A stretch of 64,000 bases of DNA, taken from assembly GCF_000186865.1 (NCBI RefSeq), contig NW_008705587.1, positions 104,652-168,651 on the forward strand, written 5' to 3'. Of this stretch, positions 1 through 64,000 are shown piece after piece. Under the pieces are notes generated by a model, which did no database searches, was not told where the DNA came from, and saw only the letters and a list, made by a program, of their open reading frames with translations. Positions within the stretch are counted from its first letter, which is position 1; every line of letters begins with the position of its first letter. Position numbers and translations under genes: made by a program. Source of the stretch: Aureococcus anophagefferens (Eukaryota; Sar; Pelagophyceae; Pelagomonadales; Pelagomonadaceae).

Positions 1-791
1 CGGTCGAGGTCGTCCGCGCGGCGTCGATCGCGAGCCCGACGCACTACGTCAACGTCGCGCGGCAGCGCGCCGCGGATCTCGCCGCGGCCGGCGAGCGCGT
101 GCTCTTCGCGAACCAGTTCGACAACCTCGCCAACGTCCGCGCGCACGTCACAGGCACCGCGCGCGAGATCGGGCGCCAGGCCGCCGCGCTCGGCCGGACC
201 GTCGACGCCTTCGCCATGGGCGCGGGCACGGGCGGCACCATCGCCGGCGTGTCCCTGGGCCTCGGCGACGGCCCGCGCATCTACCTCGCGGACCCGCAGG
301 GCTCGTCGCTCCACGGCCGCGTCCGGCACGGCGTCTGCTACGACGCCCGCCAGGCGGAGCGCTTCGTCGAGCGGCACCGCTACGACACGATCATGGACGG
401 CGTCGGTCTCGATCGGGTCACGGCGAACTTCCGCGCCGCGCGCGTCGACGACGCCTGCCGCGTGTCGGACGCGGACGCGCTGACGATGGCGCACTACCTC
501 CTCCGCTTCGAGGGCCTCTTCCTGGGATCGTCGTCGGCGCTCAACTGCGTCGCGGCGCTGCGCGCCGCGGCGGAGCTGCGGAAAGCGCACCCGGACCGCG
601 ACGACATCACGGTGGTGACCGTGCTCTGCGACTCGGGCCACCGCTACCTCAGCCGGTTCTGGAACCGCGCCTTCGTCGAGAAGCGCGGGCTCGAGTGGCC
701 CAGCGCCGACGCCGCGGACCTCGAGCGCGCCGCCGCCGCGCTCCTCGACCGACCGACGGACGAGCCGTCGCTGCTGCTCGGGGGGTCATAG
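1..791 (+). CDS. PLP-dependent cysteine synthase-like protein, 3' part
   Basis: Open from the first bases in the frame beginning at base 3 and ending with TAG at 789-791, so the 5' end lies outside the window. The visible 262 or so residues are the C-terminal part of a fold-type II PLP enzyme. They include ANQFDNLANVRAH, the phosphate-binding loop GAGTGGTIAG, an ADPQGS stretch, GLFLGSSSA and CDSGHRYLS. This combination fits the eukaryotic cysteine-synthase-like subfamily (yeast Mcy1-type) better than bacterial CysK; whether it makes cysteine is inference. The Schiff-base lysine would lie upstream and cannot be seen. The next gene, on the other strand, ends 43 bases away. Confidence 0.85.
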   Translation, partial: VEVVRAASIASPTHYVNVARQRAADLAAAGERVLFANQFDNLANVRAHVTGTAREIGRQAAALGRTVDAFAMGAGTGGTIAGVSLGLGDGPRIYLADPQGSSLHGRVRHGVCYDARQAERFVERHRYDTIMDGVGLDRVTANFRAARVDDACRVSDADALTMAHYLLRFEGLFLGSSSALNCVAALRAAAELRKAHPDRDDITVVTVLCDSGHRYLSRFWNRAFVEKRGLEWPSADAADLERAAAALLDRPTDEPSLLLGGS

Positions 792-834
792 TAAGCGTCG
801 ACGACTCGACCCGACCGTCGCACTCGGGGCCGGC

Positions 835-1602
835 CTAGGTGCTTACTTCGTAGTCGCGGTCGCTGCGCCAGAAGGAGAGGATGTGGGAGAAGACGTCGTC
901 GGGGATGTTGGCGTCGAGGAAGAGCCGCTCGTGTGCGGCCACGCTCGATGCACCGCGGCGGCGCAGATTCGGGAGCTCCCGGCGGAACGCCAGGAGCTCG
1001 GCGCGTGGCACAGCGATGTATTGCTTCCAGCCCCCAGCAACACGGACGTCGGCCAAGAGGTCGACCGCGGTCGATATTGCGATGGCTTCGCGCTCCATCT
1101 CTTTGGCCTGCTCATCGGTCAAATGCCAGTGTTCACCGCCGACGAAGTTGAGAAGGGACGATTCCTTGCCTCGCGCGAACGTTTCTGCATCACGTCCCTC
1201 GTCGTCGGCTGCGTCGAACGGTACACCCTGGCTCAGGAGGAGCTTGCACATGTTGCGATTGCCACGGAATGCGGCGCGGTGGAGGTGCGTCATACCTCCT
1301 ACGCTGCGCATCTTGGTGATCGGAGCTCCTCCCTCGAACAGGATTTCCGCAACGTCGCACTTTCCAAACTCGACTGCGTTGCACATCGGCGTCCATTCGG
1401 TCACTTGGTCGCCGGCGTTGACGTCCGCGCCGTGCTCCAGCAGCCATTTGACCACCGAGCAACAATTTGTTATGGTCGCATAATAGAGAACTGTCATGCG
1501 CTGCTTCGATAGTACCATGTCCACGTTGAAGAGCGGGTCCCTGGTATGCTTGTTTTCGAGCCATTCGAGGAGGTCCGCCTCAGTCTTGATGCCGGGGCCC
1601 AT
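835..1602 (-). CDS. Ankyrin-repeat protein with conserved C-terminal module
   Basis: An ankyrin-repeat protein of about 255 residues. Helical repeats are visible as TVLYYATITNCCSVVKWLL, WTPMCNAVEFGKCDVAEIL and THLHRAAFRGNRNMCKLLL. The C-terminal part (GWKQYIAVPRAELL, then IPDDVFSHILSFWRSDRD) matches the end of the two ankyrin proteins at 30.5-32.2 kb, so these three belong to one family whose tail looks F-box-like; that resemblance is inference. The first ATG in frame is at 1602; the frame is open further up to 1668 but only with non-ATG codons. It runs divergently from the gene at 1681, leaving a shared promoter of about 78 bases. A role as a substrate adaptor would be a guess. Confidence 0.8.
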   Translation of the reverse strand: MGPGIKTEADLLEWLENKHTRDPLFNVDMVLSKQRMTVLYYATITNCCSVVKWLLEHGADVNAGDQVTEWTPMCNAVEFGKCDVAEILFEGGAPITKMRSVGGMTHLHRAAFRGNRNMCKLLLSQGVPFDAADDEGRDAETFARGKESSLLNFVGGEHWHLTDEQAKEMEREAIAISTAVDLLADVRVAGGWKQYIAVPRAELLAFRRELPNLRRRGASSVAAHERLFLDANIPDDVFSHILSFWRSDRDYEVST

Positions 1603-1680
1603 GCTGCCGACCCGCGTCAACACCGCGAGTAACTCGTCACCGTGAAGTCCTGAGCCGAGTTGAGCCACAGCGAGAAGAAG

Positions 1681-2664
1681 ATGGCGAGATCAATTGTCGT
1701 CGTCGTCGCGGCGCTGCTCGCGCAACTTGCGGGAGGCCTCGCGCCGACACCGCACCAGAACCATCGCAGAACGCGCAGGCTCGCAACGCCGCCAGAAACG
1801 CAAGCGATCGCGAAACCAGAGGCCTCCGCCGACGACGCGCTGCTCATCGAATCGGCGCTCGCGTTCGCGCGGCGCACGAGCCCCGCCGACGCGGTGGACC
1901 GGGCGTCGCACCGGTCGCGGGCGGCGCAGCTCTCCGAGGAGGAGCTCCGCGCCGTGCTCGTCGGCCGCGGGATCCTCGAGGCGGCCGCGGCGGACGTTCC
2001 GGCGGGCACGCTCGCGGAGCTCCTCGGCGAGGTCCGCGCGGCCGACGAGCACCGGGCCGGCGCGCAGGCCATCGCGGCGGCCGGCCCCGCGCCGCGCGAG
2101 CCCCTGCTCGCCGCGGCCGCGGCGCCGCCGCCGCTCTCGGCCGCGGACCTGGCCGCGGGCGTCGGCGCGGACGCGGCGCGCGTCGTCGAGCGGGGCCTCG
2201 CGGCCGCCGCGGGGGTCGCGCCCGCCGGCGCCGCCGCGGACGCGGCCCGGCTCGCCGCGGACGCCGTCGCCGACGTCGCCGCGGCGCCCGCGGCGACGCT
2301 CGGGGGCTGGGCGCGCGGCGACCGCGCGGCGAGCGCCCGCGCGAGGGCGCGCGCCGTCGCCGCGAGAGTGGCGCGCAAGCGGCCCCTCGCGGCGGCGCGC
2401 GCCGGCGCCCGGGCGCTCGTCCGCGGCTCCGCGCGCGCGACGGCGACGGGCGCGCTCGACGCGATCGCCGCCGGCGCGCGCGGCGCGGCCGCCTGGGCCG
2501 GCGGCGGCGTCATCCGCCCGGACATCGTCCTCGTCGTCGTCGGCCTCGCCACGGTCATCGGCCGCGGCCGCGTCCTCCCGCCCCTCGCCGCGCTCCTCGC
2601 GCTCCGGGCCCTCTCCGCGCTCGCCGGCGGCGACGACGACGAGCGGGAGCCGAAGGCGGGCTAA
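1681..2664 (+). CDS. Alanine-rich secreted or plastid-targeted unknown
   Basis: A 327-residue protein of unrecognised family. It starts with a clear hydrophobic leader (MARSIVVVVAALLAQLAGG) followed by LAPTP and a basic, hydroxylated stretch, the layout of a heterokont bipartite plastid leader. The body is very Ala/Arg rich. One segment (LSEEELRAVLVGRGIL) resembles the short helical SAP-like units found in many algal plastid proteins. The C-terminus has two hydrophobic segments around DIVLVVVGLATVIG and LPPLAALLALRALSALAGG before an acidic tail. The start is chosen at ATG 1681 because it gives the leader; the open frame extends upstream only to a TTG. Its stop lies 17 bases from the opposing ChaC gene stop. 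Confidence 0.6.
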   Translation: MARSIVVVVAALLAQLAGGLAPTPHQNHRRTRRLATPPETQAIAKPEASADDALLIESALAFARRTSPADAVDRASHRSRAAQLSEEELRAVLVGRGILEAAAADVPAGTLAELLGEVRAADEHRAGAQAIAAAGPAPREPLLAAAAAPPPLSAADLAAGVGADAARVVERGLAAAAGVAPAGAAADAARLAADAVADVAAAPAATLGGWARGDRAASARARARAVAARVARKRPLAAARAGARALVRGSARATATGALDAIAAGARGAAAWAGGGVIRPDIVLVVVGLATVIGRGRVLPPLAALLALRALSALAGGDDDEREPKAG

Positions 2665-2680
2665 GTCGTGCATGCCATAT

Positions 2681-3298
2681 TTATGACGCCTGGAGCTCGA
2701 CGACCCGCGCCTTGAGCGCGGCCAGATACGGGTCCGTGCCCTCGAGCGCGTCGGCGAGGTTCAGCAAATAGGCCGCGTTGTCGCCGGAAGGCCCGACGGC
2801 CGTCGCGATGATCCGCGCGGCCTTGTCGACGGCCGCGGCGTCGTCGGAATCCAGCCCTTGCACGAAGTTCGGGTTGTCCCGCGTCGCCGAGTACACGAGC
2901 GCGTCGACGGCTTCGCCGTCGTCGAAAACGACGCGCGCGATCTTCCGCGTGTAGCCGCCCTTCTCCCGGAAGTCCAGGTCGTCCAGCACGGCGTCGGCGT
3001 CGGCGTCGGGCACGCGGTAGGCGACGCCGCGCGTCGTCGCCTCCGGCGCGTCCTCGAGGAGCGTGCAGACGAGGCCCGGCGCGCCGGGCACGCCGCGGTG
3101 GTCCGTCGACAGCTGCGCGAAGTAGCGCCGCCAGCCGCGGACCGCGCACGGCCGTGCGTCGTAGTCGCTCCAGCGCTCCTCGGGCCGCCAGACCAGCGAC
3201 CCGTAGCCGAAGATCCACAGCGGGTTGGGCACCTCGCAGGACGAGGCCGCGCGCGCGTTCTTGTAGACGCCGGCGGCCGCGTCCCACTCGGCAGCCAT
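2681..3298 (-). CDS. ChaC-family glutathione gamma-glutamylcyclotransferase
   Basis: A 205-residue enzyme of the ChaC family, which cleaves reduced glutathione to 5-oxoproline and Cys-Gly in the cytosol. The substrate loop FGYGSLVW lies near residue 31, and DLDFREKGGYTRK carries the family's catalytic glutamate. The GWRRYFAQLSTDHRG segment is also typical. Length and order match the eukaryotic ChaC1/2 group, and no targeting leader is visible, which suits a cytosolic enzyme. The ATG at 3298 is well placed. The role in glutathione turnover is established for the family; nothing here indicates stress regulation. Confidence 0.92.
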   Translation of the reverse strand: MAAEWDAAAGVYKNARAASSCEVPNPLWIFGYGSLVWRPEERWSDYDARPCAVRGWRRYFAQLSTDHRGVPGAPGLVCTLLEDAPEATTRGVAYRVPDADADAVLDDLDFREKGGYTRKIARVVFDDGEAVDALVYSATRDNPNFVQGLDSDDAAAVDKAARIIATAVGPSGDNAAYLLNLADALEGTDPYLAALKARVVELQAS

Positions 3299-3399
3299 GG
3301 GCCGCAGCGCCGCCGCGCACTGCGCGAAAAGCAGAATATAGCGACGCGTTGTGGTGTTGGCGTTGGCGCTGCGGCTCGAGGCGCTGCCGACGCGATTGT

Positions 3400-3478
3400 G
3401 CTCTCCAGCGCCGGAGAGCAGCGCGGCACCGCCTCCCTGATGTCAACAGGGCTTGCTCAGCTTCAGCTTTGGCTGAGC
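3400..3478. repeat. Two perfect short hairpins upstream of ChaC
   Basis: Two perfect inverted repeats lie in the spacer upstream of ChaC. GCTCTCC at 3400-3406 pairs with GGAGAGC at 3413-3419 over a 6-base loop. GCTCAGC at 3455-3461 pairs with GCTGAGC at 3472-3478 over a 10-base loop. They could fold in a 5' UTR or be operator-like sites; function is unknown. The rest of 3299-3552 shows nothing recognisable. Confidence 0.4.
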
Positions 3479-3552
3479 CGAGCCTAGGAATTTTCTTGCT
3501 CGGTTCCGGCGCGCGCGCCGCCAGCTTGTGCGCTAAGTCGATCGCCGCGCAA

Positions 3553-4086
3553 ATGCGCACTCTGAGCGGCTCTCGCGCGCGCTGCGCGCACGATTTGATC
3601 GCCGCGTCGATCGGCGCACGAGCTGCGCGTCACCGTGCTTGCCGCAGTGCTGAGCTTCTTCGCGACGTCGAGGACGCCTGTCCCAGCAGCGCGTGGTCGT
3701 CGGTGCCGACGGACGCGAAGACCGCGAGCGAGACGGGCGCGAGGGCCGAGAGGGCCTCCTTCGCCTCGCCCTCGTCGATCGTGGCCGGGACCTCGATGGG
3801 CGCGTTCTACTCTTCCCGGCGCGCGGGCAAGTCGCGCCTGGACGCGTCGCTCGTCGCCATCGACGTCGTGCTCGAGGTGTCCCTGGTGGATGAAGAAAGC
3901 CACGCGAAGTTCAAGAGCTCGCTCGAGGCGTCGCTCCGCTGGGAGCAGCGCCTCGTGGTCTGCGCACGCGCGCGCGCCGTCGTGCTCGTGCGGGACTCCG
4001 TCGATGTCGTCCTCTCGACCTTCGACTGCCACGCGCGGCCCCCGGCGCCCGAGGCCTGGCGCGGCGACCTCTTCGCGGACGAGTAG
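3553..4086 (+). CDS. Hypothetical protein, weakly supported
   Basis: An open frame of 177 codons from ATG 3553 to TAG 4084-4086. I do not recognise a family. The second half reads like coding sequence by third-position GC and by composition (LVAIDVVLEVSLVDEESHAKF, then LRWEQRLVVCARARAVVLV), whereas the first half is Arg/Ala/Ser rich and may be untranslated. A later ATG at 3796 (MGAFYSSRRAGKS) would give a shorter, more convincing protein. It lies on the same strand as, and 84 bases before, the plastid TrpD gene, so it could also be part of that gene's leader region. Confidence 0.3.
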   Translation: MRTLSGSRARCAHDLIAASIGARAARHRACRSAELLRDVEDACPSSAWSSVPTDAKTASETGARAERASFASPSSIVAGTSMGAFYSSRRAGKSRLDASLVAIDVVLEVSLVDEESHAKFKSSLEASLRWEQRLVVCARARAVVLVRDSVDVVLSTFDCHARPPAPEAWRGDLFADE

Positions 4087-4170
4087 TCGGGCGCCGCCAC
4101 CTTGGACTCGCGCGCGCGCGCGGACGGAGCCCCGGCTGATCGCCCTGGCCGAGCTGAAGCGCCGCGCAAC

Positions 4171-5364
4171 ATGGCTGGCTCGCAGCGCAGTGTTGCTGCC
4201 CTGCTCTGGGCGCTCGTCGCAACGACCGCGCGCGCGCTCGCGCCGCCGCGGAGCGGTCGCGCCGCGCCGCCGCGCCGCACTTCCGTCGCGGTCCGCGGGA
4301 CGCTCAAGCCCTACCTGTCGACGCTCATCGGCGGCGACGGCCTCAGCTTCGAGGAGTCGCGGAGCCTCTTCGGCGCCTTCTTCGACGGCACGGCGGCGCC
4401 CGAGGAGGTCGCCGCCGTGCTCTGCTGCCTGCGCCAGAAGGGCGAGTCCTTCGAGGAGGTCGCGGGCGCGGCGACGGCGATGCGCGACGCGTGCGTCCGC
4501 GTCGACGCGCCCGGCACGCTGCTCGACATCGTCGGCACGGGCGGCGACGGCGCCTGCACGATCAACCTGTCGACGTGCAGCGCCATCCTCGCCGCGGCCT
4601 GCGGCGCCAAGGTCACGAAGTGCGGCAACCGATCCGTGAGCTCCGCGTGCGGGGCCGCCGACGTCTTGGAGGCGCTGGGCCTCGACCTCGAGCTCGAGCT
4701 CGACGACGTCGCGTCCTGCATCGAGGACGTGGGCCTGGGCTTCCTCTACGCGCCGAAGAACCACCCGGCCATGCGCTTCGTCGCGCCCGTGCGCAAGGCG
4801 CTCGGCGTGCGGACCGCGTTCAACCTCCTCGGCCCCCTGACGAACGCGGCGTCCGCGCAGCGCGTCGTCATCGGCGTCTTCGACGAGGCGCTCGTGGAGC
4901 TGCTGGGCGCGGCCTTGGAGCGCATCGGCGTCGTCGACCACGCCGTCGTCATCCACGGCGTCGGGCTGGACGAGCTGAGCCCGCTCGGGCCCTGCACGGT
5001 CAAGGAGCTCAAGCGCGACGGCGACGGCTACGCCTCGTCGACGTGGACGCTGGACCCGTTGGACTACGGCATGCCCCGCTGCACGCTCGCGGACCTCGTC
5101 GGCGGCGGGCCCGACTTCAACCAGCGCGCGTTGCGCCGGTGCCTCGCGGCGGACCCGGCGTCGATCCCGCTCGGCGAGGAGACGACGCTCGACGACGCCG
5201 CCTGCCGCGACGCCATCGCCCTCAACGCGGGCATGGGGCTCTACGTCTACGGCGCCGCGCCGGACCTGAAGGCCGGCATCGCGCTCGCGAAGGACGGCCT
5301 CGCGTCCGGCGCGGGCCTCGCGAAGCTCGACGCCTGGATCGCCAAGACCAAGTCCTACGCCTAG
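4171..5364 (+). CDS. trpD: Anthranilate phosphoribosyltransferase, plastid-targeted
   Basis: A 397-residue enzyme that joins anthranilate to PRPP in tryptophan synthesis. All family hallmarks are present: VGTGGDG (PRPP loop, about residue 112), CGNRSVSSACGAADVLEALG, AFNLLGPLTNAA and HGVGLDELSPLG. The first 45 residues (MAGSQRSVAALLWALVATTA, then RALAPPRSGRAAPPRR) form a signal-plus-transit leader, so import into the complex plastid is expected. ATG 4171 is preferred over the upstream TTG-initiated extension because it starts this leader. It stands alone and is not fused to other Trp enzymes. Its stop lies 25 bases from the opposing aldo/keto reductase gene. Confidence 0.96.
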   Translation: MAGSQRSVAALLWALVATTARALAPPRSGRAAPPRRTSVAVRGTLKPYLSTLIGGDGLSFEESRSLFGAFFDGTAAPEEVAAVLCCLRQKGESFEEVAGAATAMRDACVRVDAPGTLLDIVGTGGDGACTINLSTCSAILAAACGAKVTKCGNRSVSSACGAADVLEALGLDLELELDDVASCIEDVGLGFLYAPKNHPAMRFVAPVRKALGVRTAFNLLGPLTNAASAQRVVIGVFDEALVELLGAALERIGVVDHAVVIHGVGLDELSPLGPCTVKELKRDGDGYASSTWTLDPLDYGMPRCTLADLVGGGPDFNQRALRRCLAADPASIPLGEETTLDDAACRDAIALNAGMGLYVYGAAPDLKAGIALAKDGLASGAGLAKLDAWIAKTKSYA

Positions 5365-5389
5365 GCGAAGAGCGGTACGTCTAAAAACA

Positions 5390-6795
5390 TTACAGCTCCT
5401 CCTCCTCCGGGTCCGCGATGGCGAACGCCTGGGTCCCGCCCGGCCGCGCGGCGACCTCGAGGACCGCGAGCGGCGCGGCGCCCGGCGACCGCCGGAGCCG
5501 CGCGACGAAGACGTGGCCCGCGAAGGTCGAGATGTCCGTGGACCCCTGGGGCTCCAGGAGGCCGACCTTGGTCTCCGCGCCGCCCGGGCTCCGCCAGAAG
5601 AGCTCGACGGCCTCGTCGCCGAGATTCGCGAACGACGCGGCGACGGGCGCGTCGGCCGGCGGCGGCTCCGTCGTCCCGTCCAGCGCGTCGACGCGGGCGA
5701 GGTCCGCCGCCGACAGGCAGAGCTGGAGCGCGCCGCCGACGTAGGTCCGCGCGTTCGCGGCGATGTGCGCCGGCGACGACGACCGGGGGATGACGACGGC
5801 GCCGCGCTGCACGGCCCAGCTCAGCGCGACGGCCGCCGCGGAGGCGCCCGACGGCGCGCCGATGGCCCGGAGCGTCGGCGACGCGAGCACCGGGTTCCCG
5901 CGCCGCTGCATCTCCCACTGCGTGCCTGGGCAGGAAAAGGGTGCGAAATTCCCAACTGCAAAGGCTCCTATCTCGGTCGTTTTCCGCTCGTTTCGGCTGA
6001 TTTTTGGACGAGCGATCATCTCTCGGAGCGCTCTCGAAGCGTGGGTGCTGTTTCCGAAACGCGCGCAGGCGGAACACTCACGTTGAAGCGACGTTGAATC
6101 ACCCTTTTCCTGCCCTGCTGCGTGCCCAACGTGCTGTACGACATGAAGACGACGCCCGCGCGCTCCGCCGCGGCCCGGAGCGGTTTCTCGGCGTGGAAGG
6201 GGTCCATCCAGGTCTGGAAGACGTGGGGCTTCACCTTCGCGAAGTTGAGCAGCTCCCTGAACTCGGCGTCGCGGAAGTTCGACGCGCCGACGGCCTTCAC
6301 GGCGCCGGCGGCGTACGCGGCCTCCATCGCGCGCCACGAGTCGCGCCAGTCGCCCTCGACCCGTTTCTGCCAGCCCTTGCCGCAGAGGCCGTCCCAGCAG
6401 CTCGGGTAGTGCTGGAGGAAGACGTCGACGTAGCCGCCGAAGCGCGCCGCGGACGCGGCGATCTTCGCGGCCGCGGAGTTCGCGCCGTGGTCGCGCGGGT
6501 GCATCTTCGTCACGATCACGACGTCGCTCCGCGGCACGCCGCTCCGCGCGAGGCCCTCGGCGACGGCGGCCTCGTCGTACCACTCCGCGGCCTGGGCCGT
6601 GTCGAGGAGCCGCGCGCCGGCGCGCAGCGCCGCCTCGACGCTCGCCGCCGTCGCGCGGCCGGCGCAGCCGTAGCCGACGCGCGGCATCTCGACGCCGTTG
6701 GACAGCGTCACGTTGGGACTCGTGCAGATGTCTTCCGATGCCATCGCGGCGACGACGGCGCACGACGCGGCGAGCAGGCGAGAGCCTGCGCCCAT
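5390..6795 (-). CDS. Secreted aldo/keto reductase fused to VHL-like beta domain (2 exons)
   Basis: Exon 1 is 6795-6126 and exon 2 is 5925-5390; the 200-nt intron between is introner copy A1. Splicing as GC-AG gives 401 residues and restores YSTLGTQWEMQRR. A hydrophobic leader (MGAGSRLLAASCAVVAAMAS) suggests secretion or the ER. The reductase part shows LLDTAQAAEWYDE (Asp and Tyr), IVTKMHP (Lys) and FLQHYPS (His), the aldo/keto reductase catalytic tetrad, plus GASNF and IPRSSSPAH for NADPH binding. From about residue 320, FANLGDEAVELFW, GLLEPQGS and TFAGHVFVAR match the pattern of the von Hippel-Lindau beta domain. The fusion and its function are inference. The substrate is unknown. Confidence 0.88.
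5926..6117 (-). mobile_element. Introner element family A, copy A1 (acts as intron)
   Basis: 192 bp bounded by 8-bp direct repeats CTGCGTGC (plus strand) at 5918-5925 and 6118-6125. In the transcript sense the repeat reads GCACGCAG; the first copy supplies the GC donor and the element ends in CCTGCCCAG, supplying AG. The ends are inverted repeats (CAGGGCAGGAAAAGGGTG against its reverse complement, with one difference at the second base). Removing element plus one repeat joins the two reductase exons in phase 1. No open frame or transposase fits in this length, so it is non-autonomous. Internal core at 5994-6011. Confidence 0.93.
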
Positions 6796-6959
6796 CGGAT
6801 TTTGGCAAAAGATAAAAAAAAGCGCTTGTGGCAAAATCAAAGCAGGCAAGACGACGATGGGTCGAGCCCTGGCCGCGCCGCCGTGAGCGTCGAGCGTCGT
6901 CGCGCAGTCCTCGCACGCGCCGCGCGCGCCGCCGCGGCGGGCGGCGCACAACCGCACCG

Positions 6960-8662
6960 ATGGCGGCGTGCGCCGGCGCGTCCGGCGCCGGGCGGCCGCT
7001 GGTCATGATGGCCGTGCTCGGCGTGCTCTGGGGCGGCGCCTGCTTCGGGTTCAACGGCATCAAGCGCGTGCTGCTCATCGAGGGCCTCTTCCTCGACGCC
7101 TGCGACGGCGGCGAGGCGCGCTGCGGCGCCCAGCTCGACCGCCTCGACTTCGCGTGGACGTTCAGCTCGAGCATGCTCAACGTCTTCGCGATCGTCAACG
7201 GCTGCGCGATCGACGCGCTGGGCCTGCGGCGCGTCTGCTTCCTGAGCGGCGGCCTGCTGGGTTTAGGCGCGGTGTGCTTCGGCCTCGTCGTGACGCGCGC
7301 GCGGCTCGAGTACCTGCTCGCGTACGCGTACTTCGCGCTCGTCGAATCGGGCATGCTCCTGAGCTTCGGGGGCCTGTCGCTCCAGGGCGCGGAGGGGTCC
7401 GTCGCGCTCTGCGGCCGCGTCTTCGACGTCAAGGTCGTCGCGGCGCCGGTCATGGAGACGGCCTTCGCGCTCGGGACGCTCGTGTTCCCGCTGCTCGGGC
7501 TCGCGTACGACGCAGGGCAGCAAAAGAGAGCGAAGTTCCCAACTTCAAAGGCTCATATCTCGGCCGTTTTCCACTCGTTTCGGCTGATTTTTGGACGAGC
7601 GATCATCTCTCGGAACGGTCTCGAAGCGTGGATGCTTTTTCCGGAACGCGCGCGCGCGGAACACTCACGTTGAAGCGACGTTGAATCACCCTTGTGCTGC
7701 CCAGGTACGACGCCGCGCCGTCGCTCGGCGTCGCGGGGCTCCACTGCGTCTACTTCGGGTGCTGCGCGGCGCTCATCGCGGCCTGCGGCTGCGCCGTGGC
7801 GCCGCGGCCCCTGCGGCGGCCCGCGCGCGACGTCGCCGCGGCGCTGGACCGGCGCGCGCTCTGCTTCGTCCTCGCGGCGAGCCTCGCCGTCGGCGCGAAC
7901 ATCACGCAGCAGGGCTACTACGTGGCGACGTTCAGCGAGCAGGCGGCCTGGCACGGCCGGCCCGAGACCCTCGGGGCGCTACTGGACTGGGGCTTCCCGG
8001 CCCTCGCGCTGCCGTCGCTCGTCGTCGTCGCGCGCCTGGAGGAGCGGTGGCACGACGGCGGCTTCGAGCGGACGTGCGGCCACGGCTACGCCGCGCTGGC
8101 GCTCGCCCAGGTCATCTGGGGCGTGTTGAGCGCCGCGCGCGACTGGCGGTTGCAGATCGGCGCCGTCGCGCTCTTCGTGCCCGCGCGGCTCCTCGGGTTC
8201 GTGCACCTCTACGAGTCCGTGGGCTTCTTCTTCCCGCCGGAGCACTTCGGCGTCGTCGCGGGCACGTGCGCGTCCGTCGGCGGCCTGGCCGCCGCCGTCG
8301 CGTCGGAGTGCCTGAAGCGGTGGCTCCACGCGTCGGGCGGCGACCCGCGGCGGCCGAACCTGGCCCTCGCGGCCGCGCTCGCGGCGCTGAACCTGGCCGC
8401 GGGCGCCGCGGCGCCGCGCGCGCGGCTCGGGCGCCGCGGCGCCGCGGCGTCGCCGCGGACGCCGGTCTACAACCCGGTGCACTTCGACGACGACGGGCCC
8501 GGCTCCAAGGACGCGGGCCTCGAGCTCGCGGACGCCGTCGCGCGGAGCCCCGCGGCCGCGGCGCCGACGCCCGTCGCCGCGCTCGACTTCGGCGAATCGG
8601 CGCCGGCGCGGGACTCGGCCGTCGCGTCCTACGCCGACGAGTCGGAGCTCTACGAGTTATGA
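6960..8662 (+). CDS. MFS-type membrane carrier (2 exons)
   Basis: Exon 1 is 6960-7504 and exon 2 is 7705-8662; introner copy A2 forms the 200-nt GT-AG intron. The spliced protein has 500 residues and reads LLGLAYDAAPSLGVAGL across the junction. Around ten to twelve hydrophobic segments are visible, beginning with LVMMAVLGVLWGGACFGFNG. The pattern resembles the SLC43/nodulin-like branch of the major facilitator superfamily (a first loop with paired acidic and Cys residues, GLRRVCFLSGGLLGLG after TM3), but no substrate can be assigned. The last 90 residues are a soluble acidic tail. ATG 6960 is the first in frame after stops and begins just before TM1. Confidence 0.85.
7513..7704 (+). mobile_element. 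Introner element family A, copy A2 (opposite splicing orientation)
   Basis: 192 bp between 8-bp duplications GTACGACG at 7505-7512 and 7705-7712. The left duplication supplies the GT donor and the element ends GCTGCCCAG. Excision is exact and in phase 2. Internally it runs in the same plus-strand direction as A1, A3 and A4, but here the host gene is on the plus strand, so relative to transcription it is inverted. Its left end is CAGGGCAGC and its right end GCTGCCCAG, so the acceptor-type terminus lies on the other side compared with A1. Confidence 0.93.
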
Positions 8663-8673
8663 CCCGGGGTCGC

Positions 8674-8973
8674 CTAGTCCTGGCGCTCCGCGTCCTGGGG
8701 CTCGAGGCTGTGGGACACGTAGACCGTGTCGCCGTCGTTGAGCACCTCGCGGACGACCGCGCCGGGGTCGAGCTCGACGCCGTCGGCCTTGGTGATCTTC
8801 GTCGGCACGCCGAGCTGCTTCCAGCCCTGGTAGGTCTTGTCGTCGTAGCGCGCGATGCCCACGTGCCCGAGCCACTTGACGCGCTGCGTCGCCGCGCCGC
8901 AGCTCACCTTGATGCACTTGTCGCGCACGACGACGTCGAGCATCCAGCTCTCCGTCTCCTCGAGCGCGCTCAT
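8674..8973 (-). CDS. Small protein, possible ubiquitin-like fold
   Basis: A 99-residue protein starting at ATG 8973, not recognised with certainty. The alternation of short hydrophobic strands (WMLDVVVRDKCIKVSCG, VGIARYD), a central WKQLGVPTKI and a closing VLNDGDTVYVSH resembles a ubiquitin-like or doublecortin-like beta-grasp domain standing alone; this is inference from pattern. Composition and third-position GC are those of genuine genes here. Its stop is 11 bases from the stop of the MFS carrier on the other strand. Confidence 0.6.
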   Translation of the reverse strand: MSALEETESWMLDVVVRDKCIKVSCGAATQRVKWLGHVGIARYDDKTYQGWKQLGVPTKITKADGVELDPGAVVREVLNDGDTVYVSHSLEPQDAERQD

Positions 8974-9130
8974 CGCCGGCCCGGAGCGGCGCCGTGCCGG
9001 AACGCGCGCCGCCGCCGCGTGCCCGGCGCGGTGGGGCTGGACGACGCCGACCGCTGCGCGCGGGGCTGCCCTCGGGCGGCTTCAACGACGCTGCTCGATG
9101 CACTGCAACTAGGCGATCCATACTGCTTCG

Positions 9131-9805
9131 ATGGCCGCGCTCGACGACCCCCCGCTCGGCGGCGACGCGCCGCCGCCGCCGGTCATCGTGCTGCTGGACC
9201 TCGCGTGCCTCGAGATCGTCAAGACGAAGCGCGGCGAGTTCCAGCTGCTCAACGGCGACGACCACCGGTCCGTGCTCGGCAAGCACGGCCGCGACCCGGC
9301 GGAGTGCCGGCCGGACATCGCGCACCAGGAGCTCATGGCGCTCTTCGACTCGCCGCTGAACAAGGCGAAGCAGCTCAAGGTCTACATGCGCACGCGGCAG
9401 AACGTGCTCATCGAGTTCCACGAGTCCGTGCGCATCCCCCGGACGTACAAGCGCTTCGCGGGGCTCATGGTCCAGCTCCTCCACAAGCTCAAGGTGCGCG
9501 CCGCCGACGGCCGCGAGACGCTGCTCAAGGTCATCAAGAACCCGATCCAGAGGCACCTCCCGCCGGACTGCGTCTGCTACGGCTTCTCCGTCCAGGGCGA
9601 CCGCTACACGCCCGGCGCCTTCGCCGCGACGCTCCCGGACAAGCCCGTCTGCTTCGTCGTCGGCGCCATGGCCGCGGGCCACGTCAACCAGGACGACCAC
9701 GAGAACATGGTCGACTACGTGAGCCTGAGCCAGTACCCGCTCTCGGGCGCGACGGCGATCAACCGGCTCCTCGGCGCCATCGAGGCGCACCGGGGCATCG
9801 CGTAA
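9131..9805 (+). CDS. EMG1: EMG1/NEP1 18S rRNA pseudouridine N1-methyltransferase
   Basis: A 224-residue SPOUT-class methyltransferase needed for small-subunit ribosome assembly; the family N1-methylates a hypermodified pseudouridine of 18S rRNA in the nucleolus. Nearly every conserved block is present: VIVLLDLACLEIVKTKRGEF, RPDIAHQ, DSPLNKAKQLKVYMRT, IPRTYKRFAGLMVQLLHKL, VIKNPIQRHLPP, then FVVGAMAAGHVN and YPLSGATAINR, which form the knot and S-adenosylmethionine site. The length is close to the family norm. ATG 9131 begins just before a short Pro-rich N-terminus. Single exon. Confidence 0.97.
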   Translation: MAALDDPPLGGDAPPPPVIVLLDLACLEIVKTKRGEFQLLNGDDHRSVLGKHGRDPAECRPDIAHQELMALFDSPLNKAKQLKVYMRTRQNVLIEFHESVRIPRTYKRFAGLMVQLLHKLKVRAADGRETLLKVIKNPIQRHLPPDCVCYGFSVQGDRYTPGAFAATLPDKPVCFVVGAMAAGHVNQDDHENMVDYVSLSQYPLSGATAINRLLGAIEAHRGIA

Positions 9806-11262
9806 GGGGGCATTTCCCCCCTCTTGCGTGGGTCGTGCGGGGGCATCGGTGTCGAGCCGACGCGGGGCTCGGCGGCTTCCTCGACGACGTGCGCGCGCGT
9901 CGCGGGCGCGAGCCTAACCCTTACAAGTCCTGGTTTGGTGTGCGTCGTCCTCGCTGTTTCTCCCAAAAGATTACAAGCTCGGGGCGCCGATCGACGAAGC
10001 TCGGGGCGCGACCGTTTGCTAGCGCCAAGTCCGCCGCGCCCGCGACCGCGACCGGCCCCGGACCGCGGCGATGGACGGCCGCGCCGCCCGCGCGCCGCCC
10101 GCCGGGCGCGGGCGCGTCGTCGACGCGGGCGCCCGCGGCGCGCCGCGTCGACGGGACGCGCGTCTCGCCGAGGGGCTGCCCCAACTGCCCCAACGGCGAC
10201 CTCGGGCGATGGCGACGGCCCGAAGGCGCGGCGCGCGTCGCCGCGGCCCGGCGCTCGCGGCGCGTCCCCCGCGCGCCGCGCGCCGGGACCCGGATCGCAT
10301 CGTCGAGGCGGCCGACCGGACCGGACCGTCGCGCGGGGCTCGGCCTCGGGGCGACCCCCGGCGCGAAGCGCCGGAAGAAAATTTTGCGCACGCGCCGGAC
10401 GCCCCGCGCGTCTGGGTCTCGCCGCGAGCTCACGCAGCCCGTCGGATGACCGGTTACGGGCCGCGGACCGTCGCGCCACGGCGTCGTCCCCTCGGCGCGC
10501 CCGTGCAACCGTAAAACGGTTGTACTTTCGGACCGACGCGGGCAACAGCCCGCGGTCGAAGGCAACCACGCGGAGGACAAGGAGTCCATCGACATGCAGC
10601 TCGTGGACGTCGTCCGCGAGGAGTCCTAGCACCTCGACTACCTCCGGGCCTTCCGCGGGCCTCCGGCTCGCGCGCCGACCGTGCCCGAGGACTTCGAGAC
10701 GGCCGCGTCCACGACTACAACCTCGACGAGTGCCCACGGGACTCGGAGCGATGGACTCCACGCACGCGACGGCCGGCGGGCGGCGGGAGATCGACGAAGA
10801 TCCCGGCGTCGGCGTCGGCGTCGTCCCCTCGAACGTCTTCGAGACCGTCGCGCTGCTCGGCCGCGCGAAGCGCGGAGGAAAATTTTCCGCATCGCCGCCG
10901 CCACCTCGATGCTCGTGACGTGTCGCCCGGCCTCGGCGACTCGACTATCAGCGCGGAGTCTTCCTGGCTGCTACGCGGGCCGTTGCCCGGGGTGCGAAGC
11001 TCTGATCACGCCGCACCGCGCGAAGCGCGGAGCCTCTGCCACCGCGCTGGTGCTGCCCCGGCGCCTGACTTGCCCCGGCGCCTGACTTGACCGCAGCGAC
11101 GAGGGCCATCGATGCCGCGGACGCGTCGCCCAGCTCTGTGGGTCGTCTGCGGAGCGGACCCGCGACCTGCCGAGGCGCGCTCGCCGGCGCTGTCGTGCTG
11201 CCGGCGCTGGTNNNNNNNNNNNNNNNNNNNNNNNNNNNNNNNNNNNNNNNNNNNNNNNNNNC
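9806..11262. other. Unassigned GC-rich stretch with coding fossils and short repeats
   Basis: No convincing gene between EMG1 and the vWA gene; long open frames here are Arg/Ala/Pro composition artefacts. Two similar sites occur, GGAAGAAAATTTTGCGCA around 10372 and GGAGGAAAATTTTCCGCA around 10872, each preceded by CGCGAAGCGC. Near 10558-10625 a frame reads HAEDKESIDMQLVDVV then meets a stop, suggesting an eroded exon. A 17-bp tandem duplication (GCCCCGGCGCCTGACTT) lies at 11055-11088. The stretch may hold a pseudogene or the 5' part of the gene cut by the assembly gap. Confidence 0.4.
11212..11261. other. Assembly gap (50 Ns)
   Basis: Exactly fifty N characters, the usual placeholder of a scaffold gap of unknown true size. 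It falls directly before a Pro-Thr-Ala repeat tract, which probably prevented assembly, and hides the start of the vWA gene. Confidence 0.99.
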
Positions 11263-12921
11263 GAGCCCACGGCCGACCCGTCGGCCGAGCCCACGGCCGC
11301 GCCCACGGCCGACCCGTCGGCCGCGCCCACGGGCGACCCGTCGGCCGCGCCGACGGGCATCCCGACGGCCGACCCGTCGGCCGCGCCCACGGCCGAGCCG
11401 ACGGCCGACCCGTCGGCCGCGCCCACGGCCGCGCCCACGGCCGCGCCCACGGCCGCGCCCACGGCCGACCCGTCGGCCGGGCCCACGGGCATCCCGACGG
11501 CGGCACTGGCGCCTGCGCCATGACGCCGCCGTCCACTGGCGCCTCCCGCGCCTGTGAGACCCCTCTGAGCCTCCCGTCCCCCGCGGTTCCTCCCGGGCCC
11601 CCTACGTTTAGAGACGCGTCAAGGCATCCCGACGGCCGACCCGACCGCCGCGCCCACGTCCGACCCGACGGCCGGCACGGGCGCGCCCACGACCGACCCG
11701 TCGGCCGCGCCCACGGGCGTGCCGACGGCCGACCCGTCGGCCGCGCCCACGGGCACGCCCACGACCGACCCGACCGCGCCGCTGCTCATCGCCGAGTGCC
11801 TCGACGAAGCGGCGTACTACGTCTTCGGCTTGGACGCGAGCAAGTCGATGGAGGAAACTGGCTGGAACATCGCTCGCAAGTTCACCCAGGATATGGCGAA
11901 GACGCTGCTCGATTTGAACGACGAGAGGATCTCAGCGGGTCTAGAGCCGCACCAGGTGGCGGCGTACTGGTTCAACGGGGCGCACGTTAACTCCCCGGGC
12001 ACGTTCACGGAGTTCACGACCGACTACGACGCTTTCGAGGTTTCCATACTCGACTATGGCGAGGTCGAGGAAGCACAGACGCAGCACCCGCAAGGGTTCC
12101 AGAAGGCCACACTGTGGCTGGACCCCGTCACTTCGAAGTTCAAGAGCCACGTGCTGATCACCGACGGCGCTCCGTTCGCGGCCACCGGACCCTGCAAGAA
12201 CGGAGAGAGCCTGGGGCATCTCATCGGAGGAACTCCGGAGCACAACTACGAAACGTTCACGGACATTCGAGACACTCCGTGCCGCGCGGAGTGCGCCGTC
12301 TTGGATTGCGACGCGACCGGTCCGACGGGCTGCCTGGAGCAAATGAGACCTTGGGCCAAGGCAGATTGCCTGAGTGAGGACGGGAAGAGCGACAAAGGCA
12401 AAGCCGAGGCGTGCGAGTGCGCGCTCCACGTCGCCGAACTCTTCAACGCGGTGCCGCACTTCTCGACGACGGTCGTGGGCGTCCAGAACGCGCATAATCC
12501 CGAGGAACGGTACACGGAGATCTTCGACGCGATGGCGTCGACCCCGGGCCACTACATCGACGCGATGGGCGGCGAGCTCGGGGAAGACGATATCACCGAA
12601 TACGTGGACCGGACGCTGCGAGCCGCGTGCAACACGCCGTACCAGAAGTGCCAACGGAACAACGACGTCTCGACGTTCCCGCGCGACAAGTACGCCGACG
12701 GCGACGACGAGTTCCAGCACAAGAGCTGGGCCATCGGCTGCGACTTCGCCGAGAAGTACCCGGACCTTCCCGAAGGATGCGACGCCGAATGCGACGGTGG
12801 AGACGGAGGAGGCGAAGGCGTCGGAGGCTGCTGCGGCGAAACCTGCAGCGGAAACTGCGACACTTCGAGGCTTATCTGCAGAGACGCGTGCGACTACTAC
12901 TACGACCTCGCCGACGGCTAG
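11263..12921 (+). CDS. Pro-Thr-repeat protein with von Willebrand A-like domain, 5' end lost in gap
   Basis: The frame begins right after the gap with repeats of the type PTADPSAAPT, ends at an in-frame TGA at 11521, resumes the same repeats at about 11624 in the same frame and continues into a globular domain. A 135-nt intron (11489-11623) would reconcile this. The domain shows YYVFGLDASKSMEETGWNIA, a D-x-S-x-S metal-binding motif of vWA domains, followed by KSHVLITDGAPFAATG and a Cys-rich tail (GCCGETCSGNCDTSRLIC). It is probably extracellular or cell-surface, with the repeats as a stalk like the gene at 63.4 kb. The domain is lower in GC than its neighbours. The true start and signal peptide are not visible. 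Confidence 0.7.
11489..11623 (+). other. Putative GC-AG intron flanked by an 8-bp repeat
   Basis: GCATCCCG occurs at 11489-11496 and again at 11624-11631, 135 bases apart. Removing 11489-11623 leaves PTGIPTADPT in frame and deletes the stop at 11521. The left repeat would give a GC donor and the interval ends in AAG. This is the same geometry as the introners, but no inverted terminal repeats are visible, and the repeat could arise from the surrounding Pro-Thr repeats. A canonical-looking GTGAGA lies inside, after the stop. Confidence 0.4.
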
Positions 12922-12947
12922 GAGCTCTCTCACCCCCCGCCGGACGC

Positions 12948-13017
12948 GGCCGACCCAAGAGGCCCCCCCCCCGGCAACGCGACACCGCGCGGCGTCCGGC
13001 CGACCCAAGAGGCCCCC
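12948..13017. repeat. 20-bp direct repeat in a tail-to-tail spacer
   Basis: GGCCGACCCAAGAGGCCCCC occurs at 12948-12967 and again at 12998-13017, between the vWA gene and the opposing MFS gene. It is likely a small local duplication in the shared 3' region; no function is evident. Confidence 0.6.
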
Positions 13018-13063
13018 GCGCGCGACGCGCGCCGCCCCGCGCTCGCTAAGCTTAAGCGCCATC

Positions 13064-14395
13064 CTAGGCCGCCTCCTTACCCTCGGCCGCGGCCGCGCGG
13101 AGGGCGACGGGCGCGAGCGCGAGCGCGGCGGCCGTGAGCGCGATGTTGAGGTGGAACGGCGCGGCGGGCCGCGCGGCGCGGCGGCCCCAGACGTAGAGCT
13201 TCCCGTAGACGAGGGGCCCGAGGATCTTGAGGATGGCGACGAGGTTCGCGCGGTCGCCGCTGAGGCGGCCCTGGGGCACGCCCTTCCTGCCCGCGAGGGC
13301 CGTGAGCGACGTCGACGCGCCCAACGTCCGCGCGGGCCCGAGGAAGCCGACGGCCGCGGCGACCAGCGCCGCGCGGTGCGACACGCAGCAGCCGACCCAG
13401 AAGCCGAGGTTCGAGAGCGTCGCGACGGCCGTGAAGGCCTGGAGGCCCACGCGCTTCGCGAGGCGGCCGCCGACGACGTTGCCGACCGCGCCGAGCAGCG
13501 GGATCGCCGTGAAGAACGTCGCGACGGCCGACGGGCCGAGGCGCCACTCGTCGATGGCGAAGATCTGGAGCACGTCGCCCATGAAGATGGGCTGGAGCGT
13601 GATGGCGAGGAGGAGCGCCAGCAGCCGCATCTCGCGGCCGTCGGAGAAGAGGCGGTAGCACGACAGCGGGTTGAACGCGCCGAGCTCGAAGGGCCGCCGG
13701 TCGTCGAGCGTCTCCTCGACGTTCGCCGCCGCGAAGGCCACGGCGGCGGCCGACGCGACCGTCGCCGCGCCGTAGAGCGACCGGAGCGTCTTCCCCGGCA
13801 GCAGGCTGCCGAGCTTGATGCCGCAGGCGAAGCCGACGTTCACGAGCGCGAAGATCAGGCCCGACGTCGCCGCGAGCTGGCCCGGGTCGGCCTTGTACGC
13901 GTCGCCGAGCATCGCGCCGGACGCGAGGAAGTAGAGGCCGACGACGAGCGAGCCGACGAACTTTGTCACGAGGAGCGCGGGCACGGACGGGAACGCGCAG
14001 GCCAGGCCGTTCGCGCCGAGCACGGCGAGCAGCACGCCGAGCAGCACGGGCTTGCGGCCCTGGGAGTCGGCGAGCGCGCCGACGACGGGCGCGAGCAGGA
14101 TCTCGCAGCCCGCGGACGCCGAGCCCACGACGCCCAGGAGCGCCGTCGCGCGCTCGCTGCCGAGCGCGTCGATGAGCGCCGGCGCCGGCGCCAGCGCGAC
14201 GACGGCCACGGACAGCACGAACATGAAGCTCAAAGGCTTGAGCGCCCGCTCCGGCCGCACGGCGACGGCCACGCCGCCGCCGCCGCCGCGCGCCGCGACG
14301 ACCGTCGCGGGCTTCCTGGGCGCGCGCAGCGACGACTTCGGCGCCACGAGCCCGTGGGCCTGCAACGCCGCAATGGCGAGCAATTTGAGGAACAT
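13064..14395 (-). CDS. Plastid-targeted MFS transporter
   Basis: A 443-residue carrier of the major facilitator superfamily. The N-terminus (MFLKLLAIAALQAHGLVAP, then KSSLRAPRKPATVVAARGGGG) is a bipartite plastid leader, so a plastid-envelope location is expected. About twelve hydrophobic segments follow. The loop between TM2 and TM3, GALADSQGRKPVLLG, is the classical G-x-L-a-D-x-x-G-R-K MFS motif, with a looser copy at NVVGGRLAKRVGLQ. The overall pattern recalls TetA/SLC46-type drug or metabolite exporters; the substrate is unknown. ATG 14395 is used; the reading frame extends upstream only through a GTG. Confidence 0.86.
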   Translation of the reverse strand: MFLKLLAIAALQAHGLVAPKSSLRAPRKPATVVAARGGGGGVAVAVRPERALKPLSFMFVLSVAVVALAPAPALIDALGSERATALLGVVGSASAGCEILLAPVVGALADSQGRKPVLLGVLLAVLGANGLACAFPSVPALLVTKFVGSLVVGLYFLASGAMLGDAYKADPGQLAATSGLIFALVNVGFACGIKLGSLLPGKTLRSLYGAATVASAAAVAFAAANVEETLDDRRPFELGAFNPLSCYRLFSDGREMRLLALLLAITLQPIFMGDVLQIFAIDEWRLGPSAVATFFTAIPLLGAVGNVVGGRLAKRVGLQAFTAVATLSNLGFWVGCCVSHRAALVAAAVGFLGPARTLGASTSLTALAGRKGVPQGRLSGDRANLVAILKILGPLVYGKLYVWGRRAARPAAPFHLNIALTAAALALAPVALRAAAAEGKEAA

Positions 14396-15235
14396 GCTCG
14401 TTGCAACACGGCCCGTGCTTGCGGTGAACAGGGCGTGTTGCAACACTGCGAGTGGCGGAGTTCAGCTCGCTCGTCAGACCCCTCGGTGCGCTCGATGTGA
14501 GCCGGTAACTTGAAGTTCAAGTCGCTCTCGCGGGCACCCAGGGCTCCTGGGGAGGGGCGAGTCTTCGCTGCGGGAGGGTCGGAGAGAGTAAAAACACGAG
14601 GTGGTATTTCCGGGGGACCGCGCGAGGTCTCGAGAGCGCGCCGCGCGGCCGCGAAGTCCGCGCGGCGAGCGCCCGCGCGAGACGGCGGTCTGGCAGCCTG
14701 CCAGTACCAGTCCGAACGCAAACCGTGCGACCGCGATGACGGGGAGAATGGATCGAACCTCCCACGTGTCCACGCGTGGAGGGGACGACGGACAGGCCTA
14801 CGGACGCGTCCTTTGCGTCGAGGCGTCGGCTGCGAAGCCCCTTCCGCCGTTGCGTCTGTGCAGATCGAGCAACAACTCACGCACGCGCCCGCGTCTCTCC
14901 GCTGAACTTCTACGTTCGTCGGGGTCTCTACGCCGTCGGGGGGTCGCTGCCGAAATGACCCCGCAAGACACGAGCGGAGAACGACGAGAGCGACGATTAT
15001 TCTTCGTTCGGGGGTGACGATTTTTCGGCGTGATGAAGTTGCGGGGGGGGCGTCGGGCGCCGGGCGTCGGGTTCGCGCGGCGCGTCGTCGGACGGTTCGC
15101 GACGAGAGACGACGTGCGGGGGCGCGGCGAGGCGAGCGACCTCCTTCGCGAGCGAAGAACCGCCCCCGACGCACGTCGCGCGGAACGCTCGCCGCCCCGA
15201 AGAACCGCCCCGCCCTTCCCCGACGCAGGGACGCC
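14396..15235. other. Divergent spacer without recognisable gene
   Basis: About 840 bases separate the plastid MFS gene and the HVA22-like gene, unusually long for this window. Apart from the inverted repeat near 14400, I see no conserved protein, RNA gene or repeat. Open frames on both strands have arginine/serine composition typical of shadows. It presumably holds two promoters and 5' UTRs. Confidence 0.6.
14400..14444. repeat. Perfect 11-bp inverted repeat at the start of the plastid MFS gene
   Basis: GTTGCAACACG at 14400-14410 and its exact reverse complement CGTGTTGCAAC at 14434-14444, separated by 23 bases, end four bases upstream of the ATG at 14395. Each arm contains the palindrome GTTGCAAC. 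It may be a paired transcription-factor site or a 5' UTR stem. Confidence 0.6.
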
Positions 15236-16054
15236 ATGTCGACCCGCCGCGCGCTCGGAGAAGTCACCTTCAACCTTGAGAACGAGGATGACAAGGAGAA
15301 CCTGCTGATGAAGCCCCTGCGGACGCCCGTCGTCGCGTCGTACGACGACGACGAGCTCGAGGACGCGACGCCGTTCTCGGAGGCGCCGGAGACGCCGGCG
15401 GACGACAAGGAGGTCGAGGAGGAGGAGGAGGAGGCGGTCGTCGAGTCCCCCGCCGCGTCGCCGAGCGAGTGGGACCTGCTCGTCAACGAGGCGTCGGTCC
15501 GCGTCGGCGCGGCGGTGTCGCGGCTCCCGCCCGACGCGCGGCGCGTCGTCGACGCCGTCGAGGCGCGCACGGGCCTCACGGCGCTGAACCTCGTCGCCGC
15601 GGCCGCGGCCGTGGTGCCCTTCCTGTGCCTCACGGTCATGTGGACCTGGCGCCAGATCGCCGTCGCGGCCGTCGGCGGCGCCTACCCGGCGTTCCGCACG
15701 GCCAAGCTCCTCGTCGAGGTCGAGGCCGCCGCGCCGGACCCCGCGGAGGTCAAGCAGTGGGCGGCCTACTGGCTCTTCTGCAGCGCGTCCCTCGCGCTCC
15801 GCCACACCGTCGGCCTCAGCCTCCTCCCGCCCGTCTTCTACGTCAAGGCCGCGCTCCTCGGCTGGCTCGTGTCGTCGGACACGCGCGGCGCGAAGGTCGT
15901 CTGGGACGCGGCCGTCGAGCCCCTCGTCAAGCCCTGCTTCAAGCCCAAGGAGGCCTGCATGGCCCTCGTCGCGACGGGCAAGAAGGTCCGCCGCCGCATG
16001 TCCGCGTGCTTCTCGCCGTCGCCCGTGTCCTTCGAGGAGATCCACGCGGACTGA
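15236..16054 (+). CDS. TB2/DP1/HVA22 (REEP) family ER-shaping protein with N-terminal degron-like motifs
   Basis: A 272-residue protein. Residues from about 105 to 225 contain the TB2/DP1/HVA22 domain: two hairpin-forming hydrophobic pairs with TALNLVAAAAAVVPFLCLTV, YPAFRTAKLL, QWAAYWLFCSASLALRH and LPPVFYVKAALLGWLVS, ending in GAKVVWDAAVEPL. Members bend ER tubules. The N-terminal 80 residues are disordered and acidic. They carry RRALGEVTF (very like the cyclin destruction box), KEN at 20-22, and several S/T-P sites (RTP, ATPF, ETP, SPAASP). This points to cell-cycle-controlled abundance, which is inference. ATG 15236; single exon. Confidence 0.92.
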   Translation: MSTRRALGEVTFNLENEDDKENLLMKPLRTPVVASYDDDELEDATPFSEAPETPADDKEVEEEEEEAVVESPAASPSEWDLLVNEASVRVGAAVSRLPPDARRVVDAVEARTGLTALNLVAAAAAVVPFLCLTVMWTWRQIAVAAVGGAYPAFRTAKLLVEVEAAAPDPAEVKQWAAYWLFCSASLALRHTVGLSLLPPVFYVKAALLGWLVSSDTRGAKVVWDAAVEPLVKPCFKPKEACMALVATGKKVRRRMSACFSPSPVSFEEIHAD

Positions 16055-16135
16055 GCGCGCCAAGAAACCCCCCCCGCAAGCCCCCCATCCCGTGCACAAG
16101 AGACGCCGACGCACACGTAATGCGTCCGCCGCGCG

Positions 16136-17236
16136 TTACCGGGGCGCGCCGGCGCCGTGGCGCGCGAGCGCCGCGCGGCAGGCCGGCGCGTCGAAGGCGC
16201 GGTCCGCGGCGCGCGCGACGAGGAGCGCGAGGTCGCGGAGCTCGAGGCCGAAGGCGTCGCGGACCTTGAGGTACTCCGCGGCGAGGTCCGTGTCGAAGAC
16301 GGCGGTGTCGTCCGTGCAGAGGCACAACGGCACGTCGAAGCCGCGGGCGAAGACGTCGCCGAGCCGCGGGTGGTCGCGGAGCGACGCGAGGCGCAGCGTC
16401 GCGACGTTCGACGACGGGCAGACCTCGACGAGGGGCGCGCCCGCGCCGCACAGGTCCTCGGGCGCGACGTGGAGCGCGTGGCCGAGGCGGCAGCGGCCCG
16501 GCGCTTCGCGCGCGACCGCGAGGATCCGCGACGCGTCGGCGTCGCCCCGGGGGCACTCGCCGACGTGGATCGCGAGGCCGAGGCCGTGGGCGTCGCGGCA
16601 CTCGCGGAAGAGGCGCTCGAAGGCCTCGAAGGAGTGGCGGCTCGTCGGGTTCCCGCTGAAGTCGACGCCGACGACGAAGGCCCGCGCTCGCGCGTCGCCG
16701 CGCCGGAGGGCCGCGACGGCGGCGACCGTCGCCGCCGCGGCCGCGGGGCCCCGCGACCGGTCCACGGACGCGAGGAACCGCGGCGTCAGCGCGCCCGCGT
16801 AGGTCGCCATGACGTCGACGACGGTGTCCACGTAGTCGGCCTCCGTGCGTTCGCCGAGCGCGCGCGGCGTGGATCGGAGCTCCGCGTAGCAGCAGCCCGC
16901 GGCCTCGAAGTCCTCGAGCGCCTCGCGCGCGACGCGCCGCACGACGGCCAGCGAGTCGACGCATTGGTGGATGAGCGCGAAGATTTCGAAGCACGCCTCG
17001 AGCGTCCGAGGGCCGGCGAGGAGCGCGCGCGCGCCCGCGAGGCCCCGCGCCTCCGCGAGCTCGACGAGCGTCGACAGGCGGATGGACCCGTTCAGGTGGG
17101 CGTGGAACTCGACCTTGCCCATGGCGCGCACGGCGCGCACGACGCGCCGCCGGCGCAGGAGCCGGCGGAGCCCGTAGGCCGCGGCCGCCAGCGACGCCGC
17201 CGCGACGACGCCGACGGCGGCGCGCGGCGGCGACAT
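16136..17236 (-). CDS. Adenosine deaminase-like protein (ADAL, N6-methyl-AMP deaminase type)
   Basis: A 366-residue metal-dependent hydrolase. After a short membrane-like N-terminus (VGVVAAASLAAAAYGLRRLL) it reads KVEFHAHLNGSIR (zinc-binding HxH in the form typical of ADAL), AIHVGECP (catalytic His and Glu), CRLGHALHV, EVCPSSNVATL and CTDDTAVFDTDLAAEY (catalytic Asp pair). The HLNGSI variant favours the ADAL branch, which removes the methylamine from N6-methyl-AMP, over classical adenosine deaminase; this choice is inference. The N-terminal hydrophobic stretch suggests membrane anchoring or organelle import. ATG 17236 is 200 bases from the divergent ABCG gene. Confidence 0.9.
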   Translation of the reverse strand: MSPPRAAVGVVAAASLAAAAYGLRRLLRRRRVVRAVRAMGKVEFHAHLNGSIRLSTLVELAEARGLAGARALLAGPRTLEACFEIFALIHQCVDSLAVVRRVAREALEDFEAAGCCYAELRSTPRALGERTEADYVDTVVDVMATYAGALTPRFLASVDRSRGPAAAAATVAAVAALRRGDARARAFVVGVDFSGNPTSRHSFEAFERLFRECRDAHGLGLAIHVGECPRGDADASRILAVAREAPGRCRLGHALHVAPEDLCGAGAPLVEVCPSSNVATLRLASLRDHPRLGDVFARGFDVPLCLCTDDTAVFDTDLAAEYLKVRDAFGLELRDLALLVARAADRAFDAPACRAALARHGAGAPR

Positions 17237-17278
17237 CGATGCAGCGCTTGTCGTGCGGCTTCGCGAGCGAGGGATGCC

Positions 17279-17334
17279 GCTCGGCTCGATAGCTCGGCTC
17301 GATGGCTCGGCTCGGCTCGATGGCCCGGCTCGGC
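17279..17334. repeat. 13-bp tandem repeat in a divergent promoter
   Basis: Imperfect tandem copies of GCTCGGCTCGATR (about four units) fill the spacer between the ADAL gene and the ABCG gene. It may be a minisatellite or clustered binding sites. Confidence 0.6.
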
Positions 17335-17435
17335 TTGCAAGGAGGAGGCCCTCGATGGCTGCCTCCGTTTTTAGCGACCACAAGTTCTTGAGGCGAAAAT
17401 TGAGGCGCCTTGAAGCGCACTTGGCTCGAGCAACG

Positions 17436-19244
17436 ATGGTGCTCGTGCGCGCCCTCGCGGCCCTCGTCGCGCTGCGGACCGCCAGCGCCCGCACGGTCGA
17501 ATGGCACGGCATCGACGCGACGATCAAGGGCCGGTCGCTGCTGCGGTCCATCTCCGGCCGGGCGGAGCCCGGCCGGCTCCACGCCATCATGGGCCCGAGC
17601 GGCAGCGGCAAGTCGACGCTGCTCTGCGCTATCGCGGGCTGCTGCGACCGGAAGGTCGGCCTCCGTGGTGACCTGCGCCTCGACGGCGCGGCCGTGGACC
17701 GCGTCGACGCCGCGTTCGTCCGCCAGCAGGACGTCTTCTACCCGTACCTCACGGTCCGCGAGACGCTGACGTTCGCGGCGACGCTGCGCCTCGGCCGGGA
17801 CGCGGACGTGCCCGCCGTCGTCGACGACTTATTACGAAAAACGGGCCTGGGCAAGGCCGCGGACTCCATCGTCGGCGACGACAAGGTCCGCGGCGTGTCC
17901 GGCGGCGAGCGGAAGCGTCTCGCGATCGCGTGCGAGCTCGTCGACGACCCGGCCGTGCTCTTCCTCGACGAGCCGACGAGCGGCCTCGACTCCTTCGCCG
18001 CCGCGCGCGTCGTCGCGAGCCTCCGGGGCCTCTGCGACGCGGGCACGACGGTGGTCTGCGTCATCCACCAGCCGTCGGGCAAGGTCTTCGACGCGTTCGA
18101 CGACCTCACGCTGCTGAGCGAGGGCGAGCTCATGTACCACGGCCCGCGGCGCGGCGTCGACCGCGCGCTCGCGCGGCAGGGCGCGAAGCGGCCGGCCTTC
18201 TCGTCCGCCGCGGAGCACGCGGTCGCGGCCGTGTCCGTCGACTACTCGTCCGCGGAGACCGAGGCCGCGAGCCGCGCGGCGCTCGCGCGCCTCGCGGCCG
18301 CGGCGCGCGCGGCCGCGCCGGCCGCGCCGCCGCCGGCGGAGACGGCGCCGGCCGCGGCGACGCCGGCGCCGGGCCCGCCGCGGCGGCCCCTCGCGGAGCT
18401 CCGCCTCCTCTACCAGCGCGCGCGGCGCGACGTGTCGCGCGCCAAGGCCGCGACGGCGATCAAGGCCGCGCAGCAGGTCATGACGGCGCTGATCTACGGC
18501 GGCATCTACGACCTCGACGACTCGCAGCGGTCGATCCAGGACCGCTTCGGCCTCCTGTCGCTCTGCGTCATCGGGTCGACGAACCTCGCGATCGCGTCGA
18601 CGATCCGCGCGTTCCCCAAGGAGAAGGCCATCGTCGTCCGCGAGCGCGCGCCGCGGTCGGGCCGGCCCATGTATGGTGCTTTCCCCTACCTGGCGTCCAA
18701 GGTCGCCGCGGAGCTGCCGCTCGCCGCGGGCCTGAGCTGCCTCTTCGGGGCCGTGCTCTACCCGCTCGCGAAGCTCCGGCGGTCCGCGCAGGCGTTCCGC
18801 ACGTTCCTCGGCATCCAGGTGCTCAACTCGCTCGCGTCGGGCGCGCTCGGGCTGCTCGTGGGCGCCGTCGCGCCGTCGACGGACGCGGCGCTCGCGCTCT
18901 TCCCGCCCTTGATCGTCCTCATGATCATCTTCAACGGGTCGAACATCTCCGACGAGTCGACGCCGAAACCCATCAAGTTCCTGCCCAAGCTGTCCCTCGT
19001 GCGCTGGGGCTTCGAGGGCCTCGCGGTCAACGAGTTCGACGGCTTGTACTTCGAGTGCCAGAACCGGCGGGAGGACCTGCGCACGGGCCGCGACGCGCTC
19101 GCGCGCCTCGCCTTCGAGGACTCCACGGTGAAGAAGGCCTGCGTCGCCCAGGCCGCCATCCTCGGCGGCTGCTACCTCCAGACCTACCGCGCGCTCCGCT
19201 CCTCGCGGCCCGCCTTCGCCGTCATGAAGCCCACCCGCCGCTAA
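17436..19244 (+). CDS. ABCG-type half ABC transporter
   Basis: A 602-residue half transporter with the ATPase before the membrane domain, the layout of the ABCG (white/PDR half-size) group. Visible motifs are Walker A GPSGSGKST (about residue 52), Q-loop FVRQQDVFYPYLTVRETL, signature VSGGERKR, Walker B VLFLDEPTSGLD and the H-loop CVIHQPSG. About six membrane segments follow between residues 340 and 590, including LSLCVIGSTNLAIAS and LFPPLIVLMIIFNGSNIS. A low-complexity Ala/Pro linker lies around residue 290. Such proteins dimerise to export lipids or xenobiotics; the cargo is unknown. A short hydrophobic start could be a signal anchor. Single exon; ATG 17436. Confidence 0.95.
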   Translation: MVLVRALAALVALRTASARTVEWHGIDATIKGRSLLRSISGRAEPGRLHAIMGPSGSGKSTLLCAIAGCCDRKVGLRGDLRLDGAAVDRVDAAFVRQQDVFYPYLTVRETLTFAATLRLGRDADVPAVVDDLLRKTGLGKAADSIVGDDKVRGVSGGERKRLAIACELVDDPAVLFLDEPTSGLDSFAAARVVASLRGLCDAGTTVVCVIHQPSGKVFDAFDDLTLLSEGELMYHGPRRGVDRALARQGAKRPAFSSAAEHAVAAVSVDYSSAETEAASRAALARLAAAARAAAPAAPPPAETAPAAATPAPGPPRRPLAELRLLYQRARRDVSRAKAATAIKAAQQVMTALIYGGIYDLDDSQRSIQDRFGLLSLCVIGSTNLAIASTIRAFPKEKAIVVRERAPRSGRPMYGAFPYLASKVAAELPLAAGLSCLFGAVLYPLAKLRRSAQAFRTFLGIQVLNSLASGALGLLVGAVAPSTDAALALFPPLIVLMIIFNGSNISDESTPKPIKFLPKLSLVRWGFEGLAVNEFDGLYFECQNRREDLRTGRDALARLAFEDSTVKKACVAQAAILGGCYLQTYRALRSSRPAFAVMKPTRR

Positions 19245-19269
19245 GGCTTTCTACATCGCTTAGAGCGCC

Positions 19270-20007
19270 TCAAAGAAAGGACCCGATCTCCGCCTTGAGG
19301 ACGCGCGGGACCGAGTCCGGGACGCGGTCGCGGAGCAGCGCGGCGACAACGGGCGCGGCCTTGCGCTTCGCGGGAAGGCCTGCATGGGACACAAGCCACC
19401 ACCCGTCGACGGTCACGCTGCCGCGCCGCGCGAGCTCGACGATAGCCTCGAGGCCGATGGTCACCGCGATCGCGACCGCGTTGGCGTCGTTGTCGTGGGC
19501 GAGGTCGCGCAGGGCCCATTTGGCCGAAATTGTGGCGTCCGCGCTCCCGTCGCGCACGAGCTCGACGAGCAGCGGGATGCCGCCGGCCTCAGCGATCTGG
19601 ACCTGGTTGGCGGCGTTGTAGTACGCGAGCCTGCGCAGCGCGTTCGAGGCCCACGCCCGCGCGGCCCACAGTTTGGCGTCCGCGCTCCTGTCGCGCACGA
19701 GCTCGACGAGCGGCGGGATGGCGCCGGCCTCGGCGATCAGGACCTTGTTGGCGGCGTTGTTGAACGCGAGCTCGCACAGCGCCCGCGCGGCCTCCGAATT
19801 GGCCTCCGCGTTCCCGGCGCGCAGCAGGTCGACGAGCGGCGGGATGCCGCCAGCCTCGACGATCATGACCCTGTAGCTGTAACGGACCTCGGCGCCCACA
19901 GCGACGCCGGGCATCACCGCGAGGGTGTACAGCGCCCGCGCCGCCGCCGTCTTCGCTGCGTCGTCGCCCTCGCGCAAGGCGCGGACGTGTCCTGCGACGG
20001 TCTCCAT
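19270..20007 (-). CDS. Armadillo-repeat protein
   Basis: A 245-residue protein made almost entirely of ARM repeats. About five units are recognisable through AEAGGIPPLVDLLRAGNAEA-type helices followed by AARALCELAFNNAANKVLI. Repeats run from about residue 15 to 215. The three nearly identical helix-3 segments (IVEAGGIPPLV, IAEAGAIPPLV, IAEAGGIPLLV) suggest recent internal duplication. ATG 20007 is used; an upstream extension is basic and low-complexity. It probably acts as a protein-protein scaffold; no partner can be named. It ends 25 bases from the opposing ABCG gene. Confidence 0.85.
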   Translation of the reverse strand: METVAGHVRALREGDDAAKTAAARALYTLAVMPGVAVGAEVRYSYRVMIVEAGGIPPLVDLLRAGNAEANSEAARALCELAFNNAANKVLIAEAGAIPPLVELVRDRSADAKLWAARAWASNALRRLAYYNAANQVQIAEAGGIPLLVELVRDGSADATISAKWALRDLAHDNDANAVAIAVTIGLEAIVELARRGSVTVDGWWLVSHAGLPAKRKAAPVVAALLRDRVPDSVPRVLKAEIGSFL

Positions 20008-20154
20008 GACCCCTCGACTCGTGATGGGCTGCACCTCGGAAGCTTGACGCCACGATGAGGCAAACGAACTGAAGCGCTCCTCGCTGCTCTCGAGCCCGGG
20101 TCGTCGTCGAGCGCGTCGTCGAGCACCGATCGCCCGCGTCGTCGTCGAGCAAGA

Positions 20155-21507
20155 ATGGCGCCGCGGTCCAACAAGAAGCAGGCGACGTCGCGCGCGCCGC
20201 GCGCGGCGGACACGCACGCGCGCCAGCGCCTGCCGCCGCCCGTGTCGCGGCGCGAGCAGCAGCGGCTCTACGCGAACCAGCCTTCAAACATGACACGCGC
20301 AAAAGAGGCGCTCGGCGTCGCGGGCGCCTTCGCGATGCGCATCGTGCGGAACGTGGAGAACTGGTGGTTCTTCCTCTTCCTGCTGAGCGGCGGGAGCTAC
20401 ATGTCGCTCCTCGACGCGGCGCTCGCGCCGGCGGCGCTCGCGGGCGCGCGCGTCGACGGCGCGGCCGCGGCGTTCGCGGCCGTCGTGCCGCCGGCCGCCG
20501 TCGTCAAGGTGCTCGTCGACGGCCTCGACGGCGGCGACGCGGCGCTCTGGCGCGGCGATGGCGCCGCGGGCCAGCTGCTCTTCGGCGAGGCCGGCGCGAA
20601 CCGGGTCTGGGTCCACGAGGACGGCTCGGGCCTGGTGCGCGTGGGCCACAGCGTCTTCCTCCAGGAGGCGGGCTGCGCGACGGGCTGCGACAAGCTCGCC
20701 GCGCCGGGCGCCGTCTGCCTCCTCGACTACGACGCCGACGGCCCCGACGGCGCGGGCGAGCCGGCGCTGCTGGCCTGCGAGCAGGGCGGCCGGCGCCTGA
20801 GCCGCGTGAAGCAGGACGGCGTCCGCGTGCCCGTCGCCTCCACGGACGCCGCGGGCGACGCGCTCAACGGGCCGTCGTCCGCGGCGCTGGGCCCCAACGG
20901 CACCGTCTTCTTCGCGGACGCGCACGCGTCCGCCGCCGGCGCGTCGAAGCGGCGCGACGCGACGCTCGCGGACCGCGGCGCGGCGGCCGACGGCGTCTAC
21001 GCGCTCTCGAAGGCCCAGCTCGCGCCCCTCGTCGCCGACGGCGCCGGCGCCGACGCCGCGGCCGCGGCGCCGACGCGCGTCGCGGCCGTGCCCGGCACGC
21101 CCGAGGCGCTCGCCTTCAACGCCGACTACACCGCGCTCTACGTCGCCGACTCCGCCGAGGGCGCGGTCTTCGCCTTCGACGTCGACCCGAAGAGCGGCGC
21201 CGTCGACGAGGCGTCGCGGTCCGTCTTCTTCGATCTGGCGGCCGCGGGCGACGGCGACGATTTGGCGAGCCGCCGCGCGTTCCGGGGCCTCGCGGTCGAC
21301 GCGCTGGGCCGCGTCTTCGCGACGGGGCCGCGCAAGGTCTACGTCCTCGGCGCGGACGGCGCGCTCCTCGGCGCCGTGGCCACGGCGGCGGAGCAGCCCG
21401 TCGACCTCGCCGTCGCGGGCGATGGGCATCTCTACGTCGTCACGGAGACCATGCTCCTCCGCGTGCCCCTCGCGCGCGGCGTCGCGCCGCCGAAGCTGCC
21501 CAAGTAA
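20155..21507 (+). CDS. Membrane-anchored SMP-30/strictosidine-synthase-like beta-propeller protein
   Basis: A 450-residue protein. Residues 1-60 are basic, followed by one likely membrane anchor (WWFFLFLLSGGSYMSLLDAA). The rest reads as a six-bladed beta-propeller of the SMP-30/gluconolactonase superfamily: LLACEQGGRRLSRV, LNGPSSAALGPNGTVFFAD, GTPEALAFNADYTALYVAD and FAFDVDPKSGAVDE are the typical blade signatures (N-G-P-x-D-like and the YVAD motif). Members are Ca-dependent lactonases or arylesterases; activity here is not established because the catalytic acids cannot be confirmed by eye. The opposing gene ends only 3 bases after its stop. Confidence 0.8.
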   Translation: MAPRSNKKQATSRAPRAADTHARQRLPPPVSRREQQRLYANQPSNMTRAKEALGVAGAFAMRIVRNVENWWFFLFLLSGGSYMSLLDAALAPAALAGARVDGAAAAFAAVVPPAAVVKVLVDGLDGGDAALWRGDGAAGQLLFGEAGANRVWVHEDGSGLVRVGHSVFLQEAGCATGCDKLAAPGAVCLLDYDADGPDGAGEPALLACEQGGRRLSRVKQDGVRVPVASTDAAGDALNGPSSAALGPNGTVFFADAHASAAGASKRRDATLADRGAAADGVYALSKAQLAPLVADGAGADAAAAAPTRVAAVPGTPEALAFNADYTALYVADSAEGAVFAFDVDPKSGAVDEASRSVFFDLAAAGDGDDLASRRAFRGLAVDALGRVFATGPRKVYVLGADGALLGAVATAAEQPVDLAVAGDGHLYVVTETMLLRVPLARGVAPPKLPK

Positions 21508-21510
21508 GCG

Positions 21511-22152
21511 TTACGCCGGGGTCTCAAAGTAGGCGACGACGGCCGCGACCTCGGCGACGCGCGCCCTGCCGAGGTCGAGGCCGCCGAGCGCCGCCGCCGC
21601 TTCGGTGGTGGCGCCGCTTGCCGCGAGGCGCATGACGTCGAGCGCGGCCGCGGGCGCGCCGTTGGTCGCTAAAACGGCCGAGAGGTTGCGCGCCGCGGCG
21701 GAGGACCCGGCGGCCGCGCCGCGCGCGTAGCGGCGCGCCGCCGTGAGGTGGTGGCCCGCGCCCTGGGCGAGGACGCCGAGCGCGTTCTCCGCGTCGCCGC
21801 AGGCGCCGGGCCGCGCGGCCGCGGCCGCCTCGTAGCGCGCGGCCGCGGCGGCCGCGCGGCCGCGGTAGCGCGCGAGGTCGCCGAGGCGCAGCTGGCAGCG
21901 GTACGCGCCGGCGGCGCCGGTCCGGGCCAGCAGCGCCTCGTAGACGGCGGCGGCGCGCGCGAGCGTGCGCCGGCCGCGGCGGCGCTTGCGGCGCGTCGCC
22001 CGGCGCCGCGTCGCCGCGACGCGGTCGTGGAAGCAGGCCTTCCAGAGCGCGCGCTCGAGCGCGTCGAACTTGTCCGGCGGCGCGGCTTCCAGTGGGCTCA
22101 GGAACTTGGCCAGGCGCGCGGCGTCGAGCGTTATTGGGGTCGTGTCGGCCAT
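21511..22152 (-). CDS. SMG7/EST1-like TPR protein, short
   Basis: A 213-residue all-helical protein. The segment YRCQLRLGDLARYRGRAAAA, then ENALGVLAQGAGHHLTAARRY and NLSAVLATNGAP, follows the pattern of the EST1/SMG5-7 14-3-3-like TPR domain (a cube of helices where L-G-D-L-x-R-Y, then N-x-L-x-V-L-A are conserved). It is much shorter than animal SMG7 and lacks the long C-terminal region, so a role in nonsense-mediated decay is only a suggestion. It starts at ATG 22152. A basic patch (RRRATRRKRRRGRR) lies near residue 50. Convergent with the propeller gene, with 3 bases between stops. Confidence 0.6.
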   Translation of the reverse strand: MADTTPITLDAARLAKFLSPLEAAPPDKFDALERALWKACFHDRVAATRRRATRRKRRRGRRTLARAAAVYEALLARTGAAGAYRCQLRLGDLARYRGRAAAAAARYEAAAAARPGACGDAENALGVLAQGAGHHLTAARRYARGAAAGSSAAARNLSAVLATNGAPAAALDVMRLAASGATTEAAAALGGLDLGRARVAEVAAVVAYFETPA

Positions 22153-22270
22153 GCTAGATGGAGATGCTAGATGGCCATGCCCTCAGGTCGTCCTTTACGG
22201 GCAACGCTGCCTTCACTGAGGCAATGCCACAAGATTTTAGCGAGGAGCCTGAGCACACTGTACAGCAGCC

Positions 22271-23709
22271 ATGTCGCAGCCAAGCAAGCACGAGGCCTGG
22301 GTGCCGCTGTTCAAGGTGCAGGTGTTCTTCAGCTGCGTGAGTTTCAGCATCATCGTGCCGAGCATCGCCAATACCTCGACCGCATGGGCGCCGAGGAGTA
22401 CGTGCTCGGCGTCGCCGTCGCGGTCTACAGCCTCGGCGAGATGGTCGGGTCGGCCGTCTTCGGCCGGGCCATGACGCGCGTGCTCCGCAGCGACCCGGAC
22501 GTGGGCCCGCGGACCGTGCTGCTGCGGACCATCGTCTTCGGCGTCGTCGGCAGCGCGCTCTACGTCGCCGCGGACGACCTCGGCCAGCGGCCCGCGTGCC
22601 GCCCCTACGCGCCCTGGGTCGTCGTCGCCGCGCGCTTCCTCGGCGGCGTCTGGACGGGCGGCAAGATGGTCGTGGAGCAGACGTACGTGGGGGTGGCGGC
22701 GCTGGAAGAGCGCGTGACGCCTCTGACGTCGGACATCGGCGTCTTCGCGGTCCTCGGCTTCGTCGCCGGGCCCAGCGTCGGCGCGCTCTTCGCGCCCGTG
22801 GACTTCGCTGTCGGCGACGTCCGCGTGGACCAGTTTACGGCGCCGGGCTGGTTCATGGTCTTCCTGACGGTCGCGATGTGGTTCGGGTGCCGCGCGTGCT
22901 TCGACCCGGCGAAGGGCTACGCGCGGCCGCTGCGGCGCCTCGCCTCCGACGACGCGTTGACCCTCAACAAGGCCGCGGCCCTCGGCAGCCCCGCGCTCGG
23001 GCGGCGCCGGGACGAGGAGGCGGCATCGGCGGAGGCCGCGGCGCCGAGCCGGACGGGCCTCGTGGTCTGCCTCGTCGCGTTCTTCGCGCACTTCTACTCC
23101 TTCGCGATCCAGGAGACGATCACGACGCCCTTCGTGACGAAGCGCTACGCCTGGTCCCAGGCGGCCGTGAACTACCTCTTCGCGGCCGTGAGCGTGCTGT
23201 CGTTGGTTACGTCCGTCGCCGTGAGCCGCCTGTCCAAGGCCGGGATCCGCGACTTCGACCTGCTGGTGCTGAGCCTCGTGCTCGGGCTGAGCGGGTCGTT
23301 GCTCCTGATCGACGCGCCCCTCTTCCCCGCGCTCGGCGAGGGCCGCTTCCTCGCGGGCTTCGCTTTGATCACCGTGGCCTTCCCCTTCGGCCGCAACGTC
23401 GCGCTCGCCATCTTCTCCAAGGTCCTCGGCCCGGCGGAGCAGGGCGAGTGGATGGGTTTGATGTTCGTCGTCGGCGCGCTGCCGCGGTGCCTGGGCCCGT
23501 CCTGGAGCCTCTACGCGCTCCAGCTCGCCTGCGTCGCCTTCCCGGAGCCCGCGCCGTGCCCGCCGGGCGGCCGCACGTGCCTCGAGTTCGCGCTGTCCGG
23601 GCTCGTCTTCGCGGCGTCCCTGGGCGCCGTCGCGCGCTATCGGACCGCCCTCGCGCCCTACGGCGCCGAGGCCGCGGCGGGGGAGAGCGCACCCCTGACC
23701 GTAAATTAG
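22271..23709 (+). CDS. MFS transporter, SPX-MFS-like, with one frame break
   Basis: The N-terminal 34 codons from ATG 22271 (HEAWVPLFKVQVFFSCVSFS, then IIVPSIAN) form a typical MFS first helix, but the remaining protein, beginning YLDRMGAEEYVLGVAVAVYS, lies in another frame. One missing base at about 22370-22372 would join them. The result would be about 480 residues with twelve helices, including ARFLGGVWTGGKMVVEQTYV and LVVCLVAFFAHFYSFAIQET. The layout is like vacuolar SPX-MFS phosphate carriers without the SPX part. The break could be a sequencing error or a real mutation. The stop TAG at 23707-23709 overlaps the stop of the gene on the other strand. Confidence 0.75.
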
Positions 23710-26700
23710 CCCGGGCGGAGGTCGAGCGTGGTCCGCGTCGCGTTCGCGGAGGACTCGTGCTCCTTGCGCGTCTTGACGATGGCGAGGTGGGGCCGGCCGG
23801 CCTTGAGCTTCTCGAGGCCCGCCTTGGACTTGGTCCGGCACCGGCTCGGGTCGCCGTGGAGCGTGCCCGCCTTTGTTTTTTTGTTTGACTGGGAGCCCGT
23901 CCGCGCGGCTCCCGGCGACGAACCCGGCGGCGCGGCCGACGCGCCGTAGATGTCGACGTGCGTGAGCCGCCGGCAGTGGTCCACGAAGCGGTGGAGGAAG
24001 GGCTCGGGAAGCCGGGCGCAGTGGGCGAGCGACGCGACGCTCAGGGGCAGGAGCGAGCCCCGGAGTAGAGCGAAGGGCTCCAAAGACGCGCAGCCGCCGA
24101 GGTCCAGATGCGTCAGCCGCGGCAGGTTCGCGTCGAGGCGCCGTAGACCGTCGCAGCGCGGGAGGCACAGCGCCAGGAGCCGCGGCGCGTCGAGCACCAA
24201 GGCGTCGACGCCGTGGCACGCGTCGAGCTCGAGCGCCTCGAGGTTCTCGAAGACGAGCGTGTTCCGCGGCAGCTCCGGGCCGCCGTCGTCGTCGCGGTCC
24301 CGGCGCCGCCCCCCGAAGTCGCTCCGCGCGTTGCCCGGCGAGCTCCCCGGCGACGACGACAGGGCCGACGTCGGCGTCGGCGACCGGCTCAGGCGCGCGT
24401 CGCCCTCGGACTCGTAGTCGCTGTGCGACTCGTCGGGGTCCCGCGCGGCGCCGCCCGGCGACGAGCCCGGCGGCGCCGCGAGCCCGCGCCTTCTGCGAAA
24501 CTCGTCGACGTCCTCGAGCAGTTCCAAGAGCGGCCGGAGCTTGCGCTCGGACTTGTGCGCCTTCGCGCAGAAGCCGTGCGCGAACTCGCAGTCGCGGTTC
24601 CAACAGCGACCCGCGAGGAACCGCGCGCACGCGGCCCGGCCGCTGTTCCTGTCGCTCGGCAGCGTCGACGCGACCTTGGCGTAGCGCCGGTACTCGGCGC
24701 CGCGCGTGTCCGCGAGGCGCCGCATCAGCGCGGCGACGGGGCCGTCCTCGTGGCCGGGGCAGCCGACGTGGCATTGGAGCAAGGGGTCGAAGCGCTCCTT
24801 CGTCGCGGACCGCGACGCCTTCGCGGCCTTGCCGCTGGACCGGCGCCGCTCGGACGAGGGCGGCGTCGCGTTCGGCGGCGTGCCGCGCGGTGGAGCGTCC
24901 GGCGTCCTCGAGGGCGCGGACCGGGGCCGCCGCCGGGCCGCGTCGTCGAACGCGGGCTGGCGCAGCGGCGTCGACGCCGCCTCGCTGAAGCGCACGCTGC
25001 CCCGGGGCGCGCGCGCCTCGTCGAGGTCGTCGAGCTCGAAGAGGGGGTCGCCCTCGTCGTCGTCGTCGTCGCCGCGGCCCGCCTTGACGGGCGTCATCTC
25101 GCCGAAGTGGCCTGGGCGGGAAAAGAGTGCGAAATTCCCAACTTCAAAGGCTCCTCTCTCGGTCATGTTCCACTCGTTTCGGCTCATTCTTGGACGAGCG
25201 ATGATCTCTCGGAGCGCTCTCGAAGCGTGGATCCTTTCTCTGGAACGATCGCGCGCGGAACCCTCACGTTGAAGCGACGTTGAATCACGCGTTTCCCGCT
25301 CCGGAAGTGGCCGTCGGACGTCGCGGAGAGCTTGCGGTCGCTCTCGCGCGCGGACGCCGCCGCGAACGCGCCGTCGTCGACGAGCGCGCCCCGGAGCGCC
25401 GCGCAGGCCGCGAGCCGCAGGCGCCGCAGCGCCGGGCACGCGACGGGCAGCGCCGAGAGGTGCTTGGCGCCGAAGTCGCGCGCGGCGACCAGCTCGAGCA
25501 CGACGAGCCCGTCCAAGTGGGGCGCCGCCGCGCCGAGATAGGCCGCGCGCCGCGCCGCCCGGCCGCAGAGCGCCGCGCCCAGCGACAGGCCCGCGTCGCC
25601 GGGCACGGGCGCGCGCGCGACGGCCGGAGCGTCGCCCGTCTCGTCGAGCGTCAGCGACTTGAGCGCGGCGCCGCCGCTCGAGCTCACGGCCGCGAAGGCC
25701 GCCGCGAAGGCGTCCGTCGGCGCGCGCAGGCGCCGGAGCGCGTGGAAGTCGCGGGGCGCCGCCTCCGCGTGGGCCCGGTCGCCGAAGCCGCCGCGGCACC
25801 GCGCGCACGTCAGCTCCGCGAGCACGGGGCAGTGCGGCCGCCGGTCCGGCGCCGCGCACGCGAGGCGTTTCACCACGCAGCGGTCCAGGCTCAGGGCCAC
25901 GAGCTGGTGGCACCGTTCCAGGAGGACCTCGCCGAAGACGACGTGCGACACGTGGAGCGACTCGAGGCGCGGGGCCCGCAGCACGCAGTCGTCGTCGTCG
26001 CCGTCGCCGCCGGGCGGCGCCGTGCGCGCGAGGGACGCGGTCTTCAACGTCGCTTCCAACGTGCGCAGGGCCAGCGCGACGTGGGCCGCCGCGAGGCTCG
26101 GCGACGCGAGGTTCAACGTCCGCAGCTTCAGGCGCCGCGTCGAGGACGCGCGGGTCGCCGCAGGTCACGGACACGTGCTGGAGCCGCGGCAGCGCCCCGA
26201 GCGCCGCGACGTCGCCCAGCGCCGGCGCGGACGCCGCCGGCAGGTCCGCGCCCCAGCCGCCGCGCGCCTCGAACTCCGACACGGAGGCGGGCACCTTCGC
26301 GACGAGCGCCGCCAACCAGTCGTCGCGGACCTCCCGCCTCGCGTGGCCGACCAGGGCGACGCGCAGGCTCCGCAGGTTCGACCCCCGGAAGGGCGCGTCG
26401 AAGGGCGCGAGGTCCGCCAGCGATTCCGCCAGCGCGAGCTCCACGTCCGCCGCGTCGTAGACGTCGTCGGTCGTCGCGTCGTCGCCGTCGTCCCCAAAGT
26501 CGTCGTCCGCGGCCAGGAGCGCCAGCGCCGCGTCGCGCCGCGCCGCCGGCGCCGCGCGCGGCGCCGGCCGCCGCAGGTCGACGCGCACGGACGCCAGCGC
26601 GAGGCCGGACGTCGCGAGCGCGTACCATGTTGGCCCGGCCTCGAGCGCCGCGCACCGCCGGCAGCTCAGGTCCCGCAGGCCCGGGCACCCGCCGAGGACG

Positions 26701-27913
26701 CCGCCGAGGGCCTCGTCGCCGAAGTGGGCGCAGCCGTCGACGTTGAGGCGCGTCAGGCGCGCGCAGCCGCGCGCCGCGTCCGCGAAGCGGGGCCCCGCGC
26801 CCGTGCCGCAAAAGTCGACGCTCTCGACCGTCGCGGCGACGGCGGCCGCGAGCGCCGCGGCGGCGCCGTCGCTGACGGCCGGCGCGTCGCGGAATCGTAG
26901 CTCCCTGAGCGTCGGCGCGCAGGTGGCTAAAGCATCGGCGAACCTTCCCTCGGCCTCGCGCGCGCCGCTGACCTTGAAGGCGACGAGGCCGACCTGGGCA
27001 GGAAAAGGGTGCGAAATTCCCAACTTCAAAGGCTCCTATCTCGGTCGTTTCCCGCTCGTTTCGGCTGATTTTTGGACGAGCGATCATCTCTCGGAGCGCT
27101 CTCGAAGCGTGGGTGCTGTTTCCTAAACGCGCGCGCGCGGAACACTTGTATAGAACAGAGCTTGAATCACTCTTTTCCTGCTCCGAGGCCGACGCCGTCG
27201 ACGGCGCGGAGCACGGACTTGAGCTCGCCGTCGCCGACGCCCGCGAGGCTCGCGGCCTCGCCGTGGGCCGCGGCGCGCGCGCGGCCGAGGAGCGCCGACA
27301 TCTGCCGCCGGCGCGCCGTCCGCGACCGGCCCGCGTCGGACCGCGCGGAGGGCGCGGACCGCGGCGCGACGTCGTCGCCGAAGCCGCCGCCGCCGCGGTC
27401 GACGTCGTCGTCGTCCCGCGCGGACGGCCCGCCGAAGAGGCGGCTCCACGTCGCCGGCACGACGCCGCCCTGGCCGCCGCCGAGCCCCGCCGCGCGGACC
27501 TCGATCGCCGTCACCGCCGCGCCGCCGCGCTCGCGCTCGTGGAGCGCGCGCGTCAGCCACCGCGCGAGCGTCGCCCCGAAGTGGGACGGCCAGCCGACGA
27601 CGACGCGCCCGCAGAGCGCCGGCAGCGCGCGCACGCCCTCCGTGACGCCGCGCTCTGTGACGCCGAGCGGCACGGACCCGAGCTCGAGCGAGCAGACCTC
27701 CGAGCCCGGCGCGAGCGCCGCGCGCGCGAGCGCGTCGCTCAGGCGGTCGCTCTCCGCCGCGTAGGCCCAGAGGCCCTCGAGCACCGACGCCGGCGCGAAG
27801 CAGAGCTGCTGGGCCAGGAGCGACGAGCCCTCGGCGTCCTGCGAGATGCACGCGACGACGCGCCGCGCGCACATCTCCTGCAGGTCCCGGATGCGCCAGG
27901 ACTGGGACGACAT
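23706..27913 (-). CDS. Leucine-rich repeat protein with inserted CCCH zinc finger (3 exons, two introners)
   Basis: Exons are 27913-27194, 26993-25312 and 25111-23706, separated by introner copies A4 and A3. The junctions read VDGVGLVAFKVSG and SDGHFGEMTPVK. The product is about 1,270 residues. LRR repeats of the cysteine-containing F-box/AMN1 kind (GCARLTRLNVDGCAHFGDEA, CPGLRDLSCRRCAALEA) fill the first two exons. Exon 3 starts with a disordered region and a CCCH finger C-ARFLAGR-C-WNRD-C-EFA-H (spacing 7-4-3), then more LRRs (NLEALELDACHGVDALVLDA). Exon 2 needs one frame change near 26130-26170: either a single extra base or a 49-nt intron at 26126-26174. It may bind RNA through the finger; the exact role is unknown. 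Confidence 0.85.
25112..25303 (-). mobile_element. Introner element family A, copy A3
   Basis: 192 bp between GAAGTGGC repeats (plus strand) at 25104-25111 and 25304-25311; in the transcript the repeat is GCCACTTC and gives a GC donor. The acceptor end is CCCGCCCAG. The opposite end is CGGAGCGGG rather than CAGGGC. Its interior is collinear with A1. Phase 1 splice joins exons 2 and 3 of the LRR-CCCH gene. Confidence 0.93.
26126..26174 (-). other. Possible 49-nt GT-AG intron (or single-base frameshift)
   Basis: Reading frame must change here. Removing 49 nt from GTGTCC (donor at 26174) to GAAG (acceptor at 26126) gives PRLQHLRTLNLASPSL, an excellent LRR sequence. Without an intron, a one-base deletion would be required in the same interval. 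The alternative translation PRLQHVSVTCGDPRVLDA also looks coding, so the choice is open. Confidence 0.4.
26994..27185 (-). mobile_element. Introner element family A, copy A4
   Basis: 192 bp between AGGCCGAC repeats (plus strand) at 26986-26993 and 27186-27193. In the transcript GTCGGCCT supplies a GT donor and CCTGCCCAG the acceptor; phase 0. The half nearest 27185 has diverged from the other copies (ACTTGTATAGAACAGAGCTT replaces the usual ACTCACGTTGAAGCGACGTT), yet total length is unchanged. Confidence 0.93.
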
Positions 27914-28152
27914 GGACGCGTCGTCGAGGAGCGCTGCGATCCGGTTAGGTCCCGCAGGTCCGGGCGGGTGCGGTCGGGATGTCCATCAGTGCATCTGTGA
28001 ACATCTTGGAACAGATTGTGAACTCGGCACTGTCCTGTGCAACAACGGACGGTGCAGGCGAGCCAAGCGCTTGGGCTGCCGGTCGGCTTCGGCGGCCCCG
28101 GCTGCGCGTCTCGCGGCGTGGTCGCATCGCGCCGCGGCAGCGTCGCGCAGAG

Positions 28153-29287
28153 ATGCGCGCCTCGTGCTGCCTCATCCTGGCGGCCCTGCTCTGCGCGCGC
28201 GGCGACGACTTCGACGACGTCGACGGCGACCCCTACGACCTGCTGGGCGTGGCCTACGACGCGACGAGCGAGGAAGTGAAAAAAGCATACCGCACGCTCG
28301 CGAAGCGCTGGCATCCCGACAAGGTCGCGGCGAACAAGCCGCGCGCGACGAAGCAGTTCGCCAAGCTTTCGCGCGCGTACGAGGTCGTCGGCGAGAGCCG
28401 GAGCCGGCGCAAGTTCGACAAGCGGGCCCGGGCCAAGGCGGCGGGAAGCCCCCGCCTTCGACTTCGACGACCTCCGGCCGCCGGGCGTCTTCGGCAGGCA
28501 GAAGACGACGCTGCCCCCGAAGCGGACCATGTTCGAGCGCGGCGGCTTCGGCGGCGTCGGCCGCTTCGACGAGAGCTTCGTGCCGTCGTGGACGAAGCGG
28601 GGCACGCGCCGCGTGACGCGCGTCGGGAAGACGGTGCTCCCCGACGGCACGGTCGTCGCCGAGGGCCAGGACTACGAGCTCCGCAACGACCAGTGGTTCG
28701 AGGTCGGCAAGCCCTACGCGTGGACCGACGACGCCAAGTCGTCGAAGCTCGGCGCGCGCCTCGAGCCCGCGAAGCCCCTCTTCCTCGGCGACCGCCTCGT
28801 GAGCCGCGACCGGAGCCACGTCTTCGAGCTCGAGATCGACGGCAACGCGCGCGTCCGCGAGGTCGGGAGCCGGACCGTCGTCTGGGAGACGGGGTCGCGC
28901 GCGACGGCCGCGGCCGGCGGCGACGGTTTTTTGCTGCTCCAGCGCGACGGGAACCTGCTGCTGTGCAGCGGCCAGTCGCCCAAGTCGCTCGACTCCGTCG
29001 TCTGGGCGTCCAACTCCGCGGACTCGGCCGCGGACGGCAGCTTCCTCGAGCTCAACGAGCTCGGCGAGCTCCTCATCATGCGGCGGACGGCGGACAACGC
29101 GTACACGTCCTGCGCCTGGGGCAGCGCGGGCTGCGGCTACACGCTCCGGTCGACGTCGAACTCCATCCGCGTCTACATCCGGAAGCTCTTCAGCCCCGGC
29201 GCGCTCCGGCGGGCGCCGACGAAGGAGCCGTCGGTCCTGGCGAGCATCATGGTCTTCTTCCGCTTCATGATGGGGTTCCCCACGTAA
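28153..29287 (+). CDS. Secretory DnaJ protein fused to a bulb-type lectin domain, with one frame break
   Basis: Starts at ATG 28153 with a signal peptide (MRASCCLILAALLCARGDD). A J domain follows at about residues 25-92, with KRWHPDKVAA carrying the HPD motif that stimulates Hsp70. After KFDKRARAKA the frame changes by one extra base at about 28438-28446 and continues as PAFDFDDLRPPGVFGRQKT. Further on, GDRLVSRDRSHVFELEIDG, then LLLQRDGNLLLCSGQ and VVWASNSADS match the B-lectin (mannose-binding, bulb-type) repeat. The protein may link ER Hsp70 to glycoprotein substrates; that is inference. The C-terminus has a hydrophobic patch (VLASIMVFFRFMMGFPT). Confidence 0.8.
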
Positions 29288-30268
29288 CTTCCATGCCACT
29301 TAGCTAGCACGGCGGCCACCTCGCGTCCGCGGAGGGGCCCCGCGGCCTCGCGCCGCCGGAGGTGCGCGAGGACGTGGGGCGTCTCCGCGACGGCGAGGAG
29401 GAGGTCCTCGAGCGTCAGGTGGCCGTCGCCGGCGTCCGCGTCGACCCACGCGAGCGACGCGGAGAGCGCGTCGTCGACGGGGACGTGGACGCGCGCGAGG
29501 ACCTGTGTGGATTCCAACCACTGGTTTAAACTTCAGAACTCTCTACAATTGTAGCTCGGTCAAATCGAAGTCGATTCGGCTGATTTTTGGACGAATCGAT
29601 TGCTCTCGTCAAGTTCTCGAAGCACAGCGAAAGAGTCTGGTCCAAACCGTTCGTTTACGCTCACATTGAAGTCGGGTTGAATATTTGAATTCCACGCGCG
29701 CGAGGACCCGGTCCGCGTCGCGGGATCGCAAAACGCGCGGGCCCCGGCCGTCGTCGTAGGCCGCGAGCACCGCGTTGTAGGCCGCGACGAGGTTCGCGCG
29801 GAACCGCGGCGGCAGGTTGTCGCGCGCGGCGCGGAGCCGCGCCTCGCGCGCGCGCGCGGCCGCCGCCGTCGTCGCGCGCGACACGCGGCGGTACTCCTCG
29901 CCCGGCCCCCGCTCTTCGATCGCGGCCCAGTCGACGGCCTCGCGCCGCTCGTCGTCCTCGGCCCGGAGCTCGAGGACGGCCACGGCGTAGGTCGGGTCGT
30001 TGCGGCTCGCGTTCCAGTGCAGGCGCTCCGAGTTCGCGGCGAAGATCGCCTCCATGCGCGGGAACGGCACGCCCATGCGCAGGATCGGGTTCTGCGGCTC
30101 GCGCGCGACGCGCGTCTCGTCCTCCCGGTCCTCGATGGCGAACGCGATCTTCTCGACGCGCTCCTTGCTGTGCTTCAGGCCCGCCGCCTCCCGCGCCGTC
30201 TGCACGCCGTCGATGGCCCGATCCGTCGCGCCTTTGAACTTATCGGCGACGTAGTTGAGGGCGTCCAT
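29173..30268 (-). CDS. Unknown protein, 2 exons joined by a family B introner
   Basis: Exon 1 is 30268-29708 (187 codons, phase 0) and exon 2 29502-29173. Splicing gives DADRVLARVHVPVDDAL and about 296 residues. No family is recognised. The N-terminal half is helical and charged (MDALNYVADKFKGATDRAID). The second exon has WVDADAGDGHLTLEDLLLAV, which resembles a slightly altered EF-hand loop. The downstream stop at 29173 makes the last 38 codons overlap the end of the DnaJ gene on the other strand; the true 3' end may be shorter or spliced. The start is ATG 30268. Confidence 0.65.
29503..29699 (-). mobile_element. Introner element family B, copy B1
   Basis: 197 bp between GCGAGGAC repeats (plus strand) at 29495-29502 and 29700-29707. 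The transcript repeat GTCCTCGC gives a GT donor; the acceptor end is ATTCCACACAG. The first six bases of the element (GCGCGT in transcript sense) differ from copy B2 (CTGTGT) and match the exon that follows the other repeat, so the apparent duplication extends to 14 bases. The core CGGCTGATTTTTGGACGA at 29577-29594 is shared with family A. Confidence 0.9.
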
Positions 30269-30475
30269 ATCGCGCCGTGTATTTTTACCTTTGATGCGTG
30301 TAGGGCGCGCGGTGGCGAGCGCCTCGATCGGGGGCCTCGAAGAGGCCGAGGCGACGAGGCGCACGCCGATTTTACCTCAGGCTCAGTCGGTCGCTTGGCG
30401 AGCGCTTGGGTGAGCCGGCTCAGGGATGTAGACGCGGCGTTTAGGTAGCGCCGAACGAGACGCTGTGATTACACT

Positions 30476-31222
30476 ATGAGCGCGCCGCCCAAAGAAATAA
30501 TCGAGGCTGCTATACGGGGTGATGTCGACGCGCTGCGAAACTGGTTCGCGACTGGAAATCGAGACGCAAATGCCGTCTTTGATTTCTGTGATTGGGAACA
30601 CGGTGACGAAGACGAAGACCATCGGGCCACTCTCTTGCATTGTGTCGTCCTACGAGATCCGTTTTATCGGTCTGATGCAACTGATGCGGTCCGCCTTCTG
30701 CTTGAGTACGGCGCTGACGTGAATACGGCGACGGAATATGAAAATCAGGTGATCGGGTGGTGCGAGTTCCCGCAAGAGATGAACGTGCTGCTCGATGGCG
30801 GCGCTGATATCCACGCTCTTATGGATGGTATCATCTTTCGTCATCACGGCCTCGCGCTCGCAAAAGTCGCTTTGCGTCGTGGCAGACTTTGGGATTTTGA
30901 AAGTGGCGTTTGGAAGGGCATTGTGGATGGCTACTATGACACAGCTCTGGCTACAAATCCAAAAACTGTAAAGGACTTCATTCGCGAGTTCAAGTCCGCC
31001 GGCAGCTGGAAAGCGTACGCGCGGCAACCGCGCGTCGAGCTCGTGCGACTCCGCTCGCTCTGCGCGCGCGGCCGCGCGACGCCGCCGCCGGAGCTCGAGC
31101 GCCTCTTCGACTGCCCGTCCTCGGTCACGACAAAGGCCAAAGCCGCGCGCGCCGCGCGCCCGCTGCCGAAGGAGGTCTTCTGGCTCGTGCTCTCCTACTG
31201 GCGCTCGAGCCGGGACGACTGA
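30476..31222 (+). CDS. Ankyrin-repeat protein, tandem copy 1
   Basis: A 248-residue protein beginning MSAPPKEIIEAAIRGDVDAL at ATG 30476. Ankyrin-like helices run to about residue 165 (DAVRLLLEYGADVNTATEYE, MNVLLDGGADIHALM). A C-terminal module follows (AGSWKAYARQPRVELVRL, then LPKEVFWLVLSYWRSSRD), shared with copy 2 and with the gene at 0.8-1.6 kb. Codon use is mixed: the ankyrin part is much lower in GC than the C-terminal third, with a sharp change near 30990. It is the left unit of an approximately 1-kb tandem duplication. The C-terminus may act like an F-box-type recruiting tail; that is inference. Confidence 0.85.
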   Translation: MSAPPKEIIEAAIRGDVDALRNWFATGNRDANAVFDFCDWEHGDEDEDHRATLLHCVVLRDPFYRSDATDAVRLLLEYGADVNTATEYENQVIGWCEFPQEMNVLLDGGADIHALMDGIIFRHHGLALAKVALRRGRLWDFESGVWKGIVDGYYDTALATNPKTVKDFIREFKSAGSWKAYARQPRVELVRLRSLCARGRATPPPELERLFDCPSSVTTKAKAARAARPLPKEVFWLVLSYWRSSRDD

Positions 31223-31476
31223 GCAGCACGCAAACCAAGACAGCCTCCTAGCTAAGAATACAGATTACGCGCACGACGGGCTCCGGGGTAGTCCATGTGC
31301 CGACGGTGTCTTTTTACCTTTGATGCGTCTACACGTCGGGAGGCTGTCGGGCGCCTGGCGAAAGTCGACGTCGAATTTCACCACAGCAAGCTCTTTGGCT
31401 TAGGCCCCGGGCCATCTCCGGGCCGCTCGAGCCGCGGTGGAGCCTGTGCCACGAGGCCGGAGACACGGTGATTAAG

Positions 31477-32244
31477 ATGAGCGCGCCGCCCAAAGAAATA
31501 GTCGAGGCTGCTATGCGGGGCGACGTCGAAACGCTGCGAGACTGGTTCGCGACTGGCAACCGAGACCCAAATGCCGTCTTCGATATTGAAGGTTTGGCAG
31601 AGTCTGAGTCTGATAGTGAGGACAACAACCCCTGGAACGGCAGTCTGTTGCATTGCCTAACCTACCCAACTCCTTGTTTACGCTCTGATGCAAGTGACGC
31701 GATCCGTCTTGTCCTGGCGCACGGCGCCGACCCGAATCTTCAAAATCGAGAGGGCGCGCCGCCCATCCATTGGTGCGAGTTCCCGGAAGAGATGAGCGTG
31801 CTGATCGATGCCGGTGCTGATATGAGCGGTCTTCAGGATTTCGGTCTCCTTTTTCGTCATCACGGGCTCGCGCTCACAAAACTCGCTTTACGTCGTGGCC
31901 TGCTTTGGGATTTTGACGATTGGGTTTGGAAGAAGGTTTCGGCTGGCGAATACGTAGGGCTCATTACTAGTCATGCTGAAACGCCAGAAACCATAATGGC
32001 CTTCATTCGCGAGTTCACGTCCGCCGGCAGCTGGAAAGCCTACGCGCGCCAACCGCGCGTCGAGCTCGTGCGGCTTCGCTCGCTCTGCACGCGCGGCCGC
32101 GCGACGCCGCCGCCGGAGCTCGAGCGCCTCTTCGACTGCCCGTCCTCGGCCACGACGAAAACCAAAGCCGCGCGCGCCGCGCGCCCGCTGCCGAACGAGG
32201 TCTTCTGGCACGTGCTCTCCTTCTGGCGCTCGAGCCGGGACTGA
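31477..32244 (+). CDS. Ankyrin-repeat protein, tandem copy 2
   Basis: A 255-residue paralogue of copy 1, from ATG 31477 (MSAPPKEIVEAAMRGDVETL). The same ankyrin units (DAIRLVLAHGADPNLQN, MSVLIDAGADMSGLQ) and the same C-terminal module (LPNEVFWHVLSFWRSSRD) are present. The last 70 residues are almost identical to copy 1 while the middle has diverged, as expected if the GC-rich module is conserved or corrected by gene conversion. An upstream GTG at 31468 keeps the frame open but the ATG aligns with copy 1. The stop is 20 bases from the opposing fusion gene. Confidence 0.85.
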   Translation: MSAPPKEIVEAAMRGDVETLRDWFATGNRDPNAVFDIEGLAESESDSEDNNPWNGSLLHCLTYPTPCLRSDASDAIRLVLAHGADPNLQNREGAPPIHWCEFPEEMSVLIDAGADMSGLQDFGLLFRHHGLALTKLALRRGLLWDFDDWVWKKVSAGEYVGLITSHAETPETIMAFIREFTSAGSWKAYARQPRVELVRLRSLCTRGRATPPPELERLFDCPSSATTKTKAARAARPLPNEVFWHVLSFWRSSRD

Positions 32245-32264
32245 ATAAGATCTAAGACTACAGA

Positions 32265-35200
32265 TTACGCGCACGACGGGCTCCGGGGCAGGTCGAAGCA
32301 CTCAAAGTCGACGGCGACGAGGTCGCAGACCGTGCGGTTCGCCGCCGCGGACAGGCGCGCGACGCTCGCCTCGAGCGCGGCCTCGCAGGGCGTCCCTTTC
32401 GACTCGTGGTACTTCTCCGGCGCCGCGGCGCCAAAGGCCGCGGCGAGGTCGTCGCCGAGGTGCGCGAGCTCGCCGACGAAGGCCAGGGGGAGCGGGTCGT
32501 CCTCCCCGGCGACGGGGAGCCGCGCGTCGACCTTGAGCGCCTGGGGCCACGCGTGGAAGAAGGGCTCGCCTGTGTGGAAATCAACCTCTGGTTTGGGGGG
32601 TCCCCACCAAACTTCAGAACTCTCTATCTCAATCAAATCGAAGTCGATTCGGCTGATTTTTGGACGAATCGACTGCTCTCATCGAGTTCTCGAAGCACGG
32701 CGAAAGAGTCTGGTCCAAATCGGTCGATTACGCGCACATTGAAGTCGGGTTGAAGATTTGATTTCCACACAGGGGCTCGCCGAGGTAGCGGCCCGCGGCC
32801 ATGTCGTCCAGAAGCGCGGCGACGCCCGCGTCGCTCGGCCGGTCGTCGCGCGGGAGGCGCAGGAACGTGCTGTTCCTGCCCTTCTCCTCGGGTCGCCGCT
32901 CGTTGCAGACGGCCTGGCGCACGCCGGCCCAGAACACGTGCACGGGGTCGTGGACGAACGTGAACGCGACGGCGTCGCCGCGCGCGGGCGCGACGGGGCC
33001 CTTGGCGCGGTGCCGGCTGCAGGTGCGGCCGTCCCAGGCCGCGCACTGGTCGCCGAGGCACGCGCAGCGCGCGTCGACGTCCGCGCCGAGCACGCGGCCG
33101 AGGTCCTTGGCGAACGTCGTCGAGCCGGCCTTTTGGTTCGCGACGTAGAAAAGCTCGACGTCGTCGTTGTCGCCGGTACCGCGCAGGGGCTCGGCGACGG
33201 CGGCGCGCGGCACCGTCGCCGCGAGCACGAGCGTCGTCGCGTGGGCGCCCGGCGCGGCCCAGCCCTCGACGACGGCGGCCCGGGACCGCCGCGCGGCGAC
33301 GCACGCGGGCCGCGCGAACGCGCGCGCGCGTTTGGCGCCGCGCGCCGCGCGGGACGCGTCGGCGGGCCGCGGCGGCGTCGTCGCGTTTTTGTTGTGTGTT
33401 TTGTGTTTCGTCGACGCGACCGCCGGAGGAACCGCAGAAGGAACCGCCGGAGGAACCCCGGGCGTCGTCGCGTTCCCCGCGGTGGCCCCGTAGCCGTGGA
33501 CGGCGCAGAGGTCGCTGACGCTGAAGGGGGCGCCGCGGCCCCGTTGGTCCGCCTGGTCGGCGATGCCCAGGAGCCCGCCCTTCATCTTCGTCTGCTTCGT
33601 CGGCTTGGGCCGGACGCCCTCGCCGAGGAGCGCGCGCCAGCTGTCCGCGCGCGCGGCCTCGTCGGCCTTGTCCGGCGGGTTGCAGGCCTCGCCCGCGACG
33701 AGGCGGTCCGCCTGGAGGTAGAGGACGCCGATGCCCATGGCGGGCCCCGCGTTCTTCGTCGCGTGGGCCCACCCTTCCGGCACGAGCATGAGATCGCCCG
33801 GGCCCTGGTCGCACTCGAACTTGGGCCCGCCGGCGTCGACCCAGGCCCGCGTCGGCTTCGCGGACACGGCGTTGTCCGCTGGTGGTGCTAAATACCACTT
33901 CTTCGTGCCGAAGACGAGCAAATTGTAGGCCGCGTCGTGGAAGTGGACCGTCGCGCCCGCGTCGTCGCCGCCGGCGAAGAGCTGGACGTGGCGCCAGAAG
34001 ACGAAGGCGTCCCTGAGCACGGGCAGGGGCGCCGCGGTCTTGGGCCCCTTGAAGGCCTCGGGCAGGTTGCGCAGCACGGGCTCGCCGATGAGGGCCTCGG
34101 GCGCGCCCGCCTGCGCGACGCAGACGGGCTTCACGCCGTTGGCGCATACCGGCGCGGGGCCGTTCGCGAGGTCGTCCATGGAGAAGACGCCGCAGGCGTC
34201 CTGCTGCGTCATCCAGGGGTACGCCGTCGCGCCGCAGCGCGACTTGTTCCGCGCGCCGTCGGCGACGTCGCGCGCGCCCCGCCCGAGGAACGCGCAGCGG
34301 TCGCGGAGCGGCATGGCGCCCCGGACGAGCACGGGCCGGCTCACGGACGCGTAGTCGCGCACGAAGGCCTCGGGCGTCAGGTCCGCCGCGTCGACGACGT
34401 CGAGGTCGCAGGTCCGCGGGACGTCGGCGTCGATGGCCCAGCCGCCGCCCTCGGCGCACGTCGCGTCGCCATCGTCGGCCGGCGTCCGGGGCGTCCCGCC
34501 GGCCGGCGGGCGGTCTCCGTCGCGCGCACGGGCGCCGTCGGTGCCCCGGCGCTCGCGGCGCTCCTCCTCGCTTTCGCCGGAGTGCCGGGGCGTCCCGCCG
34601 GCCGGCGGGGGCGCGGCGGCGCGGCGGCGGCGGCGGCGCGCGGGCCAGCCCGCGAAGGCGTCGGCGACCTCGGCCGGCGTCACCGAGAACCCCCGCAGTT
34701 CCGCGTCGCTCCGGAGCCGCGCCGCGATCGCCCGCGCCTTCGGGTCCGCCTTGTCGAGCGCGCCGGCGAGCGTCTTCAGCACGCCGACCTCCCCGCGCCG
34801 CGCCGCGATGTCGAGCGGCGTGACGCCTTTCCACGTCGCGAGGGGATCCGCGCCCGCTCTCAGAAGCGCCGCCGCGGACGCGCCGAGGCCGTGCGTCGCC
34901 GCGACGTGGAGCGGCGACGCGCTGGCGCCGCTCGGCCGCGCCGCGAGCGCCGGGTCCGTCGCCAGGAGCGCGGCGAGCGCCGGAAGGAGTTTCGCCTCGA
35001 GGCGTGCGACGACGTCGCTCCGGCGGAGATGCGAGCCGCCGCCGAGCTGAGAATCAGGCCGCTCGGGGAGGAACCAGGGCGCCAAGGTCGCGATCGTCGA
35101 CGCGCGGCGGATCTGGAAGCCGTCTAATAGCGCATGAAACGACCGCGAGGCGTCGGCGGCGTCGGACGCGGCGCCCGCCGCGACGAGGGCCTCGATGCCC

Positions 35201-35307
35201 GACGCGTTGTGCCGCGCGCAGGCCACGTGCAGGGCGCTCCGATCGTCGGGTACTGGCGTTCGACTGGCGGCCGCATGCGCGATTAATATCGGCGCGAAGA
35301 CACGCAT
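32265..35307 (-). CDS. Ankyrin - JmjC/cupin - sulfotransferase-like fusion (2 exons)
   Basis: Exon 1 is 35307-32781 and exon 2 32569-32265, split by introner B2; the junction reads [14 protein letters not shown], phase 1, total 943 residues. A signal-like start ([15 protein letters not shown]) is followed by ankyrin repeats ([40 protein letters not shown]). A JmjC/cupin_8 hydroxylase-like domain comes next, with [29 protein letters not shown] and [16 protein letters not shown] (metal ligands H-x-H and distal H). After a low-complexity linker, [18 protein letters not shown] resembles the sulfotransferase PAPS loop, and [15 protein letters not shown] its second site. A single open frame spans all parts, so the fusion looks real. 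Secretory location is inferred from the leader. Confidence 0.85.
32570..32772 (-). mobile_element. Introner element family B, copy B2
   Basis: 203 bp between GGGCTCGC repeats (plus strand) at 32562-32569 and 32773-32780; in the transcript GCGAGCCC gives a GC donor. The termini are inverted repeats CTGTGTGGAAATCAA, so either end could supply CAG. The acceptor used ends GATTTCCACACAG. Core at 32650-32667. Confidence 0.92.
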
Positions 35308-36287
35308 CGGCTCCTGCTGGGCAAATGTCCACAAATTTCGTCGACGCGTCGAGCGAACGCCGAGGCCCGCAGGCCTACTCCTACTTGTACAACCGTAGGT
35401 CTAGTAGGTCTAGAGGTTATCAGTGCGCGAGTACTGGGGAAACAGCGGCCGCAGCACTTCTTGTACTTCTTCCCGCTGCCGCAGGGGCAGGGGTCGTTGC
35501 GTCCGACCTCGGGGATACTCGCGCGAACCTCCGGAAATAGGTGAGCGGCCGCGGCGTCGGGCCCATGTTCCAAGCGGCAGGCGCCTCCGATGCACTGGCG
35601 ACAACTCTCGCACGTCGACCGCGGCACCGCGCAGTTCTTCGCCGAGAAACATATCACAGACCCGCGCACGACTCCAAAATCCGCGAGAGTACCCGTCTCC
35701 ATGAGCTCGAGGTCGAGATCATCATCGTCCAGCGTCAACCCCCCCGAAGTTGTGAGCGTCTGAGCACCCAACGGGACTCCAAAGCGGCGGCGGATCTTTC
35801 GTTTCACGTCGTCCACGGAATAGGTGTAGTGCAAGCAGAGAGGGAAGCATATTCGAGACGAGTTCGAGTCGTCCGTCCACAACACGCTCGCGATCCAGGT
35901 CGTCTCACCGCGGTATTTCCGGGCGAGGCCGTTCGCACAAAACTGCTTGTGCGAGACCCAGTGAGTCCTTTGACACTCTCGAGAACAGTAGAAAGCCGCG
36001 TGGCAGCACTCGCACATCTTCTTTCCGTCGACTCTAGCCATCGGATGCACAAGTCCCTCGTCGTCCGGCGCGGGAACACATCTCAACTCGCACATCCGAG
36101 AATTTAATGCCTCAAGCGCAGCGGGCTCGTCGAAATCCTCCTTCAACTCTAATATGTCACATATATCCGGACTATATTTAGTTGCGTAGTGATTTTCGTG
36201 GTCGTCTCTTCGCATCTGATCCATCTTGTCCGAAACGTTCCTCGCAAACTCGTTTGTAACAAACAGGTCTCCCATGATTTCATCCAT
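35283..36287 (-). CDS. MYND finger - ubiquitin-like - SEC-C protein
   Basis: About 334 residues from ATG 36287 ([18 protein letters not shown]). A MYND-type zinc finger sits near residue 95 ([17 protein letters not shown], then [12 protein letters not shown]). A beta-grasp stretch follows ([34 protein letters not shown]), resembling ubiquitin. The SEC-C zinc motif [19 protein letters not shown] lies near residue 275. The frame continues to a stop at 35283, overlapping the start of the next gene by 25 bases, so the true end may be nearer the SEC-C motif. GC content is much lower than the flanking housekeeping genes. The function may be protein quality control or chromatin-linked; this is a guess. 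Confidence 0.75.
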
Positions 36288-36567
36288 GTTTGCGTACTGA
36301 CCGAGGCTGATGGGGGGCTCCGTGAACGAAAACCTCGTCCGGCGGAGCGGGCCGCCTCTCTTCGCCTGCAAATTGGCCAAGCTCGAATTACCACAAGCGC
36401 TTGGTCCAAGCCTTTGGAACGGGACTCGTCGGGAGGCAATCTTCCTCTCAGGAGCTTCATCACGGCACCGAGATCATAGGTGCGATAGCTTGTAAAAATC
36501 GGGGGAGGGGCGCGGCGCGCGCGCGGGCCTCGGTGCGTCGGCGGGCGTCGCGCGCGGGGAGGGGCGC

Positions 36568-39312
36568 CTAGCCCTTGCCGTCCTTCCACTGGTAGAACTC
36601 CGTGGGCGCGTGGGAGAGCTTGCACTCCTCGTTGGCGCCGACGAACATGTGGCGCCACCACATCTGGCCCGCGTCCTGGGCCGTGCCGCGGCGGAAGTCC
36701 TGGAACTTGGTGAGCTGCATGACGAGGATCGGCGCCTGGAGCGCGTGGCCCTTGCACGACCGCGGCTTGGAGATGTGCCAGATGGAGTCGTCGACGAGGA
36801 GCTTGTGCGCCGTCGGGAAGTCGAGGAGCGTGATCTCCGTCGGCGCGCCGTCGACGGCGCACTTGTCGTCGTCGTCGCCGTCGTCCGCGTCCGCGACGGG
36901 AATGCCGACGGGCGGCGCGGGCCTCGCCGCAAAGGTCGCGTTGCCCGCCGGCGCCGGGGTCGGCTTCGGCGTCGCGGCGGCGGCCTTGGGCGGCGCGGCC
37001 TTGGCCGCGGCGGCGGCCGCGCGCTCCTCGGCCCAGCGGTGCGCGCGCGCGTCGCCGTCCTTGGCCGCGGCCTCGTCGGCGCTCGACGCCTCGGAGACGG
37101 TGACGATGCCCTTCTTCGCGGCGACGAGGCCCAGGAACTCGGCGTCCTGGGCGTCGATGACGAGGCCGTCGTACTCGATGACCATCAGGTCCGTCGGGAC
37201 GCCCGTGACCGTCGCGACGGCGTCCTTCAGTTCGCCGACGCTCCGGCGATTCGAGATCGTCACCTCGAAGGCCTTGAGCGTCAGCCCCATGTCGACCCAC
37301 TTGACCTTGACGACGACGGGCGTCCGCGACGCCGCGGCGGCCGCGCCGCCGTCGTCGACGACGCGCGGCGGCGCCGCGCCCGCGAACTCGACCGCCGCCT
37401 CGTCGTCGTCGTCGTCGTCCTCGTCGTCCTCGGGCGGCTCCTCCTCCTCCTCCGGGTCGAGGACCTGGGCGTCCGGCGGCAGCTCCTCGACCTCGACGTC
37501 GTCGTCGTCGCTGTCCATGGGCAGCTCCTCGACCTCGAGGTCGTCGTCGTCGTCGTCGTCGTCGTCCATGGGCAGCTCCTCGACCTGCAAATCGTCGTCG
37601 TCGTCCGAGCCGGGCATCTCCTCGATCTCCGGCTCCTCGTCGGAGTCGGACCCGTCCAAGGGCGGCATCTCCTCGACCTCGGGCTCCGACTCGGACCCGT
37701 CGAGCGGCGGCATCTCCTCGACCTCGGGCTCGTCGGACTCGGACCCGTCCAACGGCGGCATCTCCTCGACGTCCGCCTCGTCGGAGTCGCCGGCCATCTC
37801 CTCGACCTCCAACTCGTCGTCGTCCGAGAGCTCGACGCCCGGCAGGTCCTCGAAGGACTTGGCGCTCTGCTTCGCGCCCGTCGTCTTCGCCTTGGCCGCG
37901 CGGAAGACGTCCGCGTTCGACGGCCCGGGCCCCTTGGCCTTCTCCGGGCCCACGGGGTCCAAACCGTCCATGTCGCCCTCGGCGTCGGAATCGCCGTCGA
38001 AGGCGGGCATGTCGTCGTCGCTGGGCTCCTCGACGACGGGCTGGTCGTCGTCGGACGACTCGGAGCCGTCGCCGTAGACGTTCGACGCCGCGCGCTCGCC
38101 GGGAAGCTGCGGGCCGACGTCGACGATGGACGTCCACGCGTTCCGCTCGTAGGGCCAGAACCGCAGCCCCTCGCGCTTGACGGTCACGGAGATGCGCCGG
38201 GGCAGGATCTTCACCGTGAGGTCGCGGCCCGTGCAGCCCGGCGGCAGGAGCACGCGGAGCTCGATCTCGCGGACGCGCTGGCGCCACGAGAAGGTCGGGT
38301 ACGTCGCCGACAGCCCCTCGCCCTTGGGAAACACGCGGAGCGAGTCCGCGCCGTCGTCCCAGGACTCCTCGAGGCAGTCGCGCGCCTGCGTCTCCGCGAG
38401 CGCCGTCGCGCGGCGGAACGCGGACGCGTCGTCGACGCCGCAGCTCTCGTCGAGCCAATGGCGCAGCAGGGGCCGCAGCGGCGGCAGGCGCGCGCACGTG
38501 AGGAAGCTCCGGGGCCCCATGCCCTCGTCCTCGAACTGGGGGATCAAGTAGTCGAGCTCGAGGCGCTCCAACACCTCCTCCAGCAGCAGGTCGTCCTCGT
38601 CGTCCTCGTCGTCCGACTCCAGACGCGGCAGGTTGTCGGGCCCGTGGAGCTCCTGGGTCACCTCCGCGTCGTAGGACACGTCGATGGGGCAGTCCGGGAT
38701 GTAGCGCTCCAGGTTCGTGTTGTTGACGCAGGTCGGGTGGCCCTGGCCGCCCCACCACGCCTTCCAGCGCCGCTCCTCGGGCGTCATCTCCGCGCAGAGG
38801 TCGTGGATGTCGTCCTTGATGGCCTTGACCTGGTCCTTGCGCCGCGCGTCCTTCTTCGCCAGCGCGTACTCCTCGCGCAGGGGCACGCTGTTCGGCTCCA
38901 AATCGAGGCCCTTCTTCGCCGCGCCGAGCGCCGCGTCGTGCTGGCCGAGCATGCGGCTCGCGCGCGCGAGGCGGAAGTAGCCCTTGACGAAGGTCGGGTC
39001 GAGCTTCACGCACTCCTCGGCGTCGTCGTGGGCGCTCCGCCAGTCGCCCAGGGCGAGGTGGCAGGCCGCGCGGTTCGCGTAGAGCGTCTTGTCGTAGGGG
39101 TCGACGTCGACGGCCTCCGTGTAGAGCTTCACCGCCGGCTTGAAGCGCTTCTTCTTGAACTCCTCGTTGCCCGCGATGCGCTTCTCCTCCTTGAGGCGCA
39201 CGAGCTCGAGCTTCGACGGGGGCGCCTTGGCCTTCTTGTTGAGGAAGCCCGTGCGCAGCGCGCCCGCGGGGCCGGACCGCTCGGGCGGCTCGACCTCCTC
39301 GATCGTCGGCAT

Positions 39313-39346
<34 letters not shown>

Positions 39347-39746
39347 GAATCGTCGGCCTCGCTCGACTCCTCGCCGCCGCGGCCCGCCGTGACGTCCTCG
39401 ATGAGGATGCCGTCGCTGTCGTCGTCGCTCTCGACCTCGGTGACGAGGATGCCGTCGCTGTCGTCGTCGGCCTCGTTCGACACCTCCTGGATGAGGATGC
39501 CCGAGTCGCTGTCGCTGTCCTTGGCCTTCGTCACGTTCTCCACCTCTGCGCGGAGGGGCGCGGGGGTCCGGGGGGGCGGGCGGGCGGCGCGCGGGGGGCT
39601 GGCGGAAACAGGGCCGGGGCGGGGCACGCACCGGTGATGACGATGTCGTCGTCGGAGGACTCCGCGTCCGCCGCGGCCGCCGGCGGCGCGCCGGAGGGGA
39701 GCTCCTCGATGACGATGTCCGAATCGTCGCTGTCGGAGTCGGCCAT
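36568..39746 (-). CDS. TPR/CS-domain co-chaperone-like protein with repeated SUMO-interaction-like motifs (2 exons)
   Basis: Exon 1 is 39746-39632 and exon 2 39545-36568, joined by a conventional 86-nt intron, giving 1030 residues. Residues 1-120 hold repeated acidic-flanked hydrophobic cores: SDIVIEEL, DDIVITEV, SGILIQEV, DGILVTEV, DGILIEDV, like SUMO-interaction motifs. TPR repeats follow (EKRIAGNEEFKKKRFKPAVK, LYANRAACHLALGDW), as in TTC4-type Hsp90 partners. A CS/p23-like domain comes next (YPTFSWRQRVREIELRVLLP, PRRISVTVKREG). A second acidic tract repeats VEEMPPLDGSES-like units. It is followed by a ubiquitin-like segment and an unknown conserved C-terminus (TEFYQWKDGKG). An Hsp90/SUMO link is inference. 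Confidence 0.85.
39546..39631 (-). other. Conventional GT-AG spliceosomal intron, 86 nt
   Basis: Donor G|GTGCGTGCC and acceptor CTCCGCGCAG|AGG in transcript sense. Splicing joins DDIVIT to EVENVTK and completes one of the repeated motifs, which strongly supports it. It contains a pyrimidine-rich stretch and lacks introner ends or flanking duplication. Confidence 0.85.
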
Positions 39747-39934
39747 TGCTGCCAGGAGAAAAGTCGACTAGTGCCACCGCGTTCGTCGAAGCCACTCGTC
39801 GCAAAGAGAGAGCTCTCCCGCGATTGTTGAAGAAATCCCGCGATTGTTGCAGTCGCTGTCGGCAAGTTGTACGGCTCCGACGACGCCGATGGAGCCTCGA
39901 TGGAGACCTCCCGACGACGGAGTCCGACGATAGC

Positions 39935-41926
39935 TTACGCAACGTACTTGGGCGCGAGCCCCGGCCCCGGGTCCGCGTCGTCCGCCGCGCCGAGGTACTC
40001 CTTCCCGACGGCCCAGACGAGGAAGGCCACGTAGGCGCCGAGGAACGCGGCGGCGTGCACGCGGTAGAGGCGGAACCCCGTGCACAGCAGCAGCACCAGG
40101 AACAGGAGCAGCGTGACGACGAGCACGAGCACGGGCACGACGATGTCCTCCGCCGGGAGGCCGTGGTAGACGCCGCCGTGCGACAGGCAGAACGCGAGCC
40201 AGGGCAGCCCCAGGCCGATGAGCACGTTGAACGTGTTCGACCCGAGCGCGTTCGACACGGCCATGTTCCCGAGCCCCTTGCGCGCGACGACCATGGACGC
40301 GACCAGATTCGGCAGCGACGTGCCCACGGCGGAGAAGGTGATGCCGACGACGGCGTCGGGCAGGCCCAGCATCGCGCCCAGCGTCTCGCAGAACGAGCAC
40401 ATGAACAGCGACAGCACCGCGAGCCACACGACGCAGGCGACGCAGGCCGCGGCGGCGTGCTCGCCGAGGCGCTCCGTCTGGAGGCGCACGTCGACGATGG
40501 TCCCGTGGAGCGCGAGCTTGAGCGGGAAGAGCGCGACGTGGCACGCGCCCGCGAAGGACAGTTTCGAGCCGTGGGGCCACTCGACGAGCGACGGCTCCTC
40601 GTCGTCCGTCGGGTGCGGCTCCGCGGCGGCCACGTCGCTCTTCCGGTCCGGCACGACGCGCCCGTCCGGGTCCTCGGCGCTCTCGAGGCGCCGCACCCAC
40701 TCGGAGAAGACGTCGTCGTTCGGCGCTAGAAAGAAGGCCCGGCTCCGCTTCTCCTCCGCGCCGCCCGCGTCGTAGACGGGCGCGAGATCGAGCGCGACGA
40801 GGTGCCGCTTCGCGTCGACGACCGTGACGCCCCGCAGCGCGTAGCGCATGGCCCGCATGCGCGTCGTCCAGAACTTGACGCCGACCTCGTCGCGGTGGCG
40901 GTACGTCGCGACTTCGCCGTCCTTGACGACGCACCAGCGCAGCTCCCAGGCGTGGGCCGACGCGCGGCAGTTGCGGTAGAAGCGGTTCGCGCGGAAGACG
41001 TGGCAGGCGAGCTCGCCCGGCGATTGCTCCATCTCCTCGAGCTTCGCGTCCATGCCGAAGAGGTTCATCTCCTCGACGAGTTCGATGGTCGACGAGTTGA
41101 GGCGCTTCCCGAGCGACGGCCGGCGGCCGCCCGCGGCCGGCTCGTCGGCGTCGTCGTGCGACTCCTCGAACTCGTCGTGGAAGTTCGCCGTCGGTTCGTC
41201 CTCTATCAAACTCGGCCGCCGGCGGAACGACCTCCGCGGCGTCGGGTACTCGTCCGGCGCCGCCTCCTCGTCTTCGCCCGGCGGCGGCGCGTAGCCGACG
41301 CAGGCCTTGATCTTCTCGAACGTCGCGCAGACGACGACGTAGGCGCCGTAGCACGCGACCAGTATAAACCCCGCCCACCAGCGGATGACGATGTGCGCCG
41401 GGCCTCCCGGGTCGTCGGACTCCGGCGCGGACTCCAACGTGAGGAAGTATGAAAGAAGCACCAACGACAGGAGGTAGAAGGAAGCCTCCCGCGCGACGAT
41501 GGCCTTGTCCAAAATCAGCACGCCGCCCTTGGCGCTGAGCACGGAGCCCGCGCAGATGCAGAGGTGGTTGAAGATCTCCGAGCCGACGACGGTGCCCACG
41601 CCGAGCGAGCTGTGCGTGATGAAGAGCGCCACGAGCGAGCTGAAGACCTCTGGCGAGCTCGCGCCGGCGGCCATGATCGTCGCGCCGGCGATGTCGTCGG
41701 GGATCGCGCAGCGCTCGCAGATCACCGACAGCGCGGGCACGAAGCGCTCCTCGCAGACGACGCTCAGCGCCCAGAAGAGGACGAGCGTGCCCGTGATGAG
41801 GAGCACGTAGCTCGGGGCCGCGCCGAGCTCCCCGACCCAGGCGGGCACCTCGTCCTCGTCGGCCATGGAGACGACGCGTCGTGTCGTGTCCTGGGCTGCC
41901 CGATCGATCAGGCGATTGGCCCTCAT
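39935..41926 (-). CDS. K-dependent Na/Ca exchanger (NCKX type) with PH domain in the cytosolic loop
   Basis: A 663-residue cation/Ca antiporter. The two alpha repeats are clear: GATIMAAGASSPEVFSSLVA and GITFSAVGTSLPNLVASMVV, the second followed by NALGSNTFNVLIGLGLPW. About ten to eleven membrane helices are grouped on both sides of a long loop (residues 200-440). Within that loop, ELRWCVVKDGEVATYRH and RSRAFFLAPNDDVFSEWVRR have the strand and C-terminal Trp-helix pattern of a pleckstrin homology domain. The PH insertion suggests phosphoinositide control; inference. ATG 41926 is used, with an alternative at 41866 (MADEDEV). A short divergent promoter of 93 bases is shared with the biotin synthase gene. 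Confidence 0.93.
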   Translation of the reverse strand: MRANRLIDRAAQDTTRRVVSMADEDEVPAWVGELGAAPSYVLLITGTLVLFWALSVVCEERFVPALSVICERCAIPDDIAGATIMAAGASSPEVFSSLVALFITHSSLGVGTVVGSEIFNHLCICAGSVLSAKGGVLILDKAIVAREASFYLLSLVLLSYFLTLESAPESDDPGGPAHIVIRWWAGFILVACYGAYVVVCATFEKIKACVGYAPPPGEDEEAAPDEYPTPRRSFRRRPSLIEDEPTANFHDEFEESHDDADEPAAGGRRPSLGKRLNSSTIELVEEMNLFGMDAKLEEMEQSPGELACHVFRANRFYRNCRASAHAWELRWCVVKDGEVATYRHRDEVGVKFWTTRMRAMRYALRGVTVVDAKRHLVALDLAPVYDAGGAEEKRSRAFFLAPNDDVFSEWVRRLESAEDPDGRVVPDRKSDVAAAEPHPTDDEEPSLVEWPHGSKLSFAGACHVALFPLKLALHGTIVDVRLQTERLGEHAAAACVACVVWLAVLSLFMCSFCETLGAMLGLPDAVVGITFSAVGTSLPNLVASMVVARKGLGNMAVSNALGSNTFNVLIGLGLPWLAFCLSHGGVYHGLPAEDIVVPVLVLVVTLLLFLVLLLCTGFRLYRVHAAAFLGAYVAFLVWAVGKEYLGAADDADPGPGLAPKYVA

Positions 41927-42019
41927 CGCGGCAACTCAGTCTGGTTGCAGTTAGCCTAAATCCCGTGGTTGATGTACGGCTCTAGTCGAGCCGACTCCGT
42001 CCGCCACCAGCGTCGTGCA

Positions 42020-43303
42020 ATGGCCTCAATGCACCGCCTCGGCACGGCTCTGCGCGCCCCCGGGCGGCGGTCGCTGTCGTCGACGACCCGCGACGTGCCC
42101 CGGAAGCTGTCGTCGGCGTCGGCGCGCGTCTTCGAGGAGCCCGAGGCCGACTGGGCGACGGCGCCGCGGCCGCGGTCCATCACGGTGACGAAGGTGACGA
42201 AGGCGCCCCCCGCGGCGCCCGCGGGCCCCGCGACCTACGCGTCGCCGGCCGACGACGCCGCCGTCAAGGACCTCGTCGCGCGGCGGTCCGCGCCGCGGAC
42301 GGACTGGACGCGCGAGGAGATCGCGGCCGTCTACGACGCGCCGCTCCTCGAGCTCCTGCGCGACGCCGCGGCCGTGCACCGGGCGCACTGGGACTCGCGG
42401 GACGTGCAGCAGTGCACGCTCCTGTCCATCAAGACGGGGGGCTGCACGGAGGACTGCGGCTACTGCAGCCAGAGCGTCCGGCACAAGACGCACGTGAAGC
42501 CGACGCGGCAGCTGCCCGTGGACGACGTCCTCGCGGCGGCGAAGCGCGCCAAGGCCGCGGGCTCGTCCCGCTTCTGCATGGGCGCGGCCTGGCGCGAGCT
42601 CGGCAACAAGAAGAAGGCCTTCCGCGAGATCCTCGAGATGGTCGAGAAGGTCAACGCCGAGGGCTTGGAGGTCTGCGCGACGCTGGGCATGCTCAACGAG
42701 GAGCAGGCGCGGCAGCTCAAGGACGCGGGGCTCACGGCCTACAACCACAACCTCGACACGTCCCGCGAGTTCTACCCGTCGGTGATCTCCACGCGGACCT
42801 ACGACGACCGCCTCGCGACGATCGCCAACGTGCAGAAGGCGGGCATCTCCGTCTGCTCGGGGGGCATCCTGGGCCTCGGCGAGGAGGAGAAGGACCGCGT
42901 CGGGCTCCTGCACGAGCTCGCGAACCTCCCCGGGGGGCACCCGGAGTCCGTGCCCATCAACGCTTTGGTCGCCGTCCCGGGCACGCCCATCGGCGACGGC
43001 GGCAAGGCCGAGCCCGTCGACGTCTTCGGCATGTGCCGCATGATCGCCGCGGCGCGCATCGTCCTCCCCAAGACCATGGTCCGCCTCTCCGCGGGCCGCC
43101 TCGAGTTCTCCAAGGGCGAGCAGGCGCTCATGTTCATGGCGGGCGCGAATTCCATCTTCAACGGCGACGTGCTCCTCACGACGCCGAACCCGAAGTTCAG
43201 CGAGGACGCCCAGCTCTTCGACACGCTCGGCCTCCGCGGCCTCAAGCCCAAGCCCACGACGACCCACCTCAAGCGCGAGGTGGACGCGCCCATGGCCGCG
43301 TAG
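42020..43303 (+). CDS. bioB: Biotin synthase
   Basis: A radical-SAM enzyme that inserts sulfur into dethiobiotin, the last step of biotin synthesis. GGCTEDCGYCSQS carries the three cysteines of the 4Fe-4S cluster. FCMGAAWR, CATLGMLNEEQA, YNHNLDTSREFYP, GGILGLGE, PINALVAVPGTPI and ANSIFNGDVLLTT are all family hallmarks. The first 100 residues are an extension rich in Arg, Ser and Ala, consistent with mitochondrial import, where eukaryotic biotin synthase acts. The start is placed at ATG 42020; an in-frame ATG at 41972 would add 16 residues. Single exon, 427 residues, fully conserved motif set. Confidence 0.97.
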   Translation: MASMHRLGTALRAPGRRSLSSTTRDVPRKLSSASARVFEEPEADWATAPRPRSITVTKVTKAPPAAPAGPATYASPADDAAVKDLVARRSAPRTDWTREEIAAVYDAPLLELLRDAAAVHRAHWDSRDVQQCTLLSIKTGGCTEDCGYCSQSVRHKTHVKPTRQLPVDDVLAAAKRAKAAGSSRFCMGAAWRELGNKKKAFREILEMVEKVNAEGLEVCATLGMLNEEQARQLKDAGLTAYNHNLDTSREFYPSVISTRTYDDRLATIANVQKAGISVCSGGILGLGEEEKDRVGLLHELANLPGGHPESVPINALVAVPGTPIGDGGKAEPVDVFGMCRMIAAARIVLPKTMVRLSAGRLEFSKGEQALMFMAGANSIFNGDVLLTTPNPKFSEDAQLFDTLGLRGLKPKPTTTHLKREVDAPMAA

Positions 43304-43371
43304 AGATCCCCCGCGGCCGGGGGGCCCGCCCCCGAAAAAAAAAAGCGACGCCCACAAGTCCACGCCGTCCT

Positions 43372-44271
43372 TTAACCGCTTACGTTGTAGCCGTCGGGGT
43401 AGGCCGCGCCCTTGGTCCAGGCGCGGCCGTTGGCGAAGAAGTGGGCGCGGACGTCCTTGAACGCGGACACGTCGGCTTCCAGCGCGTCGGGCCCGGCCCG
43501 GGCGACGAGCTTGCCGCCGAGCATGATGCCGAAGCAGGCCAGCAGGCACTGCCAGGCCTTCAGGCCCTCGTACTTGTCGTAGTGCTCGGGCCCGCGCGGG
43601 AGGTACCAGCCGACGCGGTAGAGGCACAGCCCGCAGAGCGCGGCGCCCATGCTCGCGTAGGCCGCGACGGCCCACGGCAGCCCCAGGAGCACGTAGTAGA
43701 CGCAGGCCGTCAGGTAGTAGATGCCCTCGCAGGAGACCAGGTAGGCGCTCGCCTCGATGTGGTCCGGCTTCGTGGACCACGTCAGTACGACGCCCGCGCA
43801 GCCCAGCGCGAGAAACGCGGCCTCCAAAAGCCACGCGGGGCAGCCCAGCATCTTCGACGACACGCCCTCGGGCCCGAACTCGAACCAGGCCAGGCGCCCG
43901 GCGTCGCCGAGGAGCAGCTGGCCCGGTCCGGGGCTCGCCCAGTCGCTGAACGCGGGGTCGCCGAGCTTCTTCCCGAGGAGCAAGAAACCGAACGCGCCGT
44001 AGACCGTCGTCAGCGCGCAGGTCCCGAACCAGTTCGCGCCGGATCCGGCCTTCTTCTTCGCCGGCACGACGCGCGTGAGCCGCCGCTTCGTCTCCGCGGC
44101 GCGGCGCTTCTGCTCCTTGCGCTCCTCGTCCTCGTCGTCGTCGTCGTCCTTGGGCTTCTTCTTCTTCGGCTTCGTGTCTTTTGGTGTTTCTTCCGGCGGC
44201 GGCGGGTCCTTTTCCTCTTCTTCTTCCGTTTTTGTCGGCTTGCGCTGCCGCGCGGCGCGCGTCTCGACCAT
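43372..44271 (-). CDS. Unknown multi-pass membrane protein
   Basis: A 299-residue protein from ATG 44271. The first 75 residues are highly charged (KPKKKKPKDDDDDEDEERKE). Six or so hydrophobic segments follow, for example CALTTVYGAFGFLLLG, WLLEAAFLALGCAGVVLTW and PWAVAAYASMGAALCGLCLY, with conserved-looking loops YRVGWYLPRGPEHYDKYEGL. I do not recognise the family. Start choice rests on the loss of coding character upstream, where the promoter minisatellite lies. It is convergent with biotin synthase, with 68 bases between stops including a run of ten A residues. Confidence 0.65.
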   Translation of the reverse strand: MVETRAARQRKPTKTEEEEEKDPPPPEETPKDTKPKKKKPKDDDDDEDEERKEQKRRAAETKRRLTRVVPAKKKAGSGANWFGTCALTTVYGAFGFLLLGKKLGDPAFSDWASPGPGQLLLGDAGRLAWFEFGPEGVSSKMLGCPAWLLEAAFLALGCAGVVLTWSTKPDHIEASAYLVSCEGIYYLTACVYYVLLGLPWAVAAYASMGAALCGLCLYRVGWYLPRGPEHYDKYEGLKAWQCLLACFGIMLGGKLVARAGPDALEADVSAFKDVRAHFFANGRAWTKGAAYPDGYNVSG

Positions 44272-44407
44272 CTTCTTCGACGACGGACGAAGTGAGTGTG
44301 GTTTCTGGAGCTGCCAAGCTCGGTCGTGGCAGCTTGCAGCCCGGGGCAACGTGGTTAATGTTGTATTCAAGTTGCAATCGAGCTCCTACGATCTTATGCG
44401 CCGCGCT

Positions 44408-44595
44408 CCCTGAGCGCATCGGCAACGCAGAGCACCGGTCAGTTCCCGCCGGCAGCAGTCGCCGCCGCTTTAGAGCTCTCCCTGAGCATCAGCAACAGCA
44501 CCGGTCGGTTCCCACCGGCAGCAGTCGCCGCCGCTTCTAGAGCTCTCCCTGAGCATCAGCAACAGCACCGGTCGGTTCCCGCCGGCAGCAGTCGC
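44408..44595. repeat. Minisatellite of 67-72 bp units in a divergent promoter
   Basis: Two complete units (44408-44479, 44480-44546) and a partial third (44547-44595), each starting CCCTGAGC and containing CAGCACCGGTCGGTTCCC and CCGGCAGCAGTCGCCGCCGC. The tract ends about ten bases before the ATG of the plus-strand gene. The rest of 44272-44407 shows nothing recognisable. Confidence 0.9.
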
Positions 44596-44605
44596 AACGA
44601 GAACG

Positions 44606-45035
44606 ATGATGCGCCTGATCGTCGGCGCGCTGTGCCTGCTGCAGGCTGCGGCGTTCCAAGCGCCCGCAAAATTGCGGCCGCAGAGGCCACGCGCTCCAGG
44701 CCACCTGCACGCCGGCCGAGGCGAAGCAGGTCATCGAGCTGGCGAAGAAGGCCATCGCGAGAGACGGCTCCGTCAAGGACGCGCTCGGCTCGCTGCAAAA
44801 GGTCGAGAACGTGCTCGGCGCCGGGAGCCCCGCGGCGGGGAGCGTGTCCGTGTCCTTCGCCGCGTCGTTCCGGCGGCAGGGCAACCCCTTCAAGCTCATG
44901 AGCGGCGAGACGAAGGTCGCGAACCGCGGCAAGCAGGTCTGCCAGATCAAGGCGCGCGCGGACAAGGGGAAGCTCACGCAGTGCGCGATCCAGGGCTCCG
45001 GCGGCTGGGGGCGGACGCTGAACGTTAAATGTTAG
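44606..45035 (+). CDS. Small secreted or plastid protein, with one frame break
   Basis: The N-terminus from ATG 44606 (MMRLIVGALCLLQAAAFQAP) is a hydrophobic leader with the FQAP-type plastid junction. It is followed by a frame change of one extra base, probably in the AAAA run at 44668-44671. After that, ALQATCTPAEAKQVIELAKK continues to TAG 45033-45035 with a beta-rich C-terminus (SVSVSFAASFRRQGNPFKLM, then GKLTQCAIQGSGGWGRTLN). About 142 residues. No family is recognised. The downstream part has clear coding bias in the third frame. The break is either an assembly error or a real lesion. Confidence 0.55.
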
Positions 45036-45057
45036 TCGCGGAATTACGCCGCCCTTG

Positions 45058-46947
45058 CTAGTAGAACCACTCGTCCTTCATGTCGACGTTCTGCGTGTCG
45101 AGGGACGCGAGGAGCTTCGACGCCGCGTGGACCTTGGGCAGCTCGTGGGCGAAGAACCAGGACATCGTGTGGAGCTTGCCGTGGTAGAAGGCGTCGTCGT
45201 CGCCCGCGCCGGCCTCGAGGGCCGCGGACGCGATGGTGCCCTGCTTGAGCCACATCCAGGCGACGACGAGGTGGCCCGCGGCCGTGAGGTACTCGTTCGA
45301 GTTCGCGAGGAACGTGTCGACGTCGCCCGCCGCCGCGACGCCCACGAGCTTTTCCGTCGTTTTCCCGAAGGTCTCGAGCGCCGCCCCGAGGGCCGCCGCG
45401 GCCGGGCGGAGCTCCGCGTGGGCCGCCGCGGCCTCGGCGTCCGCGGCGACGCGCGCCGCGAGCGCCGCGAGCGCCGCGCCGCCGGCCATGGGCACCTTGC
45501 GGCCCAGCAGGTCCAGGCTCTGGATGCCCGTCGTGCCCTCGTAGATGGAGTTGACGCGCGCGTCGCGGTAGAGCTGCTCGACGATGAAGTCCGTCGTGTA
45601 GCCCGCGCCGCCGTGGACCTGGATCGCCAAACGGTTCGCCTCGAGCCCCCACTCCGACGGCCACGACTTGATCATGGGGATGAGCAGCTCGAGGACGAGG
45701 TGGAGCTCCTGCTTCGCCGCGGCGTCTTCGCAGACGGCCATCTTGTCGATGAGCTCGGCGCCGTAGAGGCTCAGCGCGACGCCGCCCTCGGAGTACGCGC
45801 GCGCGGCCAGCAGCATGCGCTTCACGTCCGCGTGCTGCACGATGGGCACCATGGGCGCCGCGGGGTCCTTGGACGTCAGGGGCCGGCCCTGGGCGCGGTC
45901 GCGGGCGTACCGCAGCGCCGCGGTGTAGCCGGCGACGCCGGACGCGGCCGCGCCCATGCCGACGCCGACCCGGAGCTCGTTCATCATGACGAACATGCAC
46001 TTCAGGCCCTCGTGGGGCTCGCCGACGAGATACCCCGTCGCCGCGCCCGTGCGGTCGCCGAAGAGGAGCTCGCCGGCGTTCACCGACGCGATCTGGCCCA
46101 TCTTGTGGTTCATGCCGCCGAGGTAGACGTCGTTGCGCGCGCCGTTCTCCAGCACTTTCGGCACGAGGAAGAGCGAGATGCCCTTGACGCCCGGCGGCGC
46201 GCCGGGGAGCTTCGCGAGGACGAAGTGCACGATGTTCTCCGACAGGCCCTGGTCGCCGCCCGTGATCCACATCTTGTTGCCCTTGATCGCGTAGGACCCG
46301 TCGCCGTTCGGCGCCGCGGACGTCCGGAGGTCCGTGAGCGAGCTCCCCGCGTGGCTCTCGCTGAGGCACATGGTGCCGTAGGCCTCGCCGGACGTGAGCT
46401 TCGGGAGCCAGGTCGCCTGCTGCTCCGGCGAGCCGTGCGCCGCGAGGAGCGTGATCGACCCGTTCGTGACGCCGTGGTAGCTCATGAGGCCCGTGTTCGC
46501 GACGGAGAACGGCAGGTTCGCGAGCGCCGCGGCGCAGACGGGCAGGCCGAGGCCGCCCTTGTCCTGCTCCAGCGTCATGCCGATGAAGCCGCCCTCGGCG
46601 TACTGCTTCTGCGCGTCGACGACGGCCGCGGGGTGGACGACCACGTCCGCGTCCGCGTCGTAGGTCGGCGCCTCGCGGTCGCCGACGGGGTTCGCGTCGT
46701 AGAAGACCTCCTCGGCGAGCGTCGACCCGGCCTCGACGATGGATTCGATGGTCTCCACGTCGTGGTCCCGGAAGCGCTCCGTCGCCAGCAGCGCTTGCAG
46801 GTCGATGAACTCGTGGAGCAGGAACTGGAGCTCGCGGCCGTGCAGGAGTTTCGAGGACGTGAGGTGCGGCGTCGACGAGGCCGTTGCCGTAGCAGTGGAG
46901 AGCGCGCGCTTCGCGAGCGCGCGCAGAGCTTGGGACCGCATCATCAT
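45058..46947 (-). CDS. Large acyl-CoA dehydrogenase, DmdC-like
   Basis: A 629-residue flavoprotein of the long acyl-CoA dehydrogenase type. It has the extra N-terminal region (ELQFLLHEFIDLQALLATER) and C-terminal extension seen in bacterial DmdC and related FadE-like enzymes. Key segments are CLSESHAGSSLTDLRTSA, GNKMWITGGDQGLSENIVH, KGISLFLVPKVLENG, MNHKMGQIASVNAG, MMNELRVGVG, HADVKRMLLAARAYSEGG, QVHGGAGYTTDFIVEQLYRD and VNSIYEGTTGIQSLDLLGRK, the last holding the catalytic Glu. A basic, Ser/Ala-rich N-terminus suggests mitochondrial import. Oxidation of methylthiopropanoyl-CoA from DMSP is a plausible role in a marine alga but is inference. Confidence 0.9.
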   Translation of the reverse strand: MMMRSQALRALAKRALSTATATASSTPHLTSSKLLHGRELQFLLHEFIDLQALLATERFRDHDVETIESIVEAGSTLAEEVFYDANPVGDREAPTYDADADVVVHPAAVVDAQKQYAEGGFIGMTLEQDKGGLGLPVCAAALANLPFSVANTGLMSYHGVTNGSITLLAAHGSPEQQATWLPKLTSGEAYGTMCLSESHAGSSLTDLRTSAAPNGDGSYAIKGNKMWITGGDQGLSENIVHFVLAKLPGAPPGVKGISLFLVPKVLENGARNDVYLGGMNHKMGQIASVNAGELLFGDRTGAATGYLVGEPHEGLKCMFVMMNELRVGVGMGAAASGVAGYTAALRYARDRAQGRPLTSKDPAAPMVPIVQHADVKRMLLAARAYSEGGVALSLYGAELIDKMAVCEDAAAKQELHLVLELLIPMIKSWPSEWGLEANRLAIQVHGGAGYTTDFIVEQLYRDARVNSIYEGTTGIQSLDLLGRKVPMAGGAALAALAARVAADAEAAAAHAELRPAAAALGAALETFGKTTEKLVGVAAAGDVDTFLANSNEYLTAAGHLVVAWMWLKQGTIASAALEAGAGDDDAFYHGKLHTMSWFFAHELPKVHAASKLLASLDTQNVDMKDEWFY

Positions 46948-47028
46948 TCGATCGCGATCGGCGTGGCGCCGAAGATCACGGGAGCGTGCAGTAGGCTTGC
47001 AGTCGCGCCACGTGCCGCTATTGTGCCG

Positions 47029-48856
47029 CTACCTCCTTACCCTCTCGTCGTACGCGCGCCGCAGCCGCCCGGCGAGTTCGCCGACGACGTCGGGCCGATC
47101 GGCGGCCTCGTTGGCGTTCTCGTAGTCGTCGAAGCAGGACGCCCCGTCGCACGCGCCGTGGCCGTAGAGCTCCCGCGCCAGCAGCCCGGACGGGGACCAG
47201 TCCGGCTCGAGGGCCGCGCCGAGCCAGCGCCGCCACTCCGTGTAGCGCCAGGCGTCCACCCGGAGCGACGCGCCCATGGCGAAGAAGCGCGACCGCTCGA
47301 CGAACTCGCAGACGTTGTCCCGCCAGTAGTCGCTCGCGTTCGCCTCGTCGGACGGGCACCGCGGGTATTCCGCCAAGGCCTCGGCGCGGCCGCCCGCCGT
47401 CGCGTTCCAGGGACCGGCCTGGTCGAGGACGGCCGCGAAGGAGCGGCCGTCGACGGCTTCGTCGAGCGGCGCGCCCGCGAGCTCGGCCATCGTCGGAAAG
47501 ACGTCGACGAGCTCGACGAGGGCCGACGACCGCTTGCCGTGCGTCGCCGGCCGCGTCGGGTCCGCGACGATCAGCGGCACGCGGAGCCCCGCCTCCCACT
47601 CCGTGAACTTCTGCCACGCGCCGTGCTCGCCCAGGCTCCAGCCGTGGTCGCCGTGGAGCACGACGAGGGTCGACGACGCGAGACCGGTGGCATCGAGGGC
47701 GTCGAGGACGCGCCCGAGCTGCGAGTCCATCCAGGCCGTCGCCGCGTAGTAGTGGCGCCGGAACGCCGAACCGTTCGCGCGCGGCAGCGGCGAGAAGGGA
47801 TCCGCCTGGAATCCTCTGGTCGTCATGGACGAGAGCGCGATGGGCGCGACGGACGGATCGAGCGCGCCGTGCGCCGCGGCGTCGCTCTGGTTCCCGAGGA
47901 AGGGCGACGGGTAGCGCCAGGGCGTGTGGGGCTTCCGGAGGCCGGCGGCGACGAAGAAGGGCCGTCGAGCCGCGGCGAGTCGGAGCTTGTCGGCGGCGTC
48001 GTCGGCGATGACCTTGTCGCAGAACGGTCCGCTCCCGTCGAGGGGCTCGCCGTCTTCCGTCGCGTCGACGGCGCAGGCGACGCGGGACCAGCCGCCGGCG
48101 CAGCGCGCATCGGCGCGACGGCGTCGACGTCGGCCATGCTCGCGTTCCAGGACGGCGGGTCCTGGTTCGGCGGCAGGCCCGGGCCGACCCAGAACGGCGG
48201 CGTCGACCCGCCCTCCTCCGTGTGGAAGATCTTGCCCGTGCCTACGGTGGGACATCTCCCTCGAAGAATCCCGGCGAACGACGCCGCGCCGCGCCCGCGG
48301 TCCAGTAGCCGCGCTCTCGGAAGTGCTGCGGCGTCGTTGTGGTGCGAGCCCACCACGTCGCGTCGGCGCCGGACGCCCCGGACACGGCGCCCGAAGAAGG
48401 CGCGCGCGCCGCCGCGGCGCCGTGGAGAAAGCAGGTCCCGTTCGCGTAGGTCCACTTCGCGCAGGCGGCGGCGAGCGTGCAGTGGGAGCAGCACTCGCCG
48501 GCCATGCCGCCGTCGCGCGCGATGCTCACCTCGGCGATTTCGTCGCCGCGCCAGGCGGCGTCCGGGAGTTCTAAGCCGCAGTCGGCCTGGCGCACGTGGT
48601 TCGCGAAGTTCCAGGCTTTTGTGCTCCGCGGCCGGAGGCCCGTCAGGAAGGAATTGCGCGACGGGCTGCAGACGGCCTGGTTCGCGTAGGCGCGGTCGAA
48701 GACGACGCCGCGTTCCGCCAGAGCTCGCAGGTGCGGTGTTGGGACATTGTCCGTGTAGGGTTCGATGGATGGGCGTAGGTCGTCGACAAGGACGTAGAGC
48801 ACGTTCAGTTTCGCGCTAGCGATGGCCAGGACCGTCGCGAGCCGTAAAGCAGTCAT
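47029..48856 (-). CDS. Sulfatase, iduronate-2-sulfatase-like, with a short putative intron and one frame break
   Basis: Starts at ATG 48856 with a signal peptide (MTALRLATVLAIASA). NVLYVLVDDLRPSIEPY is the metal-binding start, and NQAVCSPSRNSFLTG has the C-x-P-S-R formylglycine motif. An insert with paired Cys follows. The frame then needs removal of 48242-48294 (53 nt, GC-AG) to give YWTAGTGKIFHTEEGG, and one missing base at about 48112 to continue as DARCAGGWSRVACAVD. The rest (KPHTPWRYPSPF, VVLHGDHGWSLGEHGAWQKF, RVPLIVADP) is the classic second half. Expected to hydrolyse sulfate esters on polysaccharides in the secretory route. The two interruptions may be real or errors. Confidence 0.85.
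48242..48294 (-). other. Putative 53-nt GC-AG intron in the sulfatase
   Basis: In transcript sense, GCGG|GCGCGGCG to CCACCGTAG|GCACGGG. Removal restores the sulfatase consensus G-x-G-K-I-F-H and bypasses the in-frame TAG formed by the acceptor itself. The GC donor parallels the introner donors. A two-base deletion would be the alternative explanation. Confidence 0.55.
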
Positions 48857-48933
48857 GCGCTTCGAGCAGCACTCAAGCTGGGGCTGCCTTCGCGGCGTCG
48901 AGGGCTGCGAACATCGGGCGCATTGAAACTTCA

Positions 48934-50541
48934 ATGACCGCTTCAGCTAACACGAATCAAATCAGTCGAGACGATATCACACCCGCCACCAGCGTCGCGC
49001 TTGCCCACAGCCGACCCGCCTCCTCGACACTCGACGTCGTCGCCCTCGACAGCGTGCTCGCGACGATGTCCAGCCGCGATGTCGTCGACCTCACGCAGTC
49101 GGATGACGACTGCACACAAGCCCCGACGCCCGCCGCCGCGCCAAGGCCCGCGCCGCGGCCCGCGGCCGCGCCGCGGCCCGCACCGACGCCCGCCGCCGCG
49201 CCGAGGCCCGTGAAGACGCCCGCGGCGCCGGCGCCGCCCGCGGAGGTGACGCCCGACGCGCCGGCGCCGCCGCGCGCGCCCGCGCCGCCGCGCGCGCCGC
49301 CCCGGGACGACGACGACCCGGAGCTGAAGCGGGCCGAGAAGCGGCGGCGGCTCGGGGCACAAGCGTCCCAGGAGTCGGAGGAGGACCAGCTCGCGCGCAT
49401 CCTGGCCGAGTCGGAGGAGACCGAGCGGGCCGAGAAGCGGCGGCGGCTCGAGGCGCAAGCGTCCCAGGAGTCGGAGGAGGACCAGCTCGCGCGCATCCTG
49501 GCCGAGTCCGCGGCGACGGCGGAAGCGGAAGCGCGCGCGCGCGCCGAGGCTCTGAGGCGCGCCGACGACGAACGAAAGCCGCTGACGACGGCCGAGTTCG
49601 TCGCCCTGTGGCGCGCGACGGAGGAGGGCACGGGCGTCGCCATGACCGACATCGAGGCGGGGACGCTGGTCCGCACGGGCAACGCCGCGGGCTCCGTGAG
49701 CGGCGCGACGCAGGACAAGGCCCAGTACGGGCGCCTCTTCTTCGGCGCCACGCGGACCGTCGCCGAGCTCACGAATTTGAAGGCGTCGGAGGTTTTCGTG
49801 GACATCGGGTGCGGCGTGGGCAACGCGACGATGCAGATGGCCTGCACGGTGGGCTGCGAGGCGCGGGGCATCGAGCTCATGCCGGACCGCCACATCGTCG
49901 GCCACGAGCACATGTGGCCCGCCCTCCAGCACGCCATCGGCGAGCGCGACGGCCCCCCGCCCAAGGTCGGCGAGGTCGTCCTCCGGCAGGCGGACCTCGC
50001 GGACCCCGCGGTCGCGGAGTTCCTCAGCTCGGCGGACGTCGCCTTCGTGAACAACTACAACGAGATCTTCGGCGCGCGGTCCTGCAAGCACGGCGAGCGG
50101 TCCCTCGACGAGCACGTCGCGCGCGTCTTCGCCTGCATGAAGCCGGGCTCCCGCATGGTCACGTTCCACCCGCTCGCGCTGGGCATGGACGCCGAGAAGG
50201 TGAACGAGGTCCGCCGGGACCGGGGCCTGGCGCCCAGCGCCGACGCGTCCTTCTTCACGAAAGCGCAGTCGACGCTCGCGCCGGGCCCGACGGCCTGGGC
50301 GCCGCGCGGCGAGGACGTCGTCTCGTGGTCCGACGGGCCCATCAAGGCCTACCTCTACACGCGCACGGCCCAGTCCCTCGAGAAAGCCTGCTTCCTCTGC
50401 ACGAACCGAAAGTGCGTGGGCAAGGACATCCCGACGGCCTTCGTCAACGAGGAGTCCCTCGACCTCGTCACGGAGTGCATCTTCTGCGGCGAGAGCCGCC
50501 GGCCCGCCGAGCGCGACCGCGGCGAATCCAGGCGGGGCTAA
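48934..50541 (+). CDS. DOT1-like histone H3K79 methyltransferase with SIM and UIM-like motifs
   Basis: A 535-residue protein. The C-terminal half is a DOT1-type Class I methyltransferase: QYGRLFFGATRTVAELTNLK, EVFVDIGCGVGNATMQMA (SAM site), GIELMPDRH, ADVAFVNNYNEIFG and SRMVTFHPLALG. The family methylates H3 lysine 79 in the nucleosome. The N-terminus has DVVDLTQSDDD at 49-59, a classical SUMO-interaction motif, a Pro/Ala tract, and a duplicated unit with SQESEEDQLARILAES that resembles a ubiquitin-interacting motif. A C-terminal Cys set (CFLCTNRKC, CIFCGES) looks like a zinc knuckle. ATG 48934 is used (alternative 49066). 77 bases separate it from the divergent sulfatase gene. Confidence 0.9.
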   Translation: MTASANTNQISRDDITPATSVALAHSRPASSTLDVVALDSVLATMSSRDVVDLTQSDDDCTQAPTPAAAPRPAPRPAAAPRPAPTPAAAPRPVKTPAAPAPPAEVTPDAPAPPRAPAPPRAPPRDDDDPELKRAEKRRRLGAQASQESEEDQLARILAESEETERAEKRRRLEAQASQESEEDQLARILAESAATAEAEARARAEALRRADDERKPLTTAEFVALWRATEEGTGVAMTDIEAGTLVRTGNAAGSVSGATQDKAQYGRLFFGATRTVAELTNLKASEVFVDIGCGVGNATMQMACTVGCEARGIELMPDRHIVGHEHMWPALQHAIGERDGPPPKVGEVVLRQADLADPAVAEFLSSADVAFVNNYNEIFGARSCKHGERSLDEHVARVFACMKPGSRMVTFHPLALGMDAEKVNEVRRDRGLAPSADASFFTKAQSTLAPGPTAWAPRGEDVVSWSDGPIKAYLYTRTAQSLEKACFLCTNRKCVGKDIPTAFVNEESLDLVTECIFCGESRRPAERDRGESRRG

Positions 50542-50636
50542 AGCGATGTTTATTTCCGAGTTGGATTTTTTTGGCGTTCACGTCGCCTCGATTTCGCACT
50601 TGATTTCGCGTTGGCGACCTCAGGTTCTTTCGGCCC

Positions 50637-52250
50637 ATGTTGACCATCAAGTTGATGTCCGCGGGGTCGGGCTGCGAAATGGATCCGAGCGAGAATGATG
50701 CCCCCATGAAAGCGAGCAGAGAGGAGACGAAGGAGGATGGCTGCGGCTGCCTGCTCGGCGGCAACGCTCCGACGAAAGCGATGGAGACCGCGCCGAGCGA
50801 TGCGAGCGCGGCACTGGCGCTCGTGCGCCGCGCGGCGCTCGTCGCGAACCTGTCGAACCTCGCCTTCGGCTACGACGTCGGCGTCATGAGCGGTGCGCTG
50901 CTCTACCTGCGGCGGCCGGACCAGCTCGGCTTCACCGACGTCCAGGCGGAAGTCGCCGCGAGCCTCTTCAACCTCGCGGCCGCGGCGGCGTCGCTCGGCG
51001 TCGCGGGGCCGCTCAGCGACCGCCGCGGCCGCCGCGCCGCGCTGCTGGTTTCCGCGGCGCTCCTCCTCGCCGGGTTCGTGTGCCAGGCGTTCGCGCCGTC
51101 CTTCGCGGTCCTGGCCTTTGGGCGCGCGCTCGCCGGGTCGGGCTCGGGCGTCGCGTGGGTCTCCGCGAGCACGTGTCGCCGCGTCTGGGCAATTGGATGG
51201 ATGCAGATATCTGCCTCGCCGCTAGGTACGCTCATGGCCGAGCTCGCGCCGACGAAGGAGCGGGGGAAGCTCACGGCCGTCGCGGATCTGGGCATCAACG
51301 TCGGCATCGTGGTCGGGTACGCGTCGTCGCTGGCGTGTATCGGGGTCTTCCGGGACGACGAGCGGCGCTGGCGGTCCATGCTCGGTTTGGGCGCTTCCCT
51401 GCCGGCGGCGCTCCTCCTCCTGCGAGGCGCGCTGCCCGAGTCGCCGCGCTGGCTTCTCGCGAACGGCCGCGCGGACGAGGCGCGCCGCGTGCTCGAGGCC
51501 TACCACGTGCCGGCGGACGCGGCGGACACCGCCGACGCGTTCGTCGCGCGCGTCGCCGGGCGCCGGCCGGCCGCGGCCGCGGCGCGCGCGAGCGAGACGG
51601 AGCGGCGGCGGTCGCTCCAGGGCTTCGCCGTCGCCGCCGCGGGGCAGGCGAACGGCAGCGAGGGCGTCCTGTACTACGTCGGCTACGTGCTCCGCGACGG
51701 CCTCGGCCTCGCGTCGCAGGTCCAGGTCCTCGCGGCGTCGCTCGGCGTCGGCGTCGTCAAGCTCCTCGGCGTCGTCGTCGCCATGGCGCGCGTCGAGCGC
51801 GCGGGCCGGCGGCCCATGCTCGCGCTGTCCGGCGCCTCCCTGGCCGTCACGCTCGCGCTCCTCGCGGCGACGGTCGCCGCGGGCGCGCCGAGCGTCGTCG
51901 TCGTCCTCCTGCTGTGCGCCTACATGTTCGCGTTCTCGCTCGGGGCCGGGTCGCTCGCCGTCGTCGTCGCGACGGAGCTGCAGCCCGAGGCGAATCGCGG
52001 CACGCTCGTCGCGCGCGCCGTCTTCCTGAACCGCCTCGTGAGCGGCACCTGCGCGGCGACGTTCTTGTCGCTGACGCGACGCGCCGGCGTCGACGGAACG
52101 TTCGCTTTTTACGCGGTCTGCTCCGCGATGACCGCGGTCGTCTTCGCGCGCACGCCGGAGACGAAGGGTCTGGATCTCGAGGCCATCCACGCCGACGCCG
52201 GCGCGGACGTCGAGCTCCAGAGCCCGCTGCAGGGGGGCGCCGCGGTCTAA
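50637..52250 (+). CDS. Sugar-porter-type MFS transporter
   Basis: 537 codons from ATG 50637. Typical sugar/inositol porter signatures occur: ANLSNLAFGYDVGVMSGALL (TM1), GPLSDRRGRRAALL, MAELAPTKERGKLTAVADLG, PESPRWLLANGRADEAR (PESPR motif) and ERAGRRPMLALSG. The C-terminus, TPETKGLDLEAIHAD, matches the PETKG motif. The segment between VSAST and TLMAEL is 17 residues longer than usual and of different composition; removal of a 51-nt intron at 51175-51225 would give VSASTCTLMAEL in frame. The N-terminal 60 residues are soluble and Cys-containing (GCGCLLGG). The substrate is likely a hexose or polyol; membrane location is unknown. Confidence 0.92.
   Translation: MLTIKLMSAGSGCEMDPSENDAPMKASREETKEDGCGCLLGGNAPTKAMETAPSDASAALALVRRAALVANLSNLAFGYDVGVMSGALLYLRRPDQLGFTDVQAEVAASLFNLAAAAASLGVAGPLSDRRGRRAALLVSAALLLAGFVCQAFAPSFAVLAFGRALAGSGSGVAWVSASTCRRVWAIGWMQISASPLGTLMAELAPTKERGKLTAVADLGINVGIVVGYASSLACIGVFRDDERRWRSMLGLGASLPAALLLLRGALPESPRWLLANGRADEARRVLEAYHVPADAADTADAFVARVAGRRPAAAAARASETERRRSLQGFAVAAAGQANGSEGVLYYVGYVLRDGLGLASQVQVLAASLGVGVVKLLGVVVAMARVERAGRRPMLALSGASLAVTLALLAATVAAGAPSVVVVLLLCAYMFAFSLGAGSLAVVVATELQPEANRGTLVARAVFLNRLVSGTCAATFLSLTRRAGVDGTFAFYAVCSAMTAVVFARTPETKGLDLEAIHADAGADVELQSPLQGGAAV
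51175..51225 (+). other. Possible 51-nt in-frame GT-AG intron
   Basis: ACGT|GTCGCC to CCGCTAG|GTACGC. The length is divisible by three and contains no stop, so the frame stays open either way. The segment is visibly lower in GC and encodes RRVWAIGWMQISASPLG in a place where porters have no insertion. Confidence 0.45.
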
Positions 52251-52336
52251 ATTCGCTCCTACAGGCCAACTTTAAGCGGCAGACGGCGTCGGTTGAAGTG
52301 CATGTTGTACCTCAAGGTGCCGCCGCTCTCATCGTG

Positions 52337-53026
52337 ATGGCCGCCGCTGTTTGGCGTCGCATCGTAGCCGCAGCGTGTCTCTTTGCAGCGGGCGATGGCC
52401 TTGTGCCCCGTGCGTCGAGTTCGCCGCGCCGCACGCTTGCCCCGCTTCGAGCGCAGGAGTTGCGCATGGACGTGGCGGACTGCGGTCCCAAGGGGCTGGG
52501 CGCGTTCGCGGCGGAAGCTTGCGTTTCGGGCTCGTACGTCTGCGACTACGTCGGCGAGTCGATCGATTTCGTCGAGCGCGCGACGCGCTACCAGCGCGAC
52601 CCGCCGGCGTACCTGTTCCACCTCGGCGGCGGCGCGATCGCCGGGAGCCACCGGTTCATCGACGCCGTCGCCTCGACGCACGCGTCGCGCGCGATCAACC
52701 ACGCGCAGCACGCCAATCTCGAGTACCGAATCGATTTCGAGGCGCGGCGCGTGTCATTCTACGCGCTCAAAGACATCGCCGAGGGCGACGAGCTCACGTT
52801 CGACTACGGCGAGGAGTACTGGCTCCAGCGTGGCTTCGCGCCGGCGGACGACGACCGCGACTACTCGCCCGCGCGCGTCGCCGCGGAACGATTCAAGCTC
52901 GCCGCGGCGCAGCGGAGTTCCGGGGACGCCGGGTCGAACCCGCTCTCGCGGCGACGGAGGCGCGAGCGCGCGCCGAAGGACGCCGCCGCGCTCGCCGCGC
53001 TCCTCCGGGACCGGCCCGAGCGCTAA
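52337..53026 (+). CDS. Small SET-domain protein with targeting leader
   Basis: A 229-residue protein from ATG 52337. The first 40 residues (MAAAVWRRIVAAACLFAAGD, then GLVPRASSSPRRT) are a leader of plastid type. The SET domain is compact: CGPKGLGAFAAEACVSGSYV, CDYVGESIDF, FIDAVASTHASRAINHAQHA and DELTFDYGEEYW (the N-H and D-Y-G knot motifs). A basic low-complexity tail closes it. SET enzymes methylate protein lysines. The plastid-like leader suggests a non-histone substrate, such as a plastid protein, which is inference. Confidence 0.88.
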   Translation: MAAAVWRRIVAAACLFAAGDGLVPRASSSPRRTLAPLRAQELRMDVADCGPKGLGAFAAEACVSGSYVCDYVGESIDFVERATRYQRDPPAYLFHLGGGAIAGSHRFIDAVASTHASRAINHAQHANLEYRIDFEARRVSFYALKDIAEGDELTFDYGEEYWLQRGFAPADDDRDYSPARVAAERFKLAAAQRSSGDAGSNPLSRRRRRERAPKDAAALAALLRDRPER

Positions 53027-53114
53027 CCTATCCCGCGCGGGCTATGTTCGTCGCTCTTCGTCGCGGGGGCGGCCACACCTGCGTGGTTGAAGCACGACTC
53101 GTCTCGTTTGAGGC

Positions 53115-53954
53115 ATGTTGAAGGTCAAGTTGCACGAGCTCGAGCCGCGCGGCCGAAGCATGACCGCTCTCTGCTGCTTGCGCCAACTGTCGCGCCACCG
53201 ACGACACCGCATCCTCACGAGACGATGCCTCACCAGTGATGACGACGGCCGGCGGTCGCGGCTGCGCGCCCTCTACGAAGACCACGCGCTCGTCCACGGC
53301 CGCGAGGGCGCGGCGCCGACCACAGATCCAACGGTGGTCATAGCTGACCGCAAGATCGCCGACGCGGCGCGCCGCGGCGTGTTTGACGATTTGAAGGGCA
53401 AGCTCAAAACCGCCCCGCACCGGTCACACCTCGACGCCGCGCAGCGCGCGGGCGCGGACATGGCCGGCGTCCTCGCGGCGCAGGGCGTCGCGCCGCGGTC
53501 CGTGGAGCTGAGTCGCGAGGTCGACGCCGCGCGCGCGGCGCTCGTCGCAGCGATACGACGAGTCCCGACCGACGAGCGCGCCGGCGACGCCGGGCTGCTG
53601 GAGAGACGCGACGCTCTGGACGCGCTCGTCACGGCCCAGAACCACGCGGCCGTCGGCGACGCGCTCGCCTTCGGGTCGCGCGCTATCCAGGCGCCACGCT
53701 TCGACTTTGAATGGAGATCGCGCGACTCGACGAGACGTAAGACTCCTGGAGTGTGTGCCGGGAGGCCTGGAGGGCGTTTCTCCACAACGCTGTGCGGCGC
53801 CAGCAGATCGCCAGCGATCAGTGCGCACCTTCGAAATTATGCCTCCTCCGCCCGCCGCCGCGACGCATCGTCCGTCGCGGTCGGCGCGCTTCAAGGCCTG
53901 GGCGACGTCGGCCCGCGCCAGCGTCCAAGCCGACACAACCGCCGCCCCTCGTAA
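53115..53954 (+). CDS. DUF1992 (DNAJC28-type conserved domain) protein; 3' end uncertain
   Basis: ATG 53115, with an alternative at 53160 (MTALCCLRQLSRHRRHR). Residues 75-150 match the DUF1992 domain: ADRKIADAARRGVFDDLKGK corresponds to the family pattern of an acidic helix followed by F-D-x-L-x-G-K. ADMAGVLAAQGVAPRSVELS then corresponds to the N-x-I-L-x-x-x-G-x-x-P block. In animals this domain occurs in the co-chaperone DNAJC28; bacterial homologues stand alone. The frame remains open to 53954 but overlaps the kinase start at 53839. A GTAAGA donor-like site at 53737 suggests that the last exon is elsewhere. No J domain is present. Confidence 0.65.
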   Translation: MLKVKLHELEPRGRSMTALCCLRQLSRHRRHRILTRRCLTSDDDGRRSRLRALYEDHALVHGREGAAPTTDPTVVIADRKIADAARRGVFDDLKGKLKTAPHRSHLDAAQRAGADMAGVLAAQGVAPRSVELSREVDAARAALVAAIRRVPTDERAGDAGLLERRDALDALVTAQNHAAVGDALAFGSRAIQAPRFDFEWRSRDSTRRKTPGVCAGRPGGRFSTTLCGASRSPAISAHLRNYASSARRRDASSVAVGALQGLGDVGPRQRPSRHNRRPS

Positions 53955-55073
53955 ATCCAAGGCCGATCGCCTCCGCTCCTGGGCGGCGTCGCTCGGCACG
54001 ATCGGCGCGAACCTGCACCGCCTCTCGCTCCACGAGTCGGCCCCGCCGCCCGCCTACGACGACCCCGACGCCGACGCCCTGCCGGACTACGCGCTCCGGG
54101 GCCCCCTCGGCCGCGGCGCGTTCGCGCGCGTCGTGCGCGCGACGCGAGCGCCGACGGCGGCGAAGTCGCGGTCAAGATCCTCGACAAGGCCGCCCTCAGA
54201 CGGAAGCGCACCATGGCGCGGGACCCGGCGACGGGCCGGCCCAAAGTCACGACGGCCCTGGACGCCGTCGCCGGCGAGGTCGCGCTCGCGCGGACGCTGG
54301 ATCACCGACGCGTGCTCAGGGTGTTGGACGTCGTCGAGGACGACGCGCGGCTCTGCCTCGTCCTCGAGCTCTGCGCCCGGGGCCCCGTCATGGCCTACGA
54401 CCCGGAGGCCGCGCGCCACGCCTGCGCCGTCTCCGGCGGCGCCGTCGCTCGCGGCCGCGCCGCGCGCTACGTGCTCGAACTCGCGGACGGGCTCGCGTAC
54501 CTCCACGCGCGCCACGTCGCGCACCGCGACCTCAAGCCGGCGAACGTGCTCCTGCGCGGCGACGACAGCGTGGCCATCGCGGATTTCGGCGTCGCGCACC
54601 GCTTTGCGGGCGGCCTCGGCGGCAGCGAGGGCGCGACCGATTCCGCGGCCGCGGACGCGCGCCTCGAGGGCGCCGCGAAGCTCGCGCGGCTGCGGCGCCT
54701 GGAGCGCGCCGCGAGCCTCGCGCAGATCTCGGGCACGGAGGGCACCTACGCCTACTGGGCGCCGGAGATGGTCGCGACGGCGGCGGCGGGCGAGAAGGTC
54801 CACTTCAACGCGTTCGCGTGCGACGCGTGGGCCCTGGGCTGCTGCTACTACAACTTCCGGACGCGGCGGAACCCCTTCGACGTCGCGGACTCCGTCGAGG
54901 GCCTCTTCGACGCGATCCGGGCGGGCGTCGTCGACCTGTCGGACGCGGCGCTCGGCGCCGAGGAGAGACGGGTCCTCGCGGCGCTCCTCGCGCGCGACGC
55001 GGCGGCGCGCGCGACCATGGCCGACCTCCTCGAGGACCCGTGGCTGCGCGCGGCGCAACGAGAGGACACTTAA
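53839..55073 (+). CDS. Serine/threonine protein kinase, CAMKK/LKB1-like, with one frame break
   Basis: ATG 53839. After about 90 residues of basic N-terminus come YALRGPLGRGAFARVVRA (Gly loop), then a frame change of one missing base at about 54140, then GGEVAVKILDKAALRR (catalytic Lys). HVAHRDLKPANVLLRGD, VAIADFGVAHRF and GTEGTYAYWAPEM give the catalytic Asp, the DFG motif and the APE motif. CDAWALGCCYYNFRTRRNPF follows. The activation segment wording fits the upstream kinases of the AMPK/SnRK1 axis (CAMKK/LKB1 group). An insert between residues 260 and 290 in the activation region is Ala/Glu rich. Total about 411 residues. The break most likely arises in the CGCGCGACGCG run. Confidence 0.82.
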
Positions 55074-55122
55074 ATCAAGCTTCAGAGCGAGAATGACACT
55101 TAAACACACCTTCAGAGCGCGA
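55065..55122. repeat. 28-bp near-perfect tandem duplication at a tail-to-tail junction
   Basis: Two units with offset 30, at 55065-55092 and 55095-55122, each beginning GACACTTAAA and ending TTCAGAGCG. The first covers the kinase stop codon and the second the stop codon of the opposing gene. The spacer between both genes is thus made of the duplicated ends. Confidence 0.75.
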
Positions 55123-55876
55123 GGGACGCGAGGTCGTCGTCGTTGGGGACGTAGCCGTGGCAGTGGCGGGAGACCTGGGGCGCGCCGCGGCAGACGCGGC
55201 CCGGCGCCTTCTTGGGCGCGGCCGCCGGCTTGAGGTAGTGGGGCCGCTTCACGGCGAGGCCGTCCTGGCGGCGGACGACGACGACGTCCTCGTACTGGCG
55301 GTCGCGCTCGTTGTGGCCCGGCCCGCGGTACACGGGCCGCGGCCGCGGCCGGGGCTTGCGGATCTCGGAGAAGCCGCCGCCGCGCTTCGGCTCCTCCGGC
55401 GGCACGTAGGCGTCGCGCGCGTCGCGGGCGCCGCGCCGGTCGTGCGTGCCGTCGGCCCGGCGGAGCGCCTTTTTCAGCGCCCGGACGTGCTTGTCGACGT
55501 CGCGCCGCAGCGCGCGGACGACGTCCGCCTCCTCGATGACGGCGACGTCGGACTGGGCGATCATGATCGCCGCCTCGAGGATGGCGCCGTGGGCCGCGCC
55601 CGCGCCGCGCGGGTCGCCGAGGCCGCCGCCCTGCCGCAGGAGGCTCAGCGCGTCGCCGGACCGCTCCCGCGACTTCTTGAGCGTCTCGACCTCGTCCTCG
55701 AGCTTGAGCATCATCGCCGGCGCGCGCACCTTGGGCGCGCGGGCGCGCTTCGCGTGCTCCTGCTCCACGGTCGACGCGAGGGACTGGAGGTGCTTGGCCA
55801 ATTCGCGGATCGCTTGGCGCCGCGCCTCCGGGCCGACCTCCTCCGACGCCTCCGAGCTCCGCGACGACTCCGGCGG

Positions 55877-55909
<33 letters not shown>

Positions 55910-56434
55910 CTCCGGCGCCGGCGCGCGCTCCGGCGCCGGCGCGGCGCCGTAGCTCACGAAGGACCCGCCGAGCCAGCGGCACGGCGCGGCGCCGCCGGCG
56001 TCGGCGACGGCCCGGCGCAAGACCTCCTGCTGCCGCGCCTCGAGCTTCGACTCCTCCAGCGCGAGGTCCGCCTCGAGGCTCGTCTCCTTGCCCTCGGCCG
56101 GCGCCGCGGCCGACGCCGCGCGCGACTTCACCTGCGCCTCCAAGGCCGCGAGCTCGTCGGCCAGCGCGTCGTCGTCGTTCGCGTCGACCTTGGCCTCGCC
56201 GCGGCGGTGGAGCTTGGCCTCCATGGCCGCGAGCTCCGACTCGTCGAGGTCGTCGGGCTCGCTCACCTTGAGGTGCATGTCGAGCGTCGGCGCCAGGCCG
56301 GCGTCCTTGGCCTCGGGCGGCGCGTTCTCCTTCTCCGGGCTCGGCATGCCCCCCCGCGACCGGGGCAAAACGACGTCGACCTTCTTCGCGTCGCCGCTCC
56401 CGGACCGCGCGGGCGGCAGGAAGGAGCCCAACAT
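55112..56434 (-). CDS. Acidic coiled-coil protein of unknown function
   Basis: A 440-residue protein from ATG 56434. Near the start SPEKENAPPE contains a KEN sequence (35-37), as in APC/C substrates. Helical, charged stretches (DESELAAMEAKLHRRGEAK, ADELAALEAQVKSRAAS, LALEESKLEARQQEVLRRA) predict coiled coils to about residue 150. An Asp run of ten residues lies near 180, then another helical region (EVETLKKSRERSGDALSLLR). The C-terminal third has Pro/Arg-rich and conserved-looking blocks (PVYRGPGHNERDRQYEDVVV). I do not recognise a family. Single exon. Confidence 0.65.
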
Positions 56435-56569
56435 AGTGTGCCACGCAACCGCTTTTAACGTTAACGTTGGCGAGCCGATGGTGCAGGGGTTGCGAGTACA
56501 AGAGCGGGGCAGCGTCGACGAGTGCGGCTAGCGGCGGCCCCAACCGCGCGGGCCGCGGGCCGCGCGACC

Positions 56570-59500
56570 ATGTACGTATGGAAGAACCAGAACCACCGGG
56601 ACCGGCGGAAGCGGCCGCGGCCGCCCATGGGCTACAAGGCCGCGCCCCCGGCCAAGGTCGACATGAGCAGCCGCGTCGAGCGCGACGAGCAGCTCAAGGT
56701 CGAGGCGCGGCGCAAGTTCGCCGAGCAGGAGGAGCACGAGGTGCGCATCCAGACGCGGGACATCAAGCAGCTCATGGACGACTACCTGCGGACGAAGCAC
56801 GGCCGCCAGGAGCTGCTCCACGTGGCCGACGCGATGCGCCGCGAGCAGGAGCGCGCCGAGGCGCTCAAGAAGAAGCAGGAGCAGGAGGCCGAGGAGGAGA
56901 AGAAGCGCGCCGCCGCCGAGGAGAAGGAGCTGGAGAAGGCCTACAAGCAGCGCGAGAAGAAGGAGGCCTCGATGAAGAAGGCGCAGCATAAGGCGCGCGA
57001 GAAGCTCCGGCGCAAGGGCCTCCTCGCCGAGGACGCGCCGACGGCCGAGATGTTCGAGGAGAAGTTCTTCGACGTGTCGCTCACGGAGGTGCCGGAGAAG
57101 AAGCGCAAGCGCATCATCCAGGAGCTGCGCGCCGTGACGCGCTTCAGCCTGAAGCAGGCGACGGACGCGGCCGAGCGCGTGCCGTGGACGATCAAGAGCT
57201 CGTTGACCCGGGAGGCCGCGGACGCCGTCGTCAAGCGGCTGTCCCGCGCCGGCGCCGGCGTCGAGCTCGTCGCGGGCAAGAAGCCGGCCGCCGACGAGGC
57301 GAGCGTCGACTCCAAGGAGGCGGACGTGCAGTTCCTGGAGGCGCAGCGCGAGAAGCGCATGCTCGAGCGGAAGAAGCGCGCGGCCGTGAACATGGCCGGC
57401 GTCGAGGCCGCGGACAAGGAGCGGCAGCAGGTCCAGGCGACGTTCAGCGTCTTCGACGCGGACAACAGCGGCGCGATCGACGTCGGCGAGCTCGAGGGCC
57501 TGCTCAAGGAGCTGTGCATCCCCGTCAAGGACAAGGACGAGCTCCACGCCATCATGACGGAGCTCGACGGCGACGGCTCCGGCGACATCGACTTCCACGA
57601 GTTCTACATGTGGTTCAAGCAGGTCGGCGAGTCGAAGAAGGGCGGCATCATCGGCAACGCGCTCTCCGCGTCCCTCGCCGTGCAAAAGTTCGGCAACGCC
57701 ATGGCCGGCGCGACGCGCATGCTCGAGGCGAAGCGCGTCATCATCGCCTGCGCGGAGCACGACGCGGCCCAGCACGCGCGCCTGCTCTTCCGCCAGTCGC
57801 GGCCCGACGAGGGCCACGACGGCGACGAGGTCGCGCGCGAGGTCGCGGTGGACCTCGCGGCGGAGAAGCGCTTCTCCGCCGTGCGCGCCGTCGTCGGGCG
57901 GCCGACGCAGGACGGCGGCGGCGGCGGCGACAACGAGGTGCCCGAGTACGAGGCGCGATCCTTGCGCGCGCGGCGCCTGCTCTACCACCCGGACCTGTGG
58001 CCCGTGCCGCCGCCGCCGCCGAAGCTCGTGCCGCCGCACTGGATGAACGCGGACCGGCCGGGCCTCAGCGATCCCTTCGACGAGGCCGGCGACGCCGTGA
58101 AGCTCGGCGCGAAGATCCACGGCGTCGACCCGACGGCGGGCGAGCGCGCCGCGCCGCGCGCGTCCGACGGCATGCGGGGCATGACGCGCCACCACTTCCT
58201 CAACGGCAAGCCGGAGAAGCAGGCCCCCGGCCCCGGGTCGACCTTCGCCCGCGCCATCGTCGCCCTGCGCAAGGACATCGCGTTCCCGGACGCCGCGCGC
58301 TTACGTCCCGAGACGGACGCGCCGGGCGTCGAGGTCGTGCCCGAGGGCGCGATGAAGGCGCTGGCGACCTTCGCCTGGCGGCCCGACATGGAGCCGCGGC
58401 CCCGGCGCAACGTGTCCATCGAGGCCGAGTTCACGGGCTGGAAGCCCGCGCGGCTCCAACCCTCTCGCAAGCGGCACGGCGCGTACGAGCTCGAGTTCGC
58501 GCTGCCGCCGGGGAGGTACCGCTACGGCTTCCGCGTCGACGGGGAGCACCACGTGGACCCGCTGGCGCCCATCGCGCGCACGGGAAACGGCTCCTACAAC
58601 GTGTTGCACGTCCTGGCGTACCACCGGTCGAAGCAGAACGACGCGCTGTCGCCGCCGAAGCCGAAAAGGGGCGAGCCGCTGGAGATCTGCCTGAACGGCC
58701 ACCGCCTCAAGGACGACGGCGCCTGGGCGCTGGCCGACGCCATCCGCTCCGGCGGCGGCGGCGGCGCGCTGCGGGTGCTGGCCTTGCAGGCGAACGGCCT
58801 CAGCGGCGACGGCGTCGGGAGCCTGTGCACCGCGCTGGCCTCCGGCGCGGCGCTCAAGCTCGAGAGTCTAGATTTATCAAAGAACCGCATCGGCGTCGAG
58901 GGCGGCCGCGCCGTCGGTTTGCTCTTGTCGGAGAAGTGGGACGGCAACGCGGACGACGCGGACCGCGCGGTGCCCGCGCCTCTGGTCAACGTCCGGCTCG
59001 CGCGGTGCCGGCTCATGGACGACGGCGCGGCCCAGGTCGCCGTGGGCGTCGTGGGCAACGGCACGCTGCGGAACCTGGACCTGAACGAGAACGGCGTCGG
59101 CGAGTTCGGGTGCGCGGCGCTCGCGCGCGCGCTGCTCCGCAACGGCGTGCTCCAGTCGCTGAGCCTCGCGGGGAACCGCGTCGACGCCGAGGGCGCCAAG
59201 CACCTGAGCGTGCCCGTGCGCATCTCGGGCGCCCTGCGGCGCCTCGAGCTCGCGAACAACCAGGCCGTGGGGAGCCTCGGCGCGTACCACCTCGGCGAGG
59301 CGCTCGCGGGCGGGTCGCCCGACCTCCTGCGCCGCGTCGCCGCCGAGGAGGAGGCGGCGCGGCACCGGCGCGGCGAGATCTCGATCAAGACGCTGGCCAT
59401 CTCGGGCGTCGGGAGCGACGACGACGACGACGACGACTACAAGCGCGTCGGCAACGTCGACAGCGCGGCGTCCGCGTCCGCGAACAACAACCTCCGGGGC

Positions 59501-62500
59501 ATCATCAAGCTCAAGGCCAAGGCGAACGCCGTCAAGAACAAGGCGAAGCGCAAGATCGTGCGCAGCGGCACGCTCGACTACCTCGGGCTCGCGGACTGCT
59601 CCATGTGCCGCGAGGGCGACCGCCGGGGCATCGTCGCGGTCTGCGACGGGTTGCAGCGGTCCGCCGTGCTCACGTCCCTGGACCTGAGCCACAACGAGCT
59701 CGACGACTGGGCGGCCCGCGCCTTCGCGCACGCCCTGCAGAAGTCGCAGGACCACAACCGGCTCAAGTTCGTGTCGCTCCGGGGCAACACGGCGATCTCG
59801 CCCGAGTGGATGTGGCGCGACCACGCCATGCCCGCGACGGAGAACGACGCCGAGGCCCAGCGCACGGGCCAGCTCGACATGCTCGTCACCGTGCCGTCCA
59901 TCGCGACGTCCATCGAGCTCACGCGGCGCGCCGTCGCGGAGCACGAGCGGCAGCAGGCGCTCTTCCTCGCGCGCGAGCGGCGCAAGAAGGACCGGAAGAT
60001 GGGCGGCGGCGACGCCAAGCCGGCCCGGGCCAGGCCGCCGAGCCGGCCGACGACGCCGGGCTCCGAGTTTCAGGGCACGGAGCCGAGCGGCTCCGACGGC
60101 GAGGGCGAGCCGCGCGCCGCGGGCTCCCAAGTCGACGGCGGCGACTCGACGACGCTGTCGACGATGACGGCGTCCCAGGTCGAGAAGCGCGCGTCCTTCA
60201 ACCGCCGCGCGAGCCGCCGCGCGTCCATGGCCCAGCGCCGCGCGGCGCGCGACGCGATCAAGAAGCCCGTCGTCGAGGAGGAGGACGTCGCGGAGGAGGT
60301 CGACGAGGGCATCATCGCGCCGCCGCCGCCCGTGGACCCCAAGAGCGGCAAGCTCGAGGGCGAGTGGACCGCCGTGAGCGGCTGGTTCCGCATGGCCGAC
60401 AAGTACGCCGCGCGCGCGGTCCGCCGCGAGGAGGCGCTGCGGGCGAACGAGTACGCGCGGATCCAGTGCGAGAAGGACGCCGTCGAGGCCGCGGGCGCCG
60501 CGGCGGCGGCGCGCGCGAACCTCGCCGCGGCGCGCGTGCCCGACGGCCCGAAGCTCGTCGAGGCCGTCGCCCGCGAGCTCGCGGAGGTCACGAAGGCGCA
60601 GCAGAAGCTCGCGGCCGCCAAGGTCGCGCGGAGCCGCCGCGGCGCCCAGACGGACCGCACGATCATGCAGGAGGGCGCCGCCGAGGTCGCCGCGAAGCTC
60701 GCGCAAACCGAAGAAGCGCGGCGGCGCCTCGGCGCGCGCGACGTCAACGACTCGCGCGCGGGCTCCGCGGGCCACGCGAAGCGCCGCGGCGCCGCGGGGC
60801 TCGTCTCCGCCGAGGAGCTCGGCGCGGCGGTCGCCGCGCGGCAGAACGCGGAGACGGTCTACAAGAAGCCGTGGGTCCCGACGAAGTGGCTGCCCAAGTT
60901 CCTGCGCAAGTACCGCCAGGTCGAGCAGACGCGCGCGAAGAAGCTCCAGAAGATGATCTCCGGCGCCGGCGCCGGCGACGGCGACGGCGGCGGCGAGGCG
61001 GCGACGGCCGCGGCCGCGGAGCAGACCCTCGTGGCCGACAAGCTCGCGCTCGCGCGCGACCGCGCGGCCATCGCGGCCATCAAGAAGGCCGCCAAGGACA
61101 AGAAGCGCGAGGGCTACCGCGAGGCGGAGAAGAGCCGCATCAAGGCCATCTTCCAGCGCGTGGACACGGACGACAGCGGCACGGTCGACTCCTTCGAGCT
61201 CAAGGCGCTCTTGATCCGGCTGGGCTGGGTCTCCGTGACGCCCAAGCAGATCCGGGAGACGATGAAGGAGCTGGACCGCGACGCGTCGGGCGAGATCGAC
61301 TTCGACGAATTGTCGAGCTGGTGGGTCGACGGCGGCGGGAAGGAGAAGGTCCGCCGCATGAACCGGACGTTCCGCGCGCTCCTCCTGGGCAAGTCCAACG
61401 TCTTCAGCAGCAGCAAGGGCGAGCGCGGCGGCGTCTTCGACCCCCTGCTCCAGGACGCCGTGCGCGCGCTCGAGGCCGACGCGTCCTACGAGGCGACGAA
61501 GCGCGCGAAGGTCGGACTTTCGGAAGCGGCGGCCGCCGCGCGACGCCTGCGTTTGCCTCGTCTGCGGCGAGGCCTGCGTGGACCACGTGAACCACAGCCT
61601 CCACGTGCGCGACGGCAAGCGGGGCCACCAGTCCTTCGAGCGCGCGGAGACGGCCGCGCACCGGCGCCGCGCGCTGCTGGACCGCGCGCGGAACAAGGTC
61701 GCGATCGCCGCGCGCGCCAAGGAGGGCCGCGCGGCGAAGAAGAAGATGAGCCGCTCGGAGAAGAAGAAGGAGAAGAAGAAGAAGGAGGAGGAGACGCGGC
61801 CGCCCTTCCCCGTGTTGGTGGTCTACGACCCGCGCGTGCCGCACCACATCGAGATCCAGACCTACGACATCCCGGACAAGCACCACGGCCGGCCCACGGG
61901 CGCCGTGAGCCTGCTCACGTCCGCTTTGTACTGCATCGCCGACGGCCTGGGCAACGACCTCGTGACCAAGGGCGCGGGCTCCGAGTGGCTCCGCGTCGTC
62001 TGGCCCTCGCACGCGGCGGCCGGCGGCGGCGAGGACGCGTCGCTGACGACCGCGGCGGCCATGTACGGCGCCATCCACGGCGGGCCCATGCCCCGCGTGT
62101 CCCGCGACGACGACGGCCCGCCGCGCGCGGTCGTCTGGCTCCACAACCGCCACTCCGAGTACTCGAACGGCAAGGAGCCCGTCTTCCGCCCCCTGAAGGC
62201 CGGCGAGACGCCCTACGAGAAGGGCAAGGACCAGGAGGAGTTGGAGTGGATGGAGCTCGACGAGGAGGACCGCATCGCGGCGAACAAGAAGGCGACGTGG
62301 TGGCAGGAGCGCGCGCTCCGGAAGCGGAAGGCGCGGCTCGCCAAGGTCCAGGCCGCGGAGGAGCGCGAGTACGCGAAGCGCCAGAAGATTTTGGGCGAGT
62401 ACGCCCACTACAACATGATGGCGCGGTCCCTGCTCGAGGGCCACGACGTCGAGCTCTTCGCGAAGCCGCGCTGGTTCCGGTGCCACCCGGGCATGCCGCG

Positions 62501-63080
62501 CGGCACGCGGCTCAAGGTCCGGTCCATCCCCGAGGTCTACAGCGCCGTCATCGGCGAGCTGCGCTGGGGCTACGCGCTCCTCGCCTACGGCAAGGCGCGG
62601 AACTGGCTCCTCGTGGCCTACGGGCCCCGCGACAACGCGTGGCTCCTCTTCAAGGCGCCCACGCGGCCCTTCGTGCAGCAGGTCATCTCGACGGTCGAGC
62701 TCACGGACCTGCGCCACGTGGGCTACAGCCCCCAGCTCGTCGAGGAGGGCGCCGCGGACCGCGTCACGGGCGAGCGCGCCAAGACCATGGGCGAGAAGGC
62801 CGCGTCGCTCGCCGCGCGCGCGGAGACGGAGGACATCGACGACGACGAGCTCGCGGCCATCGGCGACGGCCGCAAGGAGGCGCCCCTCGTCAAGCCCGAC
62901 GCCGACGACGACGCCTCCGTCGTCACGGACCGCCCGGAGACGGGCCGCCCGGAGACGGGCGCGACGACGATGACGCGGCCGGAGACGGGCCGGCCCGAGA
63001 CGGGCCAGTCGTCGCGGCCGACGACGGGCGAGGAGGGCGGCCGGCCGCAGACGACCACGCCCGTCGGGAGCAGCGGCTAA
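56570..63080 (+). CDS. 2169-residue scaffold: L7/L12-like, EF hands, AMPK-type glycogen-binding, LRR; one frame break
   Basis: From ATG 56570. Residues 1-150 are coiled coil. 164-238 read FFDVSLTEVPEKKRKRIIQE, FSLKQATDAAERVPWTIKSS and the rest of a ribosomal L7/L12 C-terminal-like fold. 285-360 hold two EF hands (DADNSGAIDVGE, DGDGSGDIDFHE). 614-680 match an AMPK1-type CBM (AEFTGWKP, LPPGRYRYGFRVDG). 703-915 and 1000-1075 are RNase-inhibitor-type LRRs (LESLDLSKNRIGVEGGRA). 1520-1590 hold two more EF hands (DTDDSGTVDSFE, DRDASGEIDFDE). One extra base at about 61514 shifts the frame; without it VDFRKRRPPRDACVCLVCGE continues into a Cys/His motif and a C-terminal domain ending in RPETG repeats. 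A Ca-regulated cytoskeletal or ciliary scaffold is a guess. Confidence 0.82.
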
Positions 63081-63176
63081 CGTGTGTGTTGTGCGTTCGT
63101 CCGCCAGCCGATGTGCAGGTCGCGTGCGTCCGAGGGGAGCTATGGCCACCCCGCAGGAGAGCTCCCTACGCGGGGA

Positions 63177-63235
63177 CGCGCACGCGGACCTCACGTTGAA
63201 GCGACGTTGAATCACCCCGCGCGACGCTTGCCCAG
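63177..63235 (+). mobile_element. Remnant of a family A introner end
   Basis: The block TCACGTTGAAGCGACGTTGA at 63191-63210, continuing ATCACC, is identical to the right part of copies A1-A3. It is followed after a divergent stretch by CTTGCCCAG (63227-63235). The left half of the element is absent or unrecognisable. It lies in the spacer 63081-63381 between the scaffold gene and the last gene; apart from it, that spacer shows nothing else. It could be a decayed intron in the 5' UTR of the downstream gene. Confidence 0.75.
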
Positions 63236-63381
63236 CACATCAGCCGTGCCGGTGCGACAGCAAGGCGAAAGCCATCCCGCAATAGGCGAAAGCCACACCG
63301 CAATTGACAAGCAACGATTTCGGCGTTCGAGACGACGTGACAGACCAAAAGCAAGCAAGGGCCCGCCGACGTATTGTAAAA

Positions 63382-64000
63382 ATGAATCGCCGCGCCGTCC
63401 TGCTCATCATCGCCTCCGTCTCCGCCGTGGCGTTCGGAGGCAGAGTCGTCGCCGCAGCCTGCGAATCGCACACGAAGAAGAAGAAATGTAAGAAGGTCGG
63501 GTGCAAATGGTCTAAAAAGAACGGGTGCCAGGACAGCGGCGTCGCGACTTGCGCCGGCCGGAAGAAGAAGCAGTGCCGGCGACCCCGTTGCAAGTGGTCG
63601 AAGAAGCGCGGCTGCAAGGAAACGGGCGGCGGGAACGAAGGCGGCGGCGACGAGGCGACGCCCAAGCCGACGGCCGACCCGACGCCCAAGCCCACGCCCC
63701 GGCCCACGACGACGACGGCCGCGCCGAAGCCCAAGCCCACGCCCACGCCCACGCCCGACCCGACGCCCAAGCCCACGCCCGAGCCGACGCCCGACCCGAC
63801 GGCCGCGCCGACGGCCGACGAGCTCCGCGCGTTCCTCGTCGAGCAGCTCGAGGAGCTCCAGCTGCCCGGCCTCCAGGTCGCCGTCGTCGAGGGCGGCGCG
63901 GTCACGTTCGCCACGGGCGTCGGCTACGCGGACGTCGAGCGGCGCGTGCCGATGACGGCCGACACGCCGACGCTCCTCGCGAGCGTCTCCAAGACCGGAC
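63382..64000 (+). CDS. Secreted serine beta-lactamase-like protein with Cys-rich and Pro-Thr stalk, 5' part
   Basis: ATG 63382 begins a signal peptide ([20 protein letters not shown]). Two similar Cys modules follow ([14 protein letters not shown] and [14 protein letters not shown]), then a Pro-Thr-Lys stalk ([17 protein letters not shown]). A globular domain starts at about residue 150: [32 protein letters not shown], then LLASVSKTG with the S-x-x-K catalytic pair of class C beta-lactamase/PBP-like hydrolases. The window ends just after this motif, so the Tyr and the third motif cannot be checked. In eukaryotes such enzymes are esterases or peptidases of varied substrates. Confidence 0.88.

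What the first reader, a model, noticed from the sequence alone, without database searches (positions are those of the whole stretch)
5918..27193. Four 192-bp introner transposons, each making an exactly 200-nt intron
Copies A1, A2, A3 and A4 are all exactly 192 bp, each inside a coding sequence, each flanked by an 8-bp duplication. In every case removal of the element plus one duplication restores an uninterrupted conserved protein (AKR, MFS, LRR-CCCH twice). The element always supplies the 3' AG; the duplicated host sequence supplies the 5' GT or GC. Established knowledge: introner elements in Aureococcus are described as non-autonomous DNA transposons with this co-option mechanism. Identical lengths after sequence divergence suggest recent spread or a length constraint.
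Basis: partly seen in the sequence, partly recalled or inferred. Interest (0 to 1): 0.93.

Follow-up and report, generated by a model that had tools for sequence, protein, structure and literature searches.

The report
Known introner transposons making new introns
Small jumping DNA elements in a brown-tide alga land inside genes and appear to be cut out of the message as ready-made introns, a known process; the follow-up lead is that one family reads from only one of its two unlike ends while its body can sit either way round.

Summary
In detail: four 192-bp copies at the stated places, each with an 8-bp duplication, whose removal (200 nt) restores a frame. The body matches 1,879 genome places (reversed control 0). 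The strand carrying the 3' AG is the coding strand in 80 of 81 typed copies. The duplication starts with GY in 93 of 95 insertions (CDS rate 0.197).

(1) On C1 and most of C2, all 83 copies whose two ends matched exact patterns carry AG on one strand only (52 CAG..CAG, 31 CTG..CTG, 0 mixed). Yet two forward copies have a body identical over 155 bp to five reverse copies, so body and ends reassort: inversion between the terminal repeats, or gene conversion. (2) A related 203-bp family, also in this window, has AG at both ends in 17 of 23 copies (15 of the 23 chosen by an intact end) and is read from either strand.

Length stays 192 bp in most diverged copies; constraint is not proven. No transposase was found; hAT affinity is a lead only. 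Splicing itself was not tested.

The parts
5926..6117 (-). A1, 192-bp introner (reverse type, ends CTGGGC..GCCCTG on +); intron = 5926-6125 on - strand, GC..AG, in an aldo-keto reductase gene
   Evidence: Pfam PF00248
5918..5925 (.). A1 target duplication, left copy CTGCGTGC
6118..6125 (.). A1 target duplication, right copy; supplies the 5' GC on - strand
7513..7704 (+). A2, 192-bp introner (forward type, CAGGGC..GCCCAG); intron = 7505-7704 on + strand, GT..AG
7505..7512 (.). A2 target duplication, left copy GTACGACG (5' GT)
7705..7712 (.). A2 target duplication, right copy
25112..25303 (-). A3, 192-bp introner (reverse type, CTGGGC..GCTCCG on +); intron = 25112-25311 on -, GC..AG
25104..25111 (.). 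A3 target duplication, left copy GAAGTGGC
25304..25311 (.). A3 target duplication, right copy; supplies the 5' GC on - strand
26994..27185 (-). A4, 192-bp introner (reverse type, CTGGGC..GCTCCG on +); intron = 26994-27193 on -, GT..AG
26986..26993 (.). A4 target duplication, left copy AGGCCGAC
27186..27193 (.). A4 target duplication, right copy; supplies the 5' GT on - strand
29503..29699 (-). related second-family introner B, 197 bp, AG kept at the used end only, flanked by GCGAGGAC
32570..32772 (-). related second-family introner B, 203 bp, CTG..CAG ends (AG on both strands), flanked by GGGCTCGC
63177..63217 (+). fragment matching the right part of the 192-bp family (profile positions 137-179), no duplication found

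Best explanation
These are introners: short non-autonomous DNA transposons (MITEs) of Aureococcus anophagefferens. Insertion duplicates 8 bp of a gene. The element's outer end supplies a pyrimidine-rich stretch plus CAG as 3' splice site, and the first two bases of the duplication (GT or GC) serve as 5' splice site, so a 200-nt intron is removed and the exon sequence is unchanged. In this family the two ends are unlike (sense strand mostly CAGGGC..GCCCAG), so only one strand of each copy can be spliced. Shown: duplications, unlike ends, coding-strand agreement, GY rule, restored frames. Inferred: actual splicing, and mobilisation by a transposase encoded elsewhere.
For: Four copies with duplications. 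1,879 genome matches against 0 for the control. Of 81 copies typed by their ends, the AG strand is the coding strand in 39 of 39 forward and 41 of 42 reverse copies; at margin 0.2 or more, 36 of 36 and 35 of 35, with no stop in the joined frame. In the loci picked by body sequence alone it is 17 of 17 and 16 of 16. GY at the start of the duplication in 93 of 95 insertions against a base rate of 0.197, binomial p 6e-63; phases fit GY availability by codon position, p 0.80. Frames restored in the window. In the protein database, P0001 (96%) runs on across the A1 site, P0003 (259 aa) reads into an A1-like element, and P0044 and P0045 run on across the A2 site. Organism named.
Against: No RNA evidence. 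No transposase found in four Pfam searches. P0001 and P0044 may be empty sites or spliced transcripts; I could not see their DNA. The A. anophagefferens gene model P0046 leaves out a much larger segment around the A2 site than 200 nt would. Duplication plus inverted ends alone are not above the reversed control in this GC-rich window. Of 84 copies with profile score above 150, 11 have a duplication worse than 7 of 8; they are outside the 95. Two of the 95 lack GY: L061, whose coding strand was undecidable (margin 0.01; the other strand would give GT), and L071, unresolved.
Confidence: 0.94

Rival explanations
1. Ordinary old introns that look alike because the genes or introns were duplicated (paralogy), not inserted transposons.
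For: Intron-like boundaries; A3 and A4 lie in one gene.
Against: Similarity ends at the element edges, with an 8-bp duplication particular to each site in 73 of 84 copies (7 of 8 bases or better); copies lie on many contigs.
Confidence: 0.02
2. Introners spread through RNA (reverse splicing of the intron RNA, then copying into DNA), as proposed for fungal introners (PMC9860276).
For: 80 of 81 typed copies are read in the spliceable sense.
Against: 8-bp duplications and terminal inverted repeats in most sampled copies; the fungal introners so interpreted lack both (PMC9860276, passage). Selection against unspliceable insertions explains the strand agreement.
Confidence: 0.04
3. The unlike ends and the two body orientations come from ectopic gene conversion of the body between copies (or from two independent end mutations), not from inversion between the terminal repeats.
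For: 24 sites carry two alleles shared by forward copies and reverse copies outside the R1 body type, which suggests exchange between copies. L131 differs from the reverse consensus also at 9, 178 and 182, with bases that occur in forward copies.
Against: Conversion tracts covering one end would give CTG..CAG or CAG..CTG copies: 0 of 83. Two mutations would pass through the same unseen forms.
Confidence: 0.45
4. The 192-bp length is only recency, not constraint.
For: 16 of 16 copies with 0-3 substitutions are 192 bp, and 12 of 18 with 4-7.
Against: 31 of 38 copies with 8 or more substitutions are 192 bp; 600 substitutions against 16 indel events in 72 copies; substitution counts do not differ between 192-bp and other copies (p 0.38). 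Some substitutions are inherited subfamily variants, and no neutral yardstick was available, so constraint is not shown either.
Confidence: 0.45

Closest known systems
Introners of Aureococcus anophagefferens (Huff, Zilberman and Roy 2016, Nature, recalled; not held); second-hand in PMC9860276, PMC7789003, PMC9481584
   Same: Species, short non-autonomous DNA element, duplication and terminal inverted repeats, one splice site carried and the other co-opted, introns near 200-210 nt
   Different: I could not compare sequences with the published families. The exclusive ends with bodies in both orientations, and the both-strand family, were not mentioned in the passages I read; I cannot say they are absent from the 2016 paper
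Introner family 4 of Aureococcus sp. (TARA MAG; PMC9860276, Fig. 2F legend)
   Same: Genus, 8-bp duplication
   Different: Carries both splice sites and adds 12 bp to the transcript; here one site is co-opted and nothing is added
Introners of Symbiodinium microadriaticum (PMC9860276, Fig. 2B legend)
   Same: Element carries the 3' splice site, duplication gives the 5' site, inverted ends
   Different: 4-bp duplication there, 8-bp here
hAT superfamily (Ac/Ds; recalled)
   Same: 8-bp duplication; end sequence CAGGG; Ac likewise has two unlike outermost ends (recalled)
   Different: No hAT transposase found (control genomes silent); of the recalled target consensus nTnnnnAn, A at position 7 occurs in only 16 of 95
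Amoebophrya introner elements (PMC7789003, passages)
   Same: Inverted repeats that can pair at the intron ends
   Different: Non-canonical splice motifs and 3-5 nt direct repeats there; GY..AG and 8 bp here

Membership tests
Introner (intron-generating transposon) | Many near-identical introns at unrelated positions | tested here: met
   1,879 core matches against 0 control; 40 scored matches of 97-100% identity on many contigs
Introner (intron-generating transposon) | Insertion in coding sequence with splice signals on the coding strand | tested here: met
   80 of 81 typed copies; 33 of 33 in loci picked by body alone
Introner (intron-generating transposon) | RNA shown to be spliced at the element edges | not testable with these tools
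   no RNA data; only proteins continuous across the sites
Aureococcus DNA-transposon introner | 8-bp duplication, terminal inverted repeats, one carried and one co-opted splice site | tested here: met
   73 of 84 A copies have duplication 7 of 8 or better with inverted ends; 23 B copies kept, 12 weak rows dropped; GY 93 of 95
Aureococcus DNA-transposon introner | Sequence identity with a published A. anophagefferens introner family | not tested
   2016 paper not held; published family sequences not available to me
hAT superfamily | 8-bp duplication and CAGGG-type end | tested here: met
   consensus recalled. One end only: the other is CTGGG
hAT superfamily | Mobilised by a hAT transposase with matching ends | tested here: inconclusive
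   PF05699 and PF14372: 0 matches, but no control genome rang either
hAT superfamily | Target consensus nTnnnnAn (recalled) | tested here: inconclusive
   A at position 7 in 16 of 95; position 2 is under splice selection
MULE | MULE transposase in the genome | tested here: not met
   PF10551: 0 matches; control rang in 4 of 14 genomes, 3 above cut-off; introns could hide a domain
P element | P-type transposase in the genome | tested here: inconclusive
   PF12017: 0 matches; control rang in 1 of 14, below cut-off

The most novel reading that the evidence does not exclude
The 192-bp introner has two unlike ends, CAGGGC and CTGGGC, and moves only as an unlike pair. The CTG end, read outward, is the splice acceptor, so one base pair in each end sets which strand is an intron. 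The body between the terminal repeats can invert in place or during transposition. Because the outer two bases stay put, the flip keeps splicing intact, so one lineage can serve with its body either way round. A sister 203-bp family solves the same problem differently, with an acceptor at both ends.
Probability: 0.4. Interest if true: 0.66.

Novelty: already known. Interest (0 to 1): 0.45.

Why it matters
Introners are among the few mechanisms credited with creating many introns at once. This window and genome agree with it in the species where it was described. They add a concrete question: why a family that could carry an acceptor at both ends was never seen to do so in 83 paired copies, while its sister often does. 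If bodies flip between unlike ends, transposition chemistry and splicing constrain the same two base pairs, and that can be tested by comparing strains. The co-opted 5' site shows no clear consensus beyond GY in 95 cases, with GT about three times as frequent as GC relative to availability, which bears on how little a 5' splice site needs.

Tried and rejected
Autonomous partner: four Pfam families searched in six frames, none found; only the MULE answer has a control that rang above cut-off. Viral vector: two exact body patterns in viral contigs, 0 stretches each; that tool may leave out records near this genome. PMC12768974 (passages) reports candidate introners in mirusviruses; nothing linked them to this family.

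Is the reverse type one clade? Not rejected by the AU test: p 0.069 with 83 rows, p 0.209 with 96 rows and identical rows left free. The trees need 13 and 14 changes; well-supported branches force 1 and 4. So switching rests mainly on the identical bodies.

RNA folding: mean z -1.3 (forward), -3.1 (reverse), -2.9 (B, strand not set), 14 copies each. The end-to-end helix follows from the inverted repeats, so it is not independent evidence.

Generic scan for duplication plus inverted ends: no excess over the reversed window.

Rows dropped and sampling: one search counted 81 of 84 copies with score above 150 (two typed 'none', one with short flanks). One search kept 72 of those 84 (duplication 7 of 8 or better, inverted ends, flanks). 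Typing uses the AG itself, so the AG at the typed end is by definition; the tests are the other end and the coding strand. One search dropped 12 weak rows from 7 loci; 15 of its 23 copies come from places picked by an exact 16-base end, which favours intact ends (13 of 15 have AG at both ends; 4 of the other 8 do). Three B copies have a stop across the join (L029, L101, L108), one of these also a margin of 0.03. In one search one length-shifted copy was left out; two more (L113, L122), cut off-frame by the fixed 192-bp cut, stayed untyped.
Full report
WHAT IS THERE. All are 192 bp, identical to each other at 160 to 175 of 192 positions, and each is flanked by an exact 8-bp duplication. Taking out the element and one duplication (200 nt) turns a broken 259-aa reading into a 401-aa aldo-keto reductase (Pfam PF00248). 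It turns a 237-aa reading into a 500-aa protein and keeps the local frame at both sites in the third gene, which however has a frame break of its own near 26150. The names 'MFS' and 'LRR-CCCH' are not backed by Pfam at its cut-offs.

ORGANISM. The 500-aa protein matches named Aureococcus anophagefferens records at 92% (P0045, covering 97%) and 94% (P0046, covering 35%), and an unnamed ENA record at 97% (P0044). The genome held is 49.05 Mb in 86 contigs. This is the species in which such introners were described (Huff, Zilberman and Roy 2016; recalled, the paper is not held). I saw it referred to in PMC9860276 (passages; sections 7 and 26), PMC7789003 (passages) and PMC9481584 (passages). The last two state direct and inverted repeats of constant length, and a characteristic intron length near 210 bp.

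HOW MANY. A 23-mer of the body, up to 3 mismatches, has 931 + 948 matches; the reversed control has 0. By ends, exact patterns: right end AG 640, right end TG 320, left end CT 483, left end CA 765, each with control 0. The patterns are exact, so these counts by end are lower bounds.

DOES THE ANATOMY FIT SPLICING? A codon model was trained on 38 open frames of the window (58 kb, seeded with the two joined genes) and applied to 150 + 150 nt of joined flank. Of 84 copies with profile score above 150, 82 could be typed by their ends and 81 had enough flank. 39 of 39 forward copies lie in genes on the same strand and 41 of 42 reverse copies in genes on the other strand; the exception has margin 0.01. 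With margin 0.2 or more it is 36 of 36 and 35 of 35, with no stop in the joined frame. Many of these loci were picked by their right end; in the loci picked by body sequence alone the result is 17 of 17 and 16 of 16. Of 95 insertions with good duplications (72 of this family, 23 of the second), 93 have GY at the start of the duplication; GY makes up 0.197 of CDS dinucleotides. GC 50, GT 43: GT is about threefold enriched over GC relative to availability (p 3e-7). No further donor consensus stands out in the duplication. Intron phases (34, 20, 31 for phases 0, 1, 2, of 85) fit the codon positions at which GY is available (p 0.80).

PROTEINS FROM ELSEWHERE. P0001 (ENA, 408 aa, 96%) runs on across the A1 site. 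P0003 (ENA, 259 aa) reads into an A1-like element at the same residue. P0002 (69%) also runs on across the A1 site. P0044, P0045 and P0047 run on across the A2 site, while the gene model P0046 leaves out a larger segment there. These show that the joined sequence is the conserved protein; they do not say whether the records are empty sites, spliced messages or annotators' models.

Read along the body there are two types, forward (right end AG) and reverse (left end CT, which is AG on the other strand). The typed end is AG by definition; the point is the other end. In 39 forward copies the second base of the left end is A 24, G 12, C 3; in 43 reverse copies the matching base of the right end is T 39, C 4. 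So the unused end gave AG in 0 of 82. I then paired the left and right ends listed by four whole-genome patterns on contig C1 and on C2 up to 2.96 Mb: 52 CA..AG, 31 CT..TG, 0 CT..AG, 0 CA..TG (Fisher p 2e-23); 72 of the 83 are exactly 192 bp. They come from 122 right-end and 156 left-end hits; the rest lacked an exactly matching partner.

BODY AND ENDS REASSORT. Among 96 typed 192-bp copies, two forward copies (L131, L147) have a body identical over 155 bp to five reverse copies, down to all six sites that mark the R1 body type. Both lie in genes on the forward strand (margins about 0.17 and 0.27) with duplications GCGGGAGC and GTTCGAGG. Two reverse copies (L027, L056) carry the full forward set of nine marker bases. 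Inversion of everything between the outer two base pairs converts one type into the other in a single step and cannot produce a mixed type. Two substitutions or one-sided gene conversion would pass through mixed types, which were not seen. Internal gene conversion that spares both ends remains possible; 24 shared polymorphic sites suggest exchange between copies. The trees do not settle how often it happened.

A SISTER FAMILY. Two more elements in the window, 29503-29699 and 32570-32772, belong to a 203-bp family. It shares the body motif CTGATTTTTGGACGA with the 192-bp family; this motif occurs in all six window elements, with 2 mismatches in A3. Its end has 1,931 genome matches at up to 2 mismatches against 5 in the control. 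Of 23 copies kept (12 weak rows dropped), 17 have AG at both ends; relative to the body these are read from one strand in 10 and from the other in 7. Fifteen of the 23 were picked by an exact end, so the share with two intact ends is inflated: 13 of those 15, 4 of the other 8. Three of the 23 have a stop across the join. In the 6 copies with only one AG left, it is always at the used end. This family is therefore read from both strands with like ends.

LENGTH. 59 of 72 copies are exactly 192 bp; 600 substitutions against 16 indel events. Copies at 192 bp by number of substitutions: 16 of 16 (0-3), 12 of 18 (4-7), 22 of 27 (8-14), 9 of 11 (15 or more); substitution counts do not differ between 192-bp and other copies (p 0.38). 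This argues against pure recency, but without a neutral yardstick it does not prove a constraint. Insertion between nucleosomes has been reported for A. anophagefferens introners (PMC9860276 passages); I did not test it.

MOBILISATION. CAGGG ends and 8-bp duplications point to hAT (recalled), and maize Ac also has two unlike outermost ends (recalled). No hAT, P or MULE domain was found. Only the MULE control is informative. Membership in hAT is not claimed.

VERDICT. The finding is right and already known as a kind and in this species. The end rule, the reassorting body and the contrast with the sister family are what I would follow up. The library searches listed no paper whose title or abstract start describes them; the 2016 paper itself could not be read, so I do not claim that they are unpublished.

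Noticed in passing
window 26130-26170: The LRR-like gene on the minus strand changes frame near here with no introner present: a short intron, an assembly indel or a broken gene.
   Followed up: no
window 27132-27172 (A4): Part of A4 near its right end matches the other copies poorly (76% over 41 nt), as if a short stretch had been replaced, yet the total stays 192 bp.
   Followed up: no
window 63177-63240: Fragment of the 192-bp family's right part followed by TTGCCCAG, with no left part or duplication found; possibly an old intron with an introner 3' end.
   Followed up: partly
L131, L147 versus L002-L005 and L007: Forward copies with bodies identical to reverse copies.
   Followed up: yes
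192-bp family, positions 9 and 11 and their mirror positions: Several repeat variants occur, and the two arms of one copy carry the same variant in 65 of 82 copies, in both types: the arms seem to evolve in concert.
   Followed up: partly
window 30950-31216 and 31975-32241: 267-bp direct repeat at 92% identity, not an introner pair; perhaps a duplicated gene segment.
   Followed up: no
window 11238-11807 and 63641-63869: Arrays of a 12-bp unit at two distant places.
   Followed up: no
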